Origin: Gardnerella piotii
GTDB lineage: Bacteria > Actinomycetota > Actinomycetes > Actinomycetales > Bifidobacteriaceae
Assembly (NCBI RefSeq): GCF_003397585.1
Contig: NZ_QJUV01000001.1
Coordinates: forward strand, 558,001 to 622,000
Reading direction: 5' to 3'
Length of the DNA: 64,000 nucleotides
Part shown: positions 1 through 64,000 of the stretch, in pieces
Layout: every line of letters starts with the position of its first letter
Position numbering within the stretch: position 1 is the stretch's first letter
Position numbers and translations under genes: made by a program
Notes under the pieces: generated by a model
Seen by the model: the letters and a program-made list of their open reading frames with translations, nothing else
What the model was told of the DNA's origin: nothing
The model's database searches: none

Positions 1-893
1 TTAGCGTAAAAATCGCAAATCCTTTGGCTGGTGATCGTCCTTGGCTTCGCAGGAATGTTCTTACCACTTTAGCTGGAACTGTTCGCAGAAATATTCGCCG
101 CGGTTTGAGCAATGTTTCGCTTTATGAGCTTGGCCACGTGTATTTTGCAGATCCTAATGCTCCTGCAATTCCTGCTTTGCCTGGCTCGGTTCGTCCTACG
201 GATGCTCAACTTGCAGCTTTGGATGCTGGTTTGCCTAAGCAGCCTTTGCACGTTGCAGCGCTTTTTACTGGTAAAGCAGAAGAAACTGGTTGGCTTGGTA
301 CGCATCGAGACGTTGACTACAGCGATGCTCTAGAAGCTGTTCAGCGTTTAGGAAAGCGCATCGGCGTTGATTTTAAGATTCGTCAGCTTAGTGCAAACGA
401 TGCTCCTGCTTCTTGGCATCCAGGACGTACTGCCAAAGTGTTTGTTGCTGTTGATGGCGGCGACGATGTGGAAATTGGCATTGTTGGCGAGCTTCACCCT
501 AGCGTGAATGAGAATTTGGATTTGCCAAAGCATTCTGCAGCATTCGAGCTTGATTTGAGCGCCTTGTTTAATGCTATGCAAGTTAAGCCTGTTCAAGCAA
601 AGCCTGTTTCTACATTCCCACCTGTTAAGCAGGACTTTGCGTTTGTTGCTCCTTCTTCTTTGAGTGCTAGCGACTTAGAGAAAGCTATTGTTAAAGCTTC
701 TGGCGATTTGCTTGAGTCTATAGAGTTGTTCGATGTTTATGAAGGCGAGCAGCTTTCAGATGGTTTGCGCTCTCTTGCTTATTCGGTAACGTTTAGAGCT
801 GCAGATCGTACGCTTTCTGGCGAAGAAATGGAAGCGGTTCGAGAAGCTATTACAAAAGCTGCTAAAGATTTGCATGCAACTTTGCGCGTGTAA
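1..893 (+). CDS. pheT: Phenylalanine-tRNA ligase beta subunit, C-terminal part
   Basis: The reading frame is open from base 3 and ends at the TAA at 891-893, so about 296 C-terminal residues are present and the 5' part lies outside the window. The sequence starts in the conserved NPLAGDRPWLR stretch of the B-domain core. It ends with the anticodon-binding FDX-ACB domain (about the last 95 residues, beginning STFPPVKQDFAF). PheT pairs with PheS and charges tRNA-Phe in the cytoplasm. A strong hairpin terminator follows 23 bases after the stop, so the pheST operon appears to end here. The family assignment is secure. Confidence 0.95.
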   Translation, partial: SVKIANPLAGDRPWLRRNVLTTLAGTVRRNIRRGLSNVSLYELGHVYFADPNAPAIPALPGSVRPTDAQLAALDAGLPKQPLHVAALFTGKAEETGWLGTHRDVDYSDALEAVQRLGKRIGVDFKIRQLSANDAPASWHPGRTAKVFVAVDGGDDVEIGIVGELHPSVNENLDLPKHSAAFELDLSALFNAMQVKPVQAKPVSTFPPVKQDFAFVAPSSLSASDLEKAIVKASGDLLESIELFDVYEGEQLSDGLRSLAYSVTFRAADRTLSGEEMEAVREAITKAAKDLHATLRV

Positions 894-915
894 AATCGTG
901 AGCTAGCTTTTGATT

Positions 916-960
916 AATGCGGCTGAATAACTATCTTTAGTTGTTTGGCCGCATTTTTTA
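916..960 (+). terminator. Rho-independent terminator after pheT
   Basis: The arms AATGCGGC (916-923) and GCCGCATT (948-955) pair perfectly and are followed by a T run. This closes the pheT transcript. Confidence 0.85.
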
Positions 961-1006
961 TTGTGATTTTATTGTGATTTTATTGTGATTTTATTGTGAT
1001 TTTTAT
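960..1006. repeat. Four tandem copies of a 12-bp unit
   Basis: A unit reading about ttattgtgattt is repeated four times head to tail just after the pheT terminator and upstream of argR. It is followed by an AT-rich stretch of aaatatt motifs (about 1030-1080) that could hold ArgR operators, but no clean ARG box can be drawn. Confidence 0.8.
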
Positions 1007-1156
1007 TCAGTATATTCGTTATATCCAATATGCAAATATTAATAAATATCAATAAATATTAGTAAATATTGGCCAATTTTGGTAAATATACGGAAAGTTA
1101 TGCATATATGCATGTATATTAGATTGGAATAGTTTTTTTAGAAAGGTTTGTCAGCT

Positions 1157-1699
1157 ATGGTTCATGCAAAGAAGAATTTTGGGAATTTTGATGATAATGA
1201 CTCTGCTGGCAAACAGCGTCCTGCAACTAAGGCTGCGCGATTAAACGCCATTGAGCAGGCGCTTTTAAGCGAGGTTATTACTTCTCAATCGCAGCTTGCT
1301 TCTGTTTTGGCTCGTAATGGTTTTGATGTTACGCAAGCAACTCTGAGTCGCGATTTAGACGAGATAAATGCTGTTAAAATTCGTCTTACAGATGGCAGAA
1401 TTGCGTACGTCTTGGGGGATGGCACTGGCAACCGTCACGCAATGGATACGGTTAGGATTGATCAGCAAGTTGCAAGAACTCTTTCTGGTCTTATTACAGA
1501 AGTTGGATTTGCTAATAATATTGTTGTGATTCACACTCCTTCGGGCGCTGCTCAATATGTTGCTAGTGTTATTGATAGACAGCCGTTAAAGGGGATTTTA
1601 GGTTCGGTTGCTGGCGATGATACCGTGCTTATGGTTTGTGTTTCTAACGAAGAAGCGGAAAATCGTGCAAATTGGATGCTTTCTGTTGCGTCACGGTAG
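1157..1699 (+). CDS. argR: Arginine repressor ArgR
   Basis: The 180-residue protein has an N-terminal winged helix-turn-helix (about residues 25-85, with the recognition motif TLSRDLDEI) and a C-terminal arginine-binding, oligomerisation domain with the GDDTVLMV motif. ArgR hexamers bind ARG boxes and repress arginine biosynthesis when arginine is plentiful. The ATG at 1157 is chosen over an in-frame TTG at 1148 because the ribosome binding site gaaagg (1141-1146) lies 10 bases from the ATG but only 1 base from the TTG. The gene stands alone between pheT and xthA. Its usual partners argG and argH are about 45 kb away at 46932-49700. Confidence 0.93.
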   Translation: MVHAKKNFGNFDDNDSAGKQRPATKAARLNAIEQALLSEVITSQSQLASVLARNGFDVTQATLSRDLDEINAVKIRLTDGRIAYVLGDGTGNRHAMDTVRIDQQVARTLSGLITEVGFANNIVVIHTPSGAAQYVASVIDRQPLKGILGSVAGDDTVLMVCVSNEEAENRANWMLSVASR

Positions 1700-1766
1700 T
1701 TGAAAATCTGTAGCAAGTGGCGCGCAAAGATACAATTATTGATATAAATATACAATTATTCGTTAT

Positions 1767-1805
1767 TTTGTAATATGCATTTGTAATATTCATTTGTAAT
1801 ATGCA
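1767..1805. repeat. Three tandem copies of a 13-bp unit upstream of xthA
   Basis: Copies of tttgtaatatgca stand at 1767-1779, 1780-1792 (one base different) and 1793-1805, just before the xthA start. They may overlap the promoter, so copy number could affect expression; that is inference. Confidence 0.85.
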
Positions 1806-1826
1806 TATTCGATTAGAGTGGATTTT

Positions 1827-2705
1827 ATGATTACTATTGCAACTTCAAACTTGAATGGTATTCGCGCTGCCGAACGCAAGGGGATGCTTGATTGGGTGCA
1901 AAATCACACTCCAGATGTGTGGTGTATGCAAGAGGTTCGCGCTCCGCAAGATGCGATTGACCCGATTATGAGCAAAATCAAGGATTTGTATGCGTCTAAA
2001 AGTGGTGAATCTGTGCAAGATGAATCTGTGCAAGATGACAAGCAATTTTGCGTTACAAATCAGATTTGCGATATAAAAGGGCGTGCTGGAGTAGCGCTTG
2101 TAACATCTTTGCCAGTTGTAGAGCAGCGTTACGGTTTGCCTGGTTTAAGCGAAGACGTGGATTCTGGCCGCTGGATAGAAACCGACGTTCATACGCCTGA
2201 AGGGTATGATATTACTGTTGCGTGCGTGTATGTTCACGCTGGAAATGTTGACGATCCGCAGAAAATGCATCAAAAATTCCGCTTTTTAGACACTATGCTT
2301 ACGCGATTAGGGGAGCTTAGAGATATTGCTGCAAGTGGCGGAAATCAGGCGATTTTGTGTGGTGATTTTAATATTGCTCACACTCCTCTAGACATTAAAA
2401 ACGCTAAAGCGAATGAGAAAAGTGCTGGATTTTTGCCAGAGGAGCGCGCGTACATCGACCTCTGGATTAACGAATACGAGTTTGTAGACGTTATGCGAAT
2501 GCTTGCTGGCAATATTCAAGGGCCATACACGTGGTGGAGTCAGCGAGGCAAAGCTTTTGATAACAATGTTGGATGGCGTTTAGACTATCAATTTGCTACT
2601 CCAGAGCTTGCGGAAACTGCTTGCGGATTCGTGATTGATCGCGCGCCAAGCTACGATTCGCGTTGGTCGGATCATGCTGCGCTAAGCATAAGATACAATG
2701 TGTGA
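1827..2705 (+). CDS. xthA: Exodeoxyribonuclease III (AP endonuclease)
   Basis: A 292-residue member of the endonuclease/exonuclease/phosphatase fold. Visible family marks are TSNLNGIRAA at the N-terminus, the metal-binding glutamate in MQEVRAP, GDFNIAHTPLDI in the middle and the terminal SDHAAL catalytic motif. It acts in base excision repair by cutting at abasic sites and trimming 3' ends. The ATG at 1827 starts at the conserved MITIATSNLNG; an in-frame GTG at 1818 is less likely. A short internal duplication (ESVQDESVQD, near residues 66-75) sits in a loop that is usually shorter, probably a recent slippage event. Confidence 0.92.
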   Translation: MITIATSNLNGIRAAERKGMLDWVQNHTPDVWCMQEVRAPQDAIDPIMSKIKDLYASKSGESVQDESVQDDKQFCVTNQICDIKGRAGVALVTSLPVVEQRYGLPGLSEDVDSGRWIETDVHTPEGYDITVACVYVHAGNVDDPQKMHQKFRFLDTMLTRLGELRDIAASGGNQAILCGDFNIAHTPLDIKNAKANEKSAGFLPEERAYIDLWINEYEFVDVMRMLAGNIQGPYTWWSQRGKAFDNNVGWRLDYQFATPELAETACGFVIDRAPSYDSRWSDHAALSIRYNV

Positions 2706-2774
2706 TTTTGCTTTGCTTGTGGTAATCTTGTGAAGTTGAGTAAAAGTGGCATTGGCCGTTAGAAAAGAGGAATC

Positions 2775-3572
2775 ATGGGATGGTTTAAGTCGAAGCGCAA
2801 GGCTAAAGCTGATAGTAAAAATGCTGGAAATCTTGCGGATTTGCAATCCCAAAATTCGGCCTTAAACGAGCTTATTGAAGGCGGATACAGCGCAGACACG
2901 TATTTGGGTCGAGGAAATCTTAGAGGTCCTTGGAATATTTCAGACGAAAAAGTTCCTGATTTAAGTACATATATTGACTTCGGAGCTATTCGTATTCCGT
3001 ATTTGCAAGGAATAGAGTTGCGCGTAAAAAAGCAGCGCGAGTCTAACCAAGTTCTTGGCATAACAGTTACGTATAGGTCTTCTAGTGTAGAAGTTGAAGC
3101 GTTTGCAGCTCCTAAAACAGAAGGAATCTGGAGCGAAGTTCGCGCGGATTTGCTTAAGGGGAATTCTGATGCCAGGGAAGTGAATGGCGTTTTTGGCAAA
3201 GAGATTATATTACCAGTTAAAGTTGAAGATAAGACTGTAGATACGCGAATTGTTGGAGTTGACGGTCCGCGTTGGATGCTTCGCGGAGTCTTTTCTGGTG
3301 TAGCTGCTGGCGATTCAAAAAAGGCGAGTGATGAAGCAGTTTTGCTTAACAAGTGGTTTAGCGACATTGTTGTAGACCGAGGCAGTGAGCCATTAGCTCC
3401 TCGAGATATGATTCCAATGCATGATGTTTCGGTTCCTAGAGATTCTGACAATGGTGGTTCTGGCGATTCTGGTGAAATTCCAGGCCGTCCAAAGGGGCCA
3501 CTTGGCGCAGATCAGCAGGTAGAAGTCAAAACTACGCTAACTCGCGGTCCAATGTTCTCTGAAGTTCGTTAG
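2775..3572 (+). CDS. DUF3710 family protein
   Basis: A 265-residue cytoplasmic protein beginning with a basic stretch (KSKRKAKADSK). It contains the DUF3710 core typical of actinobacteria: YIDFGAIRIPYLQGIELR, then a region ending in DGPRWMLRGVFSGVAA. The function of the family is not established. The start ATG is preceded by a good ribosome binding site (agagg, 2767-2771). It is followed after 90 bases by the DUF3159 gene, the usual actinobacterial neighbour, suggesting the two work together, perhaps at the membrane. Confidence 0.85.
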   Translation: MGWFKSKRKAKADSKNAGNLADLQSQNSALNELIEGGYSADTYLGRGNLRGPWNISDEKVPDLSTYIDFGAIRIPYLQGIELRVKKQRESNQVLGITVTYRSSSVEVEAFAAPKTEGIWSEVRADLLKGNSDAREVNGVFGKEIILPVKVEDKTVDTRIVGVDGPRWMLRGVFSGVAAGDSKKASDEAVLLNKWFSDIVVDRGSEPLAPRDMIPMHDVSVPRDSDNGGSGDSGEIPGRPKGPLGADQQVEVKTTLTRGPMFSEVR

Positions 3573-3582
3573 TAAAGCTTTA

Positions 3583-3656
3583 TAGTAAAAGTCGAATAGC
3601 AAAAGTCGAATAGTTGAATAGCAAAAGTCGTTAGCAAAAGTCATGTAGCAAAGGAT
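3583..3656. repeat. Degenerate 14-bp tandem repeats
   Basis: Units of about TAGCAAAAGTCGAA are repeated four to five times with small changes in the gap between the DUF3710 and DUF3159 genes. They run into the ribosome binding site (aaagga) of the latter. Confidence 0.75.
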
Positions 3657-3662
3657 ATTGTC

Positions 3663-4436
3663 TTGGAAAAAAATGCGAGCAGCAAAAAACGCTCAGGATT
3701 AGCCTCTTTAGCTTCCATTGGATCCGATGGAAAAGCGTTTTCTGTGATTGACTCACTTGGCGGAGTTCGAGGCGTAATCGAATCCATGCTTCCAGGATTA
3801 CTGTTTGTTATTTGCTTTGTTGTAACGCGAAACGTGCAAACAACGGTTATTGCGTCTGCAGCTCTTGCAGTTTTGCAAGTGGTGGCGCGACTTATTCAAC
3901 GCCAATCGATTATGGGCGCGTTAAGTGGGCTTGTTTCTGTAGGGATTTGCCTTATTTGGGTGTGGACGAGTCATCAAGCTCGCGACTACTACATGATGGG
4001 CTTTATTACAAACGCTGTTTATGGTGCGCTTCTTGCGATTTCGCTGATTGCGCGCGTGCCAGCTCTTGGGCTTGTGATTGAGTCGATTCGCAAAATGCCT
4101 ACGGAAAATTTTGGCGCGTGGCTGCACGAATGGCTTGATTACAGGCCACTTAAGCGTGCGTATATGTATGTTACTGGATTGTGGATTGGTGTTTTTGCGC
4201 TGAGGCTTGTTTTGCAAGTGCCATTATATTTGACGAATCACGTTGTGTGGCTTGGCACTGTTCGATTGCTTATGGGATTGCCGTTCTGGGCGCTGGCAAT
4301 TTGGGTTTCTTACTTGATTATTGCAACGCCATTTATGCGTCTTCATCATAAAAATCGAGAAGTAGAGCAGAGCGAAGTAGAGCAGAGTGAAGTAAATTCT
4401 AGCGAAGCAAATTCTAGCGAAGTAAAATCAGCTTAA
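3663..4436 (+). CDS. DUF3159 family membrane protein
   Basis: A 257-residue integral membrane protein with about six hydrophobic segments between residues 40 and 225, starting with the conserved SLGGVRGVIESMLPGLLFVI. The start is a TTG at 3663 with aaagga 8 bases upstream; no ATG is better placed. The C-terminal tail is a run of short duplications (VEQSEVEQSE, NSSEANSSE) that looks like recent slippage and continues past the stop as a DNA direct repeat (4425-4457). The role of the family is unknown; it follows the DUF3710 gene as in many actinobacteria. Confidence 0.82.
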   Translation: MEKNASSKKRSGLASLASIGSDGKAFSVIDSLGGVRGVIESMLPGLLFVICFVVTRNVQTTVIASAALAVLQVVARLIQRQSIMGALSGLVSVGICLIWVWTSHQARDYYMMGFITNAVYGALLAISLIARVPALGLVIESIRKMPTENFGAWLHEWLDYRPLKRAYMYVTGLWIGVFALRLVLQVPLYLTNHVVWLGTVRLLMGLPFWALAIWVSYLIIATPFMRLHHKNREVEQSEVEQSEVNSSEANSSEVKSA

Positions 4437-4478
4437 CAAAAAATCAGCTTAACAAAACGCAAAACTAAGGGGTAGTAC

Positions 4479-5885
4479 ATGCAAGTAACGATGCGAATCG
4501 AGCGATATGCGGATCAAGGTAGATGCGTAGGTCATCTCGAAGGACGCGTTGTATTCGTGCGATTTGCGCTCCCTGGTGAGCTGGTTGTTGTGCGCATGGA
4601 TGAGCCGATGCGTGCAAAAGCGCACTTTTTTACTGGAGAAGTTGTAGAAGTTCTGGAGCCTAGCGCGGATCGTGTGGAGCCGCAATGGAAGCTTGCTGGC
4701 CCGCTGTCTCAGGGCGGCGGAGTTGGCGGCGCGGATTTAATTCACGTTTCTTTGCCTGGTCAGATTCGTTGGAAGGCTTCCGTAATTGCCAATCAATTCC
4801 AACGTTTAGCGCATATGGATGTTGCGGATAGCGATGTTAGTGTTGAGCGCATTCCAGGGGACGAGGAGCTTAACGGATTTAACTGGCGTACGCGCATGGA
4901 GTTGGTTGCAGATGATGAAGGGCGATTGTCTATGCGTAAGCGCGAGTCGCATGATCGCATTGCGATTGATACTATGCCACTTGCGTCGCGCGCAGTTTTG
5001 TCTGTTGCGGATTCTTTGGACTTGTGGAATCGTTCTTTTTCGCCAAATGCGCAAATTCGTCTTGCTGTTCCAGAGCCTCGGGTTGAGGGTTTGGATTTTA
5101 GTGACAGGGCTGCGCTACTTAATGCGATTGGCGAAAATTATGCGCTTATAGTAAATGATGAGTTGATTGCAGGCTCGGCATTGTTGCGCGAGCGCGTGCG
5201 CGTTGCGGTTGCTTGCGATTCGTCGCGTATGCGCACTTTTGACTACGATGTTGACGCGCGCGGTTTTTGGCAGATTCATCGCGCAGCTCCAGAGCATTTA
5301 GTGAACTACGTTTTGGGATTAGTTCGTTCTGCGCTTGGTGGTCGCACTAAGAATACGGTTTTGTGGGATTTGTATTCTGGTTCGGGTTTGTTTACGATTC
5401 CGCTTGCGACTTTGGCTAATGTTGGCGGAGATGCTGCTGGTGCTGCAGGTTTCGCTGGAGCTGCAGAGCCAGCTCGCGTGCTTAGCATTGAGGGTGCGCC
5501 GATTGCTGTAAAGAACGCAAGGCGAAACATTGGGCGCGCAGGGCTTAGCAGGGATGTTGTTGAAGCTTTGCAAGGTGATGTTGCACAAACGCTTGAATCG
5601 CAGGTGTTTAAGGCGAGTAAGTCATCTAAGATTGTGCGCCGATTTGCGCATCCAGATGTTGTTGTGTTGGATCCTCCTCGCGCTGGTGCTAAAGCTCAAG
5701 TTTGTAAGCAGATTGCGAAGTCTGGGGCTAGAAGCGTTGTGTATGTTGCTTGCGATCCTACTAGTCTTGCTCGCGATGTTGGCACGTTTAAGGAGCTTGG
5801 ATACAGCGTTCAGTCTTTGCGCGCGTTCGACATATATCCCAACACTCATCACGTGGAGACTGTCGTATTGATGTCAAGGGCTTAA
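4479..5885 (+). CDS. TRAM-domain RNA (uracil-C5) methyltransferase, TrmA/RumA family; insertion site of the island
   Basis: A 468-residue protein with an N-terminal TRAM RNA-binding domain (about residues 1-60) and a C-terminal SAM-dependent methyltransferase domain. Seen are the SAM-binding motif WDLYSGSGLFTIPLA, then LDPPRAGAK, the nucleophile cysteine in VYVACDPTSLARDV, and the terminal THHVETVVLM motif whose glutamate is the general base in this family. The Fe-S cysteine cluster of E. coli RumA is not visible. The exact target uracil in rRNA or tRNA cannot be told. The last 11 codons are repeated five more times downstream, marking this gene end as the attachment site of the accessory island. 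Confidence 0.88.
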   Translation: MQVTMRIERYADQGRCVGHLEGRVVFVRFALPGELVVVRMDEPMRAKAHFFTGEVVEVLEPSADRVEPQWKLAGPLSQGGGVGGADLIHVSLPGQIRWKASVIANQFQRLAHMDVADSDVSVERIPGDEELNGFNWRTRMELVADDEGRLSMRKRESHDRIAIDTMPLASRAVLSVADSLDLWNRSFSPNAQIRLAVPEPRVEGLDFSDRAALLNAIGENYALIVNDELIAGSALLRERVRVAVACDSSRMRTFDYDVDARGFWQIHRAAPEHLVNYVLGLVRSALGGRTKNTVLWDLYSGSGLFTIPLATLANVGGDAAGAAGFAGAAEPARVLSIEGAPIAVKNARRNIGRAGLSRDVVEALQGDVAQTLESQVFKASKSSKIVRRFAHPDVVVLDPPRAGAKAQVCKQIAKSGARSVVYVACDPTSLARDVGTFKELGYSVQSLRAFDIYPNTHHVETVVLMSRA

Positions 5886-5897
5886 TAGGTGGGTGCA
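5851..5897 (+). repeat. Att-like block, copy 1 (native gene end)
   Basis: This 47-bp block carries the last codons of the methyltransferase gene (HVETVVLMSRA), its stop and the following ataggtgggtgca. It is the reference for five further copies at 8659, 12434, 16516, 24882 and 33501. A length near 50 bp suits a serine-recombinase attachment site. Confidence 0.85.
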
Positions 5898-6293
5898 TTT
5901 TTGCCCTTATGTAGCAAGGTTTAGCGAGGGCTATCGTTAAAAGGTTTAATGCGAAGTGGCTTTAAGCTGTGTTCTCGTGATTTTTGAGCGTGATTTTGCT
6001 GTATGAGGGAACATGTCAACGCTCTGGGGTCGAGTGCACAGGATGTTAACGTACTTCGCTTGCGTTGAAAGCACACTGTGCTTTCAACTTTGAGCAAGCT
6101 CAGCGAATCGAAGTGCATTCGCGAATTATGTTATTCCTCACGGCTATTAGTAGCCGTTCGGCTGATTTGGCATGTAAAGTCCACTGGACTTTACATTTGA
6201 GCCAAATCACGCTTTGAAGGAGCTTGAAATGCGTTATGCAATTTCAAGCTCTGTCAAAGCGCCCATTCAAGTCGATTCGCCACTTTGCACCCA
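5889..6293. repeat. Long palindromic element R, copy 1 (405 bp)
   Basis: The element starts with GTGGGTGCA and ends with TGCACCCA in inverted orientation. It contains the motif gctatcgttaaaaggtttaa (about 5930-5949) and a perfect hairpin at 6064-6088 with 11-base arms gttgaaagcac/gtgctttcaac. Compared with the 283-bp copies at 12472 and 16553 it has about 120 extra bases (roughly 6131-6250). These hold more hairpins: taaagtcca/tggacttta at 6176-6194 and one with arms gcttgaaat/atttcaagc at about 6221-6249. No gene is seen in it. Confidence 0.8.
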
Positions 6294-6307
6294 GCTGGTG
6301 AAGTGGT

Positions 6308-6347
6308 AAAATATAGCTCAAAAGTTAAAATGAGGCCTGATTATTAG
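6308..6347 (+). pseudogene. Last codons of a deleted serine recombinase
   Basis: Bases 6308-6347 match the end of the intact recombinase gene (about 13757-13799), including the final codons for KMKPDY-like residues and the stop. They also share the same downstream ribosome binding site region. Everything else of the recombinase gene has been removed in this module. Confidence 0.7.
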
Positions 6348-6374
6348 TATGTGTACGAGGAGGTGTTTAAGGAA

Positions 6375-6554
6375 ATGGACAAGCTCGTTCGTTTTTGCCG
6401 TGAAGTAGTGACATTCGGCTTGACGGTTGCCTTAATCGCGATGCTGGTTGCCTTAATATGGGGTGGCACACTTGCTATTAGAATTGGTTTTACCTCTTTT
6501 GTTATTGGTGTCACAGTGATCTTGCTTAAGACTGTCCTTCGAAAGACTGATTGA
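6375..6554 (+). CDS. Small membrane protein, two helices
   Basis: A 59-residue protein with two hydrophobic helices (about residues 13-33 and 36-53) and a charged C-terminus (RKTD). The ATG at 6375 follows an aggagg site (6358-6363) with 11 bases between; an in-frame GTG at 6351 lies before the site and is rejected. It sits directly behind the recombinase remnant, in the slot where the module at 12472 carries a DUF4097-like gene. I do not recognise a family. A strong terminator follows. Confidence 0.6.
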   Translation: MDKLVRFCREVVTFGLTVALIAMLVALIWGGTLAIRIGFTSFVIGVTVILLKTVLRKTD

Positions 6555-6596
6555 ATTTTGTTTGGTTCAAGTCAATAGTTGAATATCTCACGTTGT

Positions 6597-6638
6597 GTGA
6601 CTATTACTGATTTCTGTCAGTAATAGTCACTTCTTTTT
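6597..6638 (+). terminator. Terminator after small membrane protein
   Basis: Perfect 14-base arms GTGACTATTACTGA and TCAGTAATAGTCAC with a 6-base loop, followed by ttcttttt. Confidence 0.85.
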
Positions 6639-6710
6639 ATGAATCTTAAAGTCAGGCTCAATGTCCGTCCTGTTTAGCCGGTGATTAGTTAGGGTAATCG
6701 TTAAAAGGTT

Positions 6711-7018
6711 AACAACTGTATCAATGAAAATGCACGGAAATTGCAGGATCAGGATGAGTATGCGAAAAAATATGCGAGTCTAGTGAACAGGTTTAATACT
6801 GGAGAATCAAGCCTTAAAGAAGTCAAATCTATCATTGTTGACAAGCAAGCAAGACATGATGAGGTTGAATATTTTACCGAGGATTTGAAAAACAGGACTT
6901 GTTAACAGCGTTCGATGAAAACGTCTGGCTGAGCATGGTTGACTATCTAACCGTGCATCAAGATGGAAAGGTTGAGTTTACTTTCCTTGATGGGAGCAAG
7001 ACAGAACTAAAGCGTTAA
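6711..7018 (+). pseudogene. Large serine recombinase, C-terminal remnant with frameshift
   Basis: Frame 6711 reads NENARKLQDQDEYAKKYASL and continues to a stop at about 6903. A shifted frame then continues with LLTAFDENVWLSMVDYLTVH and ends FLDGSKTELKR at 7018. Together these match the coiled-coil tail and terminal beta segment of large serine integrases (pattern FDENLW...VD..TV..DG...F.F..G.E). The catalytic domain is gone. The remnant is preceded by a copy of the atcgttaaaaggtt motif (6697-6710), so the deletion joins the island end motif to the recombinase tail. Confidence 0.75.
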
Positions 7019-7049
7019 TCTTACAGGAAATGTGGCAAGGCAAAATAAA

Positions 7050-7080
7050 AGCACATCAGCAAGTGCTGACGTGCTTTTTC
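7050..7080 (+). terminator. Terminator after recombinase remnant
   Basis: Stem agcacatcagca / tgctgacgtgct with one mismatch, then a T5 run. Confidence 0.8.
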
Positions 7081-7143
7081 TGTTAAAAGAGTTACATGTT
7101 GAGTATAATAGGATTAGTTGAGTATCGATGGAGAGAATTTCCT

Positions 7144-8034
7144 ATGAGTAATAGTAAAACTTTTAACCTATTTTTAATGGACGGCGAGGTCACAGGGCGT
7201 ATTAAATGCACGCTTCCTAGTTGGAGTGGTTTAGCTTATAAAGTTCCTAGAACTTATCTAGATAAATGTAAGGATAGAAAGCAACTCAAGCAGTGTGGCG
7301 TTTATTTTTTGTTTGGCAAGAATGACAATGACGAAGATGAAGTATACATCGGGCAAGCTGGCATCAGAAAAAACGGTGAAGGTGTTCTTTTTAGAGTTAA
7401 TGAACACCTAAAAGACGATTTTTACTTTAGTGAAGCGGTTATGTTTACGACGAGTGACAATTCGTGGGGGCCAACGGAAATAAGCTATCTAGAAAACAAA
7501 TTCACTAACCTTGCTATTGATACTGATCGTTATAAAGTAAGAAATGGAAATGATCCTAACCCTGGCAATGTGACGGAAGAAAAAGAAGCGGAGTTAGAGG
7601 TTTACGTTGATCAGTTTAAGATGATGCTTGGTGTTTTAGGCTATAAGATTTTTGTACCTTTAGTAAAAACGCAAGTATCTGTAGTTGAAGAGCAAGACGA
7701 TAATGAACTGTTATTAAGTCTTTCTCGAAAGATTAAGCGATCGCATAAAACCATAGAAGCACATTGCAAACGAACGAACGAGGGTTTTGTGGTATTGATG
7801 GGAAGCCAGATTGAAGAAACAGATTCTGATGCTATCCCAGATACCATCAAAGAGCTAAGACAGCGGTGCAAACAAAATAACGAAATTAAAGACGGCGTGC
7901 TCACCAAGAATTATTTGTTTAAGAGCCCGTCTTATGCCGCTTCATTTGTTTTAGGAATGACAACAAACGGTAAGACCGACTGGAAAATGGAGGATGGCAA
8001 ATCGCTTAAAGATTTAGAAGAAATGGAAATCTAA
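7144..8034 (+). CDS. GIY-YIG nuclease family protein with DUF4357 tail
   Basis: A 296-residue protein. A GIY-YIG-like core lies at about residues 45-110 (GVYFLFG...EVYIGQAG, then RVNEHL and a late ENKF asparagine). The C-terminal part has the DUF4357 pattern (SPSYAASFVLGMTTNGKTDWKM). Proteins with this layout are common next to mobile DNA and restriction systems; their substrate is not known. The ATG at 7144 is chosen because ggaga stands 9 bases upstream; the longer form starting at 7096 lacks a site. It is cargo of the first island module, flanked by recombinase remnants on both sides. Confidence 0.75.
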   Translation: MSNSKTFNLFLMDGEVTGRIKCTLPSWSGLAYKVPRTYLDKCKDRKQLKQCGVYFLFGKNDNDEDEVYIGQAGIRKNGEGVLFRVNEHLKDDFYFSEAVMFTTSDNSWGPTEISYLENKFTNLAIDTDRYKVRNGNDPNPGNVTEEKEAELEVYVDQFKMMLGVLGYKIFVPLVKTQVSVVEEQDDNELLLSLSRKIKRSHKTIEAHCKRTNEGFVVLMGSQIEETDSDAIPDTIKELRQRCKQNNEIKDGVLTKNYLFKSPSYAASFVLGMTTNGKTDWKMEDGKSLKDLEEMEI

Positions 8035-8057
8035 AAGCGTTATGTGTAAATAATTAA

Positions 8058-8081
8058 GGCGGTAGTAATACCGTCTTTTTT
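8058..8081 (+). terminator. Terminator after GIY-YIG/DUF4357 gene
   Basis: Arms GGCGGTA and TACCGTC followed by T6. Confidence 0.8.
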
Positions 8082-8191
8082 GATGCCTAAAAAGGTTTCA
8101 GAGTTTTAAGCTATTCAGGATTCCTATAATCCAGAGTTTAAGTGCAAGGTTTCAGATTTCAAGGCTAAGGTTTCATTGTATTCAATACGTT

Positions 8192-8455
8192 ATGAAACTA
8201 TATACGAAAACTGCCAACGAGATTGATGAGCTTAAAGGTAAGAAACAGCAGATTCTTATAGAAAAATCAGGTCAAGAAGATGCTAAAAGACGAATCAGAG
8301 AAATGGAAGATTTTCTGAAAAGTGAGCGTCACGATATTAGTGAGTATGACGAGAAGCTGGTAAGAAAGTACATCAAGAAAATAAAAGTTTACGAGGACAA
8401 GTTCAGCATAACTTTTAAATCAGAGATTAGTGTGGATATTGAAAGGGCATCGTAA
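8192..8455 (+). pseudogene. Serine recombinase tail fragment
   Basis: The 87-residue frame is an all-helical charged stretch followed by EYDEKLVRKYIKKIKVYEDK and FSITFKSEISVDI. This is the standard ending of large serine recombinases (E[YF]DE.L...I..I.VY.D.F.I.FKSG.EI.V). There is no catalytic domain and no convincing start signal, so it is read as the 3' part of a lost integrase. Its last codons and terminator recur at 22105-22210. Confidence 0.75.
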
Positions 8456-8495
8456 AAGCCGAAAGAATGTGAGCATTTGAAATGTTACAAAAGTC

Positions 8496-8526
8496 AGCCT
8501 AGGGGAATCATCTCTAGGCTGTTTTT
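8496..8526 (+). terminator. Terminator of recombinase tail
   Basis: Arms agcctag (8496-8502) and ctaggct (8514-8520), then gttttt. The same hairpin occurs at 22178. Confidence 0.8.
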
Positions 8527-8556
8527 ATGCTCAAAAACCAAGTTATCAAGCCAATC

Positions 8557-8603
8557 TTAAACTTTTTAACGATAGCTTTTTCTATCGTTAAAAAGTGCAC
8601 CCA
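8557..8603. repeat. Module right end, copy 1
   Basis: ttaaactttttaacgatagc followed by a short hairpin (gatagctttttctatc) and gTGCACCCA. Read in reverse it starts with TGGGTGCA and contains the same inner motif as the left ends, so modules have inverted ends. Confidence 0.75.
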
Positions 8604-8658
8604 GTATCCATTCCGTGCACTCAAAAAAGTGTAGCTATACTACCTGTTCTCTCAATCC

Positions 8659-8705
8659 ACGTGGAGAGTGTTGTGTTGATGTCTAGGGCTTAATAGGTGG
8701 GTGCA
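8659..8705 (+). repeat. Att-like block, copy 2
   Basis: In the methyltransferase frame it reads HVESVVLMSRA and stop: one amino acid change and several synonymous changes relative to copy 1, then ataggtgggtgca. Confidence 0.85.
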
Positions 8706-8708
8706 TTT

Positions 8709-9119
8709 TTAGGCTTTATGCTTTTGATTTCTTCTTCGTAAAAACTCTTTAACAATGATTGGAATTATAGTTGGAATACATTCAGTGGTTAAGAAATACG
8801 TAATGTATAAGTAAATCCAGCTACTACCCAATTGTTGAGGAGACTCTTGTAATATCAATAAATCAATGGCTGGTGCGATAAGCGCTATGGCAATGGTTTT
8901 ACAAACTCCTAAGTTTTCGAGTGTTTTTTGATTGACAACGATTGAGTAAAGGACAAGCGTTGTTAAACCAAATACGTGAGCTATACCGATCAATAAAACA
9001 GGTGAGTCATAAACAATTTCTGGATTAAACAATCTAAGTGAGTTAAGGATTAGTCCTAAAAGAGGCAATAATAATGAAAAAAGAAATAATCGTATAGCTT
9101 GATACACAGATTTCTTCAT
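8709..9119 (-). CDS. Four-helix membrane protein (duplicated at 24932)
   Basis: A 136-residue hydrophobic protein with about four membrane segments (residues roughly 8-28, 42-60, 73-92, 98-120) and a basic tail (RRRNQKHKA). The start follows gaggagg-type ribosome binding bases (9121-9129 on the minus strand). It points towards the att-like block, whose tip it almost touches. A paralogue with the same beginning, middle (KTLENLGVCKTIAIALIAPA) and end is at 24932-25342. I do not recognise the family; phage- or element-encoded is likely from position. Confidence 0.6.
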   Translation of the reverse strand: MKKSVYQAIRLFLFSLLLPLLGLILNSLRLFNPEIVYDSPVLLIGIAHVFGLTTLVLYSIVVNQKTLENLGVCKTIAIALIAPAIDLLILQESPQQLGSSWIYLYITYFLTTECIPTIIPIIVKEFLRRRNQKHKA

Positions 9120-9199
9120 TACAACCTCCTCAAATTTATATAGCCAAGCAGATGACTACTGTCGTAGACGGACTATTTTCACTCATTTTACGTTAATTT

Positions 9200-9410
9200 A
9201 TCTTACTTGGAAAGTTGGGATAATCATATCCGATTAAAATCTGGCGGTCATTGGCAGACAGGGTTTAAGGAGCTTGGGTAAATACGGCATTGAGTATCAT
9301 ATCGTGAAAACATATCCCAATGAGGTGAGGGTTGGATATGTGCCGAATTATAAGGCACCGAAAAAGAAGAATGGTGTTAATCAAGCGTGGTTTTCGGCTA
9401 GCTGGTAAGC
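9200..9410 (+). pseudogene. Fragment resembling the end of a secreted nuclease toxin
   Basis: The frame reads SGGHWQTGFKELG, then a stop/frameshift, and continues YPNEVRVGYVPNYKAPKKK and QAWFSASW. The second copy at 25440-25630 is open throughout. The pattern (V)RVGxVPNxKxxxKxxGxxQxWF resembles the end of EndoU-like polymorphic toxin domains, but I cannot confirm this. There is no start or secretion domain, so it is a displaced fragment. Confidence 0.35.
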
Positions 9411-9610
9411 AAGGGCATGGTCTTTTTGTTACAACGTCTAGGTTTTCGCAGAAAGCTAAGGATTATGCTGACAATCATCATATTATTTTGGTTGATGGTG
9501 TGAAACTTGCAAATCTTATGATTAAACATAATTTTTGTGTTTCAACAAGAAAAACGTTTGAGATTAAAACGATTGATACTGATGCTTTGCTTGAATATCA
9601 AGATGAATAG
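9402..9610 (+). pseudogene. C-terminal fragment of an Mrr-like restriction protein
   Basis: The frame reads GKQGHGLFVTTSRFSQKAKDY, then IILVDGVKLANLMIKHN and ends EIKTIDTDALLEYQDE. This matches the end of Mrr-type methyl-directed restriction proteins (GVF.TTS.FS..A..YA...IVLIDG..L..LM). The nuclease core upstream is missing and is replaced by the toxin-like fragment, overlapping by a few bases. The same fusion occurs at 25622-25831. Confidence 0.55.
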
Positions 9611-9839
9611 TGTTTTTGTGTAAGTTTTGTGACTTGATTTTGTTGATTTTGAGTTTGTTACTGAGTTTTTTTAGATTTTAGATATGAATTTGCTATTTTA
9701 TCAGTTATAAATTATAAATTATCGATTTTGCCATTAAATTTCACTTATAAGCGATGTGTGCGGTGAAAAGTCTTGGTTTGTTTTTTGTTTTACTTTTGGC
9801 TTTGGTTGTGGATATTGGTTAATCGTACATTTTTTACGA

Positions 9840-10118
9840 TTACAGGTTGAAGAGGTCTGCGTGGCTACCAGTATCGATAAGTGTGAGGGTGAGAATATCA
9901 TCCTCTAGCAGATAAACAAGTAACCAGTCTGGCTTGATGTGGCATTCGTGAAAACCGTTGAATTTTCCTTTGAGTATATGGTCTTTGTATTTAGGGTCAA
10001 GTGGAATACATTGTCTTAGATTATCTACTACTTCATCCAAAAGAGAAAGATTGATTCCTTGTTTAGCCATACGCTTATAGCTTTTCTTATAAGCATTCGT
10101 GAACTTAACGTTGTACAT
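9840..10118 (-). CDS. yafQ: YafQ-type mRNA-cleaving toxin
   Basis: A 92-residue RelE-superfamily toxin of the YafQ branch: start MYNVKFTNAYKKSYKRMAKQG, the core DPKYKDHILKGKFNGFHECHI, then DWLLVYLL and the ending LIDTGSHADLF with the catalytic-type histidine. YafQ cuts mRNA on the ribosome and stops growth when its antitoxin is lost. The ATG overlaps the antitoxin stop by one base (TGATG), the usual coupling. It lies in island module two. Confidence 0.88.
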   Translation of the reverse strand: MYNVKFTNAYKKSYKRMAKQGINLSLLDEVVDNLRQCIPLDPKYKDHILKGKFNGFHECHIKPDWLLVYLLEDDILTLTLIDTGSHADLFNL

Positions 10119-10393
10119 CAGTCTTGCAACAGCGCTTTCTTAAGGTCTTCCATAGAAGAATACGATGGTACGTTAGGGTCTCTGGAAATTCTTTTGGCTT
10201 CTTGCATAGCAGCCAGTGTTTCAGTATTAAACTTTGGGATTTCTACTTTAAAAGGAAGGCCGCCGTGTAAAACGCATTGGCGTAAGAAGATGTTTACGGC
10301 ACTTGACATATCGATGCCGAGTTCGCTAAACAGTTCATTTGCTTCTGTTTTTACATTACTATCGATACGAATTTGAGTAGGACTTGTTGCCAT
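10118..10393 (-). CDS. dinJ: DinJ/RelB-type antitoxin
   Basis: A 91-residue antitoxin with an N-terminal ribbon-helix-helix (IRIDSNVKTEANELFSELGI...MSSAVNIFLRQCV) and a C-terminal part that would wrap the toxin. It normally represses its own promoter together with the toxin. The start is preceded by aaggagc on the minus strand. The promoter and a partly palindromic operator can be seen just upstream. Confidence 0.87.
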   Translation of the reverse strand: MATSPTQIRIDSNVKTEANELFSELGIDMSSAVNIFLRQCVLHGGLPFKVEIPKFNTETLAAMQEAKRISRDPNVPSYSSMEDLKKALLQD

Positions 10394-10416
10394 AGTATTA
10401 GCTCCTTTTTAAGACG

Positions 10417-10445
10417 ATTATGATACAATCAGTATACGTTGTCAA
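10417..10445 (-). promoter_or_regulatory. Promoter/operator of the dinJ-yafQ pair
   Basis: On the minus strand TTGACA (10445-10440) and CATAAT (10422-10417) are 17 bases apart. The spacer gtatactgattgtat has partial dyad symmetry, a fair candidate for the DinJ operator. Between this and the gene at 10714 nothing else is seen. Confidence 0.65.
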
Positions 10446-10713
10446 GCAATAAAGATGGAATAGTAATATTTTGCACTCAATGATTAGTGTTAATGTTAAA
10501 AGAGTAAAAAATTGCAATGGGAAATTACAATTTGAAGTACATCATGCAATTTGTTGATTTTTATGATAAAAACGCTGTTCGACTTTAATATTTCAGAGAA
10601 AAACGGATGTAGAGTTATGCTATATCAACAGATGAAGATGATTGTATTGGATTTTGTTAAGTCGTATTTTAGTTGTATACGAATAATGGGAAACTGCTCA
10701 TTAGGAGAAAACG

Positions 10714-11511
10714 ATGGATAGATTTTCAGAGAAAAGTCTTCTTTCACTTGGAGATTATTATGTGTATGGACTTATCGATCCACGTAGTAAGCGAATCTTC
10801 TATATTGGGAAAGGCGCAGGAAACAGAGTATTTGAACACGAGAAAAAAATCCTGGGTAGTTCTGAAAGTGAGAACCTGAAACTTAAGACAATATCAGAAA
10901 TTAAGGCTGCTGGACTTGAAGTTGAAAAGATTATCATTAATTCAAACCTTACTGAAGAAGAGGCGTTTGCGTCAGAGGCGTCTTTAATCAATGCATTTAA
11001 TTACGTCAGTGACACAGGCCTCACTAATATTGTTGCCGGGCATCATTCTGCAGAGGCATTATCGGTTGATGAATACGAAAGAATAAATGGCGCGGTCGAA
11101 CTTGAAGAAAAAGACATAAAGCACAGAATTCTTGTTATAAAAATAAATAGGCTTTATCGGAGATGCATGGATGAGAATGTATTGTATGATGCTGTTCGTG
11201 GTATCTGGAGAGTATCAAAAGAAAAAGTAAAAACCGTTGAATATGTTTTTGGTGTATACAATTCTTTGATTGTGGCTGTATATAAGCCGTCAAAGTGGTT
11301 TGTTTGCAAAGAGGCAAAGGACAGACTTCCAAGGCAGGATATCATTCTTGAGCCAAAAAAGGCGAATAGATTATTTTTTGTGGATGATAGATATGAACAA
11401 GGATTTACACTTGATGAAAATGAAGCTTTTTATCTAGGGAAATCTATAATCAGATTGAAATTGAATCAGTCGGCGCAGAATCCGATTACATACCTAAATC
11501 CGCAGAAGTGA
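10714..11511 (+). CDS. GIY-YIG domain protein, LEM-3-like
   Basis: A 265-residue protein with a GIY-YIG fold at residues 12-110: YYVYGLIDPRSKRIFYIGKG, then RVFEHE and, further on, the glutamate-bearing EEAFASEASLINAF and the asparagine in LTNIVAG. This resembles the LEM-3-like branch of GIY-YIG nucleases. The C-terminal half has no domain I recognise. A clear site (aggag, 10701-10705) precedes the ATG. It probably cleaves DNA or RNA, but its biological job is unknown. It is cargo between a TA pair and a toxin remnant. Confidence 0.75.
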   Translation: MDRFSEKSLLSLGDYYVYGLIDPRSKRIFYIGKGAGNRVFEHEKKILGSSESENLKLKTISEIKAAGLEVEKIIINSNLTEEEAFASEASLINAFNYVSDTGLTNIVAGHHSAEALSVDEYERINGAVELEEKDIKHRILVIKINRLYRRCMDENVLYDAVRGIWRVSKEKVKTVEYVFGVYNSLIVAVYKPSKWFVCKEAKDRLPRQDIILEPKKANRLFFVDDRYEQGFTLDENEAFYLGKSIIRLKLNQSAQNPITYLNPQK

Positions 11512-11574
11512 GATAAATTATAGTTTATTGTAGGAAATGATTTATTAGAAAATGCGTTTGTTTTGAAGTTGTAC

Positions 11575-11656
11575 TTGAAATTTACGCCCATTATTAGAAC
11601 ACCACGGCTTCCAGCCAACAATTTAATATTGCATGGGCATGGTGTTAGAGGAATGG
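11575..11656 (-). pseudogene. RelE/ParE toxin remnant
   Basis: On the minus strand a short stretch reads NTMPMQY, a stop, then IVGWKPWCSNNGRKF. This mirrors ETMPMRYTLVKWEPWCSKGIRRI of the intact toxin at 33607-33939. Only this core remains and it contains an in-frame stop. Confidence 0.55.
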
Positions 11657-11690
11657 ATATCATGCCTAAAATCAAGCTATCAAGCCAATC

Positions 11691-11730
11691 TTAAACCTTT
11701 TAACGATAGCTTTTTTAATAATCGTTAACA
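11691..11730. repeat. Partial module right end
   Basis: ttaaaccttttaacgatagc followed by ttttttaataatcgttaac; the outer TGCACCCA tip is missing because the TA block follows instead. Confidence 0.65.
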
Positions 11731-11753
11731 TAAATGATAGTTATTGAGAATAG

Positions 11754-12071
11754 TTATTCCAGTAGTGCGTCAATATTTCGTTTTGAATATAGAAGTCGGC
11801 GCACTTCCATAGTGTCGTCGATGACAACGTAAAAAACAGAAAAGTTGCGTACGCTAATCCTGTAGTAGGGGTGTTCTCGTGTTGTTGATGATTGGTAAGG
11901 AGCAAATAAGAGGGGTGATTCAAGTCGTTTATCGATTGCTGATTCTATATCGTCAACAAGTTTGTGAGCAGCTTTTGGATTTTGCAGTGTATTGGTTATA
12001 TAGTCAACTGTTTCTAATAAATCTTCTTTGAATAGTGGGAGAAAGGTTAATTTATACGTGTTCTTGCTCAT
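11754..12071 (-). CDS. RelE/ParE-family toxin, copy 1
   Basis: A 105-residue RelE/ParE-fold toxin: LTFLPLFKEDLLETVDYITNTLQNPKAAHKLVDDIE in the helical hairpin, then HPYYRISVRNFSVFYVVIDD and LLYSKRNIDALL at the end. It may cut mRNA or hit gyrase; the sequence does not decide. It overlaps the antitoxin gene by 20 bases, consistent with translational coupling. The protein is identical to the copy at 22304-22621. Confidence 0.87.
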   Translation of the reverse strand: MSKNTYKLTFLPLFKEDLLETVDYITNTLQNPKAAHKLVDDIESAIDKRLESPLLFAPYQSSTTREHPYYRISVRNFSVFYVVIDDTMEVRRLLYSKRNIDALLE

Positions 12072-12324
12072 TGATCCTTCTCCTTACGCTATCAAAGACA
12101 TCGTCTTTAGAAAGACGCGTAGAAGTGTTTGCGGCAAAAGTATCTGCTTCGTCGAGTTTTCTTTCAATGTCGTCAGTGAGGGCAGAGTATTGTTTGATGC
12201 TCATGAGAACCATAGTTCCATAACCATTTTTTGTAAGGAATACTGGTGTATTTGAATTTATAACTGTTTCTTCTACTTCTGGGAATTTATTTCTTAAGTC
12301 GGAAACTGGGCGAATATTAATCAT
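12052..12324 (-). CDS. Phd/YefM-family antitoxin, copy 1
   Basis: A 90-residue antitoxin starting MINIRPVSDLRNKFPEVEET, the Phd/YefM DNA-binding fold, followed by VFLTKNGYGTMVLMSIKQY and a charged toxin-binding tail. A strong aaggagg site precedes the ATG on the minus strand. It differs from the copy at 22602-22874 by one residue near position 52 (D here, N there). Confidence 0.87.
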   Translation of the reverse strand: MINIRPVSDLRNKFPEVEETVINSNTPVFLTKNGYGTMVLMSIKQYSALTDDIERKLDEADTFAANTSTRLSKDDVFDSVRRRINEQEHV

Positions 12325-12433
12325 AGTATCAACCTCCTTTTATCAAAAAAGTATCATAATATTATCAAGATTACAATTATATTAGTGGCTTGGCACTCAA
12401 AAAGTGTAGCTATACTACCCGTTCTCTCAATCC

Positions 12434-12480
12434 ACGTCGAGACTGTCGTATTGATGTCACGGGCTTAATAGGTGGGTGCA
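12434..12480 (+). repeat. Att-like block, copy 3
   Basis: It encodes exactly HVETVVLMSRA and stop like the native gene end, with two synonymous differences, and continues ataggtgggtgca. Confidence 0.87.
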
Positions 12481-12754
12481 TTGAAGGCTTTGTGTAGCAA
12501 GGCTTAGCGAGGGCTATCGTTAAAAGGTTTAATGCGAAGCAGCTTTAAGCTGTGTTCTCGAGATTTTTGAGTGCGATTTTGCTGTATGAGGGAACATGTC
12601 TACGCTCTGGGGTCGAGTGCACAGGATGTTAACGTACTTCGCTTGCGTTGAAAGCACACTGTGCTTTCAACTTTGAGCAAGCTCAGCGAATCGAAGTGCA
12701 TTCGCAAATTATGTTTTAATCGCTCATGCAAGTCGATTCGCCACTTTGCACCCA
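12472..12754. repeat. Palindromic element R, copy 2 (283 bp)
   Basis: Starts GTGGGTGCA and ends TGCACCCA. Inside are gctatcgttaaaaggtttaa and the 11-base-arm hairpin gttgaaagcac/gtgctttcaac (about 12648-12672). It lies immediately upstream of the intact recombinase gene, where an element attachment site would be expected. It has no coding potential that I can support. Confidence 0.8.
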
Positions 12755-12842
12755 GCTGGTGAAGTGGGAAAATAAGGTTTAGGCTAATTATCATGGAGAA
12801 GAAATCTAAGTTTCGTTAGTCTAATAATAAGGAGAGATGGCT

Positions 12843-13799
12843 ATGGATAAGATAGATGAGCTAAATAAAGATGTGATAGTCATCCATCCTCAGCGTGTAA
12901 TTAAGGATTATGCAGTTGGGGTTTATGCTCGTGTGAGCACAAATCGTAAAGAACAGTTGGATAGTCTTGCTGTTCAGGTGTCTGGTCTTACTCGTCTTGC
13001 TGCTGCTCACATGACTTGGTTTGTTGCAGATATTTTTCTTGATGTTGCTTCAGCTAAGGTTGGATCTTCAAGAAACGAGTTTAATCGAATGATTGAAGAA
13101 TGCGAGAAAGGTAATCTTGATATTATTCTTACTAAAAGTGTGAGCCGTTTTGGTCGTGATACGAAAGAAGGCTTAGAGGCTATTAGAAAGATTCGATCAT
13201 GTGGCACGAGAATTATTTTTGAGACAGATAAAATTGATACGGAAACTGTCGATGATGAACTTTTAATCAGTGTGGTTCAAGCTTGTAGTCAAGCAGAGAA
13301 TGATTGGCGTAGTGAGAATATTGTTTGGGGATTAAGACGTAGAGCAGAAGATGGCACATCAGGTCTTTATAGCAGAGTTTGTTATGGTTATAAAAAAGAT
13401 AAACATGGAATGCTTATTATTGATGAAGACCAAGCGCAAGTGGTAAGAGATATTTTTGACTGGTATTTAAAAGGATTAAGTATCGGCGGTATTATTAAAA
13501 GGTTAAAAAGTAAAGGTGTTAAGTCTCCAAAGGGAAAAGACGTTTGGAGTAAACGGGCTGTTGAGAGCACTTTGACTAGGCGTAAATATACAGGCGATGT
13601 GGCGATTGCTGTTCCGGGAAATGCGGATTGTCAGTATTTGAATACAGATCATCATGCAGGCATTATTTCTAAAGAGAAGTTTGAAGCGGTTGAGCTTGAG
13701 ATGGCGGCTCGGAGTAATTTGGAAGTTGGAGAGGACGGAACGGTCAAACGCAAGTCTAAGAAATATAGCTCAAAAGGTAAAATGAAACCTGATTATTAG
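12843..13799 (+). CDS. Serine site-specific recombinase (resolvase plus recombinase domain)
   Basis: A 318-residue protein. An N-terminal resolvase domain (residues about 24-165) has the catalytic serine in VYARVST (Ser32), SVSRFGRDT and the helix EGLEAIRKI. A recombinase domain follows (about 190-285: GLYSRVCYGYKKD, IFDWYLKGLSIGGIIKRL, WSKRAVESTL.RRKYTGDV). It lacks the zinc ribbon and long coiled coil of full-size integrases, so it is short for the class. The ATG at 12843 sits 8 bases from aaggag; the ATG at 12837 is too close. It is the only intact recombinase in the island and the best candidate for its mobility. Confidence 0.87.
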   Translation: MDKIDELNKDVIVIHPQRVIKDYAVGVYARVSTNRKEQLDSLAVQVSGLTRLAAAHMTWFVADIFLDVASAKVGSSRNEFNRMIEECEKGNLDIILTKSVSRFGRDTKEGLEAIRKIRSCGTRIIFETDKIDTETVDDELLISVVQACSQAENDWRSENIVWGLRRRAEDGTSGLYSRVCYGYKKDKHGMLIIDEDQAQVVRDIFDWYLKGLSIGGIIKRLKSKGVKSPKGKDVWSKRAVESTLTRRKYTGDVAIAVPGNADCQYLNTDHHAGIISKEKFEAVELEMAARSNLEVGEDGTVKRKSKKYSSKGKMKPDY

Positions 13800-13825
13800 T
13801 ATGTGCACTAGGAGGTGCTTAAGGA

Positions 13826-14419
13826 ATGGATAATAAGAAGTTTATCGCAGAGACGAAAGATGTTCGTTTAACGGTGAAACGTGCTGATACCTTTGGCGTG
13901 AGCTTTGTTAACTGTGAACAAGATATATTGAGGGTTGAGGAAGCGCAAAATGTTATAAGGCTTATTCAAACTAAAAAAGTCTCAGCTTCGAATTGGTTGA
14001 GGTGGTTTACTCAGGGTATGCCTGAAATTGTTGTGAGTTTGCCACATGATGTGGAAGTTTGTGAGGTTGAATCTGATTCTAATCAAGTGCTCATCACGGA
14101 TATTGAGATTGGTAAGCTTTATGTAGAAGTGAACAATGGCAAGGTAGAAGTTGTTAATTTGAAGGCGGATGATGTCTTTCTTAAATGTTATAATGGGTTG
14201 GCTTCAGCAACAAACGTAGAAGTAACTCATGTTTGTACGCTTGATACGTTAAATGGCATGAGTATTTTAGAAGGAACAATCACCAAGGATGCAAGCCTTG
14301 AAGTAGATTGTGAGAATGGTGTCACCGAGGTTTCAGATAAGAAGAAGGTAAATTGTAAAAACGATGGATTTGCGCATTACATGGTGCACTGTCTTAATGG
14401 GAAAGCTATTGCGAAGTAG
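13826..14419 (+). CDS. DUF4097-like beta-repeat protein
   Basis: A 197-residue protein made of repeating short beta strands (VCEVESDSNQVLITDIEIGKLYVEVNNGKVEVVNLKAD and similar), the pattern of the DUF4097/putative adhesin family of right-handed beta structures. There is no signal peptide, so it probably stays inside the cell. The aggagg site at 13810-13815 is 10 bases from the ATG. It follows the recombinase after 26 bases and may be co-transcribed. A fragment similar to its NGVTEVSDKKKVN region appears at 35241-35290. Confidence 0.65.
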   Translation: MDNKKFIAETKDVRLTVKRADTFGVSFVNCEQDILRVEEAQNVIRLIQTKKVSASNWLRWFTQGMPEIVVSLPHDVEVCEVESDSNQVLITDIEIGKLYVEVNNGKVEVVNLKADDVFLKCYNGLASATNVEVTHVCTLDTLNGMSILEGTITKDASLEVDCENGVTEVSDKKKVNCKNDGFAHYMVHCLNGKAIAK

Positions 14420-14510
14420 CAGACATATAGATCAAAAAAGAAGCAATAAAACTTGATATAAGTTGGAATTAGAGCGTATATAGACATACCGATAAAGGAG
14501 GAAGCTGTAT

Positions 14511-14795
14511 ATGCTCTATGTAAAATTTGATGATTTCGAAGATGTTAGCGTCATGGGAAATGAGAAAGATCATGGAATGTTTATTCCGATTAAGGATGGG
14601 AATGTGTATGCTGAGTGCGAACGGTGCGGTGTGGTTGAAAGGATTACCTCACCATGCGAATTCATTGCTAGCACATTTAGGTCAAGAGTGAACTTTAATG
14701 AAGGTTATGAACTTTGCGAGAAGTGCTTGCAAGAGGTTGAGTTTGTTACTGTCGCTTTGAGAACTGGAAAATTGCCTAATCGAGAATTGAAATGA
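14511..14795 (+). CDS. Small protein with two CxxC knuckles
   Basis: A 94-residue protein with cysteine pairs in ECERCGVVE (about residue 38) and LCEKCLQE (about residue 72), likely binding one zinc. The start has an ideal aaaggagg site. I do not recognise the family. It follows the DUF4097-like gene and lies before the ABC-F gene, within the recombinase module. Confidence 0.6.
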   Translation: MLYVKFDDFEDVSVMGNEKDHGMFIPIKDGNVYAECERCGVVERITSPCEFIASTFRSRVNFNEGYELCEKCLQEVEFVTVALRTGKLPNRELK

Positions 14796-14858
14796 CTGAA
14801 AAGCAAAGCAGTGATAACCGTAGTAATACATGAAAAACTAAACGTTAAAAGGTGCACA

Positions 14859-14882
14859 CACTTTGCACCCGGGCGGTAAATG
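14859..14882. repeat. Degenerate module tip before the ABC-F gene
   Basis: cactttgcaccc followed by gggcggtaaatgataa resembles the end of element R (cactttgcacccagctggtgaagtgg). The preceding cgttaaaaggtgcac carries part of the inner motif. It marks the left border of the AT-rich ABC-F cargo. Confidence 0.5.
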
Positions 14883-14902
14883 ATAATTTAGGGAGGCGTT
14901 TT

Positions 14903-16381
14903 ATGTCAGTAATTAAAATTGAAAACCTCACTTTCTCATATTATGGATATGTAAAACCCATATTTAAAAATGTATCGTTTTCCTTTGATACAAACTGGAA
15001 AACGGGATTGATAGGAAGAAATGGAATCGGTAAATCAACTCTATTTAAGTTACTTTTAAATCAAGAAACTTATCAAGGTAAAATAAGCAAGGATGTTGAA
15101 TTTATTAAATTTCCACCAAATATAAGCGATACTTCAAAATTAGGAATTGAGTTATATAAAGAACTAATATCAGATGATGAAGAATGGAAGTTATTTAGAG
15201 AACTCAGTTTGCTAAATGTAGATGAGAACCTTGTTTACAGAGAGTTTGAAACGCTTTCTAAAGGGGAACAAACAAAAATCCTTTTAGCTATTTTGTTTAC
15301 AAGAGAAGATGGCTTTTTACTTATTGATGAACCAACAAACCATTTAGATATGGACGGAAGAAAAATTGTAAGTGAATATCTGAAAAGTAAAAAAGGATTT
15401 TTGCTTATATCTCATGATAGAGATTTTTTAGATGGTTGTATCAATCATGTTATTTCTATTAACAGGAATTCTATTGATGTCCAATCGGGAAATTTTACAT
15501 CATGGTATGAAAACAAAGTGATGAAAGACCAATTTGAAATTAGTCAAAATGAGAGATTAAGAAAAGATATTAAACGATTAAAAGAGTCTGCAAGACAAAG
15601 TCAAATTTGGTCTGATAAAATTGAAAATACTAAAAATGGTGTAAAAGTATCAGGTGTAAAACCAGACAAAGGACATATAGGTCATCAATCAGCCAAGATG
15701 ATGAAAAAATCTAAGAATTTGGAGAATAGACAAAACAAGGCAATAGAAGAAAAACAGAGTTTACTAAAAGATATCGAAATAAAGGAAAGCCTATTACTGC
15801 ATCCGCTACATCATCATAAAAATCCTCTAATATCGGTTAGCAATTTATCATCATGCTATGGAGAGAGACAGATCCTAAATAATGTAAGTTTCGAGATAAA
15901 GCAAGGCGACATAGTGGCTATATATGGGGGTAATGGTAGCGGAAAATCAACCTTGATTAAAATTTTATTAGGTATAAATCACGAGTATACAGGTGAGATA
16001 AAATTAGCAGGTAATTTAAAAATCTCGTATATTCCTCAAGACACATCTAATTTAACAGGTAGCCTAAATGAATATATTCACAAGCAAGATGTTGATGAAA
16101 CATTGTGTAAAACAATTCTAAGAAAATTAGATTTTTCAAGAGAATTATTTGAAATGGATATGAAGAATTATAGTGATGGACAAAAAAAGAAAGTTTTAAT
16201 TGCTGTAAGTTTCTCAAAACCAGCTCATATATTTGTTTGGGACGAACCACTGAATTATATAGATGTAATATCAAGAATACAGATTGAGGAAATTATAAAA
16301 GAAGCAAAGCCTACACTCATATTTGTGGAACACGATAAGCGATTTGTAGAAGATATCGCTAATAAAATAATACAATTTTAA
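14903..16381 (+). CDS. ABC-F ribosomal protection protein, Lsa-like
   Basis: A 492-residue protein with two ATPase domains and no membrane segments. Domain 1 has Walker A GRNGIGKS, signature LSKGEQ and Walker B LLIDEPTNHLD; domain 2 has GGNGSGKS, a changed signature YSDGQKKK and VWDEPLNYID. The linker between them is charged and helical (KRLKESARQSQIWSDKIEN). Length and layout match the Lsa branch, which moves lincosamides, streptogramin A and pleuromutilins off the ribosome. The gene is visibly more AT-rich than the core genes and looks acquired from Firmicutes. gggagg precedes the ATG by 6 bases. No leader-peptide attenuator is seen. Confidence 0.85.
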   Translation: MSVIKIENLTFSYYGYVKPIFKNVSFSFDTNWKTGLIGRNGIGKSTLFKLLLNQETYQGKISKDVEFIKFPPNISDTSKLGIELYKELISDDEEWKLFRELSLLNVDENLVYREFETLSKGEQTKILLAILFTREDGFLLIDEPTNHLDMDGRKIVSEYLKSKKGFLLISHDRDFLDGCINHVISINRNSIDVQSGNFTSWYENKVMKDQFEISQNERLRKDIKRLKESARQSQIWSDKIENTKNGVKVSGVKPDKGHIGHQSAKMMKKSKNLENRQNKAIEEKQSLLKDIEIKESLLLHPLHHHKNPLISVSNLSSCYGERQILNNVSFEIKQGDIVAIYGGNGSGKSTLIKILLGINHEYTGEIKLAGNLKISYIPQDTSNLTGSLNEYIHKQDVDETLCKTILRKLDFSRELFEMDMKNYSDGQKKKVLIAVSFSKPAHIFVWDEPLNYIDVISRIQIEEIIKEAKPTLIFVEHDKRFVEDIANKIIQF

Positions 16382-16394
16382 GTAAGATCCAAAT

Positions 16395-16490
16395 CCCAGT
16401 TTGTAGTGCCTTAGACTTTTATCATCATACGACATTACCCTTGCCAGCTTCTTTACTGCAACGAACGTTAAGGCTCTTTTTTGATGCATG
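16395..16490 (-). pseudogene. Possible transposase end (IS110-like)
   Basis: The minus strand reads MHQKRALTFVAVKKLARVMS and then degenerates. The A(L)xAVxxKLxRV pattern resembles the end of IS110-type transposases. Weak: only about 20 residues support it. Confidence 0.25.
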
Positions 16491-16515
16491 GTTATCATCA
16501 GGGTAGTCTTGAAAC

Positions 16516-16561
16516 ATGTGAGACTGTCGTATTGATGTCAAGGGCTTAATAGGTGGGTGCA
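16516..16561 (+). repeat. Att-like block, copy 4
   Basis: One base shorter than the others (atgtgagactg instead of acgtggagactg), otherwise identical to copy 1 through ttgatgtcaagggc and aggtgggtgca. The deletion breaks the reading frame of this copy. Confidence 0.85.
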
Positions 16562-16835
16562 TTTTTGCCCTTGTGCAGCAAGGCTTAGTGAGGGCTATTG
16601 TTAAAAGGTTTAGCGTGTGGCTGCTTTAGGCTGGCTTGGCGTGATTTTTGAGTGCTATTTTTCTGTATGAGGGAAGATATCAACGCTCTAGGGTCGAGTG
16701 CACAGGATGTTAACGTACTTCGCTTGCGTTGAAAGCACACTGTGCTTTCAACTTTGAGCAAGCTCAGCGAATCGAAGTGCATTCGCGAATTATATTTAAT
16801 CGCTCATGCAAGTCGATTCGCCACTTTGCACCCAC
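16553..16835. repeat. Palindromic element R, copy 3 (283 bp)
   Basis: Starts GTGGGTGCA and ends TGCACCCAC, a perfect 9-base inverted pair. It shares the hairpin (16729-16753) and overall sequence with the copy at 12472, but with more differences in its first third. Confidence 0.8.
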
Positions 16836-16874
16836 CCTGTGAAGTGGGAAAATTTACTCAGAAGGAAATGTACT

Positions 16875-17265
16875 GTATTGTATGGGGGGGGGGAAGAAGA
16901 GTGGTTTGGTAGAAAAGGTGTTTTTAATCATAGTAAAGATAAAATTTGGATTTCTACCACAGAAAAAATTGAGTTTTCAGAGAAACGCTCAACAAATTGG
17001 ATGACATATGTAGATGAACGTCGAATGGAAATAACGTGCGGAGAAGCTCCTTATTTAGTTAGTCGTTATAATGCAACAACTGGCAAAATAATTCCACTTA
17101 AGCAACGTATTGGTCTTTTAGAGCGCAAGATTAGAGTAGTTAAAGAGAATAGTAATAATGAAACAGATTGGCTCAAATGGTCTAAACATGCATTTTTGAA
17201 TCTATTTATGGTTTTTAATATCAAGGAGATAGTCTTCTTCTGTCAATAGAAAACCTTCTTGCAAC
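16875..17265 (+). pseudogene. Broken restriction-modification methylase gene with G10 tract
   Basis: After a run of ten G (16884-16893) the frame reads VFNHSKDKIWISTTEK, TNWMTYVDERRMEITCGEAP and YLVSRYNATTGK, then LKQRIGLLERKIRVV and WLKWSKHAF. A shifted frame continues SIYG, a stop, then YQGDSLLLSIENLLAT. This resembles the region downstream of the catalytic domain in type I/IIG-like restriction methylases. Both ends are missing and there is at least one frameshift. The tract raises the question of earlier phase variation. Confidence 0.55.
16884..16893 (+). repeat. G10 homopolymer
   Basis: Ten consecutive G at the start of the methylase remnant; a C10 tract lies at 17741-17750. Long G/C tracts are rare in this AT-rich sequence. 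Confidence 0.9.
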
Positions 17266-17269
17266 ATAG

Positions 17270-17369
17270 AGCTGGGGTAGTACAGAAGAGTTACGTCAAG
17301 CTATTCATACTTATATTGATTTTTACAACAATCACAGAATTAAAATGGGGCTTAAAAGACAATTATGAA
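17270..17369 (+). pseudogene. IS3-family transposase, C-terminal remnant
   Basis: The frame reads EELRQAIHTYIDFYNNHRIK followed by MGLKR, the end of the IS3/IS150 OrfB integrase domain (YI.FYN..RI...L). A stop cuts it. The N-terminal part of a similar transposase is found at 21565-22041 on the other strand. Confidence 0.65.
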
Positions 17370-17400
17370 ACATCGTACTACGATTGCACAAAATGTCTAA

Positions 17401-17577
17401 AAAATTGTCCTAAGCCCCTTTGGTCCGATAATTGACATTCTTATTGCACCTGTTATATGTGTATTGGTGTTCTTTATTGCAAGAAGTCTTATTCGATATG
17501 CGCATTCTCTTAAGAAAGACGATACGTCATCTAAGCAGTCTGCAGAAGATAAAAGAATAGCGTTACGGGACTTATAA
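17401..17577 (+). pseudogene. Fragment of a small membrane protein
   Basis: An open stretch after a stop reads LSPFGPIIDILIAPVICVLV, FFIARSLIRYAHSLKKDD and ends ALRDL. It has one membrane helix and a charged tail but no start codon. Family not recognised. Confidence 0.35.
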
Positions 17578-17740
17578 AACACAAAAATAACAACGAAACA
17601 GCACTATGTATCACAGATTAACCGCCTACTTACATCTGCTGCGCAAAGCTTCGTCCAAATACTCGATTAAAACGCATCCTTAACATTTCTTGTTGACGCA
17701 ACAAACAAGTAAATCTATCATGTTAGTGGGAGGCACATTG

Positions 17741-17750
17741 CCCCCCCCCC
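17741..17750 (+). repeat. C10 homopolymer upstream of the bacteriocin locus
   Basis: Ten consecutive C, 13 bases before the ggagg site of the bacteriocin signal-peptide remnant at 17774. Length change here could affect expression of the following genes. Confidence 0.9.
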
Positions 17751-17773
17751 AATAAATAAGTTGGAGGTTTACG

Positions 17774-17867
17774 ATGAAGAAAAATTTCACGTATTGCATC
17801 GACAGTAGTACTAGTAGTTTCCATGGCATTGGTGCCATGTGCTACTGCCTATTGGGATTGCAAATAA
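17774..17867 (+). pseudogene. Lactococcin-972-type bacteriocin remnant (signal peptide only)
   Basis: A good site (ggagg, 17763-17767) precedes an ATG. Removing one base from the A5 run at about 17779-17783 gives MKKISRIASTVVLVVSMALV, PCATAYWD-CK and a stop: a typical signal peptide for this small secreted bacteriocin family. The mature domain is absent. As it stands the frame shifts and encodes only a meaningless 30-residue product. The transporter genes follow directly, which supports the identification. Confidence 0.6.
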
Positions 17868-17903
17868 TCTGTATGCATGAATAACTTATTATAGGGGTAT
17901 GCG

Positions 17904-20102
17904 ATGTCTCGATTATTGCGTTCATTGTCATGCGCACTTGTTCTTCTGCTTGCATTATTTGCATCGCTGTTAGGTTTGACAAAAATGAACGACTCCTTGG
18001 GTGATTGTATTGCTATATATCCGCAAACGAGTCGCCTTTTTTCATTACGCGGTGTGACAGAAGACAAAGCTGATCAAATTTATGCATTACTCAAGAATAC
18101 TGTTGCTCAGCATAATGCTTTTGTGGTTCGTAATGATATGCGCTTGGCAGCGAGTGACGCCGGTGTAGATGGTTTTGAGCTTGGCATATTTGGCAATCCT
18201 CGAGGTAAAGATGATTTGCTTACTTTGTCGTATCTCGGAACGCCGATTCTGACATCGCATGCCTTTACGCAATTATTGCACAGCGAAAGTAGCAAAACGC
18301 TCGGACTTGATATGGCAAAAGCAGATATGCTTGCTGATCTTCCCACTATTTCCATTGAGGGTTCGCGTTTAGTTGTTCGTCAATTAGATGCCCTCGTCAA
18401 CAATAGTAAAACAAAGCTTGGCGATTACAGGATTGTGGGACTTTCTAGCCGAGACTACCATGCATTAGTTACTCAAGCTGCTCGCATTGCTGGTACAACC
18501 TACCAAGATTTTCAACGTGGAAAATCTGGAATAGCACGATCCAATAGTTTTAATCAACTTACTTTTATTATTGTCTGCATTGTAACAGTGTTGCTTCTTG
18601 GAATTACGATAATCGCTGATGGGTATCTTTCGTATAGAACATTGGGAAGCTATCTATTGTTGGGTTGGTCGCGTTCATCGTTTGCTTTGCGTCATCTTAT
18701 GCCGATACTTGTTTCAGAGCTCGCCGTATATCCTCTTGTTTGTATCGTGATGAGTTCATTTACTCGCGGATTTATATGGAATATTCAATTGTTAATGCAG
18801 GCGCTGATTATAGCGTTGCCAGTTATTGCAGTTGTGTTGCTTCTCAGCGCATTAGTCATTTTGATGATTATTTCTGTAAAACCAGTAGATGCAATTCGTA
18901 ATCGTATTACCAAACGTGGTATGCTTATTGCTCTTGCACTCGTTTATGCTATTGCATCAACATGCGTATTAGAAGGTGTGCATAGCATAGATGGGCCAAT
19001 AGGCGAGTTGGCGAAAAGTGTGGAAGTTGCTCGTATGTGGCATCCTGTATTAAACCAGAGAATTATGTATCACCACCTCGTAGGGCAAGATGGTGCTTCG
19101 GTATCTGGTCAATCGACGCAGTATGCCAAAGATGCTTTTGCATGGTATCGTTCTATTGAGGATAAGCCAGGAGTAAGGCTTATTTACACAAGCTTCTTTG
19201 ATGCGGATATACTACAAGATTGGCGCAATGGTAGCGTATATAAGCATGTACCTTCTAAGCCATTCTGGTCGTTTGTGGCGTCGCCTAAGTACTTGCAAGA
19301 TCAAGGGTTTACTGTAGATAGCGATGTCAAAAACCTTGCTCGTCAGGGTGTGCGCATTTACTTCATTCCCGACACGTATAATCCTCAAGAGCAGACTTTG
19401 ATGAGGCAGTGGCTTCAAGAGTCAGACAACTTAACGTCTACTGATGTTTCGACCAAGTTTACTGCGCATCCACAATTCGCATTCCGCACGTATCATCCTT
19501 CTCGTGAGTGGTTTAACTGGTCTACGGATATTCATCATAAAGTTATGGTAAAAGATCCTATTATTTTTTATGCGACGAGTGATAATTTGAATGCGTCTGA
19601 AAGTGAATCATTACTTGCTGGCGGTCTTGACAATAGCTACATTAAATTGAATGATCAAGCAGCAGCTAGATATCTGAGCGACGCTTATACTGCACGGTAT
19701 CATCTTGATGATAATCATCTTCAATTCTTACAAGTAGGAGAATGCATTGCAGGCTATCAAAAGACGATTATGCAGACGTTGCAATTGTTTGGTAGTGTAA
19801 TTCTGCTTATTACTCTGCTTATGTTGATATTGCTTATAGCAGTTATTGCTATGTTTGCAGCATGCTATCAAGAAAGTATTGCGGTGAAACGATTGCTTGG
19901 TTTTTCGCTATTACGCATATTCTCTATGCCGTTCTTGCTTGTGGGACTCGTTCAAGGAGTACTTTTTGTTATTGCTTCGATTGAACGGACTCGTTCTGGC
20001 ATGATATATGTGCTGATTTCGGCAATTATTGAACTCATATTATTAACGATACAAACATATTATTTGAGTAATAAACACATTACTTCTATGGTAAAGGAGT
20101 AG
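17904..20102 (+). CDS. Bacteriocin-associated integral membrane protein (DUF1430-type)
   Basis: A 732-residue membrane protein with one N-terminal helix (residues 9-27), a large extracellular domain, a group of four helices (about 215-355), a second outside domain and a final group (about 630-725). This is the layout of the lactococcin 972 transporter/immunity permease, related to MacB/FtsX-type permeases. It should work with the ATPase encoded 6 bases downstream to export or give immunity to the peptide. The ATG follows ggggtatgcg. The bacteriocin gene upstream is broken, so the pair may now act only as immunity. Confidence 0.8.
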   Translation: MSRLLRSLSCALVLLLALFASLLGLTKMNDSLGDCIAIYPQTSRLFSLRGVTEDKADQIYALLKNTVAQHNAFVVRNDMRLAASDAGVDGFELGIFGNPRGKDDLLTLSYLGTPILTSHAFTQLLHSESSKTLGLDMAKADMLADLPTISIEGSRLVVRQLDALVNNSKTKLGDYRIVGLSSRDYHALVTQAARIAGTTYQDFQRGKSGIARSNSFNQLTFIIVCIVTVLLLGITIIADGYLSYRTLGSYLLLGWSRSSFALRHLMPILVSELAVYPLVCIVMSSFTRGFIWNIQLLMQALIIALPVIAVVLLLSALVILMIISVKPVDAIRNRITKRGMLIALALVYAIASTCVLEGVHSIDGPIGELAKSVEVARMWHPVLNQRIMYHHLVGQDGASVSGQSTQYAKDAFAWYRSIEDKPGVRLIYTSFFDADILQDWRNGSVYKHVPSKPFWSFVASPKYLQDQGFTVDSDVKNLARQGVRIYFIPDTYNPQEQTLMRQWLQESDNLTSTDVSTKFTAHPQFAFRTYHPSREWFNWSTDIHHKVMVKDPIIFYATSDNLNASESESLLAGGLDNSYIKLNDQAAARYLSDAYTARYHLDDNHLQFLQVGECIAGYQKTIMQTLQLFGSVILLITLLMLILLIAVIAMFAACYQESIAVKRLLGFSLLRIFSMPFLLVGLVQGVLFVIASIERTRSGMIYVLISAIIELILLTIQTYYLSNKHITSMVKE

Positions 20103-20108
20103 TCGATA

Positions 20109-20780
20109 ATGCAAAATAACAGTATTGAACCTTTAATAAGCGTACACAATCTTTATAAATCATATGGGAATCGACCGGTTTTAAATAATCTTAGTTTTAG
20201 TGTGCAACAAGGAGAATCGTTAGCAATCATGGGGGCTTCCGGCTCTGGAAAATCCACTATTCTAAACATTCTCGGCATGCTTGAAACCTATGATAAAGGT
20301 GAGATAAAGATTGCTGGCAAAGAACTTCCAGCTATTAATTCTGTTGCTGCTACTAAGTTACGTCGTTATCATATTAGCTATTTATTTCAATCGTTTGCAT
20401 TGCTCAATAATAGAACTGTATTTGATAATTTGTGGATTGCGATGGCATATAATAAAGAGTCAAAGTCTGTTAAACACCAAATGATTGATGCAGTTCTTGC
20501 TGAACTCAATATTGAGTATGCTAAAAATGACCGTATTGCTGTGCTTTCTGGTGGTGAACAGCAGCGAGTTGCGATTGCTCGCGCAATGCTGAAACCTGGC
20601 TCGTTGATTTTGGCAGATGAGCCGACGGGTTCACTTGATAGAGATCTTGCTGATAAAGTGTTTGCGCAATTGCAAGCGATGAATAAAGAATATAACAAGA
20701 CATTGCTTGTAGTGACACATGATCCTTTGATTGCTCAGCGATGTGATCGTGTGTTGCATATTGAGGCGTTAGCTCGGTAG
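20109..20780 (+). CDS. ABC transporter ATPase of the bacteriocin locus
   Basis: A 223-residue ATPase with Walker A MGASGSGKST, Q-loop FQSFALL, signature LSGGEQQRVAIARAM, Walker B LILADEPTGSLD and the switch histidine in VVTHD. It belongs to the MacB/LolD type that partners single large permeases. It is 6 bases behind the DUF1430-type gene and certainly its partner. Confidence 0.88.
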   Translation: MQNNSIEPLISVHNLYKSYGNRPVLNNLSFSVQQGESLAIMGASGSGKSTILNILGMLETYDKGEIKIAGKELPAINSVAATKLRRYHISYLFQSFALLNNRTVFDNLWIAMAYNKESKSVKHQMIDAVLAELNIEYAKNDRIAVLSGGEQQRVAIARAMLKPGSLILADEPTGSLDRDLADKVFAQLQAMNKEYNKTLLVVTHDPLIAQRCDRVLHIEALAR

Positions 20781-20814
20781 TTGCATTGCTTCTCTTCTCT
20801 TCGTTAAATTTCGG

Positions 20815-20861
20815 GTTATCGTGGCAAAATTCGCAAAATCGGCAAAAACTGCCACGATAAC
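20815..20861. repeat. Inverted repeat after the bacteriocin operon
   Basis: Arms gttatcgtggca (20815-20826) and tgccacgataac (20850-20861) pair perfectly over 12 bases. There is no T run, so terminator function is unsure. The right arm is part of a 22-bp direct repeat that also stands at 21529-21550. Confidence 0.75.
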
Positions 20862-20863
20862 TT
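20842..20863 (+). repeat. 22-bp direct repeat, left copy
   Basis: gcaaaaactgccacgataac plus tt, identical to 21529-21550. The two copies bracket exactly one toxin-antitoxin pair. Confidence 0.85.
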
Positions 20864-20987
20864 GTGATTTAGTAATAATTGCGTACACAATGGTGCTACT
20901 TTGGTATTACGTTGGGTGCTGTAGGTCTGTTATAATAAAGCAAGGCATGAATAACAAATTTATGTTTTTAAGATTAAAGGAAACAAC

Positions 20988-21257
20988 ATGACTTCTACAA
21001 AAACAGCTAGAATAGGCAGATTAAGTGTAAGAGTTAATCCAGAAATACGAGATAGTGCATCGCAAGTTCTTGAACATTATGGTCTTGATATGAGTTCAGC
21101 AGTCAACCTATTTTTGTATCAGATTGTAAATACGCAACGTTTCCCATTTTCACTTGAAAGTTCTCCATATGAGCACGCTCTTGATGAAGCTATGAAAGAA
21201 AAACCAATAGCTGCAGGTACTGTTGACGATTTTGCTGAGCTGATGCGCAATGCCTAA
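20988..21257 (+). CDS. RelB/DinJ-type antitoxin
   Basis: An 89-residue ribbon-helix-helix antitoxin (ARIGRLSVRVNPEIRDSASQVLEHYGL, then MSSAVNLFLYQIV). The ATG is preceded by aaagga. It overlaps the toxin gene by 8 bases. The pair sits between two 22-bp direct repeats downstream of the bacteriocin operon. Confidence 0.83.
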   Translation: MTSTKTARIGRLSVRVNPEIRDSASQVLEHYGLDMSSAVNLFLYQIVNTQRFPFSLESSPYEHALDEAMKEKPIAAGTVDDFAELMRNA

Positions 21258-21525
21258 ACCGCCATTTTATAGTCCAATCTATCTGCGAGATGTTAAGAAA
21301 TATAAGCAGAAGCATTACGATATTGAGCAAGTAATCAATATTGTAAGACTTATTTGCAATGGTGCAGATTCTCGCGAGCTTACAACTTATAGAGATCATA
21401 TTCTTAAAGGCTCATACAAAGGCGTGCATGAATTGCATGTGTCTGCAGACGTTCTACTGTTGTATCAAGTTAAAGAAGATTGCATTATATTCCTACGCTT
21501 AGGATCTCACGACGACTTATTCTAG
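21250..21525 (+). CDS. YafQ-type toxin
   Basis: A 91-residue RelE-superfamily toxin of the YafQ branch: SPIYLRDVKKYKQKHYDIEQ, RDHILKGSYKGVHELHVSAD, LLLYQV and the ending FLRLGSHDDLF. It shares HILKG and GSHxDLF with the YafQ at 9840 but is otherwise quite different, so the two are separate acquisitions. It probably cleaves mRNA at the ribosome. Confidence 0.83.
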   Translation: MPKPPFYSPIYLRDVKKYKQKHYDIEQVINIVRLICNGADSRELTTYRDHILKGSYKGVHELHVSADVLLLYQVKEDCIIFLRLGSHDDLF

Positions 21526-21528
21526 ATA

Positions 21529-21550
21529 GCAAAAACTGCCACGATAACTT
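21529..21550 (+). repeat. 22-bp direct repeat, right copy
   Basis: Identical to 20842-20863 and placed three bases after the toxin stop codon. Confidence 0.85.
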
Positions 21551-21564
21551 GCTTAAAAATATAG

Positions 21565-22041
21565 TTATACAAAAGGAATCACATTTTCAAACGTAGTTAA
21601 AGACCCTTCTAGCATTTCATCTTCAAGACACTGATCTGGGTGGTTTGAAATAGCGTAAGAGACCACTTTACCATCAAAACAGTCAATCATAGGGCTTAAA
21701 TAGAGTTTTGACTCTTTTACTGAAAACTCAGTAATGTCTGTAAGCCAAATCTTATTAGGTGAATCTGCATGAAAATTATTGTTAACAATGTTACTACATG
21801 CGGGAGTAATTTCTCCTATGTAACTTGAATAGCGTCTTTTACGCCTGGCATATCTAACCTCAATTAACTCTTCTTTCATGAGCCGTCTTACTACTTTTTC
21901 AGATACTTTAATACCTTTAGTTCTCAACACTAACCATATTCTAAGAGAGCCATAAGTAAAGAAGTTTTCTTCTGCAATCTCGTGTATGCAACCCCGTATA
22001 TGTGCGTATTTGTCAGGTTTTTTGAAGAGCATTTTTAGCAT
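21565..22041 (-). pseudogene. IS3-family (IS150-like) transposase OrfB, truncated
   Basis: A 158-residue frame starting in the HTH_21 region (YGSLRIWLVLRTKGIKVSEKVVRRLMKE), then NIVNNNFHADSPNKIWLTDITEF with the first catalytic aspartate and MIDCFDGKVVSYAIS with the second. The third catalytic residue and the C-terminal end are missing; the frame runs out in unrelated sequence (GSLTTFENVIPFV). It is therefore inactive. Confidence 0.8.
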
Positions 22042-22104
22042 AGTAATAACTTGAACGTTTTATCTGAAGTGTTTTAATCAGAAGCTCTAACGGTAATACT
22101 AAAA

Positions 22105-22137
22105 GTAGTTAGTGTGGATATTGAAAGGGCATCATAA
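22105..22137 (+). pseudogene. Last codons of a serine recombinase
   Basis: Encodes SVDIERAS and stop, identical to the end of the fragment at 8192-8455, and is followed by the same hairpin. Only about 10 codons survive. Confidence 0.65.
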
Positions 22138-22177
22138 AAGTCAAAAGATTGTGAGCGTTTGAAACGTTACCAAATCT

Positions 22178-22210
22178 AGCCTAGGGGGAGTTTCTCTAGG
22201 CTGTTTTTTT
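22178..22210 (+). terminator. Terminator, second copy of the recombinase-tail hairpin
   Basis: Arms agcctag (22178-22184) and ctaggct (22196-22202) followed by T7. Confidence 0.8.
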
Positions 22211-22303
22211 ATGCTCAAGAATCAAGCTATTAAGCCAATCTTAAACCTTTTAACGATAGCTTTTTCAATAATCGTTAACATAAATGATAGTTATTGAGAA
22301 TAG

Positions 22304-22621
22304 TTATTCCAGTAGTGCGTCAATATTTCGTTTTGAGTATAGAAGTCTGCGCACTTCCATAGTGTCGTCGATGACAACGTAAAAAACAGAAAAGTTGCGT
22401 ACGCTAATCCTGTAGTAGGGGTGTTCTCGTGTTGTTGATGATTGGTAAGGAGCAAATAAGAGGGGTGATTCAAGTCGTTTATCGATTGCTGATTCTATAT
22501 CGTCAACAAGTTTGTGAGCAGCTTTTGGATTTTGCAGTGTATTGGTTATATAGTCAACTGTTTCTAATAAATCTTCTTTGAATAGTGGGAGAAAGGTTAA
22601 TTTATACGTGTTCTTGCTCAT
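22304..22621 (-). CDS. RelE/ParE-family toxin, copy 2
   Basis: A 105-residue protein identical in sequence to that at 11754-12071, with the same arginine-rich and tyrosine motifs (YYRISVRNFSVFYV, LLYSKRNID). It overlaps its antitoxin gene by 20 bases. Two identical copies mean either antitoxin can neutralise either toxin. Confidence 0.87.
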   Translation of the reverse strand: MSKNTYKLTFLPLFKEDLLETVDYITNTLQNPKAAHKLVDDIESAIDKRLESPLLFAPYQSSTTREHPYYRISVRNFSVFYVVIDDTMEVRRLLYSKRNIDALLE

Positions 22622-22874
22622 TGATCCTTCTCCTTACGCTATCAAAGACATCGTCTTTAGAAAGACGCGTAGAAGTGTTTGCGGCAAAAGTATCTGCTTC
22701 GTCGAGTTTTCTTTCAATGTTGTCAGTGAGGGCAGAGTATTGTTTGATGCTCATGAGAACCATAGTCCCATAACCATTTTTTGTAAGGAATACTGGTGTA
22801 TTTGAATTTATAACTGTTTCTTCTACTTCTGGGAATTTATTTCTTAAGTCGGAAACTGGGCGAATATTAATCAT
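22602..22874 (-). CDS. Phd/YefM-family antitoxin, copy 2
   Basis: A 90-residue antitoxin with one substitution relative to copy 1 (TDNIERK instead of TDDIERK). Same ribosome binding site and upstream sequence, so it should be controlled in the same way and cross-regulate with copy 1. Confidence 0.87.
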   Translation of the reverse strand: MINIRPVSDLRNKFPEVEETVINSNTPVFLTKNGYGTMVLMSIKQYSALTDNIERKLDEADTFAANTSTRLSKDDVFDSVRRRINEQEHV

Positions 22875-22984
22875 AGTATCAACCTCCTTTTATCAAAAAA
22901 GTATCATAATATTATCAAGATTACAATTATATTAGTGGCTTGGTACTCAAAAAAGTGTAGCTATACTACCCGTTCTCTCAATCC

Positions 22985-23918
<934 letters not shown>

Positions 23919-24130
23919 ATTCATTTCCTTCCCTTTATCTGATATTTTTATGTTCAAACTCAAACGAGAAAATAAGTGGTGCTTCCCACCATCACGGCGC
24001 TTGATTGTGCTATCTGATGCAGTAATGCGAACATAAAAATCGTGTATGACAGTCGAGGAATCCTATTCGTGCAAATGTGTTGCAATATGCGATACAGTAT
24101 TTTATGATGTGTGTATGGAGGTTGGTTTAT

Positions 24131-24433
24131 ATGGCAGTTACTAAGACAGCGAATGTGAATGTGAGAATACAAGAAAATATTAAGCAGCAGGCGGAGCAGA
24201 TTCTGGAAACGATTGGAGTTCCTAGGGCTACGGCTATTGACATGTTTTATCGTCAAATCATTCTTAATAAGGGTATTCCGTTTTCGCTTACTATTCCAAA
24301 GTCTCTTCCAGCACAAGATGATATGGATGAGAAAACGTTTAACGCGTTGATGGCTAAAGGTTATGATCAGGCGGTTCGTGGTGATAGTTATCCGATAGAT
24401 GATGTTTTTGAAGATCTTGAACGAGGTCTTTAA
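24131..24433 (+). CDS. RelB/DinJ-type antitoxin
   Basis: A 100-residue antitoxin with a ribbon-helix-helix start (TANVNVRIQENIKQQAEQILETIGVPRATAIDMFYRQIIL) and an acidic C-terminus (YPIDDVFEDLERGL). The ATG at 24131 follows ggagg (24117-24121). Its stop overlaps the toxin start by one base (TAATG). Confidence 0.85.
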   Translation: MAVTKTANVNVRIQENIKQQAEQILETIGVPRATAIDMFYRQIILNKGIPFSLTIPKSLPAQDDMDEKTFNALMAKGYDQAVRGDSYPIDDVFEDLERGL

Positions 24434-24756
24434 TGGATGAGTATAAGATAAAAGTTACTCGTCAGGCGAAAGAGCATCTTGCACTTATTCGAGAATATAT
24501 CGCCACGGAGTTACAAGCACCGATAGTGGCTAAAAGAATGCTCGAGCTGTTGAAGTCGGAAATGATGTCTTTGCAGACGATGCCTTATTGTGTGAAGTTA
24601 ATTAGTGAGCAGCCGTGGTGTGAACTTGGTTTTAGAAGAATACGCGTAAAAAATTATTACGTTTATTTTTGTGTTGATGATAGTAGAAAAGAAGTTCAAA
24701 TACTCGCGGTTATCTACGTGAGAAGAGACCAGACTAAACAACTGGAAGAATTGTAA
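24433..24756 (+). CDS. RelE/ParE-family toxin
   Basis: A 107-residue toxin: VTRQAKEHLALIREYIATEL, LQTMPYCVKLI, PWCELGFRRIRVKNYYVYFCVDD and VIYVRRDQTKQL. The TMPY...PWxxxGxRRxxVxNYxVxF pattern is shared with the toxin at 33607. It is coupled to the antitoxin by a one-base overlap. Confidence 0.85.
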   Translation: MDEYKIKVTRQAKEHLALIREYIATELQAPIVAKRMLELLKSEMMSLQTMPYCVKLISEQPWCELGFRRIRVKNYYVYFCVDDSRKEVQILAVIYVRRDQTKQLEEL

Positions 24757-24779
24757 TGTAACGCGCTATTAAGCCAATC

Positions 24780-24827
24780 TTAAACTTTTTAACGATAGCT
24801 TTTCCTATCGTTAAAAAGTGCACCCAG
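24780..24827. repeat. Module right end, copy 2
   Basis: ttaaactttttaacgatagc, a short hairpin, then gTGCACCCA; nearly identical to 8557-8603 and followed by the same tail (gtgcactcaaaaaagtgtagc). Confidence 0.78.
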
Positions 24828-24881
24828 TATCCATAGTGTGCACTCAAAAAAGTGTAGCTATATTTGGAGTTCTCTCAATCC

Positions 24882-24928
24882 ACGTGGAGAATGTCGTCTT
24901 GATGTCAAGGGCTTAATAGGTGGGTGCA
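24882..24928 (+). repeat. Att-like block, copy 5
   Basis: Reads HVENVVLMSRA and stop in the methyltransferase frame, then ataggtgggtgca. One amino acid change and one synonymous change relative to copy 1. Confidence 0.87.
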
Positions 24929-24931
24929 TTT

Positions 24932-25342
24932 TTAGGCTTTATGCTTTTGGTTTCTTCTTCGTAAAAACTCTTTAACAATGATTGGAATTATAGTTGGGAT
25001 ACATTCAAGAGTAATAAAAAATGTAATGTACGTGCAAGTCCAGCTACTACCCAATTGCCGAGGAGACTCTTGTAATATCAATAAATCAATAGCAGGGGCG
25101 ATAAGCGCGATAGCGATGGTTTTACAAACTCCTAAGTTTTCGAGTGTTTTTTGATTGACAACAATCGAGTAAAGAAGAATTTTTGTTAAACCAAGTGCAT
25201 GAGCTATAACAATGAGTAAAAAGGGTGAGTCATAAACAATTTCCCAATCGAGTGATTTAAGAGAATTGATAATAAGTCCTAAAAGAGGGAGTAATAATGA
25301 AAAAAGGAATAATCGTATAGCTTGATATACAGATTTCTTCAT
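24932..25342 (-). CDS. Four-helix membrane protein (paralogue of 8709)
   Basis: A 136-residue protein with the same length, helix pattern and ends as that at 8709-9119. Substitutions cluster in the second quarter (KSLDWEIVYDSPFLLIVIAHALGL) and around residues 102-112. That it stays open in both copies, with conservative changes, suggests it is under selection. Function unknown. Confidence 0.6.
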   Translation of the reverse strand: MKKSVYQAIRLFLFSLLLPLLGLIINSLKSLDWEIVYDSPFLLIVIAHALGLTKILLYSIVVNQKTLENLGVCKTIAIALIAPAIDLLILQESPRQLGSSWTCTYITFFITLECIPTIIPIIVKEFLRRRNQKHKA

Positions 25343-25439
25343 AACTAACCTCCTTAAATTTATATAGTCAAGTGGATGCCTACTGTCATAGACAGACTAT
25401 TTTTCACTTATTTTACGTTAATTTATCTTACTTGGAAAG

Positions 25440-25630
25440 TTGGGATAATCATATCCAAAAAATCTAGCGGTCATTGGCAGACAGGACTTAAAGAACTGGA
25501 TAAATACGGCATTGAGTATCATATCGTGAAAACATATCCCAATGAGGTGAGGGTTGGATATGTGCCGAATTATAAGGCACCGAAAAAGAAGAATGGTGTT
25601 AATCAAGCGTGGTTTTCGGCTAGCTGGTAA
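25440..25630 (+). pseudogene. Toxin-like fragment, second copy
   Basis: Open frame reading SSGHWQTGLKELDKYGIEYH, IVKTYPNEVRVGYVPNYK and QAWFSASW. It is the unbroken version of 9200-9410. An upstream in-frame start exists at 25376, but the bases before 25440 match the non-coding spacer of copy 1, so a true gene is unlikely. Confidence 0.35.
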
Positions 25631-25831
25631 GCAAGGGCATGGTCTTTTTGTTACAACGTCTAGGTTTTCGCAGAAAGCTAAAGATTATTCTTACAATCAG
25701 CATATTATTTTGGTTGATGGTGTGAAGCTTGCAAATCTTATGATTAAGCATAATTTTTGTGTTTCAACAAGAAAACGTTTGAGATTAAAACGATTGATAC
25801 TGATGCTTTGCTTGAATATCAAGATGAGTAG
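25622..25831 (+). pseudogene. Mrr-like C-terminal fragment, second copy
   Basis: Same fragment as 9402-9610 (GKQGHGLFVTTSRFSQKAKD...). An indel in the run after TSTRK changes the end so that the final EIKTIDTDALLEYQ codons are out of frame. Confidence 0.5.
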
Positions 25832-26028
25832 TGTTTTTGTGTAAGTTTTGTGACTTGATTTTGTTATGTTTTAAGTTTATTAGCTGGTTTCTTACGGTTT
25901 TTGAATGCAATTTGCTTTTAATATTACGTATAAGTGTAAATGCTGATGTTAATGCTGATGTTAATGCAGTGACATTGCAATGCCAATGCAATGTCATGTA
26001 ATCGTTGTAAGAAACAAGGGGTGATTAT

Positions 26029-26325
26029 ATGGCGAAAACAGCTAACTTGTATACTCGTATTGATCCAGAGTTAAAAGAGCAGGCAGAGCATATATTGAAT
26101 TCTTTGGGTCTTCTTCCTTCGAGTGCTATTACCATGTTTTATAAGCAGGTTGTTTTACAGCAGGGGCTTCCTTTTGATGTGAAATTGGGTTATAGAGAGC
26201 CGCGTGATGTGAGTTCTATGACTCAAGGTGAGTTGAATGATGAGTTGGAAAAGGGTTATAAGTCGGTTTTATCTGGTGATGTGAAGCCTGCGGATAAGGT
26301 TTTTGAGTCCTTGCATAAGGCATAG
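26029..26325 (+). CDS. RelB-type antitoxin with lost partner
   Basis: A 98-residue ribbon-helix-helix antitoxin (ANLYTRIDPELKEQAEHILNSLGLLPSSAITMFYKQVVL) with tail GELNDELEKGYKSVLSGDVK. The downstream toxin gene is almost completely deleted, leaving an orphan antitoxin. It is most like the antitoxin at 33936 on the minus strand, and could still act against related toxins in the island. Confidence 0.8.
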   Translation: MAKTANLYTRIDPELKEQAEHILNSLGLLPSSAITMFYKQVVLQQGLPFDVKLGYREPRDVSSMTQGELNDELEKGYKSVLSGDVKPADKVFESLHKA

Positions 26326-26351
26326 GGTTTGTGTCGTGTGATAATTTTCTT

Positions 26352-26447
26352 ATTTTTTATTTTATTTTTGAAGAAAAGTATGAAGTTGTGGTTTCTCGTG
26401 TGCTTTATGGGAAAAGAGATATTGAGAAAGTTATAAATGGCAATTAA
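26352..26447 (+). pseudogene. RelE toxin C-terminal remnant
   Basis: The frame ends FIFEEKYEVVVSRVLYGKRD followed by IEKVINGN and a stop, the typical RelE ending (V..ILYGRRDIE). The first two thirds of the toxin are missing. Confidence 0.6.
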
Positions 26448-26500
26448 ACCTTTTGCGATATCTCGCTTCTATCGTTAAAGCGTGTACTCATTTTGCCACA
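26442..26500. repeat. Degenerate module right end
   Basis: attaaaccttttgcgatatc, then ctatcgttaaagcgtg, resembles the right-end motif (ttaaaccttttaacgatagc...ctatcgttaaaaagtg) with several mismatches and no TGCACCCA tip. Confidence 0.45.
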
Positions 26501-26545
26501 CATTTGTTTATGTATGGAAATAAAATCCTGTAGATTATCGGATGA

Positions 26546-26680
26546 TTTTTAGCTATAGTTATTTTTGTAGGCTGTATATCTGCATTCTTTGTCCATAATT
26601 TACATCCCGTCAGTTTTATTAGACTCAAAGATGATTTGTACTACGAGATGAATGAATATTGGGCAGATGATAGTGAATAA
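26546..26680 (+). pseudogene. Membrane protein tail fragment
   Basis: A 44-codon stretch after a stop: FLAIVIFVGCISAFFVHNLH, then LKDDLYYEMNEYWADDSE. One helix and an acidic end but no start codon. It is the only coding-like stretch in the 26448-26750 gap. Confidence 0.3.
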
Positions 26681-26750
26681 CAGAGTGAAGATTGAACATG
26701 ATAATCGTAACTGCAATTAGGTAAAGATTAAGTTGTAGGTGGAGGTATAA

Positions 26751-27305
26751 ATGAAGCATATCAAGCATTATGCTTTTTTGACTATGGTAGTTTGTCTTAT
26801 ATCACTTATTTCAGGTTGTAAGAATCAGAATAGTTTTAGCAATAATAATAGAGAACTAAAAACAGAAAATCAAAAGTCTGCAAGGAATGAAATACACTCA
26901 GAAAATAATGAAGATGTTGACTGGAAAGAGATAAGTAAAAATGGTGTTGATGAAACTTTGCTAATAAAAAACATAGATGAAAAGGTTCTCACGTATGTGG
27001 CTAAACAATTACAAAATCTATGCGATGAGATTGGTGAAAAGGGGCGCAAAGATAAATTCTATTGGCTGACAGGACAATGGTATAACGATGTAGTATATTC
27101 TAAACAATATATTAGTGTCATATTATTAGGTAAAAAAGCAATGAAACCATTGTTCCTAATAATATATAAAAGCAAACAGGCTGGAATGTATGAATGGGTT
27201 TGTAGTAAAGTTTTAGATGAAATATCTGGGTTTGATTTCTCCTGGAGCAATTCTAAAGAATTTTTAAAGGCATTTACCGATAAGATTATTGAACAAAAAA
27301 ATTAA
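26751..27305 (+). CDS. Lipoprotein of unknown function
   Basis: A 184-residue protein with a type II signal peptide: basic start (MKHIKHY), hydrophobic core and lipobox LISGC at residues 19-23. The mature part is hydrophilic and AT-rich, with KNQNSFSNNN after the lipid cysteine and a globular region (WLTGQWYNDVVYSKQYISVI). The ggagg site is 6 bases from the ATG. I do not recognise the family. It is alone on its transcript. Confidence 0.7.
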   Translation: MKHIKHYAFLTMVVCLISLISGCKNQNSFSNNNRELKTENQKSARNEIHSENNEDVDWKEISKNGVDETLLIKNIDEKVLTYVAKQLQNLCDEIGEKGRKDKFYWLTGQWYNDVVYSKQYISVILLGKKAMKPLFLIIYKSKQAGMYEWVCSKVLDEISGFDFSWSNSKEFLKAFTDKIIEQKN

Positions 27306-27419
27306 CAACTCTCTGTTTGCAATTGTCTTGGATGTTTACACTCCTACAATATTTCCAATATTAACTTTCATTCTGCAATGAGCATTAAGGCTATTTTGCT
27401 GTCGAGTGATTATTAATTT

Positions 27420-27493
27420 AGTTGTTTATGTTTTGGGTAACAAATCGGTGTAGAAATTGTAAAAAAGTTCCATACACTGTTTGATTTCTCATG
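27420..27493. repeat. 74-bp non-coding repeat, copy 1
   Basis: Matches 37002-37075 with about 80 percent identity by eye (gttgtttatgttttgggtaa, gtaaaaaagttcc, tttgatttctcatg). What follows differs in the two places. Confidence 0.65.
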
Positions 27494-27621
27494 GTAATGG
27501 CTTGTTGGTTATTTCAGAAAATAAGGTTCCTGAGTTTAAGAAGTTGCTTGTTGAGTATTATGAAGGTGAAGATTCGCAGGTGATTGCTTCGTTTATGAGG
27601 GAATATTGTTGGAAGCATTAA
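27484..27621 (+). pseudogene. C-terminal gene fragment (possibly Fic-like)
   Basis: Reads ISHGNGLLVISENKVPEFKK, LLVEYYEGEDSQVIASFMRE and YCWKH then stop. It has the look of a real protein end with a V.EFKKLLVEYYE..D pattern, reminiscent of Fic-family tails, but identification is weak. There is no start codon. Confidence 0.4.
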
Positions 27622-27861
27622 ACGCTCACGATTGTGTTGGTTCTTATGGCTCTGCGAATCTTGCTATTTATGAAAGAGTATAGTTTGCTAGTAAATGAAG
27701 AGATTAGTGTCGATAATCTAGACAAATTAATAAAAAAAAATAATATATTTATTAAGATTATTACAGTAATCAGAGTGAATGGTAGATCTTGTTTGCTTAA
27801 TAATCTGTTTTATAATCATTTGATACAGAGTCGTGTTAACGAAAAGGAGGCTAGTAGTGTT

Positions 27862-28296
27862 ATGAGAAGTAAAACTATTTTTTGTAAAACCATTTTTCAA
27901 AGTTGTCTTGTTATGCTTCTGCTGCTAGGCACTCTCTTTTCTCTTGCTGGATGTGCTGATGATGATGAGAAGGCGGCGCTTGCGTCGTATCATTGGGAAA
28001 CAGTAGCGGTGTCTCAAGAAGAGTTTCGTATACCAGAAAACTATATGAATAAGGATGAATTGTATCTCTTTGTGTCACGAGATATTCTGGATTCTCATTA
28101 TGATTTGTCTAAAGTCACTCTTGGAGATAAGCGTATTAAGTTAGTTGACTCATCGTTCAATTTACCTGGTCCAGGGCTTAAAGCTTTATTTTTGGTTGGA
28201 AAATTTGATTTAAAAGATAAGTCAAGTTCTGATGTTCTTAAAGTACCAGGACTTAATAAAGCAGGTAATGTTGCTATAGGTTATAAGAAGAAATAG
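27862..28296 (+). CDS. Small lipoprotein of unknown function
   Basis: A 144-residue lipoprotein: signal peptide with lipobox LAGC (about residues 29-32), followed by an acidic stretch (ADDDEKAA) and a compact domain. The ATG at 27862 follows aaggagg (27844-27850) with 11 bases between; the frame is open upstream to 27634, but that part overlaps repeated fragment sequence and is not taken as coding. Family not recognised. A second lipoprotein lies 0.6 kb upstream. Confidence 0.65.
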   Translation: MRSKTIFCKTIFQSCLVMLLLLGTLFSLAGCADDDEKAALASYHWETVAVSQEEFRIPENYMNKDELYLFVSRDILDSHYDLSKVTLGDKRIKLVDSSFNLPGPGLKALFLVGKFDLKDKSSSDVLKVPGLNKAGNVAIGYKKK

Positions 28297-28735
28297 TAGT
28301 ATTTTGCAAATGTTAAACAAATGTTTTGTGATTGCTTATATTTGAGTTTTTGACGTAATGCTCATATAATTTTCCACGTAAAGCACATTTAAGTTTATGA
28401 GGTGTTGCGCTATGACTGCCCAAATGATCGCTAGTCTTAAGAACGGTTTGAAAGGCATATAAAAGCACATAAAACAGCTTAAGATACATATTCTTTAGCA
28501 GTATTAAACACGCATTGCGCATGATGTTTTGTCATTATGTTTGCACATGCGCGCTAGTTTTTGCACGTTTTTTGCATGTTTTTGCGCGTTCTTATCGTTC
28601 TTGTAAGCAAGCGTTATCTTTTCTTATCTGACTAACTGATTTTCATTGTTGAAATTTATTCAATAACAGTAAGAATTAAGGTTTAATAACAGTAAAAATT
28701 AAGCTTTAATAACACGTAAGAACGAAGTAATAATA
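28297..28735. other. Gene-free stretch before the ABC-2 operon
   Basis: No gene is supported. A low-complexity part (28550-28620) repeats ttttgcacgttttttgcatg-like bases. About 28655-28725 holds three imperfect 24-bp repeats (aataacagtaagaattaagg). These lie where the promoter of the following operon should be. Confidence 0.5.
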
Positions 28736-29845
28736 ATGAATAATAATATAGAAAATGCAACTAATAGTCGCGATAACAATAATAAGCAGTCAGCTAGCAA
28801 CTTAATATTGCGTATTGATAATGTAACAAGATCTTATTCTCGTGGGTTCGGTCGTAAGAAGACAACTCGCCAAGTTTTACATAACGTATCTTTTGATATT
28901 CATTCTGGTGAAATATTTTGCTTGCTTGGCCCTAATGGTGCAGGTAAAACAACTACCGTGAAAATTGTTGGCACGTTGTTAGCTCCTGATAGTGGTAGTG
29001 TTCGTATTGCCAATATTGATGCTGTGAGTAATCCTCGAGAAGCACGTAAGCACGTGTCGTTACTTCTTGGAGGTGAGCGAGGATTTTATCAAAAGTTAAG
29101 TGCATTAGATAATCTTCGTTATTTTGCTGATCTTTCTGCTGTTCCATATAGGGAGCAGGGAAAGCGTATTCACGATGCTCTTGAGCAAGTTGATTTACTT
29201 GATAAAGCTCATGATGCTGTTCAAACTTTTTCAAGGGGAATGTGGCAGCGGTTACATATTGCTCGATCGCTGGTTGCTAGAACGGATCTTATGCTTTTAG
29301 ATGAGCCTACCACTGGTTTGGATCCTGAAAATGCTAGGAAAGTACGTGAAATTATTCATGCTTTACGAGATCAAGGAATAGCGATTTTGCTAACTACGCA
29401 TGAGATGAGTGAGGCTGAAAAATTAGCTGATACTGTTGCTGTAATAAATCACGGTAATATTATCGCTCAGGGAAGTGTGCAGCAGTTGGCTTCTTTGCAG
29501 CATATTGATCATGTAACAATGTACGCGTATGAAGGTGAAGTATCAAGTGGAACTCCTAGTGTTAAGGAAGAATTGCAAAAACTTGATGGAGTGTTGTGGT
29601 GTGATGTTTTTGAATCACACGGAGTATTAAATATTACTATCGCGTGGAGTAAAACATTATCTCAAGAACGAAATATTAAAATTCCTGTTGATGGGATTAC
29701 GCGTTTAGGTGATCGCGCTGCAAGTTTGGAAGAAACGTATCTTGCTATTGTGCAAAATGATAATATTTCTGCGTCAAATACTTCTACTTCTACTTCTGCT
29801 GTTACGCCGTCTTCTTCGCCGTCCTCACTCCCATTAAGTAAGTAG
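28736..29845 (+). CDS. ABC-2 type exporter ATPase
   Basis: A 369-residue ATPase with an asparagine-rich N-terminal extension (residues 1-22). Then Walker A LLGPNGAGKTTT, Q-loop LLLGGERGFYQ, signature FSRGMWQRLHIARSL, Walker B LMLLDEPTTGLD and H-loop LLTTHEMSEAE. A C-terminal regulatory domain and a serine/threonine/proline-rich tail (SNTSTSTSAVTPSSSPSS) follow. It drives the two permeases downstream. The ribosome binding site is weak, so the start is not certain. The substrate may be a drug, polysaccharide or peptide. Confidence 0.83.
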   Translation: MNNNIENATNSRDNNNKQSASNLILRIDNVTRSYSRGFGRKKTTRQVLHNVSFDIHSGEIFCLLGPNGAGKTTTVKIVGTLLAPDSGSVRIANIDAVSNPREARKHVSLLLGGERGFYQKLSALDNLRYFADLSAVPYREQGKRIHDALEQVDLLDKAHDAVQTFSRGMWQRLHIARSLVARTDLMLLDEPTTGLDPENARKVREIIHALRDQGIAILLTTHEMSEAEKLADTVAVINHGNIIAQGSVQQLASLQHIDHVTMYAYEGEVSSGTPSVKEELQKLDGVLWCDVFESHGVLNITIAWSKTLSQERNIKIPVDGITRLGDRAASLEETYLAIVQNDNISASNTSTSTSAVTPSSSPSSLPLSK

Positions 29846-29855
29846 GAGGCTTAAT

Positions 29856-30635
29856 ATGAATACTTCTACTCATTCATACGCTTCTGTGATTCGTGGCTTA
29901 TGGTTTCAGCTTAAAAGCTTAGCGAAAACAACGTTTTTCTTGCAAAATGCGATACTTGCTCCAGTATGTTTTGCGTTGATGAAAATTGTTGCCTACTATG
30001 GTTTTTCTCATGATTGCGCTAATTGTCTTAATAATATTTGGGTTGATTCTTCTATAGCTGGATTATGGTCTGCTACAACTACTGCTGTTGGAATTATTGG
30101 ATACCAGCGTTATTTAGGAACATTGCAATATTTAACTTTAAGTGTTATCTCACCTTCTGCAGTGTTTCTTCCTATTGTAGGATCCGCAGCTTTACTTGGC
30201 TGTATTGGTATGCCGCTTGCGATTATTACCGTTGCTGTTTTCTGCCATGGGTTCTTTATGATAACATTCACGCAGTTAGTTGGATACTTACTTTCTATGC
30301 TTGCTTGCGTAGCTTCTGCTGCATTATTATCTGGAATTTTTGTATTATGCCGTAAAGCTACAGTTTATGAAGGTTTGATTTTAATTCCTGTATGGATGCT
30401 TTGTGGAATAGTGATTCCTGTAGAATCAATGCCATTGCCAGCTCGCGTTATTGCGTTTATTCATCCGCTTACGTCTGCAGTGTGGGTGGCTCATGCGCAA
30501 GCGTTTAATGCTACTACTGTGTTAGCGATTGTGTTATGTGTTGTATTATCCAGCGTTTTGCTTGTTATTGCAGGTTTTATGTTACGTCATGCTATTCGAC
30601 TTGCAACGCTTAATGGAAGTTTGAACATAATATGA
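29856..30635 (+). CDS. ABC-2 type permease 1
   Basis: A 259-residue membrane protein with about six helices (LWSATTTAVGIIGYQRYLGTLQYLTLS between helices 2 and 3 is typical of ABC-2 permeases). The start lies 10 bases after the ATPase stop, with taggagg before the ATG. The end overlaps the next gene by four bases (ATGA), so the three genes form one operon. Confidence 0.82.
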   Translation: MNTSTHSYASVIRGLWFQLKSLAKTTFFLQNAILAPVCFALMKIVAYYGFSHDCANCLNNIWVDSSIAGLWSATTTAVGIIGYQRYLGTLQYLTLSVISPSAVFLPIVGSAALLGCIGMPLAIITVAVFCHGFFMITFTQLVGYLLSMLACVASAALLSGIFVLCRKATVYEGLILIPVWMLCGIVIPVESMPLPARVIAFIHPLTSAVWVAHAQAFNATTVLAIVLCVVLSSVLLVIAGFMLRHAIRLATLNGSLNII

Positions 30636-31570
30636 TACGAAATAATAATCAGGTTGAAACTATGCGAAATAAAATTATTCAAAATAGTAAGTACGCTGAA
30701 TTGCATCAATATAATCAATATTCTCAGTATGGTCACGTAAGCGTTTTATCTAGTATACGAACTGGTGCAAGAGTGAGTATACAGAGTATACCTAGCTTAA
30801 ATAGTTGGAATACTGCTGTTATCCGTATGATTGTTGAGCCTCTTTTATCCACGTTCTTATACGTTTTTCTAGCTGGAGCTGTAAGCGGAGGATTCAATGG
30901 AGCAGCTAGTTATGCGACTAGCGCGGGTTTTAATCATAGTTTGATTGCATCAACTCTTGCTGCTGTTATGGGTGCGTGTTCTATTTCCACAAGTATGACG
31001 GTGTCAGAAGCACTAGCATGGGATCGTTTTGAAGGCACAACACCATTCGTGCTTACAAGCGCAAAAGTTGCATTACCATTATGGTTTGGTCGTATTATTG
31101 CGCTCGTTACTATTTCTTTAGTGAGTGATGCTGTGACTTTGTTCATAACAATGCTTGTAGTAAGCCCGAGTGCTTTCTTGATGATTAATATGAGTGCGTT
31201 GATGCTGTTGTTTCTTATTGTTCCTGTTGCTTCTACGGGATTTGGTATTGCTATAGCTGCTATAAGCATGATGATGAATGATGTTTATACTATTTCTAAC
31301 GCGCTTAGTGCAATACTTCCTATTGCTTGTGGTGTGATTGCTCCGATTAGCGTATTTCCTAAGATGATGCAATACGTGTTATATGTGATTCCAGTAACTC
31401 ATGTTACTCAAGCATCTCGTAGTATAGTTGATGGTTCTGTAAATGTTGGTGTATCGCTACTTGTGATTCTTGTTGTTGGCATGTTATGGGCAATTGTTGG
31501 TGTAATAATATGGAATGTTGGCGTGGCGGTTCAACAGCGTAAAGGTACTTTAACAAATATAGGGTTTTAG
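30632..31570 (+). CDS. ABC-2 type permease 2
   Basis: A 312-residue permease with a 70-residue hydrophilic start followed by six helices (PLLSTFLYVFLAGAVSGGF and VIPVTHVTQASRSIVDGSVN are typical). It would form a heterodimeric channel with permease 1. An internal ATG at 30662 is possible, but the ATGA overlap favours 30632. Confidence 0.8.
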   Translation: MIRNNNQVETMRNKIIQNSKYAELHQYNQYSQYGHVSVLSSIRTGARVSIQSIPSLNSWNTAVIRMIVEPLLSTFLYVFLAGAVSGGFNGAASYATSAGFNHSLIASTLAAVMGACSISTSMTVSEALAWDRFEGTTPFVLTSAKVALPLWFGRIIALVTISLVSDAVTLFITMLVVSPSAFLMINMSALMLLFLIVPVASTGFGIAIAAISMMMNDVYTISNALSAILPIACGVIAPISVFPKMMQYVLYVIPVTHVTQASRSIVDGSVNVGVSLLVILVVGMLWAIVGVIIWNVGVAVQQRKGTLTNIGF

Positions 31571-31974
31571 CTGATAAATATGGGATTTAGTTAATTATAT
31601 AAAGATTAAATTCGCGTATGGATAGTGGGTGTAAGACTAGTGGCATGTTGATTATTGCGTAAGATTGTTCAGCAAGCTATTAAGCCAATCTTAAACCTTT
31701 TAACGATAGCTTTTCCTATCGTTAAAAAGTGCACCCACTTTTTGTTTGTATATTTGGCTGTATCATACATTATTTTTCTAGTAGAAGCTGTGCTTTATGG
31801 AGAAGAAAAATTTTATGGATGCGAAAAGCCTGCACTTATTAGAAAAATAAAAAAATTTTTCTTTAATAAAGCTTGTATGTGTGGTTTTTTTTAAATAGTA
31901 ATACTATTAAAGCTAAACAGACTATTATGGACTCTAATTTTAATAGAATCACATATTAAGAATAAGGGGAACTT
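31571..31974. other. Module border, no complete gene
   Basis: Contains the module right end at 31691-31738. A frame without start after it (about 31741-31894) encodes a membrane helix (LFVYLAVSYIIFLVEAVLYG) and a basic, cysteine-bearing tail ending at a TAA; probably a gene fragment. Confidence 0.5.
31691..31738. repeat. Module right end, copy 3 (best preserved)
   Basis: ttaaaccttttaacgatagc, hairpin gatagcttttcctatc, then gTGCACCCAC. The reverse complement begins GTGGGTGCAC, matching the left ends of elements at 5889, 12472 and 16553, and contains the 20 bases gctatcgttaaaaggtttaa found inside them. Confidence 0.8.
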
Positions 31975-32481
31975 ATGAAATTAATTAGACCAGATAGTAA
32001 ATATATCCAAGGTTATATAGAAGCAAATGAAGAAGATGAAATTTTTAGGCCGAATGCAGAAAGACGTTTTAGAAATTATGAGACAATTATAGAGAGTTCT
32101 TATAATATTGAACATGGTATAAATTTGCCTGAAAATTATGTTAAAGCTACTACATTTTGGCTGATAGATAATGAAAAATTTATTGGTGAAATTAATATTA
32201 GGCATGAATTAAATTCTTTTTTAATTAACTATGGTGGTCACATAGGGTACGAGATTAGACAGTCTGAATGTATGAAGGGCTATGGAACAAGAATGCTTTC
32301 TATGGCACTTACATATTGTAAAGAGACTTTGAATCTACATAAGGTTTTGATTACATGCGATGATGACAATATCGGATCGATAAAAGTTATAGAAAATAAT
32401 GGTGGAGTTTTGGAAAACAAAGTGAAAAATAGCTTATCAAGAGGAAACGTTACAACAAGAAGGTATTGGATTAATATATAG
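31975..32481 (+). CDS. GNAT-family N-acetyltransferase
   Basis: A 168-residue acetyltransferase with FIGEINIRHELN, HIGYEIRQSE and the acetyl-CoA loop MKGYGTRMLSMAL, ending with CDDDNIGSIKVIENNGG, the usual RimJ/RimL-like pattern. It transfers an acetyl group to an unknown amine. AT-rich composition suggests transfer from Firmicutes. The aagggg site is 6 bases from the ATG. The next gene starts 7 bases after its stop. Confidence 0.85.
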   Translation: MKLIRPDSKYIQGYIEANEEDEIFRPNAERRFRNYETIIESSYNIEHGINLPENYVKATTFWLIDNEKFIGEINIRHELNSFLINYGGHIGYEIRQSECMKGYGTRMLSMALTYCKETLNLHKVLITCDDDNIGSIKVIENNGGVLENKVKNSLSRGNVTTRRYWINI

Positions 32482-32488
32482 GAGAAAG

Positions 32489-33451
32489 ATGATGAGTGAG
32501 ACGAATGTAAGGCCAGTGCTTTTCAAGCATGCTTTTTGGGGTTATGTGATTACAGAAACTGTTGCTGGTATTTGCACGCTTATTATTGCGCTGCTTGTAC
32601 AGCAGTTCGTAGGCCACCGCGTACTAGGTTGGGAAACTGTGGTCATACTCGCGTTGAGTGTTGTGGTGTTTTCGCTTCTAAGTGCAGCGTATCTTCAGTG
32701 GAATAGGCATCGTAGACCAGATGACAGGTCTGGCGATTTACTCAGAGGAATCATCGATTTTGTGCTCAGGCTGCTGGTGACTTCTGGTATTGCTTCATTG
32801 CTTGTTTCTGATACTACGCTGCTAAGCATTATTATTGGTGCAGCGATTACTAGTGTGTTGCTGTTTGTTTTTGAAAAGCCTTGGCAGCCAGGTATGACGG
32901 ATGCGCAATTACAGGAAGCTTCAAAGAAATCGGTTGAGCTCGGTGTTCAAATGCTTGAAGAAGAGCGCGTAAAGCGCGCCGAGGCGAGAAACATAATTGC
33001 ATTACAGCATGCGAGCGAAGGTAAAACAGACACTCCTAGAGGTACGTCTCTAACATTCTCCTCGTTAATTGTTGCGAATATTCTGATTGAAGCAGTATGC
33101 GATGTTGCAACATTTTTGCTTGCACTGATACTGCAATGGTGGATGCTGGGTAGTATCGTTGGCTGGAGCACGCTACTCGTCATATTCTTGGGCAATATGC
33201 TATTTTCTTGCGCGGCGGCTGCGGTTATGGTTCTGATGGGCGCATTGAAGGCTGATCAACAGAAATTCCTAACAAAAAGTTGGCCTTTCTTAGTTATTGT
33301 TGTACTGCTTCGACTGCTTATCTTCGGTGTTCTCGCTTGGCTGCTTACACCGAGCTTAGTATGGGTAAGCGTAGTCGTTGGCGTTGTGCTTACCGATATT
33401 GTTATTGTTATAAAGCATCATCCATGGAGAAGAACCGCAGTATCTGCATAA
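32489..33451 (+). CDS. Membrane protein with internal duplication
   Basis: A 320-residue protein of two similar halves, each with about four helices: residues 8-130 and 195-310 (compare ITETVAGICTLIIALLVQQF with LIEAVCDVATFLLALILQWW). A charged helix (EEERVKRAEARNIIALQHA) links the halves. The start may be the ATG at 32489 or 32492, with ggaga just upstream. Composition is closer to the core genes than to the GNAT gene before it. Function unknown. Confidence 0.65.
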   Translation: MMSETNVRPVLFKHAFWGYVITETVAGICTLIIALLVQQFVGHRVLGWETVVILALSVVVFSLLSAAYLQWNRHRRPDDRSGDLLRGIIDFVLRLLVTSGIASLLVSDTTLLSIIIGAAITSVLLFVFEKPWQPGMTDAQLQEASKKSVELGVQMLEEERVKRAEARNIIALQHASEGKTDTPRGTSLTFSSLIVANILIEAVCDVATFLLALILQWWMLGSIVGWSTLLVIFLGNMLFSCAAAAVMVLMGALKADQQKFLTKSWPFLVIVVLLRLLIFGVLAWLLTPSLVWVSVVVGVVLTDIVIVIKHHPWRRTAVSA

Positions 33452-33500
33452 AAGATTTTATAAGACTGTTTTCTTCTCTTTTGAGCAAAAGGTTCTACGT

Positions 33501-33547
33501 ACGTTGAGAGTGTCGTGTTGGTGTCTAGGGCTGATTAGGTGGGTGCA
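33501..33547 (+). repeat. Att-like block, copy 6 (most divergent, last copy)
   Basis: Reads YVESVVLVSRAD and stop in the methyltransferase frame, then gtgggtgca. No further copy is found downstream, so it may mark the far end of the island. Confidence 0.8.
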
Positions 33548-33606
33548 TCTCGTAACGTTTGGAATTATGCTACTTTGTTCGCCCCAATTCTTGCGCAAAT
33601 CGCGCA

Positions 33607-33939
33607 TTAGTTGTTTGAGTCGTTAGCAATGTTTTCAATATTTCTGCCTGAGTAGAAGATACGAATAATAGTAACTGTAGTTTTATTTTCGTCTACTTGG
33701 TAAAAAACTGTGTAGTTATCGACTGAAATTCTGCGTATTCCTTTAGAACACCACGGCTCCCACTTAACAAGTGTATATCGCATAGGCATAGTCTCAAGAG
33801 AACGTATAGCATTCTTAATGCGGTTGACTTGTTTTTGCGCCGTTTTAGGAACTTGTAAATTAAAGCGAATGTATTTGTATAGTTCTGTAAGATCAAGGAA
33901 TGCTTGTGGAGAATAAATGACGCTGTATGATTTGCTCAT
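33607..33939 (-). CDS. RelE/ParE-family toxin
   Basis: A 110-residue toxin: YSPQAFLDLTELYKYIRFNL, SLETMPMRYTLV, PWCSKGIRRISVDNYTVFYQVDE and IIRIFYSGRNIE. Close relative of the toxin at 24433 and source-type of the remnant at 11575. Its start overlaps the antitoxin by four bases. Confidence 0.86.
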   Translation of the reverse strand: MSKSYSVIYSPQAFLDLTELYKYIRFNLQVPKTAQKQVNRIKNAIRSLETMPMRYTLVKWEPWCSKGIRRISVDNYTVFYQVDENKTTVTIIRIFYSGRNIENIANDSNN

Positions 33940-34250
33940 ACTCCGTATTCCTTTGCGAATAACTTATCAACATCGTTGGCACTATACGATTTTCCAGTCG
34001 AAAGTGAATCGATGCCTTTTTGTAATTCTGCATCCAGTTCGGCTCGAGTTAAATTACCTAAAGCAAGCGGCTTTTCCTGCTTATTAGTTGGCAGGCGGAG
34101 TTCAAATGGCATGCCATTTTGTAAAACGATTTGACTATAAAGCATTTGGATTGCTGAAGATGGTGTTATTCCAAGTTGGTTCAATATGCTTTCAGCATTT
34201 TCTTTAAGATTTGTATCGATTCTTGCATATACAGCGTTCGTATTTGTCAT
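33936..34250 (-). CDS. RelB/DinJ-type antitoxin
   Basis: A 104-residue antitoxin with ribbon-helix-helix start (NAVYARIDTNLKENAESILNQLGITPSSAIQMLYSQIVL) and tail LTRAELDAELQKGIDSLSTG. It precedes and overlaps the toxin gene. The aaagga site is on the minus strand just before the ATG. This is the last module of the island. Confidence 0.85.
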   Translation of the reverse strand: MTNTNAVYARIDTNLKENAESILNQLGITPSSAIQMLYSQIVLQNGMPFELRLPTNKQEKPLALGNLTRAELDAELQKGIDSLSTGKSYSANDVDKLFAKEYGV

Positions 34251-34657
34251 TGTGTTCGCATCCTTTCTGACCTTATTTTACAAAATAGTTGCAAGCATAC
34301 GCAAGCAAATGAAAGCAAAAGTTTAACTACTATTCAGATTATGGATTCCCGTTGTTGGTATAGGTGTTCTTTTTAGGACGGTAATTAGGCGCATTGACGA
34401 ACAAATAACGTGCTTTTGAGCTGTTAATATGCTTATTTGTCAATTATGATTAAGGCATTCATTAACTATATTTTTGAAAACTCAATTTGTTGAATATGAA
34501 GATTGAAGTAGCATAGTGAAAAAACTAATGGGGGGCATAATATGACAGGATTAAATAATGATTCGCGTGAGGAATAGTTGTGAATAAGTTTGAATTGTTT
34601 TCTATGATTTATTACGCGTTAAATCATTATTGGAAAGAAAATAATATTTGTATATCC
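34251..34657. other. Gap with gene debris
   Basis: No full gene. A frame from a GTG at 34579 reads NKFELFSMIYYALNHYWKEN and continues into the opposite-strand gene at 34658. The start resembles small immunity proteins of contact-dependent toxins, but it is too short to claim. Confidence 0.35.
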
Positions 34658-34957
34658 CTATTTTTCATATTCGTGTATAACACGTTTTATAAGAGCTTCT
34701 TTACCTGGTCCTGGTTCAATCATTGATAAGAAATGACGGGATGAAATTGTGGTCAGCAGATCAATTAGATATCTCACGCTTTCATCAGGCCCAAGAATAG
34801 TATCTTCTTTGTCAATATGTTTAAGGATGTAATGCTTGTAGTATTTAGCCGTACTATTAGGTTTCCAACCATTTTCTTTTAGTTCATTGTATAATTTGTC
34901 AAGATCTAAAGTAATGGTGACCGTTTTAGGTAAATTAATGTTTTCATTTTTATCCAT
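34658..34957 (-). CDS. Hypothetical protein, 99 residues
   Basis: A soluble 99-residue protein (LPKTVTITLDLDKLYNELKE at the start, then a helical region). A perfect aggagg stands 9 bases before the ATG at 34957, so the longer frame from 34993 is not used. I do not recognise the family. It might be a stray immunity or antitoxin protein given its surroundings. Confidence 0.55.
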   Translation of the reverse strand: MDKNENINLPKTVTITLDLDKLYNELKENGWKPNSTAKYYKHYILKHIDKEDTILGPDESVRYLIDLLTTISSRHFLSMIEPGPGKEALIKRVIHEYEK

Positions 34958-35591
34958 GAATTTGTACCTCCTATTGCTGATAACATACTTCAATGTAGAA
35001 ACAAAGGCAACAAGTAGGTATGTAGCAGGTGCGAGTGGATGGGAAAATGATTGAGGGTTGCTAAAATGTTGTAAGTATTAAAGCTGTAGATTTAATTTGC
35101 AATTGTATTGAAGATCGTAACAAGAATCTATCTAATTAGAAAAGTTCATAGAAACGGTTTTTGAGGTTTATTTTCTTAAGGCAGATTGTTTTATAAGACC
35201 TTGAGTGATGTGAACTCAGGTGATTTGAATGATGAATTAGAAAATGGTATTACCGAGGTTTCTGATAAGAATAGAGTAAATCTTGGGTGCATAATCTTGG
35301 GTGCAAAACAGATGGATGTGCTCACTGCGTTGTGAACTGTTCAATGTGTAGAATTATGTGATAAAAAACACTAAAATATGTATAATTATGTGATTAAATG
35401 CACCAAAACATGTGATACGCGATAAAAGATAACTCAAAATATAACAGAACAGCAGTGAAACTAAGCGTGGAAACAGCCAAGCGTTAATACGGCTGCAATA
35501 TCTAATAGCGTAATACAAGATGAAAGGTGAGTAATCGTGAAAAGACTGATTATACAGATAAACTTATAGAACTTGCGCTGAAGGAGAATAA
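34958..35591. other. Gap with chimeric antitoxin/DUF4097 debris
   Basis: The frame at about 35190-35250 reads SDVNSGDLNDELENG like the tail of the RelB at 26029. It runs directly into GITEVSDKNRVN (35247-35280), which matches the DUF4097-like protein at 13826. Two copies of tgggtgca stand at about 35284 and 35298. Nothing intact is seen. Confidence 0.45.
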
Positions 35592-36893
35592 TTGAGAAAG
35601 AAAGATAATCTACAAGGGAGAAGAGAGAAAGAGAAAGAAAAGCAGGAACATACTCCCACAGATGAGAAAAATCCTCTATGTTGTGAATCACATGAGCAAA
35701 TGTGTGAAAACCTTAACAGTGCAAATAAGGAATTGCCCAAGTATAAGGTTTTGCGGCTGAGTGCGGAAATCTTTTCCATCTTAATGATTATTGGAACTGC
35801 TTTTATGGCATCCAATAAGCTACAGCTTTTTGGATGGATCACCTATTGTTTTGCAATTCTGTTTTTTGTTGGAGTTTCTCTTATTTGGGTTATTTGTGTT
35901 ATTTGGCAACGCAATCTACACAGTCGTTTTCGTAGTGAAAATGTAGATTGTAACAAATCTTTTCTTAGCTATGGCAAGCAACGGTGGAAGGGTAGAATCT
36001 CGCTGATTCTTTGTTGCTTTTTTGTGTTAAGTGGTATTCTAACTGCATTCTTTGGAATAACTGCGGTACGTCTTCCAAATCAGTGGCTTTTGCAGACTTG
36101 GGTATATGTTATATGCGCGGCAATGCCAGTTGTTTGGATGATTACGATTTCTCTTGTATGTGTCTTCTATAATCTTTATCTTATCTCACTCGTACGGAAG
36201 ATAGGTATAAGAATTGTACTTCGTTGTCTACATGTTCTGCTTTGTGTATTGATTATCTTAGGTCTTGGATTTTTTGACGTTTTGTTTATTGTTGGCAGAT
36301 ATTCTGTGAAACAAAATGATAATGGTACATACACAGAGCACGTGGATGACATGTATGCTCCTTTTGAGTATTATCTTTATAAGTCTGAAGGCCCATTTTT
36401 CCTTAAGTATCTTCGACCAATGAAAGATTCAAGTGATACTGATCCAAAAATAAGTGAATCTGAATGGTATAGCAGAATTAATCGCAATAACAGGAAAGAT
36501 ACAAGATTAAAAGATACAAGATTAAAGGCTGAAGAGCCAGAGAAAAATTCCGATTTGCATGATGACACTGAGCGTGATTTAGAATCAAAGAGGGAAAGAA
36601 ATGCAGCGCTTAAGATATTTGATAAGTATTTTGCGGCGAAAGGCTTTGCGTTCAAGGAGAGTTATACCGCCAAGGGGGATATGTACTTTGTTCTGAGTGA
36701 AAGCCGTTCGGACATTACTTATCTGCAGTATAACAGGGACTCTCAGGATGGAAAATGTGGTCTTTATATTCTGTTTAAGGCTTCAAAATCTTCAAATGGA
36801 AGCTGGTCGCCGAGTGATGCTTGTATGCAGAACACCTATACTTATGAATATAGCACTGGGCTAATTGCAAAGAGCAGTAGGGCATATTGGTAG
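35592..36893 (+). CDS. Large membrane protein of unknown function
   Basis: A 433-residue protein. The first 50 residues are very charged (RKKDNLQGRREKEKEKQ), then about five helices (residues 58-76, 84-105, 135-155, 170-195, 210-235) and a 200-residue soluble C-terminal domain. The start is a TTG with aaggag 5 bases upstream. A duplicated DTRLKDTRLK lies near residue 303. The C-terminal domain probably faces outside. Function unknown. Confidence 0.6.
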   Translation: MRKKDNLQGRREKEKEKQEHTPTDEKNPLCCESHEQMCENLNSANKELPKYKVLRLSAEIFSILMIIGTAFMASNKLQLFGWITYCFAILFFVGVSLIWVICVIWQRNLHSRFRSENVDCNKSFLSYGKQRWKGRISLILCCFFVLSGILTAFFGITAVRLPNQWLLQTWVYVICAAMPVVWMITISLVCVFYNLYLISLVRKIGIRIVLRCLHVLLCVLIILGLGFFDVLFIVGRYSVKQNDNGTYTEHVDDMYAPFEYYLYKSEGPFFLKYLRPMKDSSDTDPKISESEWYSRINRNNRKDTRLKDTRLKAEEPEKNSDLHDDTERDLESKRERNAALKIFDKYFAAKGFAFKESYTAKGDMYFVLSESRSDITYLQYNRDSQDGKCGLYILFKASKSSNGSWSPSDACMQNTYTYEYSTGLIAKSSRAYW

Positions 36894-37240
36894 TAGGGTT
36901 GATTGGTAGTAGGGCAGAGTGGTTGGATGCCAAAATCGAAGAGTATCTGAAGATTGCCAGATAGTGATTGTCAGATAGTAGCATCCATATTTGCGTGCTC
37001 TAGTTGCTTATGTTTTAGGGAACAAAACGGTGAAATAATCGTAAAAAAGTTCCCTACATTATTTGATTTCTCATGCTGTTACAGTTGGTAACTATAGTGT
37101 TTCACCTTGTTTCTTTTTCCGTTGTAAATTATTTGTTAGTTTGTAATTAGGCGGTATATAAATCAAATGTTTCAATACTATTTTGGTTTCCGTCAAGTAA
37201 TTTCATGATGTGTAATAAGTGATTTGAAAGGAGTTGTGTC
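36894..37240. other. Intergenic region with 74-bp repeat, copy 2
   Basis: Bases 37002-37075 match 27420-27493 (gttgcttatgttttagggaa, gtaaaaaagttcc, tttgatttctcatg). No gene is seen. The end holds the ribosome binding site of the XRE gene (aaaggag). Confidence 0.6.
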
Positions 37241-37885
37241 ATGAGTAGTGTTATATCTTTGGGGGAAAAAATTAGAAAGGCTCGTCTGGAAGCTGGGTTG
37301 ACGCAGGAGGAGCTTTCGGAATTATTGATGGTATCTCGTGCTGCTGTAGCAAAATGGGAAACGAATCGGGGTTTGCCAGATATAGAGAATCTGAAATTTA
37401 TTGCATCTGCTCTAAGCGTGAGTGTTGATTATCTTTTGGATGAGAACAATAGCGTTGATTTTTCTATTATTAAGAAGCCTATTAATCTCAATAAATATGG
37501 TTTCGACGGTAGGTTGAGCGGTTTTAAGAAGTCGAAAATTAAAGAGCAGATTGTCCTAGATGAATATCCTGACTCAGAAATCAATATGCTAACTGTTGTT
37601 AAGACTTATAGCAGTTCATCTGAGAAAATGGTGGATAATTTTGTTGGATGGTTTTCTACTCTCCTTGGAGGATTGCCATTGTTTGGCATATATGATTTCA
37701 GTAAAGCTGTTTCCACTCTTGGGGCTGATCAGTATTATTTGGTGGATAAAAAAGATAAGCAGTATTTCGTGCTTATAACTGATGAGTATATTATTAGCAG
37801 AATTATGGGAGTGACGTTTAATAGTAAAAAGTTCCGTATTGGAGATAAAGAATTTATGAAAGTTGGTTTGCTTCGTAATAAGTAG
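37241..37885 (+). CDS. XRE-family regulator with C-terminal domain
   Basis: A 214-residue protein with an N-terminal Cro/CI helix-turn-helix (residues 8-63: GEKIRKARLEAGLTQEELSELLMVSRAAVAKWETNRGLP) and a 130-residue C-terminal part of unknown fold with a hydrophobic patch (FVGWFSTLLGGLPLFGIYDF). Such proteins sense a signal through the C-terminal part. Its targets are unknown; the neighbouring minus-strand XRE pair may be one. Confidence 0.78.
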   Translation: MSSVISLGEKIRKARLEAGLTQEELSELLMVSRAAVAKWETNRGLPDIENLKFIASALSVSVDYLLDENNSVDFSIIKKPINLNKYGFDGRLSGFKKSKIKEQIVLDEYPDSEINMLTVVKTYSSSSEKMVDNFVGWFSTLLGGLPLFGIYDFSKAVSTLGADQYYLVDKKDKQYFVLITDEYIISRIMGVTFNSKKFRIGDKEFMKVGLLRNK

Positions 37886-37908
37886 TAAATGGGTGGGTGG
37901 GTCTGGTT

Positions 37909-38310
37909 TTAATATTTTTTCTCATAATATTTGTTGATAAAAAACATGATTAATGGAGAAAAGGCGATCGAAATAGCTAAAAGAGCAGCTGGCAAATATG
38001 CTTTTGTGATAAATGCAATTATGGCAATTATTCCCATTAGGTGCATTAGTATGAATGCCATTGTTGCATTTACTTTATCTTTGATTTTCTCGTTTCTTTC
38101 ATCGTTAACATTTATTTTGTAGGTGTGGTCTTTTTCCATCATCTTATAGTGCATGATCTTTACGTGTGAAAGTGAGATAGTTGCAACAAAAACAACTGAC
38201 AGTACAATTTCTACGGATTCGTTCAGTTTAAGAGTGAGTGCAAGAATTAGTCCGCAAATTCCTATTACATATCCTATGTACCAAAAATTCTGGTTTTTTT
38301 GTTTTTTCAT
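37909..38310 (-). CDS. DUF2178-like four-helix membrane protein
   Basis: A 133-residue protein with four helices in two pairs and the central loop NVNDERNEKIKDKVNA, which resembles the DER...I...A pattern of DUF2178-type proteins. It overlaps the XRE gene upstream by four bases (ATGA) and so is translated with it. This gene pair is common in Firmicutes and actinobacteria; its role is unclear. Confidence 0.68.
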   Translation of the reverse strand: MKKQKNQNFWYIGYVIGICGLILALTLKLNESVEIVLSVVFVATISLSHVKIMHYKMMEKDHTYKINVNDERNEKIKDKVNATMAFILMHLMGIIAIIAFITKAYLPAALLAISIAFSPLIMFFINKYYEKKY

Positions 38311-38510
38311 TTTTTATCTTCCTCGTATATAAATATTTCTTCGATTGTTAAATTAAAGTACTTAGCAATTTTGTATGCCAATATGATTGATGGGTTGTAT
38401 CTTCCATTTTCCAAAGAACCGACTGTTTGTCTTGATACTTCGAGTTCGTCGGCAAGTTCTTCTTGGGTTATGCCTTTTTCTTTTCTAATTTGTTCAAGTC
38501 TATTTTTCAC
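38307..38510 (-). CDS. Small XRE-family repressor
   Basis: A 67-residue, single-domain Cro/CI regulator (RLEQIRKEKGITQEELADELEVSRQTVGSLENGRYNP), the YozG-like type that accompanies small membrane proteins. A good aggaag-type site precedes the ATG. It is probably autoregulated. Confidence 0.85.
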   Translation of the reverse strand: MKNRLEQIRKEKGITQEELADELEVSRQTVGSLENGRYNPSIILAYKIAKYFNLTIEEIFIYEEDKK

Positions 38511-38713
38511 ATTACATTCTCCTTCCTAACGGAAAGCTAGCTTTACATATAGGATAATTGTTTTGAAAGCAAATGTCAAGTTAGCTTTCCATTATTGGTT
38601 TATGTATTTTGTGGGATGTGAATTATACGTATTGGTAAGCCTGAAGGAGTGTGAAAAGTATAGTTTGCTAGTAAATGAAGAGATTGGCATTGATAAACCT
38701 GTAGTGTGTTTGC

Positions 38714-38763
38714 GCTTTGACTGAGCTTGAAATTGCATAACGCATTTCAAGCTCCTTCAAAGC
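38714..38763. repeat. 50-bp hairpin
   Basis: gctttga (38714-38720) and tcaaagc (38757-38763) enclose agcttgaaat/atttcaagct. The same hairpin, slightly changed, is inside element R copy 1 at about 6215-6260. Confidence 0.8.
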
Positions 38764-38781
38764 GTGATTTGGCTTAAGGCA

Positions 38782-38800
38782 TAAAGTCCAGTGGACTTTA
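38782..38800. repeat. 19-bp palindrome
   Basis: taaagtcca / tggacttta around one central base; same palindrome at 6176-6194. Confidence 0.85.
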
Positions 38801-38817
38801 CGTGCGGCGAAGACGTT

Positions 38818-38924
38818 AGCGCGCTGTAACGCGCGAACGATATGACCTGCCTTCGCGAGCTCACGTCTTTGCTTGGTGTTGCTAGAGGGCTGGCTAATTC
38901 TACGCTCGCGCGTTACAGCGCGCT
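38818..38924. repeat. 18-bp inverted pair in a GC-rich block
   Basis: agcgcgctgtaacgcgcg (38818-38835) and its exact reverse complement (38907-38924) enclose 71 bases. The GC-rich sequence stands out in this AT-rich region. Confidence 0.85.
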
Positions 38925-38939
38925 CACGCCCTCGCTTGC

Positions 38940-38964
38940 GTTGAAAGCACACTGTGCTTTCAAC
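38940..38964. repeat. Hairpin shared with element R
   Basis: gttgaaagcac / gtgctttcaac with a 3-base loop, followed by tttgagcaagctcagcgaat; the same sequence occurs in all three R copies. Confidence 0.88.
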
Positions 38965-39238
38965 TTTGAGCAAGCTCAGCGAATCGATGTGACTTCTCGC
39001 GCGCTATGCAGCTCGAAGTCGTCGATTCGCACAACGCTCCGCCTCTTACGTGTTGATTGTTGTTGCGGTTGTTCCGATTTGGCTTTGATTTTGTTTTTGG
39101 TTGAAGTTTGTTTGTAGGCGTGTGCCATTGGATTATTTGGTATCGGCTGCCTCTCTTATACTGTTCGACCAAGAATCACCCAGCCCTCTTATGTGCTTGA
39201 ACTTTTGCGTAGCATCCATCGCCGAGATTCCGATTTCT

Positions 39239-39288
39239 TGTAGTGCGTTTGTACCGAATTTCGGTGTTTTTGATACAAACGCACTACA
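39239..39288. repeat. Nested inverted repeat
   Basis: tgtagtgcgtttgta (39239-39253) pairs with tacaaacgcactaca (39274-39288), 15 of 15 bases. A smaller palindrome (ccgaatttcgg) lies in the loop. It is followed at once by aaagcggaa/ttccgcttt (39290-39311). Confidence 0.88.
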
Positions 39289-39742
39289 TAAAGCGGAAGG
39301 TTTTCCGCTTTATAGTTCAAATTTGGTATAAAATGCGGAGTTATGTTCCGCTTTTTGTACGTGATTTAGGTCAAATTTGGTACAAAGTGCGGAAAATCGT
39401 TCGCGCTTAGACCGCGCAAGCGACACGACACACCCGAAAAGCTTACCTTAAAAAAACCTGGGAAAATTCTTCAAAAACCTTGAAATGCGTATTTTTACGG
39501 TTTGTTAGTAATTTATGTGTAAAATTTACGGCAAATAGTATTAGTTTAGTAAAATTACAATAAAATATTTAGAACAAACCTTAATGTTAGCTGAATGTTT
39601 TAGTTGATTTTAGGTAGAGCATGTTGTATCTTTTAAGTCAGTTACCGATGAATCCCTAGTTCTCGGTTACTACGCGGGAAACCGCAAAGGCAAATTTTTC
39701 TATGCGCCCCTAACGCATAGGAGAAGAAGAAAGGAAATTAAA

Positions 39743-40879
39743 ATGATGAATAAGAAGGCTATCGCCGCTTTCGCTGCTGGCGCAACTTTGCTTGCCGGCT
39801 TCGCAATGGCAACCCCAGCATTCGCTAAGGTTCCACGTCCTGTCAGCACTGATGAAGCTAAGGATGATTCGTTTGCTCTTAAGACTTTGAAGGCAGCTTT
39901 GAAGAAGGCTTATGATGATGCTGATACTGCAGAAACTGAAAAGACGAACGCTAAGGCTGATGCAACTATTGTAGATGAAAATGGTGAGCTTTTGAACAAA
40001 GCTGATTACAAGCTTAATGATAAGGGTGAAGTTGTAAAGAAGGCTGATGATTCTAAAGATGATGCAGCTACTAAGGCAAATACCTATCGTGAAAAGCTTG
40101 CAGCATACAAGGCTGCACTTGAGGCTGTAAAGACTGCTGAGGAGGCTGTAAACGCTGCAACTCCAAAAGTTGAGCCTTCTAAGGATGCAAAGCGTGTTGC
40201 TCTTGCTAAGTTGGATGAAGCTAAGGAGAAGTTGGGTAAGGCTCAGGAAGCCAAGGATAAGGCTTTTGCTGAGGCTGATGCTGCTTACAACGCTAAGCAT
40301 GAGGCTGAGAATAACTTAAAGGCGGCTCAGCGTGCTCTTAAGGATTACCAGGATGAGAATGCTAAGGATAAGGGTTCTCGTGCTTACAATGCTGAAGTTG
40401 AGAGCTTGAAGAAGGTAATCAATGAGGCTAAGGAAGCTTTGGCTGCTGCAAAGACCAAGTTTGCTGATGCAGATAAGGCTTTCAATGAGGCTGCTACTAA
40501 GTTCAATAAGGCTTTGAGCGAATATGCTGGCGCTTACAAGAATGCTCAGGATTCTAAGGCTGATGTTTCTACATACGCAACTCCAGCTTCTTTGGCTCCT
40601 CTTTCTACTGACTACAAGTATGGCACCAACTTTGTTCCATCTGCAACAGTTCAGCCAGGTAAGCCAGGTGCTGCAAAGCCAGGCAAGCCAGGTCAGGCTG
40701 CTGGCCAGGCTGGTGCCAATGGCGCTGCTGCTGGTGCTAAGGCTGAGGTTGAGAACAAGAAGGACAAGGACAAGCGCGGTAACACCCACACTGGTACTGG
40801 TGTTGGCGTAACTTTGACCGCTTTGGCTGCCACCATGCTTGCTGGCATGGGTGCTGCTGTTCGCAAGGCTCGTCACTAA
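39743..40879 (+). CDS. Coiled-coil cell-surface protein with sortase-like C-terminus
   Basis: A 378-residue protein: signal peptide (residues 1-28, cleavage after AFA), a long lysine/alanine-rich helical coiled coil (about 40-280), a proline/glycine-rich spacer (PGKPGAAKPGKPGQ), and a C-terminal sorting-like end: NTHTG, a hydrophobic stretch (VGVTLTALAATMLAGMG) and a basic tail (RKARH). The motif differs from LPxTG. Codon choice is strongly biased (gct, aag, gaa) as in highly expressed genes. The site gaaagg precedes two adjacent ATGs. Likely an abundant fibrous surface or wall-linked protein. Confidence 0.8.
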   Translation: MMNKKAIAAFAAGATLLAGFAMATPAFAKVPRPVSTDEAKDDSFALKTLKAALKKAYDDADTAETEKTNAKADATIVDENGELLNKADYKLNDKGEVVKKADDSKDDAATKANTYREKLAAYKAALEAVKTAEEAVNAATPKVEPSKDAKRVALAKLDEAKEKLGKAQEAKDKAFAEADAAYNAKHEAENNLKAAQRALKDYQDENAKDKGSRAYNAEVESLKKVINEAKEALAAAKTKFADADKAFNEAATKFNKALSEYAGAYKNAQDSKADVSTYATPASLAPLSTDYKYGTNFVPSATVQPGKPGAAKPGKPGQAAGQAGANGAAAGAKAEVENKKDKDKRGNTHTGTGVGVTLTALAATMLAGMGAAVRKARH

Positions 40880-40955
40880 GCATTGCGCGCATTAGCTAAT
40901 GCACGGCTACGAGCGCTTGTAGTGTAGTGGCTTTGTAAACGCTAATGTTATACTT

Positions 40956-40992
40956 ATGGTGGTTGTGGGTTCTCCTGCAGCCACCATTTTTA
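40956..40992 (+). terminator. Terminator after surface protein
   Basis: Arms atggtgg (40956-40962) and ccaccat (40981-40987) with extended pairing, followed by tttttat. Confidence 0.78.
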
Positions 40993-41045
40993 TAAATAAT
41001 TGCAATAAATTAATCACAATTATTAGAATCGAGGCGACGCGGCCT

Positions 41046-41717
41046 ATGTGTTTTAAAAATCGTAATTCGCAAAATGATTCTAAAGTTAAAACTTGTAAAG
41101 AGTGCATAGACGATTGTAAAGAGTGCATAGATAAAAAAACTTTAGACAGTATTAGTTGTTGGATAGTATCCTTTTATTTGCTTTTAGCTGCTATACCAGT
41201 ATCAGCGGTATTTATATTTTATAAAACCGATACTTTTATTGGTTGTTTATCTATTCTTCTCTTTATGCTAGCTGCCTATATTACTATTATTTGCTTTTAT
41301 GCATATTCAGAAAAAGTTGAATGTAAAGAAATTTATGATGATTTAAAACCTAATAACTTATATATGTTGATTCTAACGACACTTGTGGGTTTATTGAGTA
41401 TTATATCTACTTGTATTAAGTCAGATGATTATATTAAAATCAATGCACTTGTTATTCTGCTAGTTACTTGTTGTATTGGTGTTAAAGTGAAATCTTACAA
41501 TAATAAATATGCTTTAACTAAGATTGATATAGACTATATGCCTACAGCAAATAAGTATTCTAAGATTAGAAAATATGTAAAAGAGAGCGAACTTCTTGTT
41601 AAAAAGAAGTCTTATTTAAAGTATTATAAGGAAATGGAAACGAATTATCTTATGATGTCAGCGCTCTGTACATTCCTAACATCTGTATTAGGCATTAGTT
41701 CTATTAGTTTATTATAG
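41046..41717 (+). CDS. Membrane protein of unknown function
   Basis: A 223-residue protein with two pairs of helices (residues about 38-58, 66-86, 107-125, 132-150) and a last hydrophobic segment at the C-terminus. The cytoplasmic start contains the duplication CKECIDDCKECID, from a 21-bp DNA repeat. The layout (two helices, a gap, two helices and a basic tail) is like SLATT-domain proteins, which are linked to nucleotide signalling and defence; this is only a suggestion. The start chosen is the ATG at 41046. Confidence 0.55.
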   Translation: MCFKNRNSQNDSKVKTCKECIDDCKECIDKKTLDSISCWIVSFYLLLAAIPVSAVFIFYKTDTFIGCLSILLFMLAAYITIICFYAYSEKVECKEIYDDLKPNNLYMLILTTLVGLLSIISTCIKSDDYIKINALVILLVTCCIGVKVKSYNNKYALTKIDIDYMPTANKYSKIRKYVKESELLVKKKSYLKYYKEMETNYLMMSALCTFLTSVLGISSISLL

Positions 41718-42101
41718 AATGTAGCAAGTTGTTCGTGCTAAGTATAGCTATGTAGTTCTTTGATTCCAGTGTATGCATAACATGTTGCTATGCATACACG
41801 GGAACACTGTTTTATTGGCTTCAATTCTGTTTATTTAGTCTTTACTGTTATTATCTGTGCTATTCTTATCCATTCGTCGCTAGAACCTTGTTGAGAGATT
41901 AGAGCTTTGAGTGTGTTGCTTTCGGTTTTGTTTGCTACTAGGGGCATTCAAAACCGAAAGCTTTTTGTTTTTGTTCTATTTGTTTCCATACTGCGTTTTG
42001 AACGTTTTACGCGTTTTTGCGTATAGCCAAAACCTTATACGCGATTTTGCAAGTCATATCTGCATTTGTTATTTCGCTGCATTGTTATTTAATATCCCTT
42101 G
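41718..42101. other. Gene-free region with three hairpins
   Basis: Inverted repeats at 41770-41800 (gtgtatgcata/tatgcatacac) and 42020-42045 (gcgtata/tatacgc), and the terminator at 41918. No coding sequence is supported. Confidence 0.6.
41918..41967 (+). terminator. Long-stem terminator
   Basis: Arms gctttcggttttg (41918-41930) and caaaaccgaaagc (41949-41961), then ttttt. Confidence 0.75.
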
Positions 42102-42866
42102 TTATCTCATTTCTTTTTTACCAAATTGTGTTATTGCAATCAAAAATACAAACACAGATATTGCAATTGCACATGGCAAAAATGGTATAAGATTAAATCC
42201 GTTTCCTAATCCTGTTGATGTAACTGCATGTAGAGAGCGGGAAACCATATATCCGCTGTAACAATAAGGATAAACTATCCAAAGTGGAGTATTTGCTATT
42301 AATACTCCAGGAATCACAAGAAGTATATTTAATCCAACGGATAACATTGACTTTTCAAAAAGCACAGTAATCGCCCACATGACTATTACGCTTGGAATCA
42401 TAGTCAAAAATAGATCTAAACACCATTTTAGTAGATACATAATTGGTAGCGTTTCTGTAACTCCCGTGCTACTGGTTGCAAACAATCCTGCTATAACGAA
42501 TACGGCAAAAAATACAACCATTTCCATAAGCAAATAAAATAGCAGTACGCAAAATTTTGCAGCAGAAATCGCATATCTGCTAACAGGCAGAGCCAACATT
42601 TTTAATATGCCGTTATTGCTTGTTTCTCGTCCTGCAATCATCACGCAAACAACAATCATACTAAGCGGAAGCAGATAATATGAGTAGACTAATGCGCTTT
42701 GAATAAACATAGCAGTCCATGCGTGTGTATATTCTGGAGTGAAGTAGCTATGAAGGCTTGCTACACCAGATCCAACCACAAGTAATGGCGCAATAAAAAT
42801 CAAAGGAATAATTTTACTACGCTTTACTTTCTTAAATTCGATTCTAAGAAGTTCAAAAAATCTCAT
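42102..42866 (-). CDS. Lantibiotic-immunity type ABC permease (LanG-like)
   Basis: A 254-residue permease with six helices, starting MRFFELLRIEFKKVKRSKI, typical of the ABC-2 subgroup used in LanFEG immunity. The ATG at 42866 lies 9 bases behind aaggag; upstream in-frame ATGs are too near or before the site. It is the last gene of a three-gene minus-strand operon. Confidence 0.78.
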   Translation of the reverse strand: MRFFELLRIEFKKVKRSKIIPLIFIAPLLVVGSGVASLHSYFTPEYTHAWTAMFIQSALVYSYYLLPLSMIVVCVMIAGRETSNNGILKMLALPVSRYAISAAKFCVLLFYLLMEMVVFFAVFVIAGLFATSSTGVTETLPIMYLLKWCLDLFLTMIPSVIVMWAITVLFEKSMLSVGLNILLVIPGVLIANTPLWIVYPYCYSGYMVSRSLHAVTSTGLGNGFNLIPFLPCAIAISVFVFLIAITQFGKKEMR

Positions 42867-42925
42867 TTTCATAATCTCCTTATTCATAGTTATATAGTGC
42901 AAGTTTTTACTTATAGTGCGTGTTT

Positions 42926-43651
42926 TTATTCATAGTGCAGGTTCTTAGCCGCCCACAATCCAGAACATAAAAACAGAAGTGTTTCAACTATGGATACGAT
43001 TACGACCGTAGTATTAGGTTGCGCGCTCATGGCAACTGCTGGTTTTAGCATAACTATAAAAGGTGATGCCATAAAAAGCACAATGTCTGAAGAAGCCAAT
43101 GCCATGCCGCTTAAAAATCCTGCTACACCAATTCCAAGCGTTACCCACATGTTTTCAAATCGCGATGATACAAAAATCATAAAGGACAATACAGGCATTG
43201 ACGTAATAAATGAATATGCGGCAAAAGATATAAGAGTACTTACATTAAACGTGCCTTGTGGCAAATCTGTTACACCGATTTTTGCAAGTGCTAAATTTTG
43301 TATGCAAATAGCGATTAGTAACAGAACGGTCAGCAGCATAAATTTGCATAGGTACATAGTTGGAACACTCATAGGAAGCATATGCATCTTTTTTACTGCA
43401 TTTCCCTTAAATTCCATGTTGTAGATAATGCATGCTGCGACTATTATGCCGAACATGTTTAACACCATAATCATGCCGTAAAGCTGTGTAAGAAGAATAT
43501 CCATAGGAGCTAAAGGCAGGTTTAATAATGTATTTTTTCGTACAATAAAATTCACAAAAGCGTACGCTGCTCCCATAACGCCAATAGCAATCATAAGAGC
43601 TATAAAGCCAGTTCTCTTGCATTTTTTTAGTTCGATTACAAGCGTTTTCAT
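42926..43651 (-). CDS. Lantibiotic-immunity type ABC permease (LanE-like)
   Basis: A 241-residue, six-helix permease starting MKTLVIELKKCKRTGFIALM. It overlaps the ATPase stop by four bases. With LanG-like and LanF-like partners it would expel cationic peptides from the membrane. Confidence 0.78.
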   Translation of the reverse strand: MKTLVIELKKCKRTGFIALMIAIGVMGAAYAFVNFIVRKNTLLNLPLAPMDILLTQLYGMIMVLNMFGIIVAACIIYNMEFKGNAVKKMHMLPMSVPTMYLCKFMLLTVLLLIAICIQNLALAKIGVTDLPQGTFNVSTLISFAAYSFITSMPVLSFMIFVSSRFENMWVTLGIGVAGFLSGMALASSDIVLFMASPFIVMLKPAVAMSAQPNTTVVIVSIVETLLFLCSGLWAAKNLHYE

Positions 43652-44412
43652 AGTCTTGAACTCTGCTTCCTGATCTTATTGTCTTCATCAATCATGGATA
43701 GGAACATATCTTCCAAATTGTCGGAAGCAAAACCAGATTGTAATGCATGCTGTCGTAGTTCATCTAAACTACCTTCAAATAACAAGTGTCCGTGATTAAG
43801 TATTCCAATATCATCTGCAATAAGCTCAATTTCGGATAGCATATGAGAAGAAATAAGAATCGTGCAATCGTAAAGATCTGGCAGCGACTTAATCAGATTT
43901 CGGATTTCGTGTATGCCAGATGGATCGAGTCCATTTGTTGGCTCATCTAAAATCAAAATAGGTGGTCTACCAAGCAATGCTCCAGCAAGACCAAGCCTTT
44001 GCTTCATGCCAAGCGAATATTTTTTTGCAAGACGGTCTGCAAACTCAGAAAGACCTACTAATTCTAATGCGTCATCAACTGCACTCTTAGGTAGTTCTAA
44101 AATGCGACGTATAATGTCAAGATTTTCTCTACCTGTTAGATTTGCATAGAAAGATGGTGATTCAATAAACGAGCCTATTTCTTTCAAAATAGGTATGCGG
44201 TCGGCTGGAAACTGCTTTCCGTCGATTGTAAATACGCCTTTTGTTGGAGCTGTAAGTCCTAGGAGCATTTTCATTGTTGTAGATTTTCCAGCTCCATTCG
44301 GTCCAAGAAAGCCGTAAATGCTACCTTTGCGAATATGAAGTGAAACATCATTAACAGCAATAAATGATTTATATTTTTTTGTTAAATGTTCTGTTGTAAC
44401 AATATTGTTCAT
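43648..44412 (-). CDS. ABC transporter ATPase (LanF/BcrA-like)
   Basis: A 254-residue ATPase: Walker A GFLGPNGAGKSTTMKMLLGL, Q-loop GSFIESPSFYANLTGREN (the E-loop variant with glutamate in place of glutamine, typical of lantibiotic-immunity ATPases), signature YSLGMKQRLGLA, Walker B ILILDEPTNGLDP and LISSHMLSEIE. The ATG is preceded by aaaggagat. Its promoter region holds paired 8-bp direct repeats, probable binding sites for the adjacent response regulator. No lantibiotic precursor or modification gene is seen, so the role is self-defence against foreign peptides. Confidence 0.87.
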   Translation of the reverse strand: MNNIVTTEHLTKKYKSFIAVNDVSLHIRKGSIYGFLGPNGAGKSTTMKMLLGLTAPTKGVFTIDGKQFPADRIPILKEIGSFIESPSFYANLTGRENLDIIRRILELPKSAVDDALELVGLSEFADRLAKKYSLGMKQRLGLAGALLGRPPILILDEPTNGLDPSGIHEIRNLIKSLPDLYDCTILISSHMLSEIELIADDIGILNHGHLLFEGSLDELRQHALQSGFASDNLEDMFLSMIDEDNKIRKQSSRL

Positions 44413-44472
44413 GGCAATATCTCCTTTCGGGATTTATGATATTGCGTCAACCTTTCTACAACATTCTCTTCA

Positions 44473-44491
44473 CCTTACATCTACCTTACAT
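44473..44491 (-). promoter_or_regulatory. Probable response-regulator binding site
   Basis: Direct repeats ccttacat at 44473-44480 and 44484-44491, 11 bases centre to centre, one helical turn apart, between the divergent transporter and regulator genes. OmpR-type regulators of peptide-resistance transporters bind such tandem half-sites. Confidence 0.6.
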
Positions 44492-44551
44492 TTTTATGCG
44501 AGGTCAAAAAATGAATATTCACATGGCATAATATATGTTAGGGGGTTCTCC

Positions 44552-45253
44552 ATGAATCGGAATGATTATTTATTGAACAAGCATCTGCTACTTGTTGATG
44601 ATGAGCAGGAACTTCTAGATATGGTTGTATCCATATTAAACGAATACGGTTTTTATAATATAACGACTGCAAAAAGCGTGAAAGATGCCGTAGAAGCAAC
44701 ACAAACATTACGTCCAGAATTAGCAATCCTTGATGTTATGCTCCCCGACGGTAATGGGTTTGAGTTAATGGAGAAGATAAAACAATATAGTGATTGTCCT
44801 ATTTTATTCCTTACGGCTTGCGGTGAAGATGAAGATAAGTTTAAGGGATTTGACTTAGGCGCAGACGATTATATTGTAAAGCCGTTTCTTCCAAAAGAGC
44901 TAACTTTTCGCATTATGGCAATTTTAAGACGAAGCTACAAGAGCGAAAATCCCATTGTTAAACTGAAAAATAGTCAGATTGATTTTTCTTCTGCCCAAGT
45001 AATAAAAAATAACGAACATATTCCGCTTACAGCCAAAGAACACGATTTGCTTTCTGCTTTATATAGAAATGCGGGACGTATCGTAACAATTGACGCGTTA
45101 TGTGAAGCTGCATGGGGTGATAATCCTTTTGGATATGAAAATTCTTTAATGGCACATATACGTCGTATCAGAGAAAAAATAGAACTCAATCCATCGCAGC
45201 CTGTTTCATTGGTAACAGTAAAAGGCTTAGGATACAAGCTGATTGTGGAGTAA
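44552..45253 (+). CDS. OmpR-family response regulator
   Basis: A 233-residue regulator: receiver domain (residues 10-125; acidic pocket VDDEQE, phospho-aspartate in LAILDVMLPDGNG, lysine in DYIVKPF) and a winged-helix DNA-binding domain (about 135-230, HIRRIREKIE...VKGLGYKL). The ATG at 44552 follows a gggggt stretch; the frame is open further upstream across the promoter region, but that part is not protein-like. It is divergent from the LanFEG-like operon, which it should control. Confidence 0.9.
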   Translation: MNRNDYLLNKHLLLVDDEQELLDMVVSILNEYGFYNITTAKSVKDAVEATQTLRPELAILDVMLPDGNGFELMEKIKQYSDCPILFLTACGEDEDKFKGFDLGADDYIVKPFLPKELTFRIMAILRRSYKSENPIVKLKNSQIDFSSAQVIKNNEHIPLTAKEHDLLSALYRNAGRIVTIDALCEAAWGDNPFGYENSLMAHIRRIREKIELNPSQPVSLVTVKGLGYKLIVE

Positions 45254-45259
45254 AGCAGA

Positions 45260-46666
45260 ATGAAAAGCATACCAAAACTAATACAACGTTTTATAAGTAT
45301 TTTTCTACTAAGCTCTGTGCTAATAGTATTAATGAATATTATTGCGTTTGTTGTACTTATAGGGAATTACGCACCCGATAAAGAGATGTCTCCCTATAAC
45401 ATAGCAAAAGAGACAGGCGAAGCATTACAATTATCCGCAAGTGGGGATTATGTATTATCAAAAAATATGTCTTCCAAATTGACAAATTCTGGCGCATGGG
45501 CAATTCTGATTGATAATAATACGTTAAGAGTAGTATGGAAAACAAAGGACGTTCCTGCAACTATTCCAAACGATTATACTTTGTCTGATGTAGCTAATTT
45601 GAGCGTTGGCTACATTGATGGTTATCCAACTTACACTGGCAAAAATAAGAATGGAGTTGTTGTAGTAGGATTTCCGCATAACAGCTTTTGGAAACATACG
45701 CGACCAAGTTGGAACTACAGTTTAATCTCAAATTTTCCGCAGATTGTTTTAAGCGTATTCTTCATCAACATTTTGCTTATTCTTGGAATTTATTTAATAG
45801 CTAATATAAAACTACTAAAATCAATTAATCCGATTACAAAAGGGATACAACGTTTATCTAGTGGAGAAAGCGTGCATATTCCAGAAACAGGAGCACTTTC
45901 AGAAATTTCATCTAACATAAATTCTGCTTCCGATATTTTGCAAATACAAAAAGAACAATTGAGAAAAAGAGAGACTGCAAGAGCAAATTGGATAGCTGGG
46001 GTTTCGCATGATATTCGTACGCCGTTATCTATGGTGATGGGATATGCGGGACAGTTAGAAAATTCTCTACATATTTCGCAAGAAGATCGTAAAAAAGCGA
46101 CGATGATTATTAAGCAAAGTGCAAGAATGAAGAATTTGATTAATGACCTTAATTTGGCTTCAAAACTTGAATACAATATGCAACCAATTATGAAAAAAGA
46201 AGAAAATGTTGTTGCTGTTGTTAGGCAAGTTGTTGTGGATTTTATGAATATGGGTATGCAAGATGAGTTTTCGATTAAATGGGAAACGGACGCAGAATTG
46301 ACTGTTTGCAATATTAATGTAGACAAAGATTTATTAAAACGAGCAATATCTAATCTTATTCAGAACAGCATATCTCATAATGAAAATGGGTGTACGATTT
46401 ATGTATCCGTTGCTGCAAATAATAATAATTGTATTATTTGTGTTGAAGATAACGGTATAGGTGTTTCAGATGAAAAAATCGAAAAGCTTAATCATGCACC
46501 GCACTATATGATTTGCGATACAAGTACTGCAGAGCAACGGCATGGTTTGGGTTTGCTGATTGTTCAGCAGATTATTGGCGCTCATAATGGAACAGTTGAT
46601 ATAAGTAGAAGCAAATACGGTGGGTTTAAGGTTGAGTTAACATTGCCTAGTAAAAAATGTTTCTAA
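45260..46666 (+). CDS. Sensor histidine kinase
   Basis: A 468-residue kinase. Helix 1 is at residues 9-36, an outside sensor domain of about 120 residues follows, then helix 2 (about 160-185), a HAMP-like linker, the phospho-acceptor histidine in AGVSHDIRTPLSM, and ATPase motifs (NLIQNSISHNENG, VEDNGIGVSD, HGLGLLIVQQI). It starts 6 bases after the regulator and forms a two-component system with it. It probably senses cell-envelope-active peptides. Confidence 0.9.
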   Translation: MKSIPKLIQRFISIFLLSSVLIVLMNIIAFVVLIGNYAPDKEMSPYNIAKETGEALQLSASGDYVLSKNMSSKLTNSGAWAILIDNNTLRVVWKTKDVPATIPNDYTLSDVANLSVGYIDGYPTYTGKNKNGVVVVGFPHNSFWKHTRPSWNYSLISNFPQIVLSVFFINILLILGIYLIANIKLLKSINPITKGIQRLSSGESVHIPETGALSEISSNINSASDILQIQKEQLRKRETARANWIAGVSHDIRTPLSMVMGYAGQLENSLHISQEDRKKATMIIKQSARMKNLINDLNLASKLEYNMQPIMKKEENVVAVVRQVVVDFMNMGMQDEFSIKWETDAELTVCNINVDKDLLKRAISNLIQNSISHNENGCTIYVSVAANNNNCIICVEDNGIGVSDEKIEKLNHAPHYMICDTSTAEQRHGLGLLIVQQIIGAHNGTVDISRSKYGGFKVELTLPSKKCF

Positions 46667-46680
46667 CACATTTGCAATGA

Positions 46681-46722
46681 TGCTTATAAAATTGTGCTTA
46701 TAAAATTGTGCTTATAAAATTA
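46681..46722. repeat. Three tandem copies of a 14-bp unit
   Basis: tgcttataaaattg repeated three times (last copy ends tta), right after the kinase gene. Confidence 0.85.
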
Positions 46723-46842
46723 TGCCTTAAAAATGATGCCTAATAATCATATCCGTTAACTGTATAAGTATTATCTTTGTTTTGGCTTTTGATTAAATAC
46801 TTCTAAGCGCAAATCTTCAAAAATGGCGCATTTCTGCGCGTG

Positions 46843-46915
46843 TTGAGAATGTATCTAGACTTGTATAATATACTATGTATTGTTTATTTATTCAATATTA
46901 TTTATTCAATATATG
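46843..46915 (+). promoter_or_regulatory. argG promoter with candidate ArgR sites
   Basis: TTGAGA (46843-46848) and TATAAT (46864-46869) are 15 bases apart. Downstream, tttattcaatat occurs twice (about 46886 and 46901), resembling half ARG boxes (ATTCA/TGAAT). ArgR binding here would block transcription start; the match is imperfect. Confidence 0.5.
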
Positions 46916-46931
46916 ACCGTGGGAGGTTGCT

Positions 46932-48146
46932 ATGACTAATAAGAAGCGTATTGTATTGGCGTATTCGGGTGGCCTCGATACATCTGTAGCAATTCCGTAC
47001 CTTAAAGAGCAAACAGGCCAAGACGTTGTAGCTGTTTCGCTAAACGTTGGTCAAGGCGGAGAAGCGCTCGAAGTGATTAAAAACCGCGCTTTAGCTTGCG
47101 GTGCTGTTGAATCGTATGTAGTTGATGCTCGCGAAGAATTTGCGGATAACTATTGCATGCTTGCGCTAAAGGCAAACGCAATGTACGAGGACGTGTATCC
47201 TTTGGTCTCTGCGCTTTCTAGGCCGCTTATTACTCGTCACTTGGTTCATGCAGCGCACGAATTTGACGCAGATACAATCGCACACGGTTGCACTGGCAAA
47301 GGAAATGATCAAGTTCGTTTTGAAGTTGCGATTCAGTCTTTGGACCCAGAATTAAAGGCAATTAGCCCAATTCGTGATTTGTCGCTTACTAGAGATGTGG
47401 AAATCGCTTTTGCAAACGACCATAATCTTCCGATTACTCAAAGCAAGAAAAGCCCGTATTCCATAGACCAAAACGTTTGGGGAAGGGCAATTGAAACAGG
47501 CTTTTTGGAAGATCCGTGGAACGCTCCAACTGAAGAATGCTACTCTTACACAAAGAATCCTTTGGAAGCTACAACTCCAGACGAAGTTACAATCACGTTT
47601 GAAAAAGGCGTGCCAGTTGCAATTGACGGCCACAGCGTAACTGCGCTTCAAGCAATCGAAGAGATGAACAAGAGGGCAGGTGCTCAAGGAATCGGCAGAA
47701 TCGACATTATTGAAGATCGTTTAGTTGGCATTAAGTCTCGCGAATTGTACGAAGTTCCAGGCGCGCAAGCTTTGATTACGGCTCATCAAGAGCTTGAGAA
47801 TTGCTGCTTGGAGCGCGAACAGCATAGGCTTAAGCGTGATCTCGATAAAAAGTGGGCGGAATTTGTGTACGACGGCCAGTGGTTCTCGCCAGTTGTGCGT
47901 TCTTTGAACGCGTTTATAAACGAAACGCAAGAGCATGTTTCTGGCGATATTCGCATGACTTTGTATGCAGGAAAGGCTGTTGTAACAGGCAGAAAGTCGA
48001 ATGAGTCTTTGTACGACTTTAACTTAGCTACTTACGATTCTTCCGATACCTTCGACCAGCACGCTTCCAACGGATTTATTGAAATCTACGGATTGTCTAG
48101 CAAGGTTGCAGCGGCTCGAGATATGCGCGTTGCAAAGAACGACTAA
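46932..48146 (+). CDS. argG: Argininosuccinate synthase
   Basis: A 404-residue enzyme joining citrulline and aspartate with ATP. Family marks: the ATP loop [20 protein letters not shown] at the start, [27 protein letters not shown] and TKNPLE. The site gggagg is 5 bases from the ATG. It forms an operon with argH 36 bases downstream. The upstream genes needed to make citrulline are not in the window. Confidence 0.96.
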
Positions 48147-48182
48147 GAACAACTAAAAGAGGAAAGCGAAAGAAGAATAACT

Positions 48183-49700
48183 ATGCACGATGCGAATGAC
48201 GATGCAAACGCCGATGCAAATTCCAACACAAACCATCCAATAGCCTTGTGGGGCGGCCGTTTTAGCTCGGGGCCTTCTGCAGAGCTCGCAAAGCTTAGCA
48301 AGTCAACGCAATTTGATTGGCGGTTAGCGGATGATGATATTGCAGGCTCTCGTGCACACGCACACGCATTGCATCGTGCAAGTTTATTAACAAATCAAGA
48401 ATACACAGATCTTTGCAAAGCGCTAGACGAGTTGCAAAAACGCGTAGATAATGGCACTTTTGCGCCGATTGAAGAAGATGAGGACGAAGCAACAGCATTA
48501 GAGCGCGGTCTGCTTGAGATTGCAGGAAGCGAACTAGGTGGAAAACTTAGGGCTGGCCGCTCTAGAAACGACCAAATCGCAGCTTTAATACGCATGTTTT
48601 TACGTGAGTCAGCGCGCGAGTTAGCTGCACTCGTACTAGATGTTTGCAATGCTTTAGTCGCTCAATCTTTAGAAGCAAAAGATGCTGTAATGCCTGGGCG
48701 AACTCACATGCAGCACGCTCAGCCTATTTTGCTTGCACACCAGCTAATGGCTCATGTTTGGCCGCTTTTGCGAGACGTAAATCGCCTTGCGGACTGGGAT
48801 TTGCGCGCAAACGAAAGTCCATACGGAGCAGGGGCATTGGCTGGCAACACTCTTGGACTAGACCCCGAAGAAGTTGCTAAAGAGCTTGGTTTTTCTGCTG
48901 TTTGTGCAAACTCGATTGATGCTACAGCAAGCCGCGATGTTGTTGCGGAATTTGCGTTTATTGCATCTATGATTGGCGTTGATATTTCTCGCTTAAGCGA
49001 AGAGATTATTATATGGAATACTCAAGAGTTTGCGTTCGTAACTTTAGACGATGCTTATTCGACTGGCTCTTCGATTATGCCTCAAAAGAAGAATCCAGAT
49101 ATTGCGGAGCTTGCTAGAGGAAAAGCAGGGCGATTAATCGGAGATTTAACTGGATTAATGGCCACTCTTAAAGGTCTTCCAACCGCTTATGCGCGCGATT
49201 TGCAAGAAGATAAAGAGGCGGTTTTTGACCAAATCGACACTCTAGAAGTTTTGCTTCCAGCGTTTGCAGGAATGGTTAGAACAATGCGATTTAATACGCC
49301 TCGCTTGCTTGAGCAGTCTGCAACTGGTTTCGCTCTTGCTACAGACATTGCAGAATGGCTTGTAAAACAAGGCGTTCCTTTCCGCAATGCGCATACGTTA
49401 TCGGGATTATGCGTAAAACGTGCCGAAAGTATTAAATGCGATTTAAGCGATTTGAGTAACGACGATTATGCAACGATTTTAGACGGCGTTATTGATGCAA
49501 ATAAAATACCAGATCTTAGACTTGTTCTTTCTAGCTATGGCTCTGTTTCTTCTAGATGCGGCAAAGGTGGAACAGCTTTTGTGCGCGTAAAAGAGCAAAT
49601 TAATCAAGCTCAGCTTGCGATTAGCGAGTATAAGAAATTCGCTGAATCTGTAAGCGACGGAACAGCTTATAAGAGTGTCTCCATGTGCTGCCAAAATTGA
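48183..49700 (+). CDS. argH: Argininosuccinate lyase
   Basis: A 505-residue enzyme splitting argininosuccinate into arginine and fumarate. Seen: [31 protein letters not shown] with the catalytic-type histidine, and the fumarase signature [12 protein letters not shown]. The first 17 residues are an Asp/Asn/Ala-rich extension ([15 protein letters not shown]) absent from most homologues; no better start lies downstream until the conserved ALWGGRF. Confidence 0.96.
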
Positions 49701-49765
49701 AAGGCTTGTAGCGCGCAAATGCGCCCGATACTTTCGGTAATTTTTGCAATAATAAGGAGATATAA

Positions 49766-51085
49766 ATGGCTCAGGTGAGGAATTACAAAGAAGCTGGATT
49801 TGCTTCTTTGTTTGAAGAGCTAAAGTGGCGTGGATTGATTTCTCAATCTACTGACGAAAATCAACTTGCTCAAGCACTTGACGGAGAACCATTAACTTAT
49901 TATTGCGGCTACGATCCTACTGCTGCATCGCTTCATATTGGCAATCTTGTTCAGCTTATTAACATGCGTCATTTGCAAGCTGCAGGCCATCATCCTATTG
50001 CTTTGGTTGGCGGTGCTACGGGCTTGATTGGAGACCCTCGCCAAAGCGGAGAGCGCACGCTTAATTCTAAAGATATTGTTGCTGGATGGGCGGAGCGTTT
50101 GCGCAAGCAAATCGGCCGTATTTTGCCTCTTGATGGAGAAAATCCTGTTCGTTTTGTAAGCAACTACGACTGGGTTTCTAAAATGTCTGCTATCGACTTT
50201 TTGCGCGATGTTGGCAAGAACTTTAGAGTTGGCACAATGCTTTCTAAAGATATTGTTGCTCGCCGCTTAAACTCCGACGAAGGCATTTCTTTCGCTGAGT
50301 TTAGCTACCAAGTTTTGCAAGGAAACGACTTTTTGTACTTGTTTGATAATTACAACGTTACTTTGCAACTTGGCGGATCTGATCAGTGGGGTAATTTGAC
50401 TTCTGGCATGGATTTGATTCGTAAGGTTCGCGGAGCTTCTGTAAACGTGTTTACAAGCCCAATTATTACGGATAATCAAGGTCGTAAGTTTGGAAAATCT
50501 GAGGGTAACGCAATGTGGCTTGATCCTACAATGCTTAGCCCTTATCGCTTCTATCAATTCTGGTTTAATCAGCCAGATGATGAAGTTGTTAAGCTTCTTA
50601 AGGCTTTTACGTTCTTGCCTAAGAGCGAGATTGAGCGTTTGGAAAAGCAGATTCAAGAAGATCCAGGAAGTCGTGAAGCTCAGCGTGTGCTTGCTTGGGA
50701 AGTTACAAGCTTTGTTCACGGAGAAGACGTTACGAATCAGGCGATTGCTGCTTCTGGAGCGCTTTTTGGTAAGGGTGATTTATACGCTATTGACGAGCAA
50801 ACTCTTGAAGCTGCTTTGGATGGTGTTAAAGTTAAAGCACAAGATGGCACTTTGGAATTTGCTAAAGCGCATGTTGCAGATCGTGTTGTTGAAGCCGCTG
50901 TTGCTGCTGGATTGTTCCGCACTATTTCCGAGGCTCGTAGAGCTATTGAAGCTGGAGGATTGTACGTTAACAATAATCGCGTAGAAAGCGTTGATGACGT
51001 TTTGAGCGATAGCTCATTCTTACACGGTCGTTTTGCTTTGATTCGTAGAGGCAAGAAGGCTATTGGTGCAGTTGAGCACGCGTAG
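49766..51085 (+). CDS. tyrS: Tyrosine-tRNA ligase
   Basis: A 439-residue class I synthetase. Seen: [20 protein letters not shown] with the HIGH-type motif [12 protein letters not shown] for tyrosine binding, KFGKSEG as the KMSKS loop and a C-terminal S4 RNA-binding domain ([20 protein letters not shown]). aaggaga precedes the ATG. No T-box or other leader is seen in the 65-base gap after argH. Confidence 0.95.
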
Positions 51086-51166
51086 TTTTTAAGTGCGCTT
51101 GATTTGTTTTTAGCATTAGATTTTAGTATAATTTTGTATTTTTAGACTTTGAAAGGTATGCCAATA

Positions 51167-52708
51167 ATGGGCGAAGAACGCGGATCGCGTAGTGGTAAGT
51201 CGTTTGGTAATCGTGGCCATTTTAGCCGTCAAAATGGCGGTAAGAACGGGGAACATCGCGGAGGATTCCACAAAGGTGGGTTCCATAAAGGTGAGGAAAA
51301 TCACGGCGGTTTCCACAAGGATGGTTTCCACAAGAGTGGCTTTAAGAAGAACGGTTTTAAGAAGAACGCGGATCGCAAGTTTAATGGCGATAGTGAGCGC
51401 AGGTTTGATCGCGATAATCGCAAGTTTGACAGAAAAGATAATCGCGAAGATAGGTATAATCGCGAAGATAAGCGCAATCGCGATAATCGATACAATCATA
51501 GCGATTACAATAAGCGCACGAATCGTGGTTTTGAGTCTGATTCAAAAGAATCGGGAAATCCAAGATACAAGAAGTTTGATCGCGATAATCGCACAGAACG
51601 TGGCGAGCGCAGGTTTGATCGCGATGGTGAGCGCAGGTTTAACCGCGATAATAATGACAATCGCGGCGGATTCCACAAGAGTGGATTTAAGAAGAACGAT
51701 TCTAGAAAGCGCGATTCGAAGTCGTCTTTCCGCTTTGAGAATGGCCCTCGTAGAAACTCGGATGGAACTGTTTCTTACCCATCTCAAAATCCGTATACAG
51801 ATAGGCGTCCGGGCGAGCCAAAAATGCCTAAGGGCCTAGAGTATTCAATGCTTTCTAAGGAGTCTCGTGAGCGTCTGCGTGGTCTTTCTAAGGAGCATTC
51901 CGAAAACATTGGCTTGCATATTCTCGCAGCTTATGCTTTGCAAGACGAAGATCCAGAGCTTGCTTTAGAACACGCAAAGTGGGCTGCAAAGCAGGCATCT
52001 CGCATTGATTTTTCGCGCGAAACGCTAGGATTTATTGCATACCGCCAAGGCGATTATAAGCTTGCTGCGCGCGAGTTTAGAACGGCTATGCGAATGAATG
52101 GTTACACGGATTATCTTCCATTTATTGCAGATTGCGAGCGCGGTATGGGCAACCTCGATAAAGCGCTGGAAATTTGCATGTCGGACGAAGCTAAAAGCGT
52201 TAGTGGCGAAGTTAAGGCAGAAATGTTCCTTGTGTATGCAGGCGTTTTGGCGGATACAAACCATGCAGATAAGGCGATTGAGCTTGTTCACGCAATGGGC
52301 AGGTCTAAGGGCTTGCCTGGCGAGTATAGAATGCGCGCTGTGCAAGCGGAGCAGTACTTCCTTGAGGAGGCTGGGCGAAGCGATGAAGCGATTGAGCTTG
52401 ATTCTTTGCTTGACCGCTTAGAAGAGCAGTATGCAGATATTGAAGACGAAGAAAATCCAGAAGATGTTGTGATTGACTACGATTTGGAACATCTTAATGA
52501 TGCGATTATGGACGAAGTTGGCATTAGTGAAGATGATGCGCAATTTGCTCCAGATGATGATTTGGATGACTCGGATGATTCGGACGATTATTCAGACGAT
52601 TCGGACGATGATTCAGACGATGATTCAGACGATTCGGATGAAGATTCGCAAGTCGCAGATAATACTGAAACTGTAGAGATGAATGCAGTTAAGCCTAAAG
52701 AGGAATAG
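51167..52708 (+). CDS. Low-complexity RG/D-rich protein with TPR-like domain
   Basis: A 513-residue protein in three parts: a 210-residue, very basic, repetitive head (GGFHKGGFHKGE, FKKNGFKKNADRKF, ERRFDRDN units), a TPR-like helical domain (about 225-430: LEHAKWAAKQASRIDF, KLAAREFRTAMRMNGY, LDKALEICMSDEA), and an acidic tail (DDSDDSDD repeats). The head resembles RNA-binding disordered regions. The ATG at 51167 is 10 bases from gaaagg; two earlier in-frame starts are too close. The TPR core is found in other bifidobacteria, while the head varies. Possible RNA-related scaffold; function unproven. Confidence 0.72.
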   Translation: MGEERGSRSGKSFGNRGHFSRQNGGKNGEHRGGFHKGGFHKGEENHGGFHKDGFHKSGFKKNGFKKNADRKFNGDSERRFDRDNRKFDRKDNREDRYNREDKRNRDNRYNHSDYNKRTNRGFESDSKESGNPRYKKFDRDNRTERGERRFDRDGERRFNRDNNDNRGGFHKSGFKKNDSRKRDSKSSFRFENGPRRNSDGTVSYPSQNPYTDRRPGEPKMPKGLEYSMLSKESRERLRGLSKEHSENIGLHILAAYALQDEDPELALEHAKWAAKQASRIDFSRETLGFIAYRQGDYKLAAREFRTAMRMNGYTDYLPFIADCERGMGNLDKALEICMSDEAKSVSGEVKAEMFLVYAGVLADTNHADKAIELVHAMGRSKGLPGEYRMRAVQAEQYFLEEAGRSDEAIELDSLLDRLEEQYADIEDEENPEDVVIDYDLEHLNDAIMDEVGISEDDAQFAPDDDLDDSDDSDDYSDDSDDDSDDDSDDSDEDSQVADNTETVEMNAVKPKEE

Positions 52709-52727
52709 TACAAGTCACATTCTCTAA

Positions 52728-52770
52728 GCCCAGCTTCTGTATTGTAAAAGTATAGTAAGCTGGGCATTTT
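52728..52770 (+). terminator. Terminator
   Basis: gcccagctt (52728-52736) and aagctgggc (52757-52765), then attttct. Confidence 0.8.
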
Positions 52771-52807
52771 CTACTTTGGTATTTTTAAAATTATGTGGGG
52801 ATATTCT

Positions 52808-53908
52808 ATGCAACTTGATGAACGAGCGAATTTTTCAAATAGTAAATCTGCGTTAAGCAAGGATTTTCGCTTAGCTTTGCTTGACTTAGATGGCGTAGTG
52901 TATAGAGGCGGAAAATCCGTTGAATACGCTGCTGAATCAATTGAAAATGCTCAAAAAAATGGCATGTTTATTGAATACACAACTAATAATTCTTCTCGTT
53001 TTCAAGAAGTTGTAGCAAGTCAGCTAGAAAGTTTTGGCTTAAAAGTAGAGCCGTGGCAAATCATAACGTCTTCGCTTGTAGCTGCTCGAATGGTTGCTAG
53101 ATATGTTCCAAGCGGTTCAAACGTTTTAGTTCTAGGCGCAGATCACCTTGTGCAAGAGGTTCGTAGCGCTGGTCTTAATCCAGTAAAGTCTTGTAAAGAC
53201 AATCCGCAGGCTGTAATTCAAGGCTGGTATCCGCAAATGACTTGGCAAGAAATGGCACAAGTCGCTTTTGCTGTAGAGAGCGGAGCTAAGTATTTTGTTA
53301 CTAATCGCGATTTAACAATTCCGCGTGAGTTTGGCATAGCTCCTGGATGCGGTTCCATGATTCAAGCTGTAGTAAATGCCACTGGAGTAGAGCCTATTGC
53401 GTCTGCAGGAAAGCCAGAGTGTGCAATGTATGACGAAGCGCGATTGTTGGTTGCTGCAAACGCAAAGCACAATGATGAAGACGTTAAAGAATATTCGCAA
53501 AAAGACGAATTTGAAAATCCTGTAATAAGTATTGAGCGCTCGCTTGCTGTGGGAGACAGATTAGACACAGACATTGAAGCAGGTACCAGAGGAGGGTATG
53601 AGTCTCTTCTAGTGCTTACGGGCGTTACAAATCCGCGCATGTTGCTTGAAGCTTCAAAACACTTGCGACCAAGCTTTGTTTCTAAAGATTTAAGGGGACT
53701 AAACGAGGTGCATGTTGCTCCAAAGCGCGTTGACGATTCTACGTTTACGTGCGGAACTTCTAGAGCGCAGGTTGCTAGCAACAACACTATTGAAGTAAAC
53801 AATCCTAATGATTGCAACGCTTTGCGAGCTGCTTGTGCGCTTGCTTGGAGCTTAATGGATAGCGGAAAATCGCTTGAAGATTACATTCTTCCAGAGTTTT
53901 CTTTGTGA
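52808..53908 (+). CDS. HAD-superfamily phosphatase, NagD-like (class IIA)
   Basis: A 366-residue phosphatase: nucleophile motif LLDLDGVVYRGG, TTNNSSR (motif II), GKPECAMYD and AVGDRLDTDIEAGTRGGYES (motif IV). It probably dephosphorylates a small sugar or glycolytic phosphate; the true substrate is unknown. The ATG at 52808 is favoured over 52793 because gggga lies 7 bases upstream. A variable insert (AKHNDEDVKEYSQKDEFEN) sits before motif IV. Confidence 0.88.
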   Translation: MQLDERANFSNSKSALSKDFRLALLDLDGVVYRGGKSVEYAAESIENAQKNGMFIEYTTNNSSRFQEVVASQLESFGLKVEPWQIITSSLVAARMVARYVPSGSNVLVLGADHLVQEVRSAGLNPVKSCKDNPQAVIQGWYPQMTWQEMAQVAFAVESGAKYFVTNRDLTIPREFGIAPGCGSMIQAVVNATGVEPIASAGKPECAMYDEARLLVAANAKHNDEDVKEYSQKDEFENPVISIERSLAVGDRLDTDIEAGTRGGYESLLVLTGVTNPRMLLEASKHLRPSFVSKDLRGLNEVHVAPKRVDDSTFTCGTSRAQVASNNTIEVNNPNDCNALRAACALAWSLMDSGKSLEDYILPEFSL

Positions 53909-54022
53909 TGTAATGCGTTGTGTGATTTGTGATTTGTGCATTCGTGGATTGTGATTTGTTGCTTACAGTTTGCGATTTACGGCATACGATTTTGCGACTT
54001 TAGACTTTAAGCGAGGTTTTTA
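53909..54022. repeat. Degenerate gtgatttg repeats
   Basis: The gap before tlyA repeats variants of tgtgatttgtg and gattttgcgac. No gene. Confidence 0.5.
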
Positions 54023-54805
54023 ATGCTAGACGAAGATGATTTAGCTCAGCGCTTAGACTGTGCGCTTGTAAATCGCAGTTTAGTAAAAAGTAGAACTACA
54101 TCTCAACGCTTAATCAAGTCTGGAGTAGTAAAAGTAGATAATCGTATTGTTAAAAAATCGTCATTTTTAGTGAAAAAATCGCAAAAAATAAGCCTTGACG
54201 AATCAAAAGAAGAAAATTCTTGCATTAAATACGTTTCTAGAGGAGCGCTAAAACTCGAAGGCGCATTCCGCTTATTTGATAATTTGGGCTTAAAAGTTGA
54301 TTCAAGTACTAAAGCATTAGATATTGGCGCTTCCACTGGCGGTTTTTGCGATTATTTGCTGCAAAATGGCGTCAATAGCGTTATAGCTTTAGACGTTGGG
54401 CATGGTCAATTGCACCCAAAAATCGCAAGCAATCCGCGCGTTATTGAAATGAGTGGCGTAAATATTAGAAATGTTTACGCTCAAGATTTGCCATACAAGC
54501 CGAATCTTATAGTCTCCGACGTCTCTTTTATATCTCTTAGCTTTGTTATTCCAGTAATTGCACGTATTGCGCAAAATAACGCGAATATTGTTCTTCTTGT
54601 AAAACCGCAATTTGAAGTTGGCAAGGGAAATCTTGGCAAGCGCGGAATTGTAACAGATAAAAATCTAAGACTTAAAGCCTTAGAAAATATTAAAGAATGC
54701 GCTAAAAACAATTGTTTAAGCGTTATTGCAACTCATGAATCTCCTATAGAGGGAACTCACGGGAACGTTGAGTATCTTCTTTACGCGCAATATCGCAATA
54801 TGTAG
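54023..54805 (+). CDS. tlyA: TlyA-type rRNA 2'-O-methyltransferase
   Basis: A 260-residue protein with an N-terminal S4 RNA-binding domain (residues 7-65: RLDCALVNRSLVKSRTTSQRLIKSG) and an FtsJ-like methyltransferase domain (ALDIGASTGGFCDYLLQNG, IVSDVSFISL, LLVKPQFEVG). TlyA methylates ribose at 16S and 23S rRNA cytidines. The order tlyA-nadK-recN is the standard actinobacterial cluster. Confidence 0.92.
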   Translation: MLDEDDLAQRLDCALVNRSLVKSRTTSQRLIKSGVVKVDNRIVKKSSFLVKKSQKISLDESKEENSCIKYVSRGALKLEGAFRLFDNLGLKVDSSTKALDIGASTGGFCDYLLQNGVNSVIALDVGHGQLHPKIASNPRVIEMSGVNIRNVYAQDLPYKPNLIVSDVSFISLSFVIPVIARIAQNNANIVLLVKPQFEVGKGNLGKRGIVTDKNLRLKALENIKECAKNNCLSVIATHESPIEGTHGNVEYLLYAQYRNM

Positions 54806-54910
54806 TGCAACAATTACAATAACTATTAATGTTTGTAAAGCTGCGATTAGGCTACGATTAATCTGTAAATAAGCTACGATTAATCTACAAATAGCTACAA
54901 AGGGGGTGCT

Positions 54911-55963
54911 ATGCAAGAACGTTTAGAAGGTGATTCTGCTTCTCGCAATGCTCTTGTGGTTACGCATGCGCGTCTTGATGGCAACAGTGCTGTTGTAAAT
55001 CAAGTTACTACTCAGCTTAAAAACGCTGGTTTTAATGTTAGCGTGTTTCATAGTGCTGCAGTGTCGGATTTTGCGCAAAAAATCGCTCAAGGAGTAGATA
55101 AAAATACGGAAATTGTTGTTGTGCTAGGTGGGGATGGCACAATGCTTCAGGCTGCAGAATTGGTGCATTGCACTCCTGTTCCAATAATTGGAATAAACCT
55201 TGGGCATGTTGGTTTTTTGGCGGAATTTGAGAGCTTCCAGATAGATGAAGCTGTGCGAAGAATTGCGCAAAAAGACTATTTCTTAGAGCATAGAATGGAA
55301 GCGCATGTAGACGTTTGGCTTCCTGGAGCCAGCGAGCCTTTAAGTGATTGGGCGCTTAACGATATTACTTTAGATAGGGCAGATCGCGGGCGAATGGTGG
55401 AGCTTTCGATTCGCGTTGACAATGTTGAAATGTCGTCTTTTGGATGCGATGGCGTGATTGTTTCTACGCCTACTGGTTCTACTGCGTACGCGTTTTCGGC
55501 AGGCGGCCCGATTATGTGGCCAAACGTTGAGGCTTTGCAACTGGTTCCTTTGGCTGCGCACGCACTATTTTCTAGGCCGCTAATAATTGGAGCAGGATCT
55601 ACTTTTACGATTGATATTTTGCAAGAATCATCTTCTGGTGGGTGGATTTGCTGCGATGGAAGGCGTCAAAGAGCTTTGCCGCAAGGTTCTAGGATTCAAA
55701 TTAGGCAATCTAAAGATGAGTTGCTTTTAGCGCGACTTTCTGGAGTTCCGTTTACACAAAGATTAGTCACAAAGTTTGATTTGCCAGTTGTTGGATGGCG
55801 TGAAAATCGCCGAAAAGTGGACGCTAGACCTAAGATTTATGAAGCAAATCTTCATAATGAAACCGATAGAAATTATGAAGATGGTGTAGGCGTAAAAAAT
55901 GCGGATGGTAACGCGGATTGTAACGCGGATTATCCAATCGTCCCTAATAATCTAAACCTATAG
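54911..55963 (+). CDS. nadK: NAD kinase
   Basis: A 350-residue kinase making NADP from NAD. Visible: VVVLGGDGTMLQAA, GINLGHVGFLAEFE, SFGCDGVIVSTPTGSTAYAFSAGGPI. A C-terminal 45-residue extension with NADGNADCNAD repeats looks like slippage. agggggt precedes the ATG. It is 9 bases from recN. The gap before it holds two near-repeats of aagctacgattaatct. Confidence 0.95.
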   Translation: MQERLEGDSASRNALVVTHARLDGNSAVVNQVTTQLKNAGFNVSVFHSAAVSDFAQKIAQGVDKNTEIVVVLGGDGTMLQAAELVHCTPVPIIGINLGHVGFLAEFESFQIDEAVRRIAQKDYFLEHRMEAHVDVWLPGASEPLSDWALNDITLDRADRGRMVELSIRVDNVEMSSFGCDGVIVSTPTGSTAYAFSAGGPIMWPNVEALQLVPLAAHALFSRPLIIGAGSTFTIDILQESSSGGWICCDGRRQRALPQGSRIQIRQSKDELLLARLSGVPFTQRLVTKFDLPVVGWRENRRKVDARPKIYEANLHNETDRNYEDGVGVKNADGNADCNADYPIVPNNLNL

Positions 55964-55972
55964 GGGGTATTT

Positions 55973-57757
55973 GTGCTTGAAGAACTTGAGATTCGTAATT
56001 TAGGCCCAATTTCTAATGCCATTATTACTCCTTCTAAAGGAATGACTGCAATAACTGGCGAAACGGGTGCTGGAAAGTCCATGCTTTTAAGCGCTATAAA
56101 GCTTATATCTGGAGGAAAAGCAGATTTGGCAAAAGTATCATCTTTTGCAAATGAGTCGTGGGCTCAAGGCGTGTTTTCTGTGTCAAAATCTAGCGATGTT
56201 GCGCAAATATTGCAAGAATCTGGGATTAATGCCGAAGAATGTGAAGATGACGATTCTAAAGAAGACGTTTACGTATCTAGGTCTGTTCCAAAAAATGGTA
56301 GATCAAGAGCTGTAATCTCTGGTTATTCTGTTCCAAAATCATTGCTAGAAAGTGTTTGCTCGCACACAATAACAATTCATGGTCAAAGCGATCAGCTTCG
56401 CATAGCAACCGCCGCAAAACAGCGTGAATTCTTGGATTCAATCTCGTGCAATTCTAAAGAACTACAAGACTATGAATCAGCGTTTAATAAGTGGCAAAAT
56501 GCTGTTGAAGCCTATAATCGACTTATAAATCAGCAATCGTCTTCTAGGCAGCGCGCAGACTACTTGCGCGAATCGTTAGAAAAAATTCGCCAAGTTGATC
56601 CAAAACCAAATGAGGATGAAAATCTTAAAGCTAAAAGAGATCGCATAGAAAACGCTGCTCAAATCGTTGGAGCTATTAGCGAAGCAATCTCTTCGTTGGA
56701 CGCAAGTCAAATTGACTATGGCGCAATAGATTCAGTTGACGCATTGCATTTGGTAGACAATGCTGCTAGGGCAATTCGTTCGATTCGAGTTGACGGAGAT
56801 TATAGCGCTATTGCAAATCAACTTGACGATATTTCTTCCCAAATTTCCGACATTGTTATGCAACTTGCGCAGCAGTTAGATGTTGACGAGAGTCAGGAAG
56901 ATTTAGACGCTATTAACAATCGTATTCACGATTTAAGCGATTTAACGCGCAGATGGGGTCCGCAAATCGCAGATGTTTTAGAGTGGGCTAAAAAAGCGCA
57001 ATTTGAGCTTGAAGATTTGGATGATTCGCCAGAAGCTATTTCGCGCGCTAAAGACTTGTGCGAAAAGACTTATAAAGACGCTGAAAACCTTGCCGAAGTT
57101 CTTTATAACACGCGCAAAGTTGTTGCAGAAAAGTTTAGCGACGAGGTTAGCAAAGAGCTTGAATCACTATCTATGCCAGATGCGCAACTTTTGATTAATG
57201 TTTCTAAGAGCGCTAAAAACAAGGACGGAAAATTTGATTTAAACGTGCACGGCTTAGATAGTGTTGAGTTTCTTTTTAAGCCTTTCCCTGCATCTAACTA
57301 TTTGCCAATGGGCAGTAGTGCTTCTGGCGGTGAGCTCAGTAGGCTTATGCTTGCAATGGAGCTTGTTGCTGCAAAGTTTAACCACAGCAATAATCAATCA
57401 ATGACGTTTATCTTCGACGAAGTTGACGCTGGCGTTGGCGGAGTGGCAGCCGTAGAGTTAGGCAAGCGCTTGGCTTTGCTTGCTAAAAGTTCACAAGTGA
57501 TTGTTGTAACGCATTTGGCTCAAGTAGCAGCTTTTGCAAACGTTCAATTTGTTGTTAGAAAAAAGATTAAAAGCGCGGCGGATTCTGAAGCTGATCCTAG
57601 TGCGGATTCTGGCGAGAATTCTAGCTTTGCAGATACAACTGTTAGCAAATTAGATGAAATTAGTCGCCAAAGCGAAATCGCAAGAATGCTTTCGGGAAGC
57701 CAATCGCAAGCATCTTTGGATCATGCAAAAGAATTGCTTGAAAATAGTAAAGTTTAA
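55973..57757 (+). CDS. recN: DNA repair protein RecN
   Basis: A 594-residue SMC-like ATPase: ELEIRNLGPISNAIITPSKG and Walker A GETGAGKS at the start, coiled coil (about 150-370), signature SSASGGELSRLMLAME, Walker B TFIFDEVDAGVGG and VVTHLAQVAAF. It acts in double-strand break repair. The start is a GTG with aggggg upstream. A short variable insert (SAADSEADPSADSGENSS) lies before the end. Confidence 0.95.
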   Translation: MLEELEIRNLGPISNAIITPSKGMTAITGETGAGKSMLLSAIKLISGGKADLAKVSSFANESWAQGVFSVSKSSDVAQILQESGINAEECEDDDSKEDVYVSRSVPKNGRSRAVISGYSVPKSLLESVCSHTITIHGQSDQLRIATAAKQREFLDSISCNSKELQDYESAFNKWQNAVEAYNRLINQQSSSRQRADYLRESLEKIRQVDPKPNEDENLKAKRDRIENAAQIVGAISEAISSLDASQIDYGAIDSVDALHLVDNAARAIRSIRVDGDYSAIANQLDDISSQISDIVMQLAQQLDVDESQEDLDAINNRIHDLSDLTRRWGPQIADVLEWAKKAQFELEDLDDSPEAISRAKDLCEKTYKDAENLAEVLYNTRKVVAEKFSDEVSKELESLSMPDAQLLINVSKSAKNKDGKFDLNVHGLDSVEFLFKPFPASNYLPMGSSASGGELSRLMLAMELVAAKFNHSNNQSMTFIFDEVDAGVGGVAAVELGKRLALLAKSSQVIVVTHLAQVAAFANVQFVVRKKIKSAADSEADPSADSGENSSFADTTVSKLDEISRQSEIARMLSGSQSQASLDHAKELLENSKV

Positions 57758-57863
57758 TGAAGAATCTTAAGCTAATTAAAAGTAATTTTATAAACAGGAT
57801 TAAAACAGATTTTTCTAAAACAGAATAATAGGGTTAATATCAAAGATAATCAGGATTAATAAT

Positions 57864-58496
57864 ATGAGCGAAAATGCATTAGTTGATAATTCAAATTGTG
57901 CTGCGATTTTTGATTTTGACGGAACTTTGCTTGACTCGTTAGACGTTTGGGACAAGATAGACGAAGAGAGTTTTGCTAAACGCGGTATTAAAGTGCCGCT
58001 CGATTTTGCCGATTCCACTGCCACAATGACTCCTCGCCAAGTTGCGGATTACGTTATTGAGCGTTTTGGTTTTACGGATTCTCCCGAAGATTTAATGAAA
58101 GAGTGGCAAGACATGGCTTTTAACGCATACTCAAAGCATTTGCCACTTAGAAAAGGCGCTAAAAATTACGTTGATTATTTGCATAAAACGGGTGCGAAAT
58201 TAGTTCTTATAACTACTCTTTCTAAGTCTTTATGCGTTGCTGCATTAAAGCGTACGGACTTGTATGATTACTTTGATTTGATGATTTTTGGAGAAGATTT
58301 AGAAAGTAATGCAAAAAATAGTCCTAAAACTTACGTTGACTTAGCAAAGCAAATTGGCGTAAAACCAGGCGATTGCACTGTTTTTGAGGATTCTGATTCA
58401 GCACTAAAGTCAGCTTGTTTAGCTGGAATGAAAACTTGTGGGGTAGCGGATTTAATAAATGGCGACTTTGATTTTGCGCCAAAGAGTCTTAAGTAA
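57864..58496 (+). CDS. HAD-superfamily phosphatase, beta-PGM-like
   Basis: A 210-residue phosphatase with IFDFDGTLLDSLDVWDKIDE (motif I), LVLITTLSK (motif II), and KPGDCTVFEDSDSALKSACLAGM (motif IV). The cap is helical and inserted after motif I. Substrate not known. The ribosome binding site is weak. Confidence 0.87.
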   Translation: MSENALVDNSNCAAIFDFDGTLLDSLDVWDKIDEESFAKRGIKVPLDFADSTATMTPRQVADYVIERFGFTDSPEDLMKEWQDMAFNAYSKHLPLRKGAKNYVDYLHKTGAKLVLITTLSKSLCVAALKRTDLYDYFDLMIFGEDLESNAKNSPKTYVDLAKQIGVKPGDCTVFEDSDSALKSACLAGMKTCGVADLINGDFDFAPKSLK

Positions 58497-58547
58497 AAGT
58501 CTTAAGTAAAAGCCAAAGTAAAAGTCTTAAATAAAATCCAAAAGTTG

Positions 58548-58922
58548 AGGTGAGGTTTCACATACCCCGGGTTTTGTCGCGTGCAAAATGCACACGGATG
58601 ACCATCCATCTCGATTTGACGTTACCGCCAAACTCTAGCAGTCTACCCGAAGACTTAGGCGAGCAGCCCTTAAACACCTTCTGCTTGACCTTGCTCCCAA
58701 TGAGGCTTGCCATGCGGCTAACTGTTACCAGAAGCCCGGTGGTCTCTTGCACCGCCGTTTCACCCTTACCTAAACAAAAGTTTAGGCGGTCTATTCTCTG
58801 TTGCGCTATCTCTCAGGTTGCCCTGGGCGGACGTTATCCGCCATTGTGCTCTACGGAGCCCGGAAGTTCCTCAGCTACTCCGAATGAACATTGCAGCCGC
58901 GGTCATCGTGAAACCTCAACCT
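58548..58922 (-). ncRNA. rnpB: RNase P RNA, type A
   Basis: Read on the minus strand the sequence shows the closing P1 helix (gaggtttcac/gtgaaacctc, 58552-58561 with 58908-58917) and the RNase P core: ggaacttccgggctcc, gagcacaatggcggataacg, acagagaatagaccgcc, taagggtgaaacggcggtgc and agaccaccggg. It is the catalytic RNA that matures tRNA 5' ends. Ends are approximate. No protein gene overlaps it. Confidence 0.93.
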
Positions 58923-58927
58923 TCCCA

Positions 58928-58933
58928 ATTATA
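58928..58933 (-). promoter_or_regulatory. rnpB -10 box
   Basis: TATAAT on the minus strand about 6 bases before the RNA start; no clear -35 is visible. Confidence 0.5.
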
Positions 58934-58994
58934 GCAGACGTTTTAATTTTGCGCATATTTTACGACTCGCTAGAAAATGGCGGCTTTTAGCGGA

Positions 58995-59000
58995 TATAAT
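58995..59000 (+). promoter_or_regulatory. hpf -10 box
   Basis: TATAAT 75 bases before the hpf ATG, divergent from rnpB. A small hairpin (ccgatttatatcgg) lies in the leader at about 59042. Confidence 0.45.
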
Positions 59001-59074
59001 GGATGTATCAGCGGCGCTGGTGCCGTTGACGTGTACACAAACCGATTTATATCGGATTACTTAAGGAGGTTCGC

Positions 59075-59749
59075 ATGGAAATCGTCATCACTGGACGTCA
59101 TACGCAAATTAAGCAAAGATTCCGTGACGTTGTAGAAAGCAAGATGAATCGTGTGACCGCCATTGCTCCAGATGCTCAGCGCATTCAGATTGTGCTTAAC
59201 ACTGAGGGCAATCCAAGGCAGGCAGATACTGCAAAAAGAGTTGAAATTACTGTAGTTGCAGGAAGTACGGTTATTCGCGCAGAGGCGTCTAGCACAGATC
59301 AATACAGTGCATTAGATATGGCGTTAGATAAGTTGACGCTTCGCTTGCGTAGAACTAGAGATCGCCGCAAGGATCATCGTCGTGGCTACGAGCAGATGGT
59401 TCCAGTTGACTTGGGTGTTGTAGAGCCAGAAGTTGAAACAACTGTTGAAGAAGTTGTTCAAGAAGATGGAACAAATAGCGCAGATGCTGCGGTTGCTTCC
59501 GACTTAGGTCCTGGCGAATCTGTAGAGGTGAGTGTTGGAGATACTCCTATTGTGATTCGTCGTAAGCTCCACATTGCCGAGCCAATGAGCATTGATGAAG
59601 CATTGTACGAGATGGAACTTATTGGTCATGATTTCTTCCTGTTTGTGAATAAAGAAACCATGCGTCCATCGGTTGTATACCGTAGGCATGGATGGAGTTA
59701 TGGTGTGTTTGAGATTGATACTCCAGAAAATGTTGCTAAAAAGAAGTAA
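59075..59749 (+). CDS. hpf: Long-form ribosome hibernation promoting factor
   Basis: A 224-residue protein: N-terminal S30AE/HPF domain (residues 1-105, EIVITGRHTQIKQRFRDVVESK), an acidic linker (about 125-160) and the C-terminal dimerisation domain (VIRRKLHIAEPMSIDEALYEMELIGHDFFLF...RRHGWSYGVFE). The long form pairs two 70S ribosomes into inactive 100S particles. taaggagg is 6 bases from the ATG. Confidence 0.94.
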   Translation: MEIVITGRHTQIKQRFRDVVESKMNRVTAIAPDAQRIQIVLNTEGNPRQADTAKRVEITVVAGSTVIRAEASSTDQYSALDMALDKLTLRLRRTRDRRKDHRRGYEQMVPVDLGVVEPEVETTVEEVVQEDGTNSADAAVASDLGPGESVEVSVGDTPIVIRRKLHIAEPMSIDEALYEMELIGHDFFLFVNKETMRPSVVYRRHGWSYGVFEIDTPENVAKKK

Positions 59750-59820
59750 CAAAACAGTAAAGAAATAATAAAAGAATAAAAGCAAATAAAGGTAAATAGA
59801 ATAACTAATATGAGTTCAAT

Positions 59821-59852
59821 GCCCGTCTAGTAATAAGCTAGGCGGGCATTTT
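59821..59852 (+). terminator. Terminator after hpf
   Basis: gcccgtctag / ctaggcgggc with a 7-base loop, then atttta. Confidence 0.85.
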
Positions 59853-59965
59853 ATACGCTGTTTTGGACTCGCGAGCTGCAAAAATCGTAGCCGTCGCGTA
59901 ATATAGGCACAGTTTACGTCTATATTGGCTAGCCGAATAATAGACACGACCTAAGGGAGCTAAAC

Positions 59966-62737
59966 GTGGTAGATATCGTTGATAAAGCCTTGCGCATGGG
60001 TGAAGGCCGTCAATTGAAGCGCCTTGAGAACGTTGCGAAGGCTGTGAATGCGCTTGAAGATCAGATTTCTGCGCTTTCGGACGAGGAACTTAAAGGACAA
60101 ACGGCAAAATTCAAGCAAAAGTTAGACAATGGTGCGAAGCTTGATAACTTAATGCCAGAAGCCTTTGCTACAGTGCGAGAAGTTTCAAAGCGTACTCTTG
60201 GTCAGCGTCACTTTGATGTTCAGCTTATGGGCGGTGCAGCATTGCATTGGGGCAATATTGCAGAAATGAAGACTGGTGAAGGTAAAACACTCGTTGCAAC
60301 ACTGCCTAGCTATTTGAACGCTTTGGAAGGCAAGGGCGTTCATGTTGTTACTGTTAACGACTATCTTGCTAGCTACCAGAGTGAGCTTATGGGTCGTATT
60401 TACAGGTTCCTTGGCATGAGCGTTGGATGCATTATTACAGATCAGCAGCCACCAGAGCGTAGGAAGCAATACAACGCAGATATTACGTATGGCACAAACA
60501 ACGAGTTTGGCTTCGACTATTTGCGAGACAACATGGCTTGGGAAAAGGGCGATCTTGTTCAGCGTGGTCATCACTATGCAATCGTCGATGAGGTTGATTC
60601 CATTCTTATTGATGAGGCTCGTACGCCACTTATTATCTCGGGACCTGCCGAAGGCGATGTTACGCGTTGGTATCGCGAGTTTGCAAAGCTTGTTCTAAAG
60701 CTTGATCGCGATGTTGATTACAAGATTGACGAAAAGCGCAAGACTGCTGGTATTTTGGATCCAGGCATTGCAAAGATTGAAGATTATTTAGGTATTGATA
60801 ATCTTTACGAGCCAAGCAACACTGCTTTGATTGGCTACTTGAACAATGCTTTGAAAGCTAAGGAATTGTTCCTTCTTGATCGCGATTATGTTGTTACTAA
60901 TGGCGAAGTTTTGATTGTTGACGAGCACACTGGCCGTGTTCTTCCAGGTCGTCGTTATAGCGAAGGCTTGCATCAAGCGATTGAAGCTAAAGAAAATGTG
61001 GAAGTAAAAGCAGAAAATCAGACTTTTGCAACTATTACTTTGCAAAACTACTTCCGCATGTACGACAAGCTCGCTGGCATGACTGGTACTGCAGAAACGG
61101 AAGCTGCCGAGTTTATGGGAACATACAAGCTTGGCGTTCTTCCAATTCCTTCTAACCGTCCAGTTATTCGTATGGATAAGGATGATTTGATCTTCCGCAC
61201 TAAGAAGGAAAAGCTTGCTGCGATTGTTCGAGACGTGGCTCAGCGTCATGCAAAGGGTCAGCCTGTTTTGCTTGGTACTGCATCGGTTGAATCTTCCGAA
61301 ATCGTTTCTTCACTTTTGGATGTTGCTCGTATTCCTCATCAAGTGTTGAATGCTAAGCAAAACGCTAAGGAAGCAGCTGTTGTTGCTGTTGCAGGTCGTA
61401 AGGGTGCTGTGACTGTTGCTACAAACATGGCAGGTCGTGGTACAGATATTATGCTTGGCGGAAACGTTGAGTTTTTGGCAGATGCAAAGCTTAAAGCAGA
61501 AGGCTATTCTCCAGACGATACTCCAGAAGAGTACGAGAAGCGTTGGCCAGGCGTTTTGGCAGAAGTTAAGGAACAAGTTAAAGACGAGCACGAAGAAGTT
61601 AAGAAGCTTGGTGGCTTGTATGTTTTAGGCACTGAGCGCCACGAATCTCGTCGTATTGATAATCAGCTTAGAGGCCGTTCTGGCCGTCAGGGAGATCCTG
61701 GCGAATCGCGCTTCTACCTAAGCTTGGAAGATGACTTAATGCGTTTGTTCAACACTCAGCTTGTTGCGCGTGTTATGGCTAAGGGCTTGCCAGAAGGTGA
61801 ACCAATCGAATCTAAGTATGTTTCTAATGGCGTGCGCACGGCTCAAAAGACTGTTGAAGCTCGTAACTTTGAAATGCGTAAGAACGTTTTGAAGTACGAT
61901 GACGTTATGAACAAGCAGCGTACGGTTATCTATTCGGAACGTCAAGCTGTTCTTAAGGGCGAAGATATTCACGAAGATATCTTAAAGTTTATTAAAGATA
62001 CTGCAGATAGCTACGTTCGTGGAGCAATGAACGGTTCTGACAAGCCTAAGGATTGGGATTGGGAAGGCCTTAAAGATGCTGTGAACGCAGTTATGCCAAT
62101 TATTGTTGATTGGGATCAGCTTCGCTTGCAAATTGAGCCTCTTAAGGGTCAAAAAGCTGTTGATACTTTAAGAGACACGATTGTAGATAGTGTAACAACT
62201 ATTTACGCAGTGTTTGAAGAGCGAATGGGCTCCGATAGCTTGCGTCAGTTTGAGCGAAGAGTTGTTTTGGCTGTTCTTGATAGAAAGTGGCGTGAACATC
62301 TTTACGAGATGGATTACTTAAAGGATGGCATTGGCTTGCGCGGTATGGGTCAGCGAGATCCTTTGGTTGAGTACCAACGCGAAGGCTTCCAAATGTACAA
62401 CTCTATGATTGAGGCCATTAAGGAAGAGTCTATTCAGCTTCTGTTCCGCATGAATCTTGAGCAGATTGTTGCAGAAACAGAAAATCAAGATGATTCTTAC
62501 ATTGACGAAAGCATTGAGCAAGAAGAGCAAGAAGAAGACGAGCATTCTGGAATCGTCGGTCCTGCTCCTATGAGCCATGCAGAAGGCGAAGTTCCATTAA
62601 GCAAGCGTCCAAAGGCGGAGGAGTGGAAGACTCCTTGGGCCGATGGTCGTACGTTCCCTGGAACAAATAAGAACGACGAATGCCCATGCGGATCTGGCAG
62701 AAAGTACAAGCTTTGCCACGGTCAAAATGAGGATTAA
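59966..62737 (+). CDS. secA: Preprotein translocase ATPase SecA
   Basis: A 923-residue motor of the Sec pathway. Walker [14 protein letters not shown], Walker [30 protein letters not shown] and [14 protein letters not shown] are all present, and the zinc-binding tail [14 protein letters not shown] closes the protein. The start is a GTG with gggag upstream. It drives export of the signal-peptide proteins in this window, such as those at 26751 and 39743. Confidence 0.97.
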
Positions 62738-62770
62738 AGTTAACGTTTTATAAAGTAAACGTCTAATAAA

Positions 62771-62810
62771 AATGAGGCTGGTGTTAATGCATCAGCCTCA
62801 TTCTTTTCTT
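62771..62810. terminator. Terminator between secA and the convergent gene
   Basis: aatgaggctg (62771-62780) and cagcctcatt (62793-62802), then cttttcttttt; it can serve secA and possibly the minus-strand gene. Confidence 0.82.
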
Positions 62811-62825
62811 TTTGCTCGAATACAC

Positions 62826-63365
62826 CTAAACTCGCGCGCCTTTTCCAAAATCGCTATAGTCTTCGCTAGAAGTATTGTCCTTTTTTCTGCTCATAAGTAG
62901 GCCTGCGCCACCAATCAAAAATAGGAAAGCACTAACAGAGCCAGTGTAAATCGCAAAATATGGCACTAGAACGCTCAAAATCATGCCTAGAACGCCCAAA
63001 ACAAACACGCTCCATAAAACTACAAGGGTAATGGAAACGTTCTTAAAATGGGGGTTTGGAGCAACAAAGTCGTCTCCGTATTCGTCCATTGTTTTATCAA
63101 CATCGAGCCAGCTTGATGTTGTGTTATCTCTTGGACCAGGTTTAGTGCTAAATGCTATGTTTCTTAATGGTTCTGCAGCTTGATTAATGCGTTTTCTAAA
63201 GATTTTTGCGCTTTTAGACTTTTCTAAATCATTAAAATCTTTTTTGTGCTCGCTAACGAATTGAGACCAGTCGTCGTTAAAGTTTTGACTAAACGAATCG
63301 TCACCATTGCTGTTTTCGTTATTGTACAAACGGTTATGGGAGTTGGTATTCTTAGAAGAAGTCAT
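62826..63365 (-). CDS. Membrane protein, two helices
   Basis: A 179-residue protein: a hydrophilic, Asn/Ser-rich N-terminal 105 residues (SWLDVDKTMDEYGDDFVAPN near the membrane), two helices (about 108-130 and 135-155) and a short charged tail. Bifidobacteria carry similar proteins beside secA. No known function. Confidence 0.68.
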   Translation of the reverse strand: MTSSKNTNSHNRLYNNENSNGDDSFSQNFNDDWSQFVSEHKKDFNDLEKSKSAKIFRKRINQAAEPLRNIAFSTKPGPRDNTTSSWLDVDKTMDEYGDDFVAPNPHFKNVSITLVVLWSVFVLGVLGMILSVLVPYFAIYTGSVSAFLFLIGGAGLLMSRKKDNTSSEDYSDFGKGARV

Positions 63366-63437
63366 GAATTATACTGTAGCAAGTCTGCTTGATAGTTTGA
63401 ATGCTATTTTGTGAATCTTGCTAGAATGGGGATTAGC

Positions 63438-64000
63438 ATGTTGTATTGGTTCTTTGTAAAGGGGTTTGGATTCATTGCTCGCTTAAGGATTCATCCTACT
63501 GCTCAAGGAGTCAACAATATTCCTAAAACAGGCGGAGCGATTATTGCAGCAAATCATCTTGCTGTTATTGACGATGCGCTTTTGCCTCTTACATGCCCGC
63601 GCATGATTCATTTTATGGGAAAAGCTGAGTATTTTGAAGGCAAAGGGTTAAAGGGCCGCTTTAAAAAGTGGTGGTTTACGTCTGTTGGCGTGTTTCCAGT
63701 GGATCGTTCTGGCGGATCAAAATCGCTTGGTGCGCTGAATCATGCTAAAGAAATCCTAGAAAAAGGTCAACTTTTTGGAATTCACATTGAAGGAACAAGA
63801 AGCCCAGATGGAAAGCTATATAAGGGTCATTCTGGCGCTGCAAGATTAGCTCTAGAAACAGGAAGCCCGATTGTTCCAGTTGCGATTATTGGCACTCGCG
63901 AACTTCAAAAACATGGCCAGATTATGCCTGCAAAGGGCAATACTAAGGCGATTTACGGAAAGCCGATTGAAGTTAGCAAGATGAGTCCAGAAGAAATTAC
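63438..64000 (+). CDS. plsC: 1-acyl-glycerol-3-phosphate acyltransferase, 5' part
   Basis: Open from the ATG at 63438 to the window edge (about 187 residues). It has the PlsC motifs: NHLAVID (HX4D) near residue 36, GVFPVDRSGG, the EGTRSPDG motif near 120 and PIVPVAIIGT. The enzyme adds the second acyl chain in phospholipid synthesis at the membrane. gggga precedes the ATG; an in-frame ATG at 63426 is the alternative. The 3' end is outside the window. Confidence 0.92.
   Translation, partial: MLYWFFVKGFGFIARLRIHPTAQGVNNIPKTGGAIIAANHLAVIDDALLPLTCPRMIHFMGKAEYFEGKGLKGRFKKWWFTSVGVFPVDRSGGSKSLGALNHAKEILEKGQLFGIHIEGTRSPDGKLYKGHSGAARLALETGSPIVPVAIIGTRELQKHGQIMPAKGNTKAIYGKPIEVSKMSPEEI

What the first reader, a model, noticed from the sequence alone, without database searches (positions are those of the whole stretch)
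5851..33547. Cassette island built at the 3' end of an RNA methyltransferase gene, with six att-like blocks
The last 11 codons and following bases of the TrmA/RumA-like gene recur at 8659, 12434, 16516, 24882 and 33501, always in the same orientation. They cut the 28-kb region into five modules with different cargo (nucleases, TA pairs, antibiotic and cadmium resistance, bacteriocin export, ABC exporter). The rumA-type gene end is a known integration site for some serine-integrase elements in Firmicutes. What stands out here is the serial array of short modules, with one intact short recombinase and several recombinase tails. I infer repeated insertion at one attB, giving a growing chain.
Basis: partly seen in the sequence, partly recalled or inferred. 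Interest (0 to 1): 0.9.

Follow-up and report, generated by a model that had tools for sequence, protein, structure and literature searches.

The report
Prophage-built gene-cassette array in Gardnerella
Next to one housekeeping gene, this vaginal bacterium carries a row of small gene packages (drug and metal resistance, anti-phage defence, toxin-antitoxin pairs) whose ends match the insertion site of a known Gardnerella virus, and near-identical packages recur in other species of the group.

Summary
Six same-orientation copies of a ~48-bp block (last 11 codons of a RumA/RlmD-type gene plus a short 3' sequence) lie at 5850-33548; a search with up to 3 mismatches found none elsewhere in the genome. 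A seventh junction at 22984 carries a different rumA tail, so there are six modules, not five.

The blocks belong to a temperate-phage attachment system. Gardnerella prophages of the vB_Gva_AB1 type carry a triplet of serine recombinases whose last gene stops 203-227 bp before the same crossover point (14 contigs tabulated). All four combinations of left arm (rumA or phage) and right tail (native or imported) occur among 12 related genomes, switching at a CA dinucleotide, as site-specific recombination predicts.

Two module right ends keep phage-integrase remnants; two left ends keep a short recombinase or its stump. An Lsa-type ABC-F cassette is 99.1% identical on average between eight genomes whose rumA is 91.4% identical, and sits in different contexts. 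A Clostridiales MAG has the CadD module start exactly at its own rumA end.

Serial accretion at rum is known in streptococci. New here are the long array of recombinase-poor cassettes, donor-recording tails, and the link to phage AB1. Excision was not tested.

The parts
4479..5885 (+). rumA/rlmD-type RNA uracil methyltransferase; its 3' end is the attachment site
   Evidence: PF05958 50.9 bits; RlmD/RumA profiles are the best NCBIfam hits, below their curated cut-offs
5850..5898 (+). block 1: rumA left arm | imported tail HVETVVLMSRA* (attL type)
8658..8706 (+). block 2: phage arm P1 | tail HVESVVLMSRA*
12433..12481 (+). block 3: P1 | tail HVETVVLMSRA*
16514..16562 (+). block 4: other flank (P2) | frame-shifted tail
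   Evidence: near-identical DNA ends a complete rumA-type gene in a Clostridiales MAG
24881..24929 (+). block 5: P1 | tail HVENVVLMSRA*
   Evidence: missed by the stricter P1 pattern
33500..33548 (+). block 6: most diverged copy, other flank (P3)
5850..8657 (+). module 1: stump of short recombinase, 67-aa ORF, PDC-S14 defence candidate (7096-8034), C-terminal remnant of phage integrase (8192-8455)
8658..12432 (+). module 2: Mrr-like fragment, RelB/YafQ pair, PD-T4-3 (GIY-YIG) defence gene 10714-11511, ParE-type toxin and partner ORF at right end
   Evidence: the toxin's identical copy at 22304-22621 was scanned
12433..16513 (+). module 3: short serine recombinase, DUF4097, 94-aa protein, Lsa-type ABC-F
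   Evidence: related cassette in 7 other genomes
16514..22983 (+). module 4: bacteriocin-associated-type membrane protein (62 bits, cut-off 189) and ABC ATPase, RelB gene with partner ORF, IS3 fragment, integrase gene end, ParE-type toxin and partner ORF
22984..24880 (+). module 5: CadD cadmium transporter 23292-23918, 106-nt scrap like the end of the phage terminase gene (23956-24061), RelB/ParE-type pair
   Evidence: first 911 nt 95.5% identical in a Clostridiales MAG
24881..33499 (+). module 6: repeat of the module 2 start, RelB, ABC exporter 28736-31570, GNAT 31975-32481, 320-aa ORF 32489-33451
12837..13799 (+). 320-aa short serine recombinase (resolvase + recombinase domains only)
   Evidence: PF00239, PF07508; the only PF07508 match in G000; 98.5% DNA identity to phage AB1
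8192..8455 (+). C-terminal 87 aa of the phage integrase that lies nearest attP
22109..22208 (+). 3' end of the same integrase gene
6309..6374 (+). 3' stump of the short recombinase gene with its downstream bases
   Evidence: (family D14)
5931..5945 (+). arm motif CTATCGTTAAAAGGT, 81 nt after the crossover (also after block 3, and with one mismatch after block 4)

Best explanation
The region is a tandem array of att-bounded cassettes at the 3' end of rumA (rlmD type). A family of temperate Gardnerella phages (AB1 type) with a triplet of serine recombinases integrates by crossing over at a CA dinucleotide about 11 codons before the rumA stop. The phage arm (P1) and the rumA arm exchange right halves, so the phage brings its own rumA tail, which keeps the gene in frame, and pushes the old tail to the far end. 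Because the new tail re-creates the target, further elements can enter, giving a chain. Several modules here are such elements with the phage core deleted, keeping left end, cargo and right end; others are non-autonomous cassettes moved in trans or together with a prophage. Shown: the junction structure, all four arm/tail combinations, phage remnants at module ends, interspecies transfer of one cassette, and the same boundary in a MAG of another phylum. Inferred: that the triplet catalyses it, that cassettes move in trans, and the order of insertion.
For: All four arm|tail combinations occur in 12 related genomes: rumA|native 3 junctions (3 genomes), rumA|block 8 (8), P1|native 8 (5), P1|block 16 (9); 41 of 43 readable junctions begin with CA. 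In the 14 viral contigs tabulated (of 24 loci; one is G061's own contig) the phage integrase stop lies 203-227 bp before the crossover; in the window the remnant's stop lies 202 bp before it. Integrase remnant and short recombinase match phage AB1 at 91% and 98.5%. Fetched stretches of G031, G044, G061 and G092 match large parts of AB1. The Lsa cassette lies between two junctions in 8 of 12 genomes at 98.6-99.7% identity versus 89.6-94.1% for rumA, in 28 of 28 pairs, means 99.1 and 91.4. The CadD module start is 95.5% identical over 911 nt in a Clostridiales MAG and begins at the same base, at the end of a complete rumA-type gene. Tails evolved in part as coding sequence: 17 of 40 distinct changes synonymous against 22 of 99 possible, p = 1.3e-4.
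Against: G000 has no full-length integrase: its only PF07508 match is the short recombinase, so the array may be immobile now. Some junctions (P2, P3, P5 flanks) are not the canonical P1 arm, and P5 looks like a deletion joint. Four of 32 readable P1 junctions carry tails that do not read as RumA ends. Counted by cells, 74 tail changes are synonymous and 91 not. Homologous ends of about 280 bp also allow ordinary recombination between modules. In G009, G046 and G069 blocks lie far from rumA, and I did not explain how they got there. AB1 was assembled by reference-guided concatenation, and its attP region contains two N. One genome per species was held, so gain and loss within a species were not seen.
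Confidence: 0.82

Rival explanations
1. The short recombinase (314-320 aa) is the cassettes' own integrase: a small self-moving family, each unit being att, recombinase, cargo, att, independent of the phage triplet.
For: The gene starts soon after the att block (window 404 bp, G031 322 bp, Javan105 307 bp) with three kinds of following cargo: ORF52/206-type, 214-aa protein, DUF4097 with Lsa. Its two domains match nearly whole profiles. A 314-aa form is also kept in a Streptococcus constellatus phage at 71.8% identity. It is the only such recombinase in G000.
Against: It lacks the C-terminal half that large serine integrases have. In the window only module 3 has it and module 1 a stump; copies of the Lsa cassette without it are also shared between species.
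Confidence: 0.15
2. Modules were shuffled by homologous recombination between shared ends, not by site-specific recombination.
For: Shared ends of 283 nt at 89-94% identity and no full integrase in G000.
Against: Unrelated DNA meets on both sides of one dinucleotide, in four combinations, and the boundary is the same in a MAG of another phylum.
Confidence: 0.1
3. Modules derive mainly from conjugative or mobilizable elements (CIMEs in the strict sense) that use rumA, with the phage only one user of the site.
For: The CadD module matches a Clostridiales MAG and CadD is common on plasmids of Enterococcus at lower identity; streptococcal ICEs use rumA.
Against: Recombinase remnants in the window match the phage. 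The one 54-kb stretch read between two junctions (G031) is a prophage. The 15.5-kb G014 module at rumA, which I first took for a mobilizable element, encodes its own serine integrase, a phage capsid protein and a D5-type replication protein; I lowered this rival from 0.15 to 0.10 for that reason.
Confidence: 0.1

Closest known systems
Tandem ICE/prophage accretion at the rum locus in Streptococcus suis (PMC5053989, passages read)
   Same: Same target gene 3' end; tandem elements with several att sites; resistance cargo; phages of the Phi-m46.1 group at rum.
   Different: There tandem elements typically have three att sites. Here seven junctions and six short modules in an actinobacterium, mostly without recombinase, with imported in-frame gene tails.
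Streptococcal ICEs with a single rumA-specific serine integrase, or with serine integrase triplets (PMC4701971, passages read)
   Same: Exchange of the rumA 3' part on integration; triplet organisation.
   Different: There rumA is the target of single integrases, the exchange changes the frame, and triplets target mutT, traG or hsdM; here a triplet lies beside a rumA-targeting site and the tail keeps the gene in frame.
CIME accretion arrays of Streptococcus salivarius (PMC7563491, passages read)
   Same: Chains of att-bounded decayed elements at a gene 3' end; cadmium resistance genes, mostly within CIMEs.
   Different: There derived from ICEs or IMEs at rpmG, rpsI, fda or rplL, two or three elements long; here with phage remnants and longer.
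Gardnerella phage vB_Gva_AB1 (MW387018; paper PMC7996455 read in full)
   Same: Integrase triplet, short recombinase, an internal att block.
   Different: The paper's text names no attachment site and does not mention the block or any array.
SCC cassettes of staphylococci (recalled)
   Same: Serial cassettes of resistance genes at the 3' end of an rRNA methyltransferase gene, direct repeats made of gene tail, serine recombinases.
   Different: Other target gene; recombinases score far below the Ccr cut-offs.

Membership tests
Tandem accretion array at rumA (streptococcal type) | Insertion at the 3' end of rumA/rlmD | tested here: met
Tandem accretion array at rumA (streptococcal type) | More than two att sites in the same orientation bounding different cargo | tested here: met
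Tandem accretion array at rumA (streptococcal type) | Excision or transfer of the units | not testable with these tools
   only sequence available
CIME (strict: decayed ICE/IME) | Derived from a conjugative or mobilizable element | tested here: inconclusive
   recombinase remnants match a phage; the origin of modules without remnants is open
CIME (strict: decayed ICE/IME) | att sites kept, recombinase genes lost | tested here: met
   module 3 keeps only the short recombinase
Staphylococcal cassette chromosome (SCC) | Ccr recombinase by curated model | tested here: not met
   best CcrB score 79 bits (short recombinase) and 139 bits (phage integrase) against a cut-off of 900
Staphylococcal cassette chromosome (SCC) | Insertion in rlmH (recalled as the SCC target) | tested here: not met
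   the target is a RumA/RlmD-type gene
AB1-type prophage (whole) | Structural and replication genes present | tested here: not met
   window-AB1 DNA matches are ends, the block, IS3 pieces and one 106-nt scrap of the terminase gene; they cover 761 bases of AB1 1-30000 and 1,713 of 30000-50268
AB1-type prophage (derived ends) | Phage left and right ends next to att | tested here: met

The most novel reading that the evidence does not exclude
The array is a serine-recombinase counterpart of an integron: 2-4 kb cassettes, each led by (or once led by) a 314-320 aa short serine recombinase with fixed arm sites around attP, swap cargo behind the recombinase gene and move between Firmicutes and Actinobacteria inside phage particles. 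The captured rumA tail of each unit is a barcode of its former host.
Probability: 0.15. Interest if true: 0.85.

Novelty: new variant of a known kind. Interest (0 to 1): 0.62.

Why it matters
It gives a concrete, testable route by which resistance and defence genes spread between Gardnerella species: a prophage attachment site used as a parking row for cassettes. The Lsa-type gene is of interest because Lsa proteins are known (recalled) to protect ribosomes from lincosamides, and clindamycin is a conventional treatment of bacterial vaginosis (PMC7996455); resistance itself was not tested. The imported rumA tails are natural records of donors, one of them matched in a Clostridiales MAG. The published genome of the induced phage AB1 holds a recombinase gene and ORF next to an att block, so public reads could test whether cassettes are packaged.

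Tried and rejected
Chance repeats: rejected (none in 100 shuffles; 6 of 6 genome copies lie here). tRNA-linked island: ARAGORN found no tRNA or tmRNA gene in the window. SCC membership: rejected on Ccr scores. Conjugative element as the main source: I looked for transfer genes upstream of the triplet; the ORFs there read as phage genes, four of them scanned from three genomes are terminase, capsid, tape-measure and lysin, and the stretches match AB1. 'Decayed long integrase' for the 320-aa recombinase: weakened, because a 314-aa form is kept in Streptococcus constellatus phage Javan105. P5-type junctions as functional att sites: rejected, since in the window the same flank runs on without a block (23996) while elsewhere it is fused to the right half of a block. 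Plasmid search with the short recombinase: 227 records, none at 60% identity or more. Plasmid search with the CadD module start: 144 records, none covering 80% of the query. The search for phi-SsuFJNP3 returned no useful paper. The listing showed no paper on lsa in Gardnerella by title or abstract start; I opened none of its nine papers. The listing (10 of 33 shown) showed none on a rumA array in Gardnerella; one search returned none. A strict P1 pattern missed window block 5 (24881), so those counts are slightly low; two junctions that read N were set aside. The arrangement of the G092 prophage, which matches AB1 on two contigs, was not resolved.
Full report
Observation. The six blocks exist as described, in one orientation. 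A 31-base pattern finds them and nothing in 100 shuffles, and the whole genome holds no further copy at up to 3 mismatches in the 21-bp right half. Five of the six read, in the rumA frame, as a RumA C-terminus: HVETVVLMSRA* (twice), HVESVVLMSRA*, HVENVVLMSRA*, YVESVVLVSRAD; the one at 16514 is frame-shifted. At 22984 the flank that precedes blocks 2, 3 and 5 is followed instead by CATTTAGAATC..., which reads HLESICLLSRK*.

Distribution. Of 101 genomes of the GTDB genus searched (own genome plus 100 others), 12 have a block match with up to 3 mismatches. They are the same 12 whose RumA is at least 93% identical over the matched part; every other RumA match in the list is at most 72%, partial ones included. 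I fetched stretches from all 12. Array length, order and cargo differ from genome to genome. Three genomes (G009, G031, G095) have another rumA ending, H(A/T)ESVA(L/F)L(Y/C)KS*, which I call native; one (G044) reads N there. In G009, G046 and G069 there are also blocks far from rumA on the same contig; elsewhere contig breaks hide the context.

Four-way test. If P1 and the rumA arm exchange right halves at one point, all four combinations should exist. They do: rumA|native 3 junctions in 3 genomes, rumA|block 8 in 8, P1|native 8 in 5, P1|block 16 in 9. Of 43 readable junctions, 41 begin with CA and two, both with P1, with CG; two more read N. Eight P1 junctions carry other tails, among them HLESICLLSRK*, QVETVALLTRE*, HVEAIVLLSKL and HVESVCLMSRA*; the other four do not read as a RumA tail.

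The phage. A family search found 15 PF07508 matches in 8 of 12 genomes; 7 genomes have one above the cut-off, and G000 has only the short recombinase. Four genomes (G031, G044, G061, G092) have a large-small-large group of recombinase ORFs, in G044 partly masked by N. Fetched stretches of these four match large parts of AB1 at mean identities of 84-98% per stretch where they match; four ORFs scanned from G031, G061 and G092 are terminase, capsid, tape-measure and GH25 lysin. The last integrase of G092 is 98.3% identical to that of the induced Gardnerella phage vB_Gva_AB1. In the 14 viral contigs that I tabulated (of 24 loci; one is the G061 contig itself) its stop codon lies 203-227 bp before the crossover; the remnant in module 1 stops 202 bp before it. 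In G031, 53,960 bp holding a prophage lie between two junctions. In the window, 8201-8570 matches the end of that integrase gene and its downstream region in AB1 at 91%, 12741-13775 matches AB1 at 98.5%, and 23956-24061 matches the end of the AB1 terminase gene at 81%.

Cassette in a phage genome. AB1 has a block at record position about 40950, after the short recombinase and ORF52. This order (integrase, short recombinase, ORF, block, phage left part) is what joint excision of cassette plus prophage from a locus like that of G031 would give. Limits: the record was concatenated with a bacterial reference as guide, then checked by PCR and Sanger sequencing according to the paper, and it has two N where attP should be. 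In S. constellatus phage Javan105 a 314-aa recombinase and a 206-aa ORF are likewise bounded by two rumA-tail blocks, at 1888 and 4015, the second after a flank very similar to that of AB1.

Transfer. The cassette DUF4097, 94-aa protein, Lsa-type ABC-F lies between two junctions in 8 of 12 genomes; two more hold parts of it (G095, G022). In G046 the copy is interrupted near its 3' end. Its core (window 13826-16100; 1,902-2,278 nt aligned) is 98.6-99.7% identical in 28 of 28 genome pairs, against 89.6-94.1% for rumA. It is first after rumA in G063, G069 and G046, second in G014, third in the window, directly after a prophage right end in G061, and far from rumA in G009. The start of the form that still has the recombinase gene also follows a prophage right end in an IMG/VR contig. 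The Lsa assignment passes the curated cut-off (800.8 bits against 750).

Foreign tail. The 26-base core of HLESICLLSRK occurs on two contigs of one MAG, labelled a Clostridiales bacterium. One place is the end of a complete 401-aa gene with the tRNA/rRNA uracil-5-methyltransferase domain. The other contig overlaps it by 141 identical bases and continues at 95.5% identity over 911 nt to window 22984-23894, encoding CadD. Upstream of the CA the MAG has its own gene and the window has P1. So the same element starts at the same point of rumA in what is labelled another phylum, with the usual doubt about MAG binning.

Tails are coding. Among 46 distinct tails (86 places, with some genomes seen twice), 17 of 40 distinct changes are synonymous against 22 of 99 possible (Fisher p = 1.3e-4). 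The reading is that tails served as the end of a working gene for some time. Counted by cells the picture is weaker: 74 synonymous, 91 not; 61 variant cells lie at second codon positions, 41 of them at two sites.

Arms. CTATCGTTAAAAGGT (up to 2 mismatches) starts 80-81 nt after the crossover in 47 of 55 distinct right arms (46 of them at 81) and, exactly, 81 nt after it in both Javan105 blocks. The left arms carry it inverted, starting 96-98 nt before the crossover, in 42 of 51 (34 at 97), and direct at 75-77 nt in 45 of 51 (41 at 76). Background windows from the same loci matched in 2.0-2.2%; those loci include the arms themselves. In the Gardnerella arms this may be plain common descent; in Streptococcus the match sits between diverged stretches. 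Serine integrases usually need no arm sites (recalled), so this deserves a test.

Cargo. PDC-S14 candidate and PD-T4-3, an Mrr-like fragment, several RelB, YafQ and ParE-type genes, CadD, ABC transporters. Two copies of a ParE-type toxin and its partner ORF, 99% identical over 766 nt, sit next to two P1 junctions.

Known or new. Tandem accretion at rum with phages and ICEs is published for streptococci, tail exchange between rumA and integrase likewise, and CIME chains at other genes; in each case I read the passages returned. For Gardnerella, a three-term search returned no paper, a listing of 10 of 33 papers showed none on this by title or abstract start, and a term search of the Gardnerella prophage paper PMC5115800 found no rumA, recombinase or attachment. 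I judge it a new variant of a known kind.

Noticed in passing
window 11670-12434 and 22220-22985: A ParE-type toxin and partner ORF with flank are duplicated at 99% identity over 766 nt, each copy directly before a P1 junction; such pairs at cassette ends recall integron arrays.
   Followed up: partly
window 5931-5945 and equivalents; L174 (Javan105): Motif CTATCGTTAAAAGGT starts 81 nt after the crossover in most Gardnerella right arms and in both Streptococcus blocks, with inverted and direct copies in the left arm.
   Followed up: partly
window 23956-24061: P5 flank: resembles the end of the phage terminase gene and runs on without a block here, but in other genomes it is fused to the right half of a block, a deletion joint rather than recombination.
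   Followed up: partly
L064 1763-17293 (G014): A 15.5-kb module directly at rumA with its own serine integrase, a phage capsid protein, a D5-type replication protein, an Msr-type ABC-F gene (781 bits, cut-off 680) and an MFS transporter: it looks like a capsid-coding phage satellite with resistance-type cargo.
   Followed up: partly
L073 (G069), L079 (G009), L070 (G046); also L077 and L111 (G092): Arrays or single blocks away from rumA, or on other contigs; in G046 and G092 a rumA-like tail precedes a 404-aa ORF that looks like an AAA-type ATPase, in G092 after a topoisomerase-like ORF (both by eye).
   Followed up: partly
L169 9024-9027 (AB1 record about 39024): The published AB1 genome has two N where attP should lie; the join there may not be real.
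   Followed up: partly
window 21593-22112: IS3-type transposase fragment 98% identical to the IS3 piece at the start of the AB1 record, next to an integrase gene end.
   Followed up: no
window 6056-6123, 12639-12698, 16720-16787, 38932-38999: A short palindromic repeat inside the cassette left ends also occurs outside the array, with a further inverted copy of neighbouring sequence nearby (38712-38805).
   Followed up: no

Follow-up and report, generated by a model that had tools for sequence, protein, structure and literature searches.

The 283-bp repeat that recurs in the window (the whole 64,000-nucleotide stretch of Gardnerella piotii DNA analysed here) is an attachment-site arm with a Gardnerella hairpin repeat that has landed inside it. 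We consider it likely that the element represents the left arm of a site-specific integration site interrupted by this foreign hairpin. Core and arm occur together at foreign rumA genes, in the Gardnerella phage vB_Gva_AB1 and in the Streptococcus constellatus phage Javan105, and we therefore read the arm as the left arm of rumA-targeting phages with several serine recombinases, and of stacked cassettes.

The Repeat Is an Arm with a Hairpin Insert

A repeat search of the window located the 283-nt family at 5850-6132, 12433-12715 and 16514-16796, with identities of 94% and 89%, and a second conserved block after each copy, at 6254, 12715 and 16795. The three copies of the original prediction were confirmed, as were its internal perfect hairpin (GTTGAAAGCACACTGTGCTTTCAAC at 12647-12671), its inverted tips (TGCACCCA on the minus strand at 12473-12480 and on the plus strand at 12747-12754) and its location between an att-like block and the cargo. 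The tips read GGTGGGTGCA ... TGCACCCA in the window sequence, and the limits of 12472-12754 look inverted because both are copies of a short box, termed Y below. The element had also been taken as one unit; the repeat is real, and it proved to be a composite of four differently distributed pieces, namely a core (the rumA 3' end), an arm of 159 bp, a hairpin of 105 bp and a tail of 33 bp. The element was present in 12 of the 112 genomes of the genus set, including the window's own. Among 45 arms classified in Gardnerella-group genomes, 26 lacked the hairpin and carried TAAAA(A/G)GTGCAC instead, and 19 had it at the identical point. As the arm exists without it, the hairpin is best read as an insert, which is 105 bp or longer and replaces one Y box of the arm.

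The pieces all run on the plus strand. Copy 1 comprises a core at 5850-5894 (blastn and motif scan; strict core motif from 5856), an arm at 5894-6052 (92% to the arm at 12477), a long hairpin insert at 6053-6279 and a distal arm end, the Y-box tail, at 6280-6312. The greater length noted for this copy (that at 5889) was confirmed and comes from three further hairpins nested within its insert. In copy 2, the unit of interest, the core and the right-end flank of the previous unit occupy 12394-12477 (strict core motif from 12439), followed by the conserved 159-bp arm at 12477-12635, a short-form insert at 12636-12740, which contains the perfect palindrome, and the distal arm end at 12741-12773. 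Copy 3 has a core with a right-end flank of a different type (16520-16558), an arm (16558-16716), an insert (16717-16820) and a distal end (16821-16853).

The hairpins are nested, with the arrangement CTTCGC-[stem]-[near-perfect palindrome]-YTTRA-[stem]-TCAGCG. Within the window's own genome, the stems are swapped as pairs (TTGC/GCAA, CCGC/GCGG, CCAC/GTGG and CAGC/GCTG), and several inner palindromes occur. Compensatory changes affect 6 of the 14 consensus pairs, consistent with a conserved inverted repeat. A covariance model with a cut-off of E up to 0.01 gave 53 matches in this genome, dispersed over many intergenic sites; one of them, at 38922-38991 on the plus strand, lies outside any arm (model R1, E = 1.9e-22). 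Each Gardnerella-group genome gave 17-45 matches, other bifidobacteria at most two, both weak, and a degenerate hairpin pattern found none in viral contigs. The nested hairpins are thus a family of ~50 copies restricted to Gardnerella.

A comparison of species at one orthologous intergenic site showed gain or loss of modules, with one hairpin in one genome and none in another. No clean target duplication was seen there, and within the arms 12 bp are replaced. At two further hairpin loci, the orthologous-site comparison was confounded by other repeats. Intergenic regions such as window positions 38300-39700, and those of other Gardnerella, are mosaics of several repeat families beside the nested hairpins, some with dozens of copies per genome. 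The perfect palindromes may be kept by a mutational mechanism instead of selection. An integron attC reading of the hairpin was ruled out, as 26 of the 45 arms do without it and it sits ~200 bp away from the core.

The suggestion of a MITE-like passenger therefore holds for the hairpin part, with its ~50 genomic copies and its absence from over half of the arms, and fails for the arm. It is very improbable that the entire 283-bp block is a single miniature transposon, as its inverted tips, internal palindrome and several copies might suggest, because the hairpin part alone occupies many unrelated loci, the arm is found almost exclusively beside a core in our genome searches, and the core-proximal Y box is direct, not inverted, in Javan105.

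Core and Arm Are Delivered Together to the End of rumA

The core codes for the last codons of RumA (HVETVVLMSRA and stop), and the arm of ~200 bp lies immediately to its right. In the window, the integration target is a rumA-like (uracil-5-)methyltransferase gene at 4479-5885 on the plus strand, identified by Pfam PF05958 and TRAM and by the core repeat. In most of the Gardnerella-group genomes that were read, rumA is followed by core and arm and then by variable cargo; core-arm-cargo arrays begin at rumA there, and further arrays occur elsewhere. Shared cargo blocks recur in varying order among the arrays. They include an ABC-F block, a CadD-like transporter (PF03596), a TauE-type exporter (PF01925), an Abi_2 protein (PF07751), an exonuclease/BRCT and KilA-N block and, by ORF inspection, several toxin-antitoxin-like pairs. 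Nothing on rumA arrays in Gardnerella was found in the literature searched, and a plasmid search with the 341-bp element gave no match. Some arrays have the arm behind rumA-like endings of another kind, H(A/T)ESVALLYKS..., which suggests at least one more att specificity or an element-borne gene end.

The array of the window has about six or seven junctions, and att-flanked elements are stacked at one site, as in tandem accretion and CIMEs. Besides the three arm-bearing cores, all on the plus strand, a core with a right-end flank and no arm after it lies at 8618-8702 (blastn), a similar armless one at 24841-24925 (boxes at 24786-24826), the right-end flank of a further junction with a degenerate core at 22945-22985, and a weak core copy (82%) at 33501-33544, near the far end of the array. 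Across the units from 5850 to 24841, the ORF listing, cluster comparison and a partial Pfam scan revealed no phage structural or replication genes; these units are relatives of rum-targeting phages and not phages.

Several rearrangements mark the array. In copy 1, a serine recombinase gene has been lost except for its last codons, which now adjoin the tail directly; the gene is that of the 320-aa recombinase discussed below, and the same junction occurs in many 'DUF4097' cassettes of other genomes. The regions concerned are 6309-6374 and 13761-13826; the deletion lies between the tail and the 3' end of the gene and has left a scar. A toxin-antitoxin-like pair is duplicated on the minus strand with 99% identity (11670-12324 and 22220-22874), each copy just before an att-type right end. 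A second long duplication (8544-9644 and 24767-25865, 87-99%) starts at right-end boxes and spans core and cargo. Additionally, a ten-G run (16884-16893) lies within the ORF directly after arm copy 3, and a ten-C run at 17741-17750; both are possible phase-variable tracts.

A 21-bp word of the arm was found in Arcanobacterium, Atopobium and other Coriobacteriia, Anaerococcus, Lachnospiraceae, Tissierellia and Megasphaera, so that the arm is common to two phyla. At eight non-Gardnerella junctions, the core again forms the rumA 3' end, the local rumA product is 25-37% identical to that of the window, and the DNA identity to the window is 33-63% upstream, 82-95% in the core and 82-93% in the arm. 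Hosts with a nearly identical core and arm at the end of a rumA of their own, unrelated to that of the window, include Arcanobacterium, Atopobium, Megasphaera, Lachnospiraceae and Tissierellia. Since the host rumA has diverged and core and arm are nearly identical, both must be element DNA, delivered together. Each junction sits inside the rumA of its host, once on a 1.58-Mb contig, which makes contamination unlikely.

Among the nine non-Gardnerella genomes with arms, only that of Arcanobacterium had a hairpin match, a single copy whose position fits its rumA-arm insert. This arm therefore most likely came from Gardnerella, and the hairpin serves as a marker of transfer direction. The arrays record gene exchange between Gardnerella and vaginal bacteria of another order and another phylum.

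Boxes at Fixed Distances from the Core

Two short boxes recur around the core. The window has 12 copies of the X box, TATCGTTAAAA, where 0.21 would be expected, and 16 of the Y box, the 8-mer TGCACCCA, where the expectation is 1.28. The X positions relative to 39 cores are -100 (inverted), -81 and +76; those of Y are -68, -48, +34 (inverted), +204, +215 and occasionally +226. The right-end boxes are present only where a right end of that type is present. In the window, box scans placed the right-end set at 8561-8603 on the plus strand, with X(-) at 8563-8574, X(+) at 8583-8594 and Y(+) at 8596-8603, corresponding to -100, -81 and -68. In copy 2, the left tip (12473-12480, minus strand) is the Y box at +34, and X lies at 12515-12526 (+76); the X box of arm copy 3 is at 16596-16607. 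The hairpin insert eliminates the Y box at +204 and shifts the outer one to +308, where it forms the right tip (12747-12754). The distal Y boxes appear in one to three tandem copies with 11-bp spacing, the number differing among arms.

Javan105 likewise has X at +76, and Y at +26, +194 and +204. Its core-proximal Y box is direct and that of Gardnerella inverted, and therefore a folded terminal stem is not conserved and the inverted tips do not define an end. That the boxes keep their distance to the crossover, from one genus to the next and in phages, points to an att site at which proteins and DNA form a complex. From sequence, the X and Y boxes appear to be candidate binding sites for one of three serine recombinases or a directionality factor. 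The idea of an accessory recombination site accordingly suits the arm in part, with its boxes at fixed core spacing.

We also considered the element as a regulatory leader, that is, a structured RNA or promoter driving or attenuating the cargo gene that follows. Its orientation is always constant, it often ends just ahead of a start codon, and the full hairpin-bearing copy folds beyond its shuffles (z = -3.31). However, one hairpin-free arm folds only modestly (z = -2.29), and in the consensus fold of the 26 hairpin-free arms, 1 of 50 pairs shows a two-sided compensatory change. An Rfam search of the window returned RNase P alone (bacterial class A RNA, 58547-58918, minus strand) and nothing at the arm. 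Furthermore, some arms precede genes on the opposite strand (c12 TauE), and the box spacing is tied to the core and not to gene starts. A leader is therefore unlikely, and the earlier notion of a structured RNA finds no support in the arm; covariation is almost absent from the arm, and in the hairpin part it affects 6 of 14 pairs.

Recombinases and the Phage Connection

Directly after copy 2, at 12837-13799 on the plus strand, lies the gene for a 320-aa serine recombinase with Resolvase and Recombinase domains and no zinc ribbon (Pfam). The phage vB_Gva_AB1, which was induced, plated and circularised by PCR (PMC7996455), encodes a recombinase of this type (ORF51, 98.7% identical). It also carries rec1-ORF-rec2, with two large serine recombinases, of which rec2 is 96% identical to Gardnerella cluster c9, together with phage structural and replication genes, and has core, arm and tail followed by cargo on the same circle as the recombinases. 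The arm adjoining rec2 is truncated; between rec2 and the 320-aa-type recombinase (3961-4214 of the phage stretch read), the right end, the core and the start of the arm are missing. This gap could reflect loss between repeated X boxes or an effect of assembly. The deposited genome consists of concatenated contigs (PMC7996455). The truncation and the concatenation make the exact attP of vB_Gva_AB1 uncertain. Several Gardnerella viral contigs have the order rec1 - rec2 - right end - core - arm.

Javan105 shows this order in a diverged version: a core-arm, a 72% homologue of the 320-aa recombinase and a second core-arm follow one another, and rec1-small-rec2 lies at the opposite end. Local alignment of the arms gave scores of 112 and 124, where shuffled sequence reached at most 43 and 58. 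No clear arm match was found in the S. suis rum phage, Erysipelothrix phi1605, Terrisporobacter TPDSL_ph1, Javan630 or a Ruminococcus phage. As the S. suis, Erysipelothrix and Terrisporobacter phages have rec1-small-rec2 modules with no significant arm, the arm is not essential for all such modules.

Pfam domains and the gene order of vB_Gva_AB1 and Javan105 reveal two large recombinases at the right end and a third, lacking the zinc ribbon, at the left end. Within the window, only the left-end recombinase gene is whole, and rec2 is a remnant, the C-terminal part of a 525-aa serine recombinase of cluster c9 at 8192-8455 on the plus strand (blastp cluster shared with a full-length copy elsewhere). 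The recombinase of the original prediction (12843) is one of three serine recombinases; this 320-aa product, from 12837, is the left-end recombinase of the system and probably not its main integrase.

Discussion

In the mechanism that we propose, temperate phages and non-autonomous cassettes would integrate at the 3' end of rumA, at the codons for HVE(S/T)VV, each element bringing its own last ~12 rumA codons and a ~200-bp arm just downstream. The excised circle would carry right-end boxes, core and arm in this order (attP), and upon integration the arm would become the first feature past rumA, ahead of the cargo. Repeated integration into the regenerated core would stack the units by tandem accretion, so that each starts with core, arm and cargo. 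Binding of the boxes by rec1, rec2, the 320-aa protein or a directionality factor may wrap the core and control direction, and cassettes that lack recombinases would be mobilised in trans. The hairpin passenger presumably inserted into an arm at the cost of the Y box at +204, moved the outer Y box out to +308 and then spread along with the cassettes; such an insert may affect the function of the arm.

Serine integrases generally need att sites of only ~40-50 bp. Since such a short site suffices, the long arm could serve packaging, transfer origin or promoter. A phage packaging signal or an origin of transfer, by which cassettes are packaged or mobilised in trans, would suit an arm that is conserved in phages and in recombinase-less cassettes and common to two phyla. 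However, boxes also lie across the core at fixed distances, which is a better fit to an att complex, and we regard this alternative as quite improbable.

The reading of the element as an integration-site arm can be extended tentatively. Possibly, several serine recombinases cooperate through the X and Y boxes as lambda-like arm sites, spaced regularly to either side of the crossover; this one site also runs the integron-like cassette array common to vaginal bacteria of two phyla, and a host hairpin repeat can disable or retune an arm. The division of work among two or three serine recombinases is unsettled in the cited literature, and conserved boxes at fixed spacing offer a concrete, testable DNA substrate for this question.

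Among known systems, the closest are streptococcal prophages of the Phi1207.3 and Phi m46.1 type, carriers of mef(A)/msr(D) that target comEC or rum and encode three serine recombinases, the left one lacking a zinc ribbon (PMC4260502). Phi1207.3 has one recombinase at its left end and two at its right, and the target dinucleotide GA (PMC4260502). The target of Phi m46.1 is likewise rum, and phages of this type place cargo beside the left end. Unlike them, the window units are mostly recombinase-less cassettes in which we saw no phage structural genes, and the arm with X and Y boxes turned up in Gardnerella, in human bacteria of other groups (mostly vaginal) and in Javan105-type phages alone, and not in the tested S. 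suis rum phage. The streptococcal rumA ICEs, with a single serine integrase, also use the rumA site and exchange the 3' end of the gene (PMC4701971). The right att of those ICEs is internal to the integrase gene, and the reading frame of the target changes, whereas the window elements restore the ending VVLMS(R/K)A and have att outside rec2.

In streptococci, rum is already known as a hotspot at which tandem accretion occurs (PMC5053989; PMC4701971), and, as in Streptococcus suis rum accretion and CIMEs, several att copies flank stacked elements (PMC5053989). The units differ from that accretion in being small gene cassettes and not whole ICEs, in forming about six or seven junctions in a single array and in crossing phyla. 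Chromosomal integrons resemble the arrays in their small cassettes, many toxin-antitoxin-like genes and one shared site per cassette. In contrast to integrons, the recombinases here are serine and not tyrosine enzymes (the array proteins examined include no IntI tyrosine integrase), the site is double-stranded DNA that copies the end of a gene, and the hairpin lies away from the junction. The hairpin family recalls BOX, REP and MITE repeats in its tens of copies, modularity, intergenic location and strong secondary structure, and differs from them in its swappable inner palindromes and conserved 5-nt bulge. The integration logic is therefore known in kind, from rum-targeting phages with several serine recombinases and from tandem accretion; as far as tested here, the boxed arm of fixed geometry, the Gardnerella cassette arrays and their exchange with other vaginal bacteria are new.
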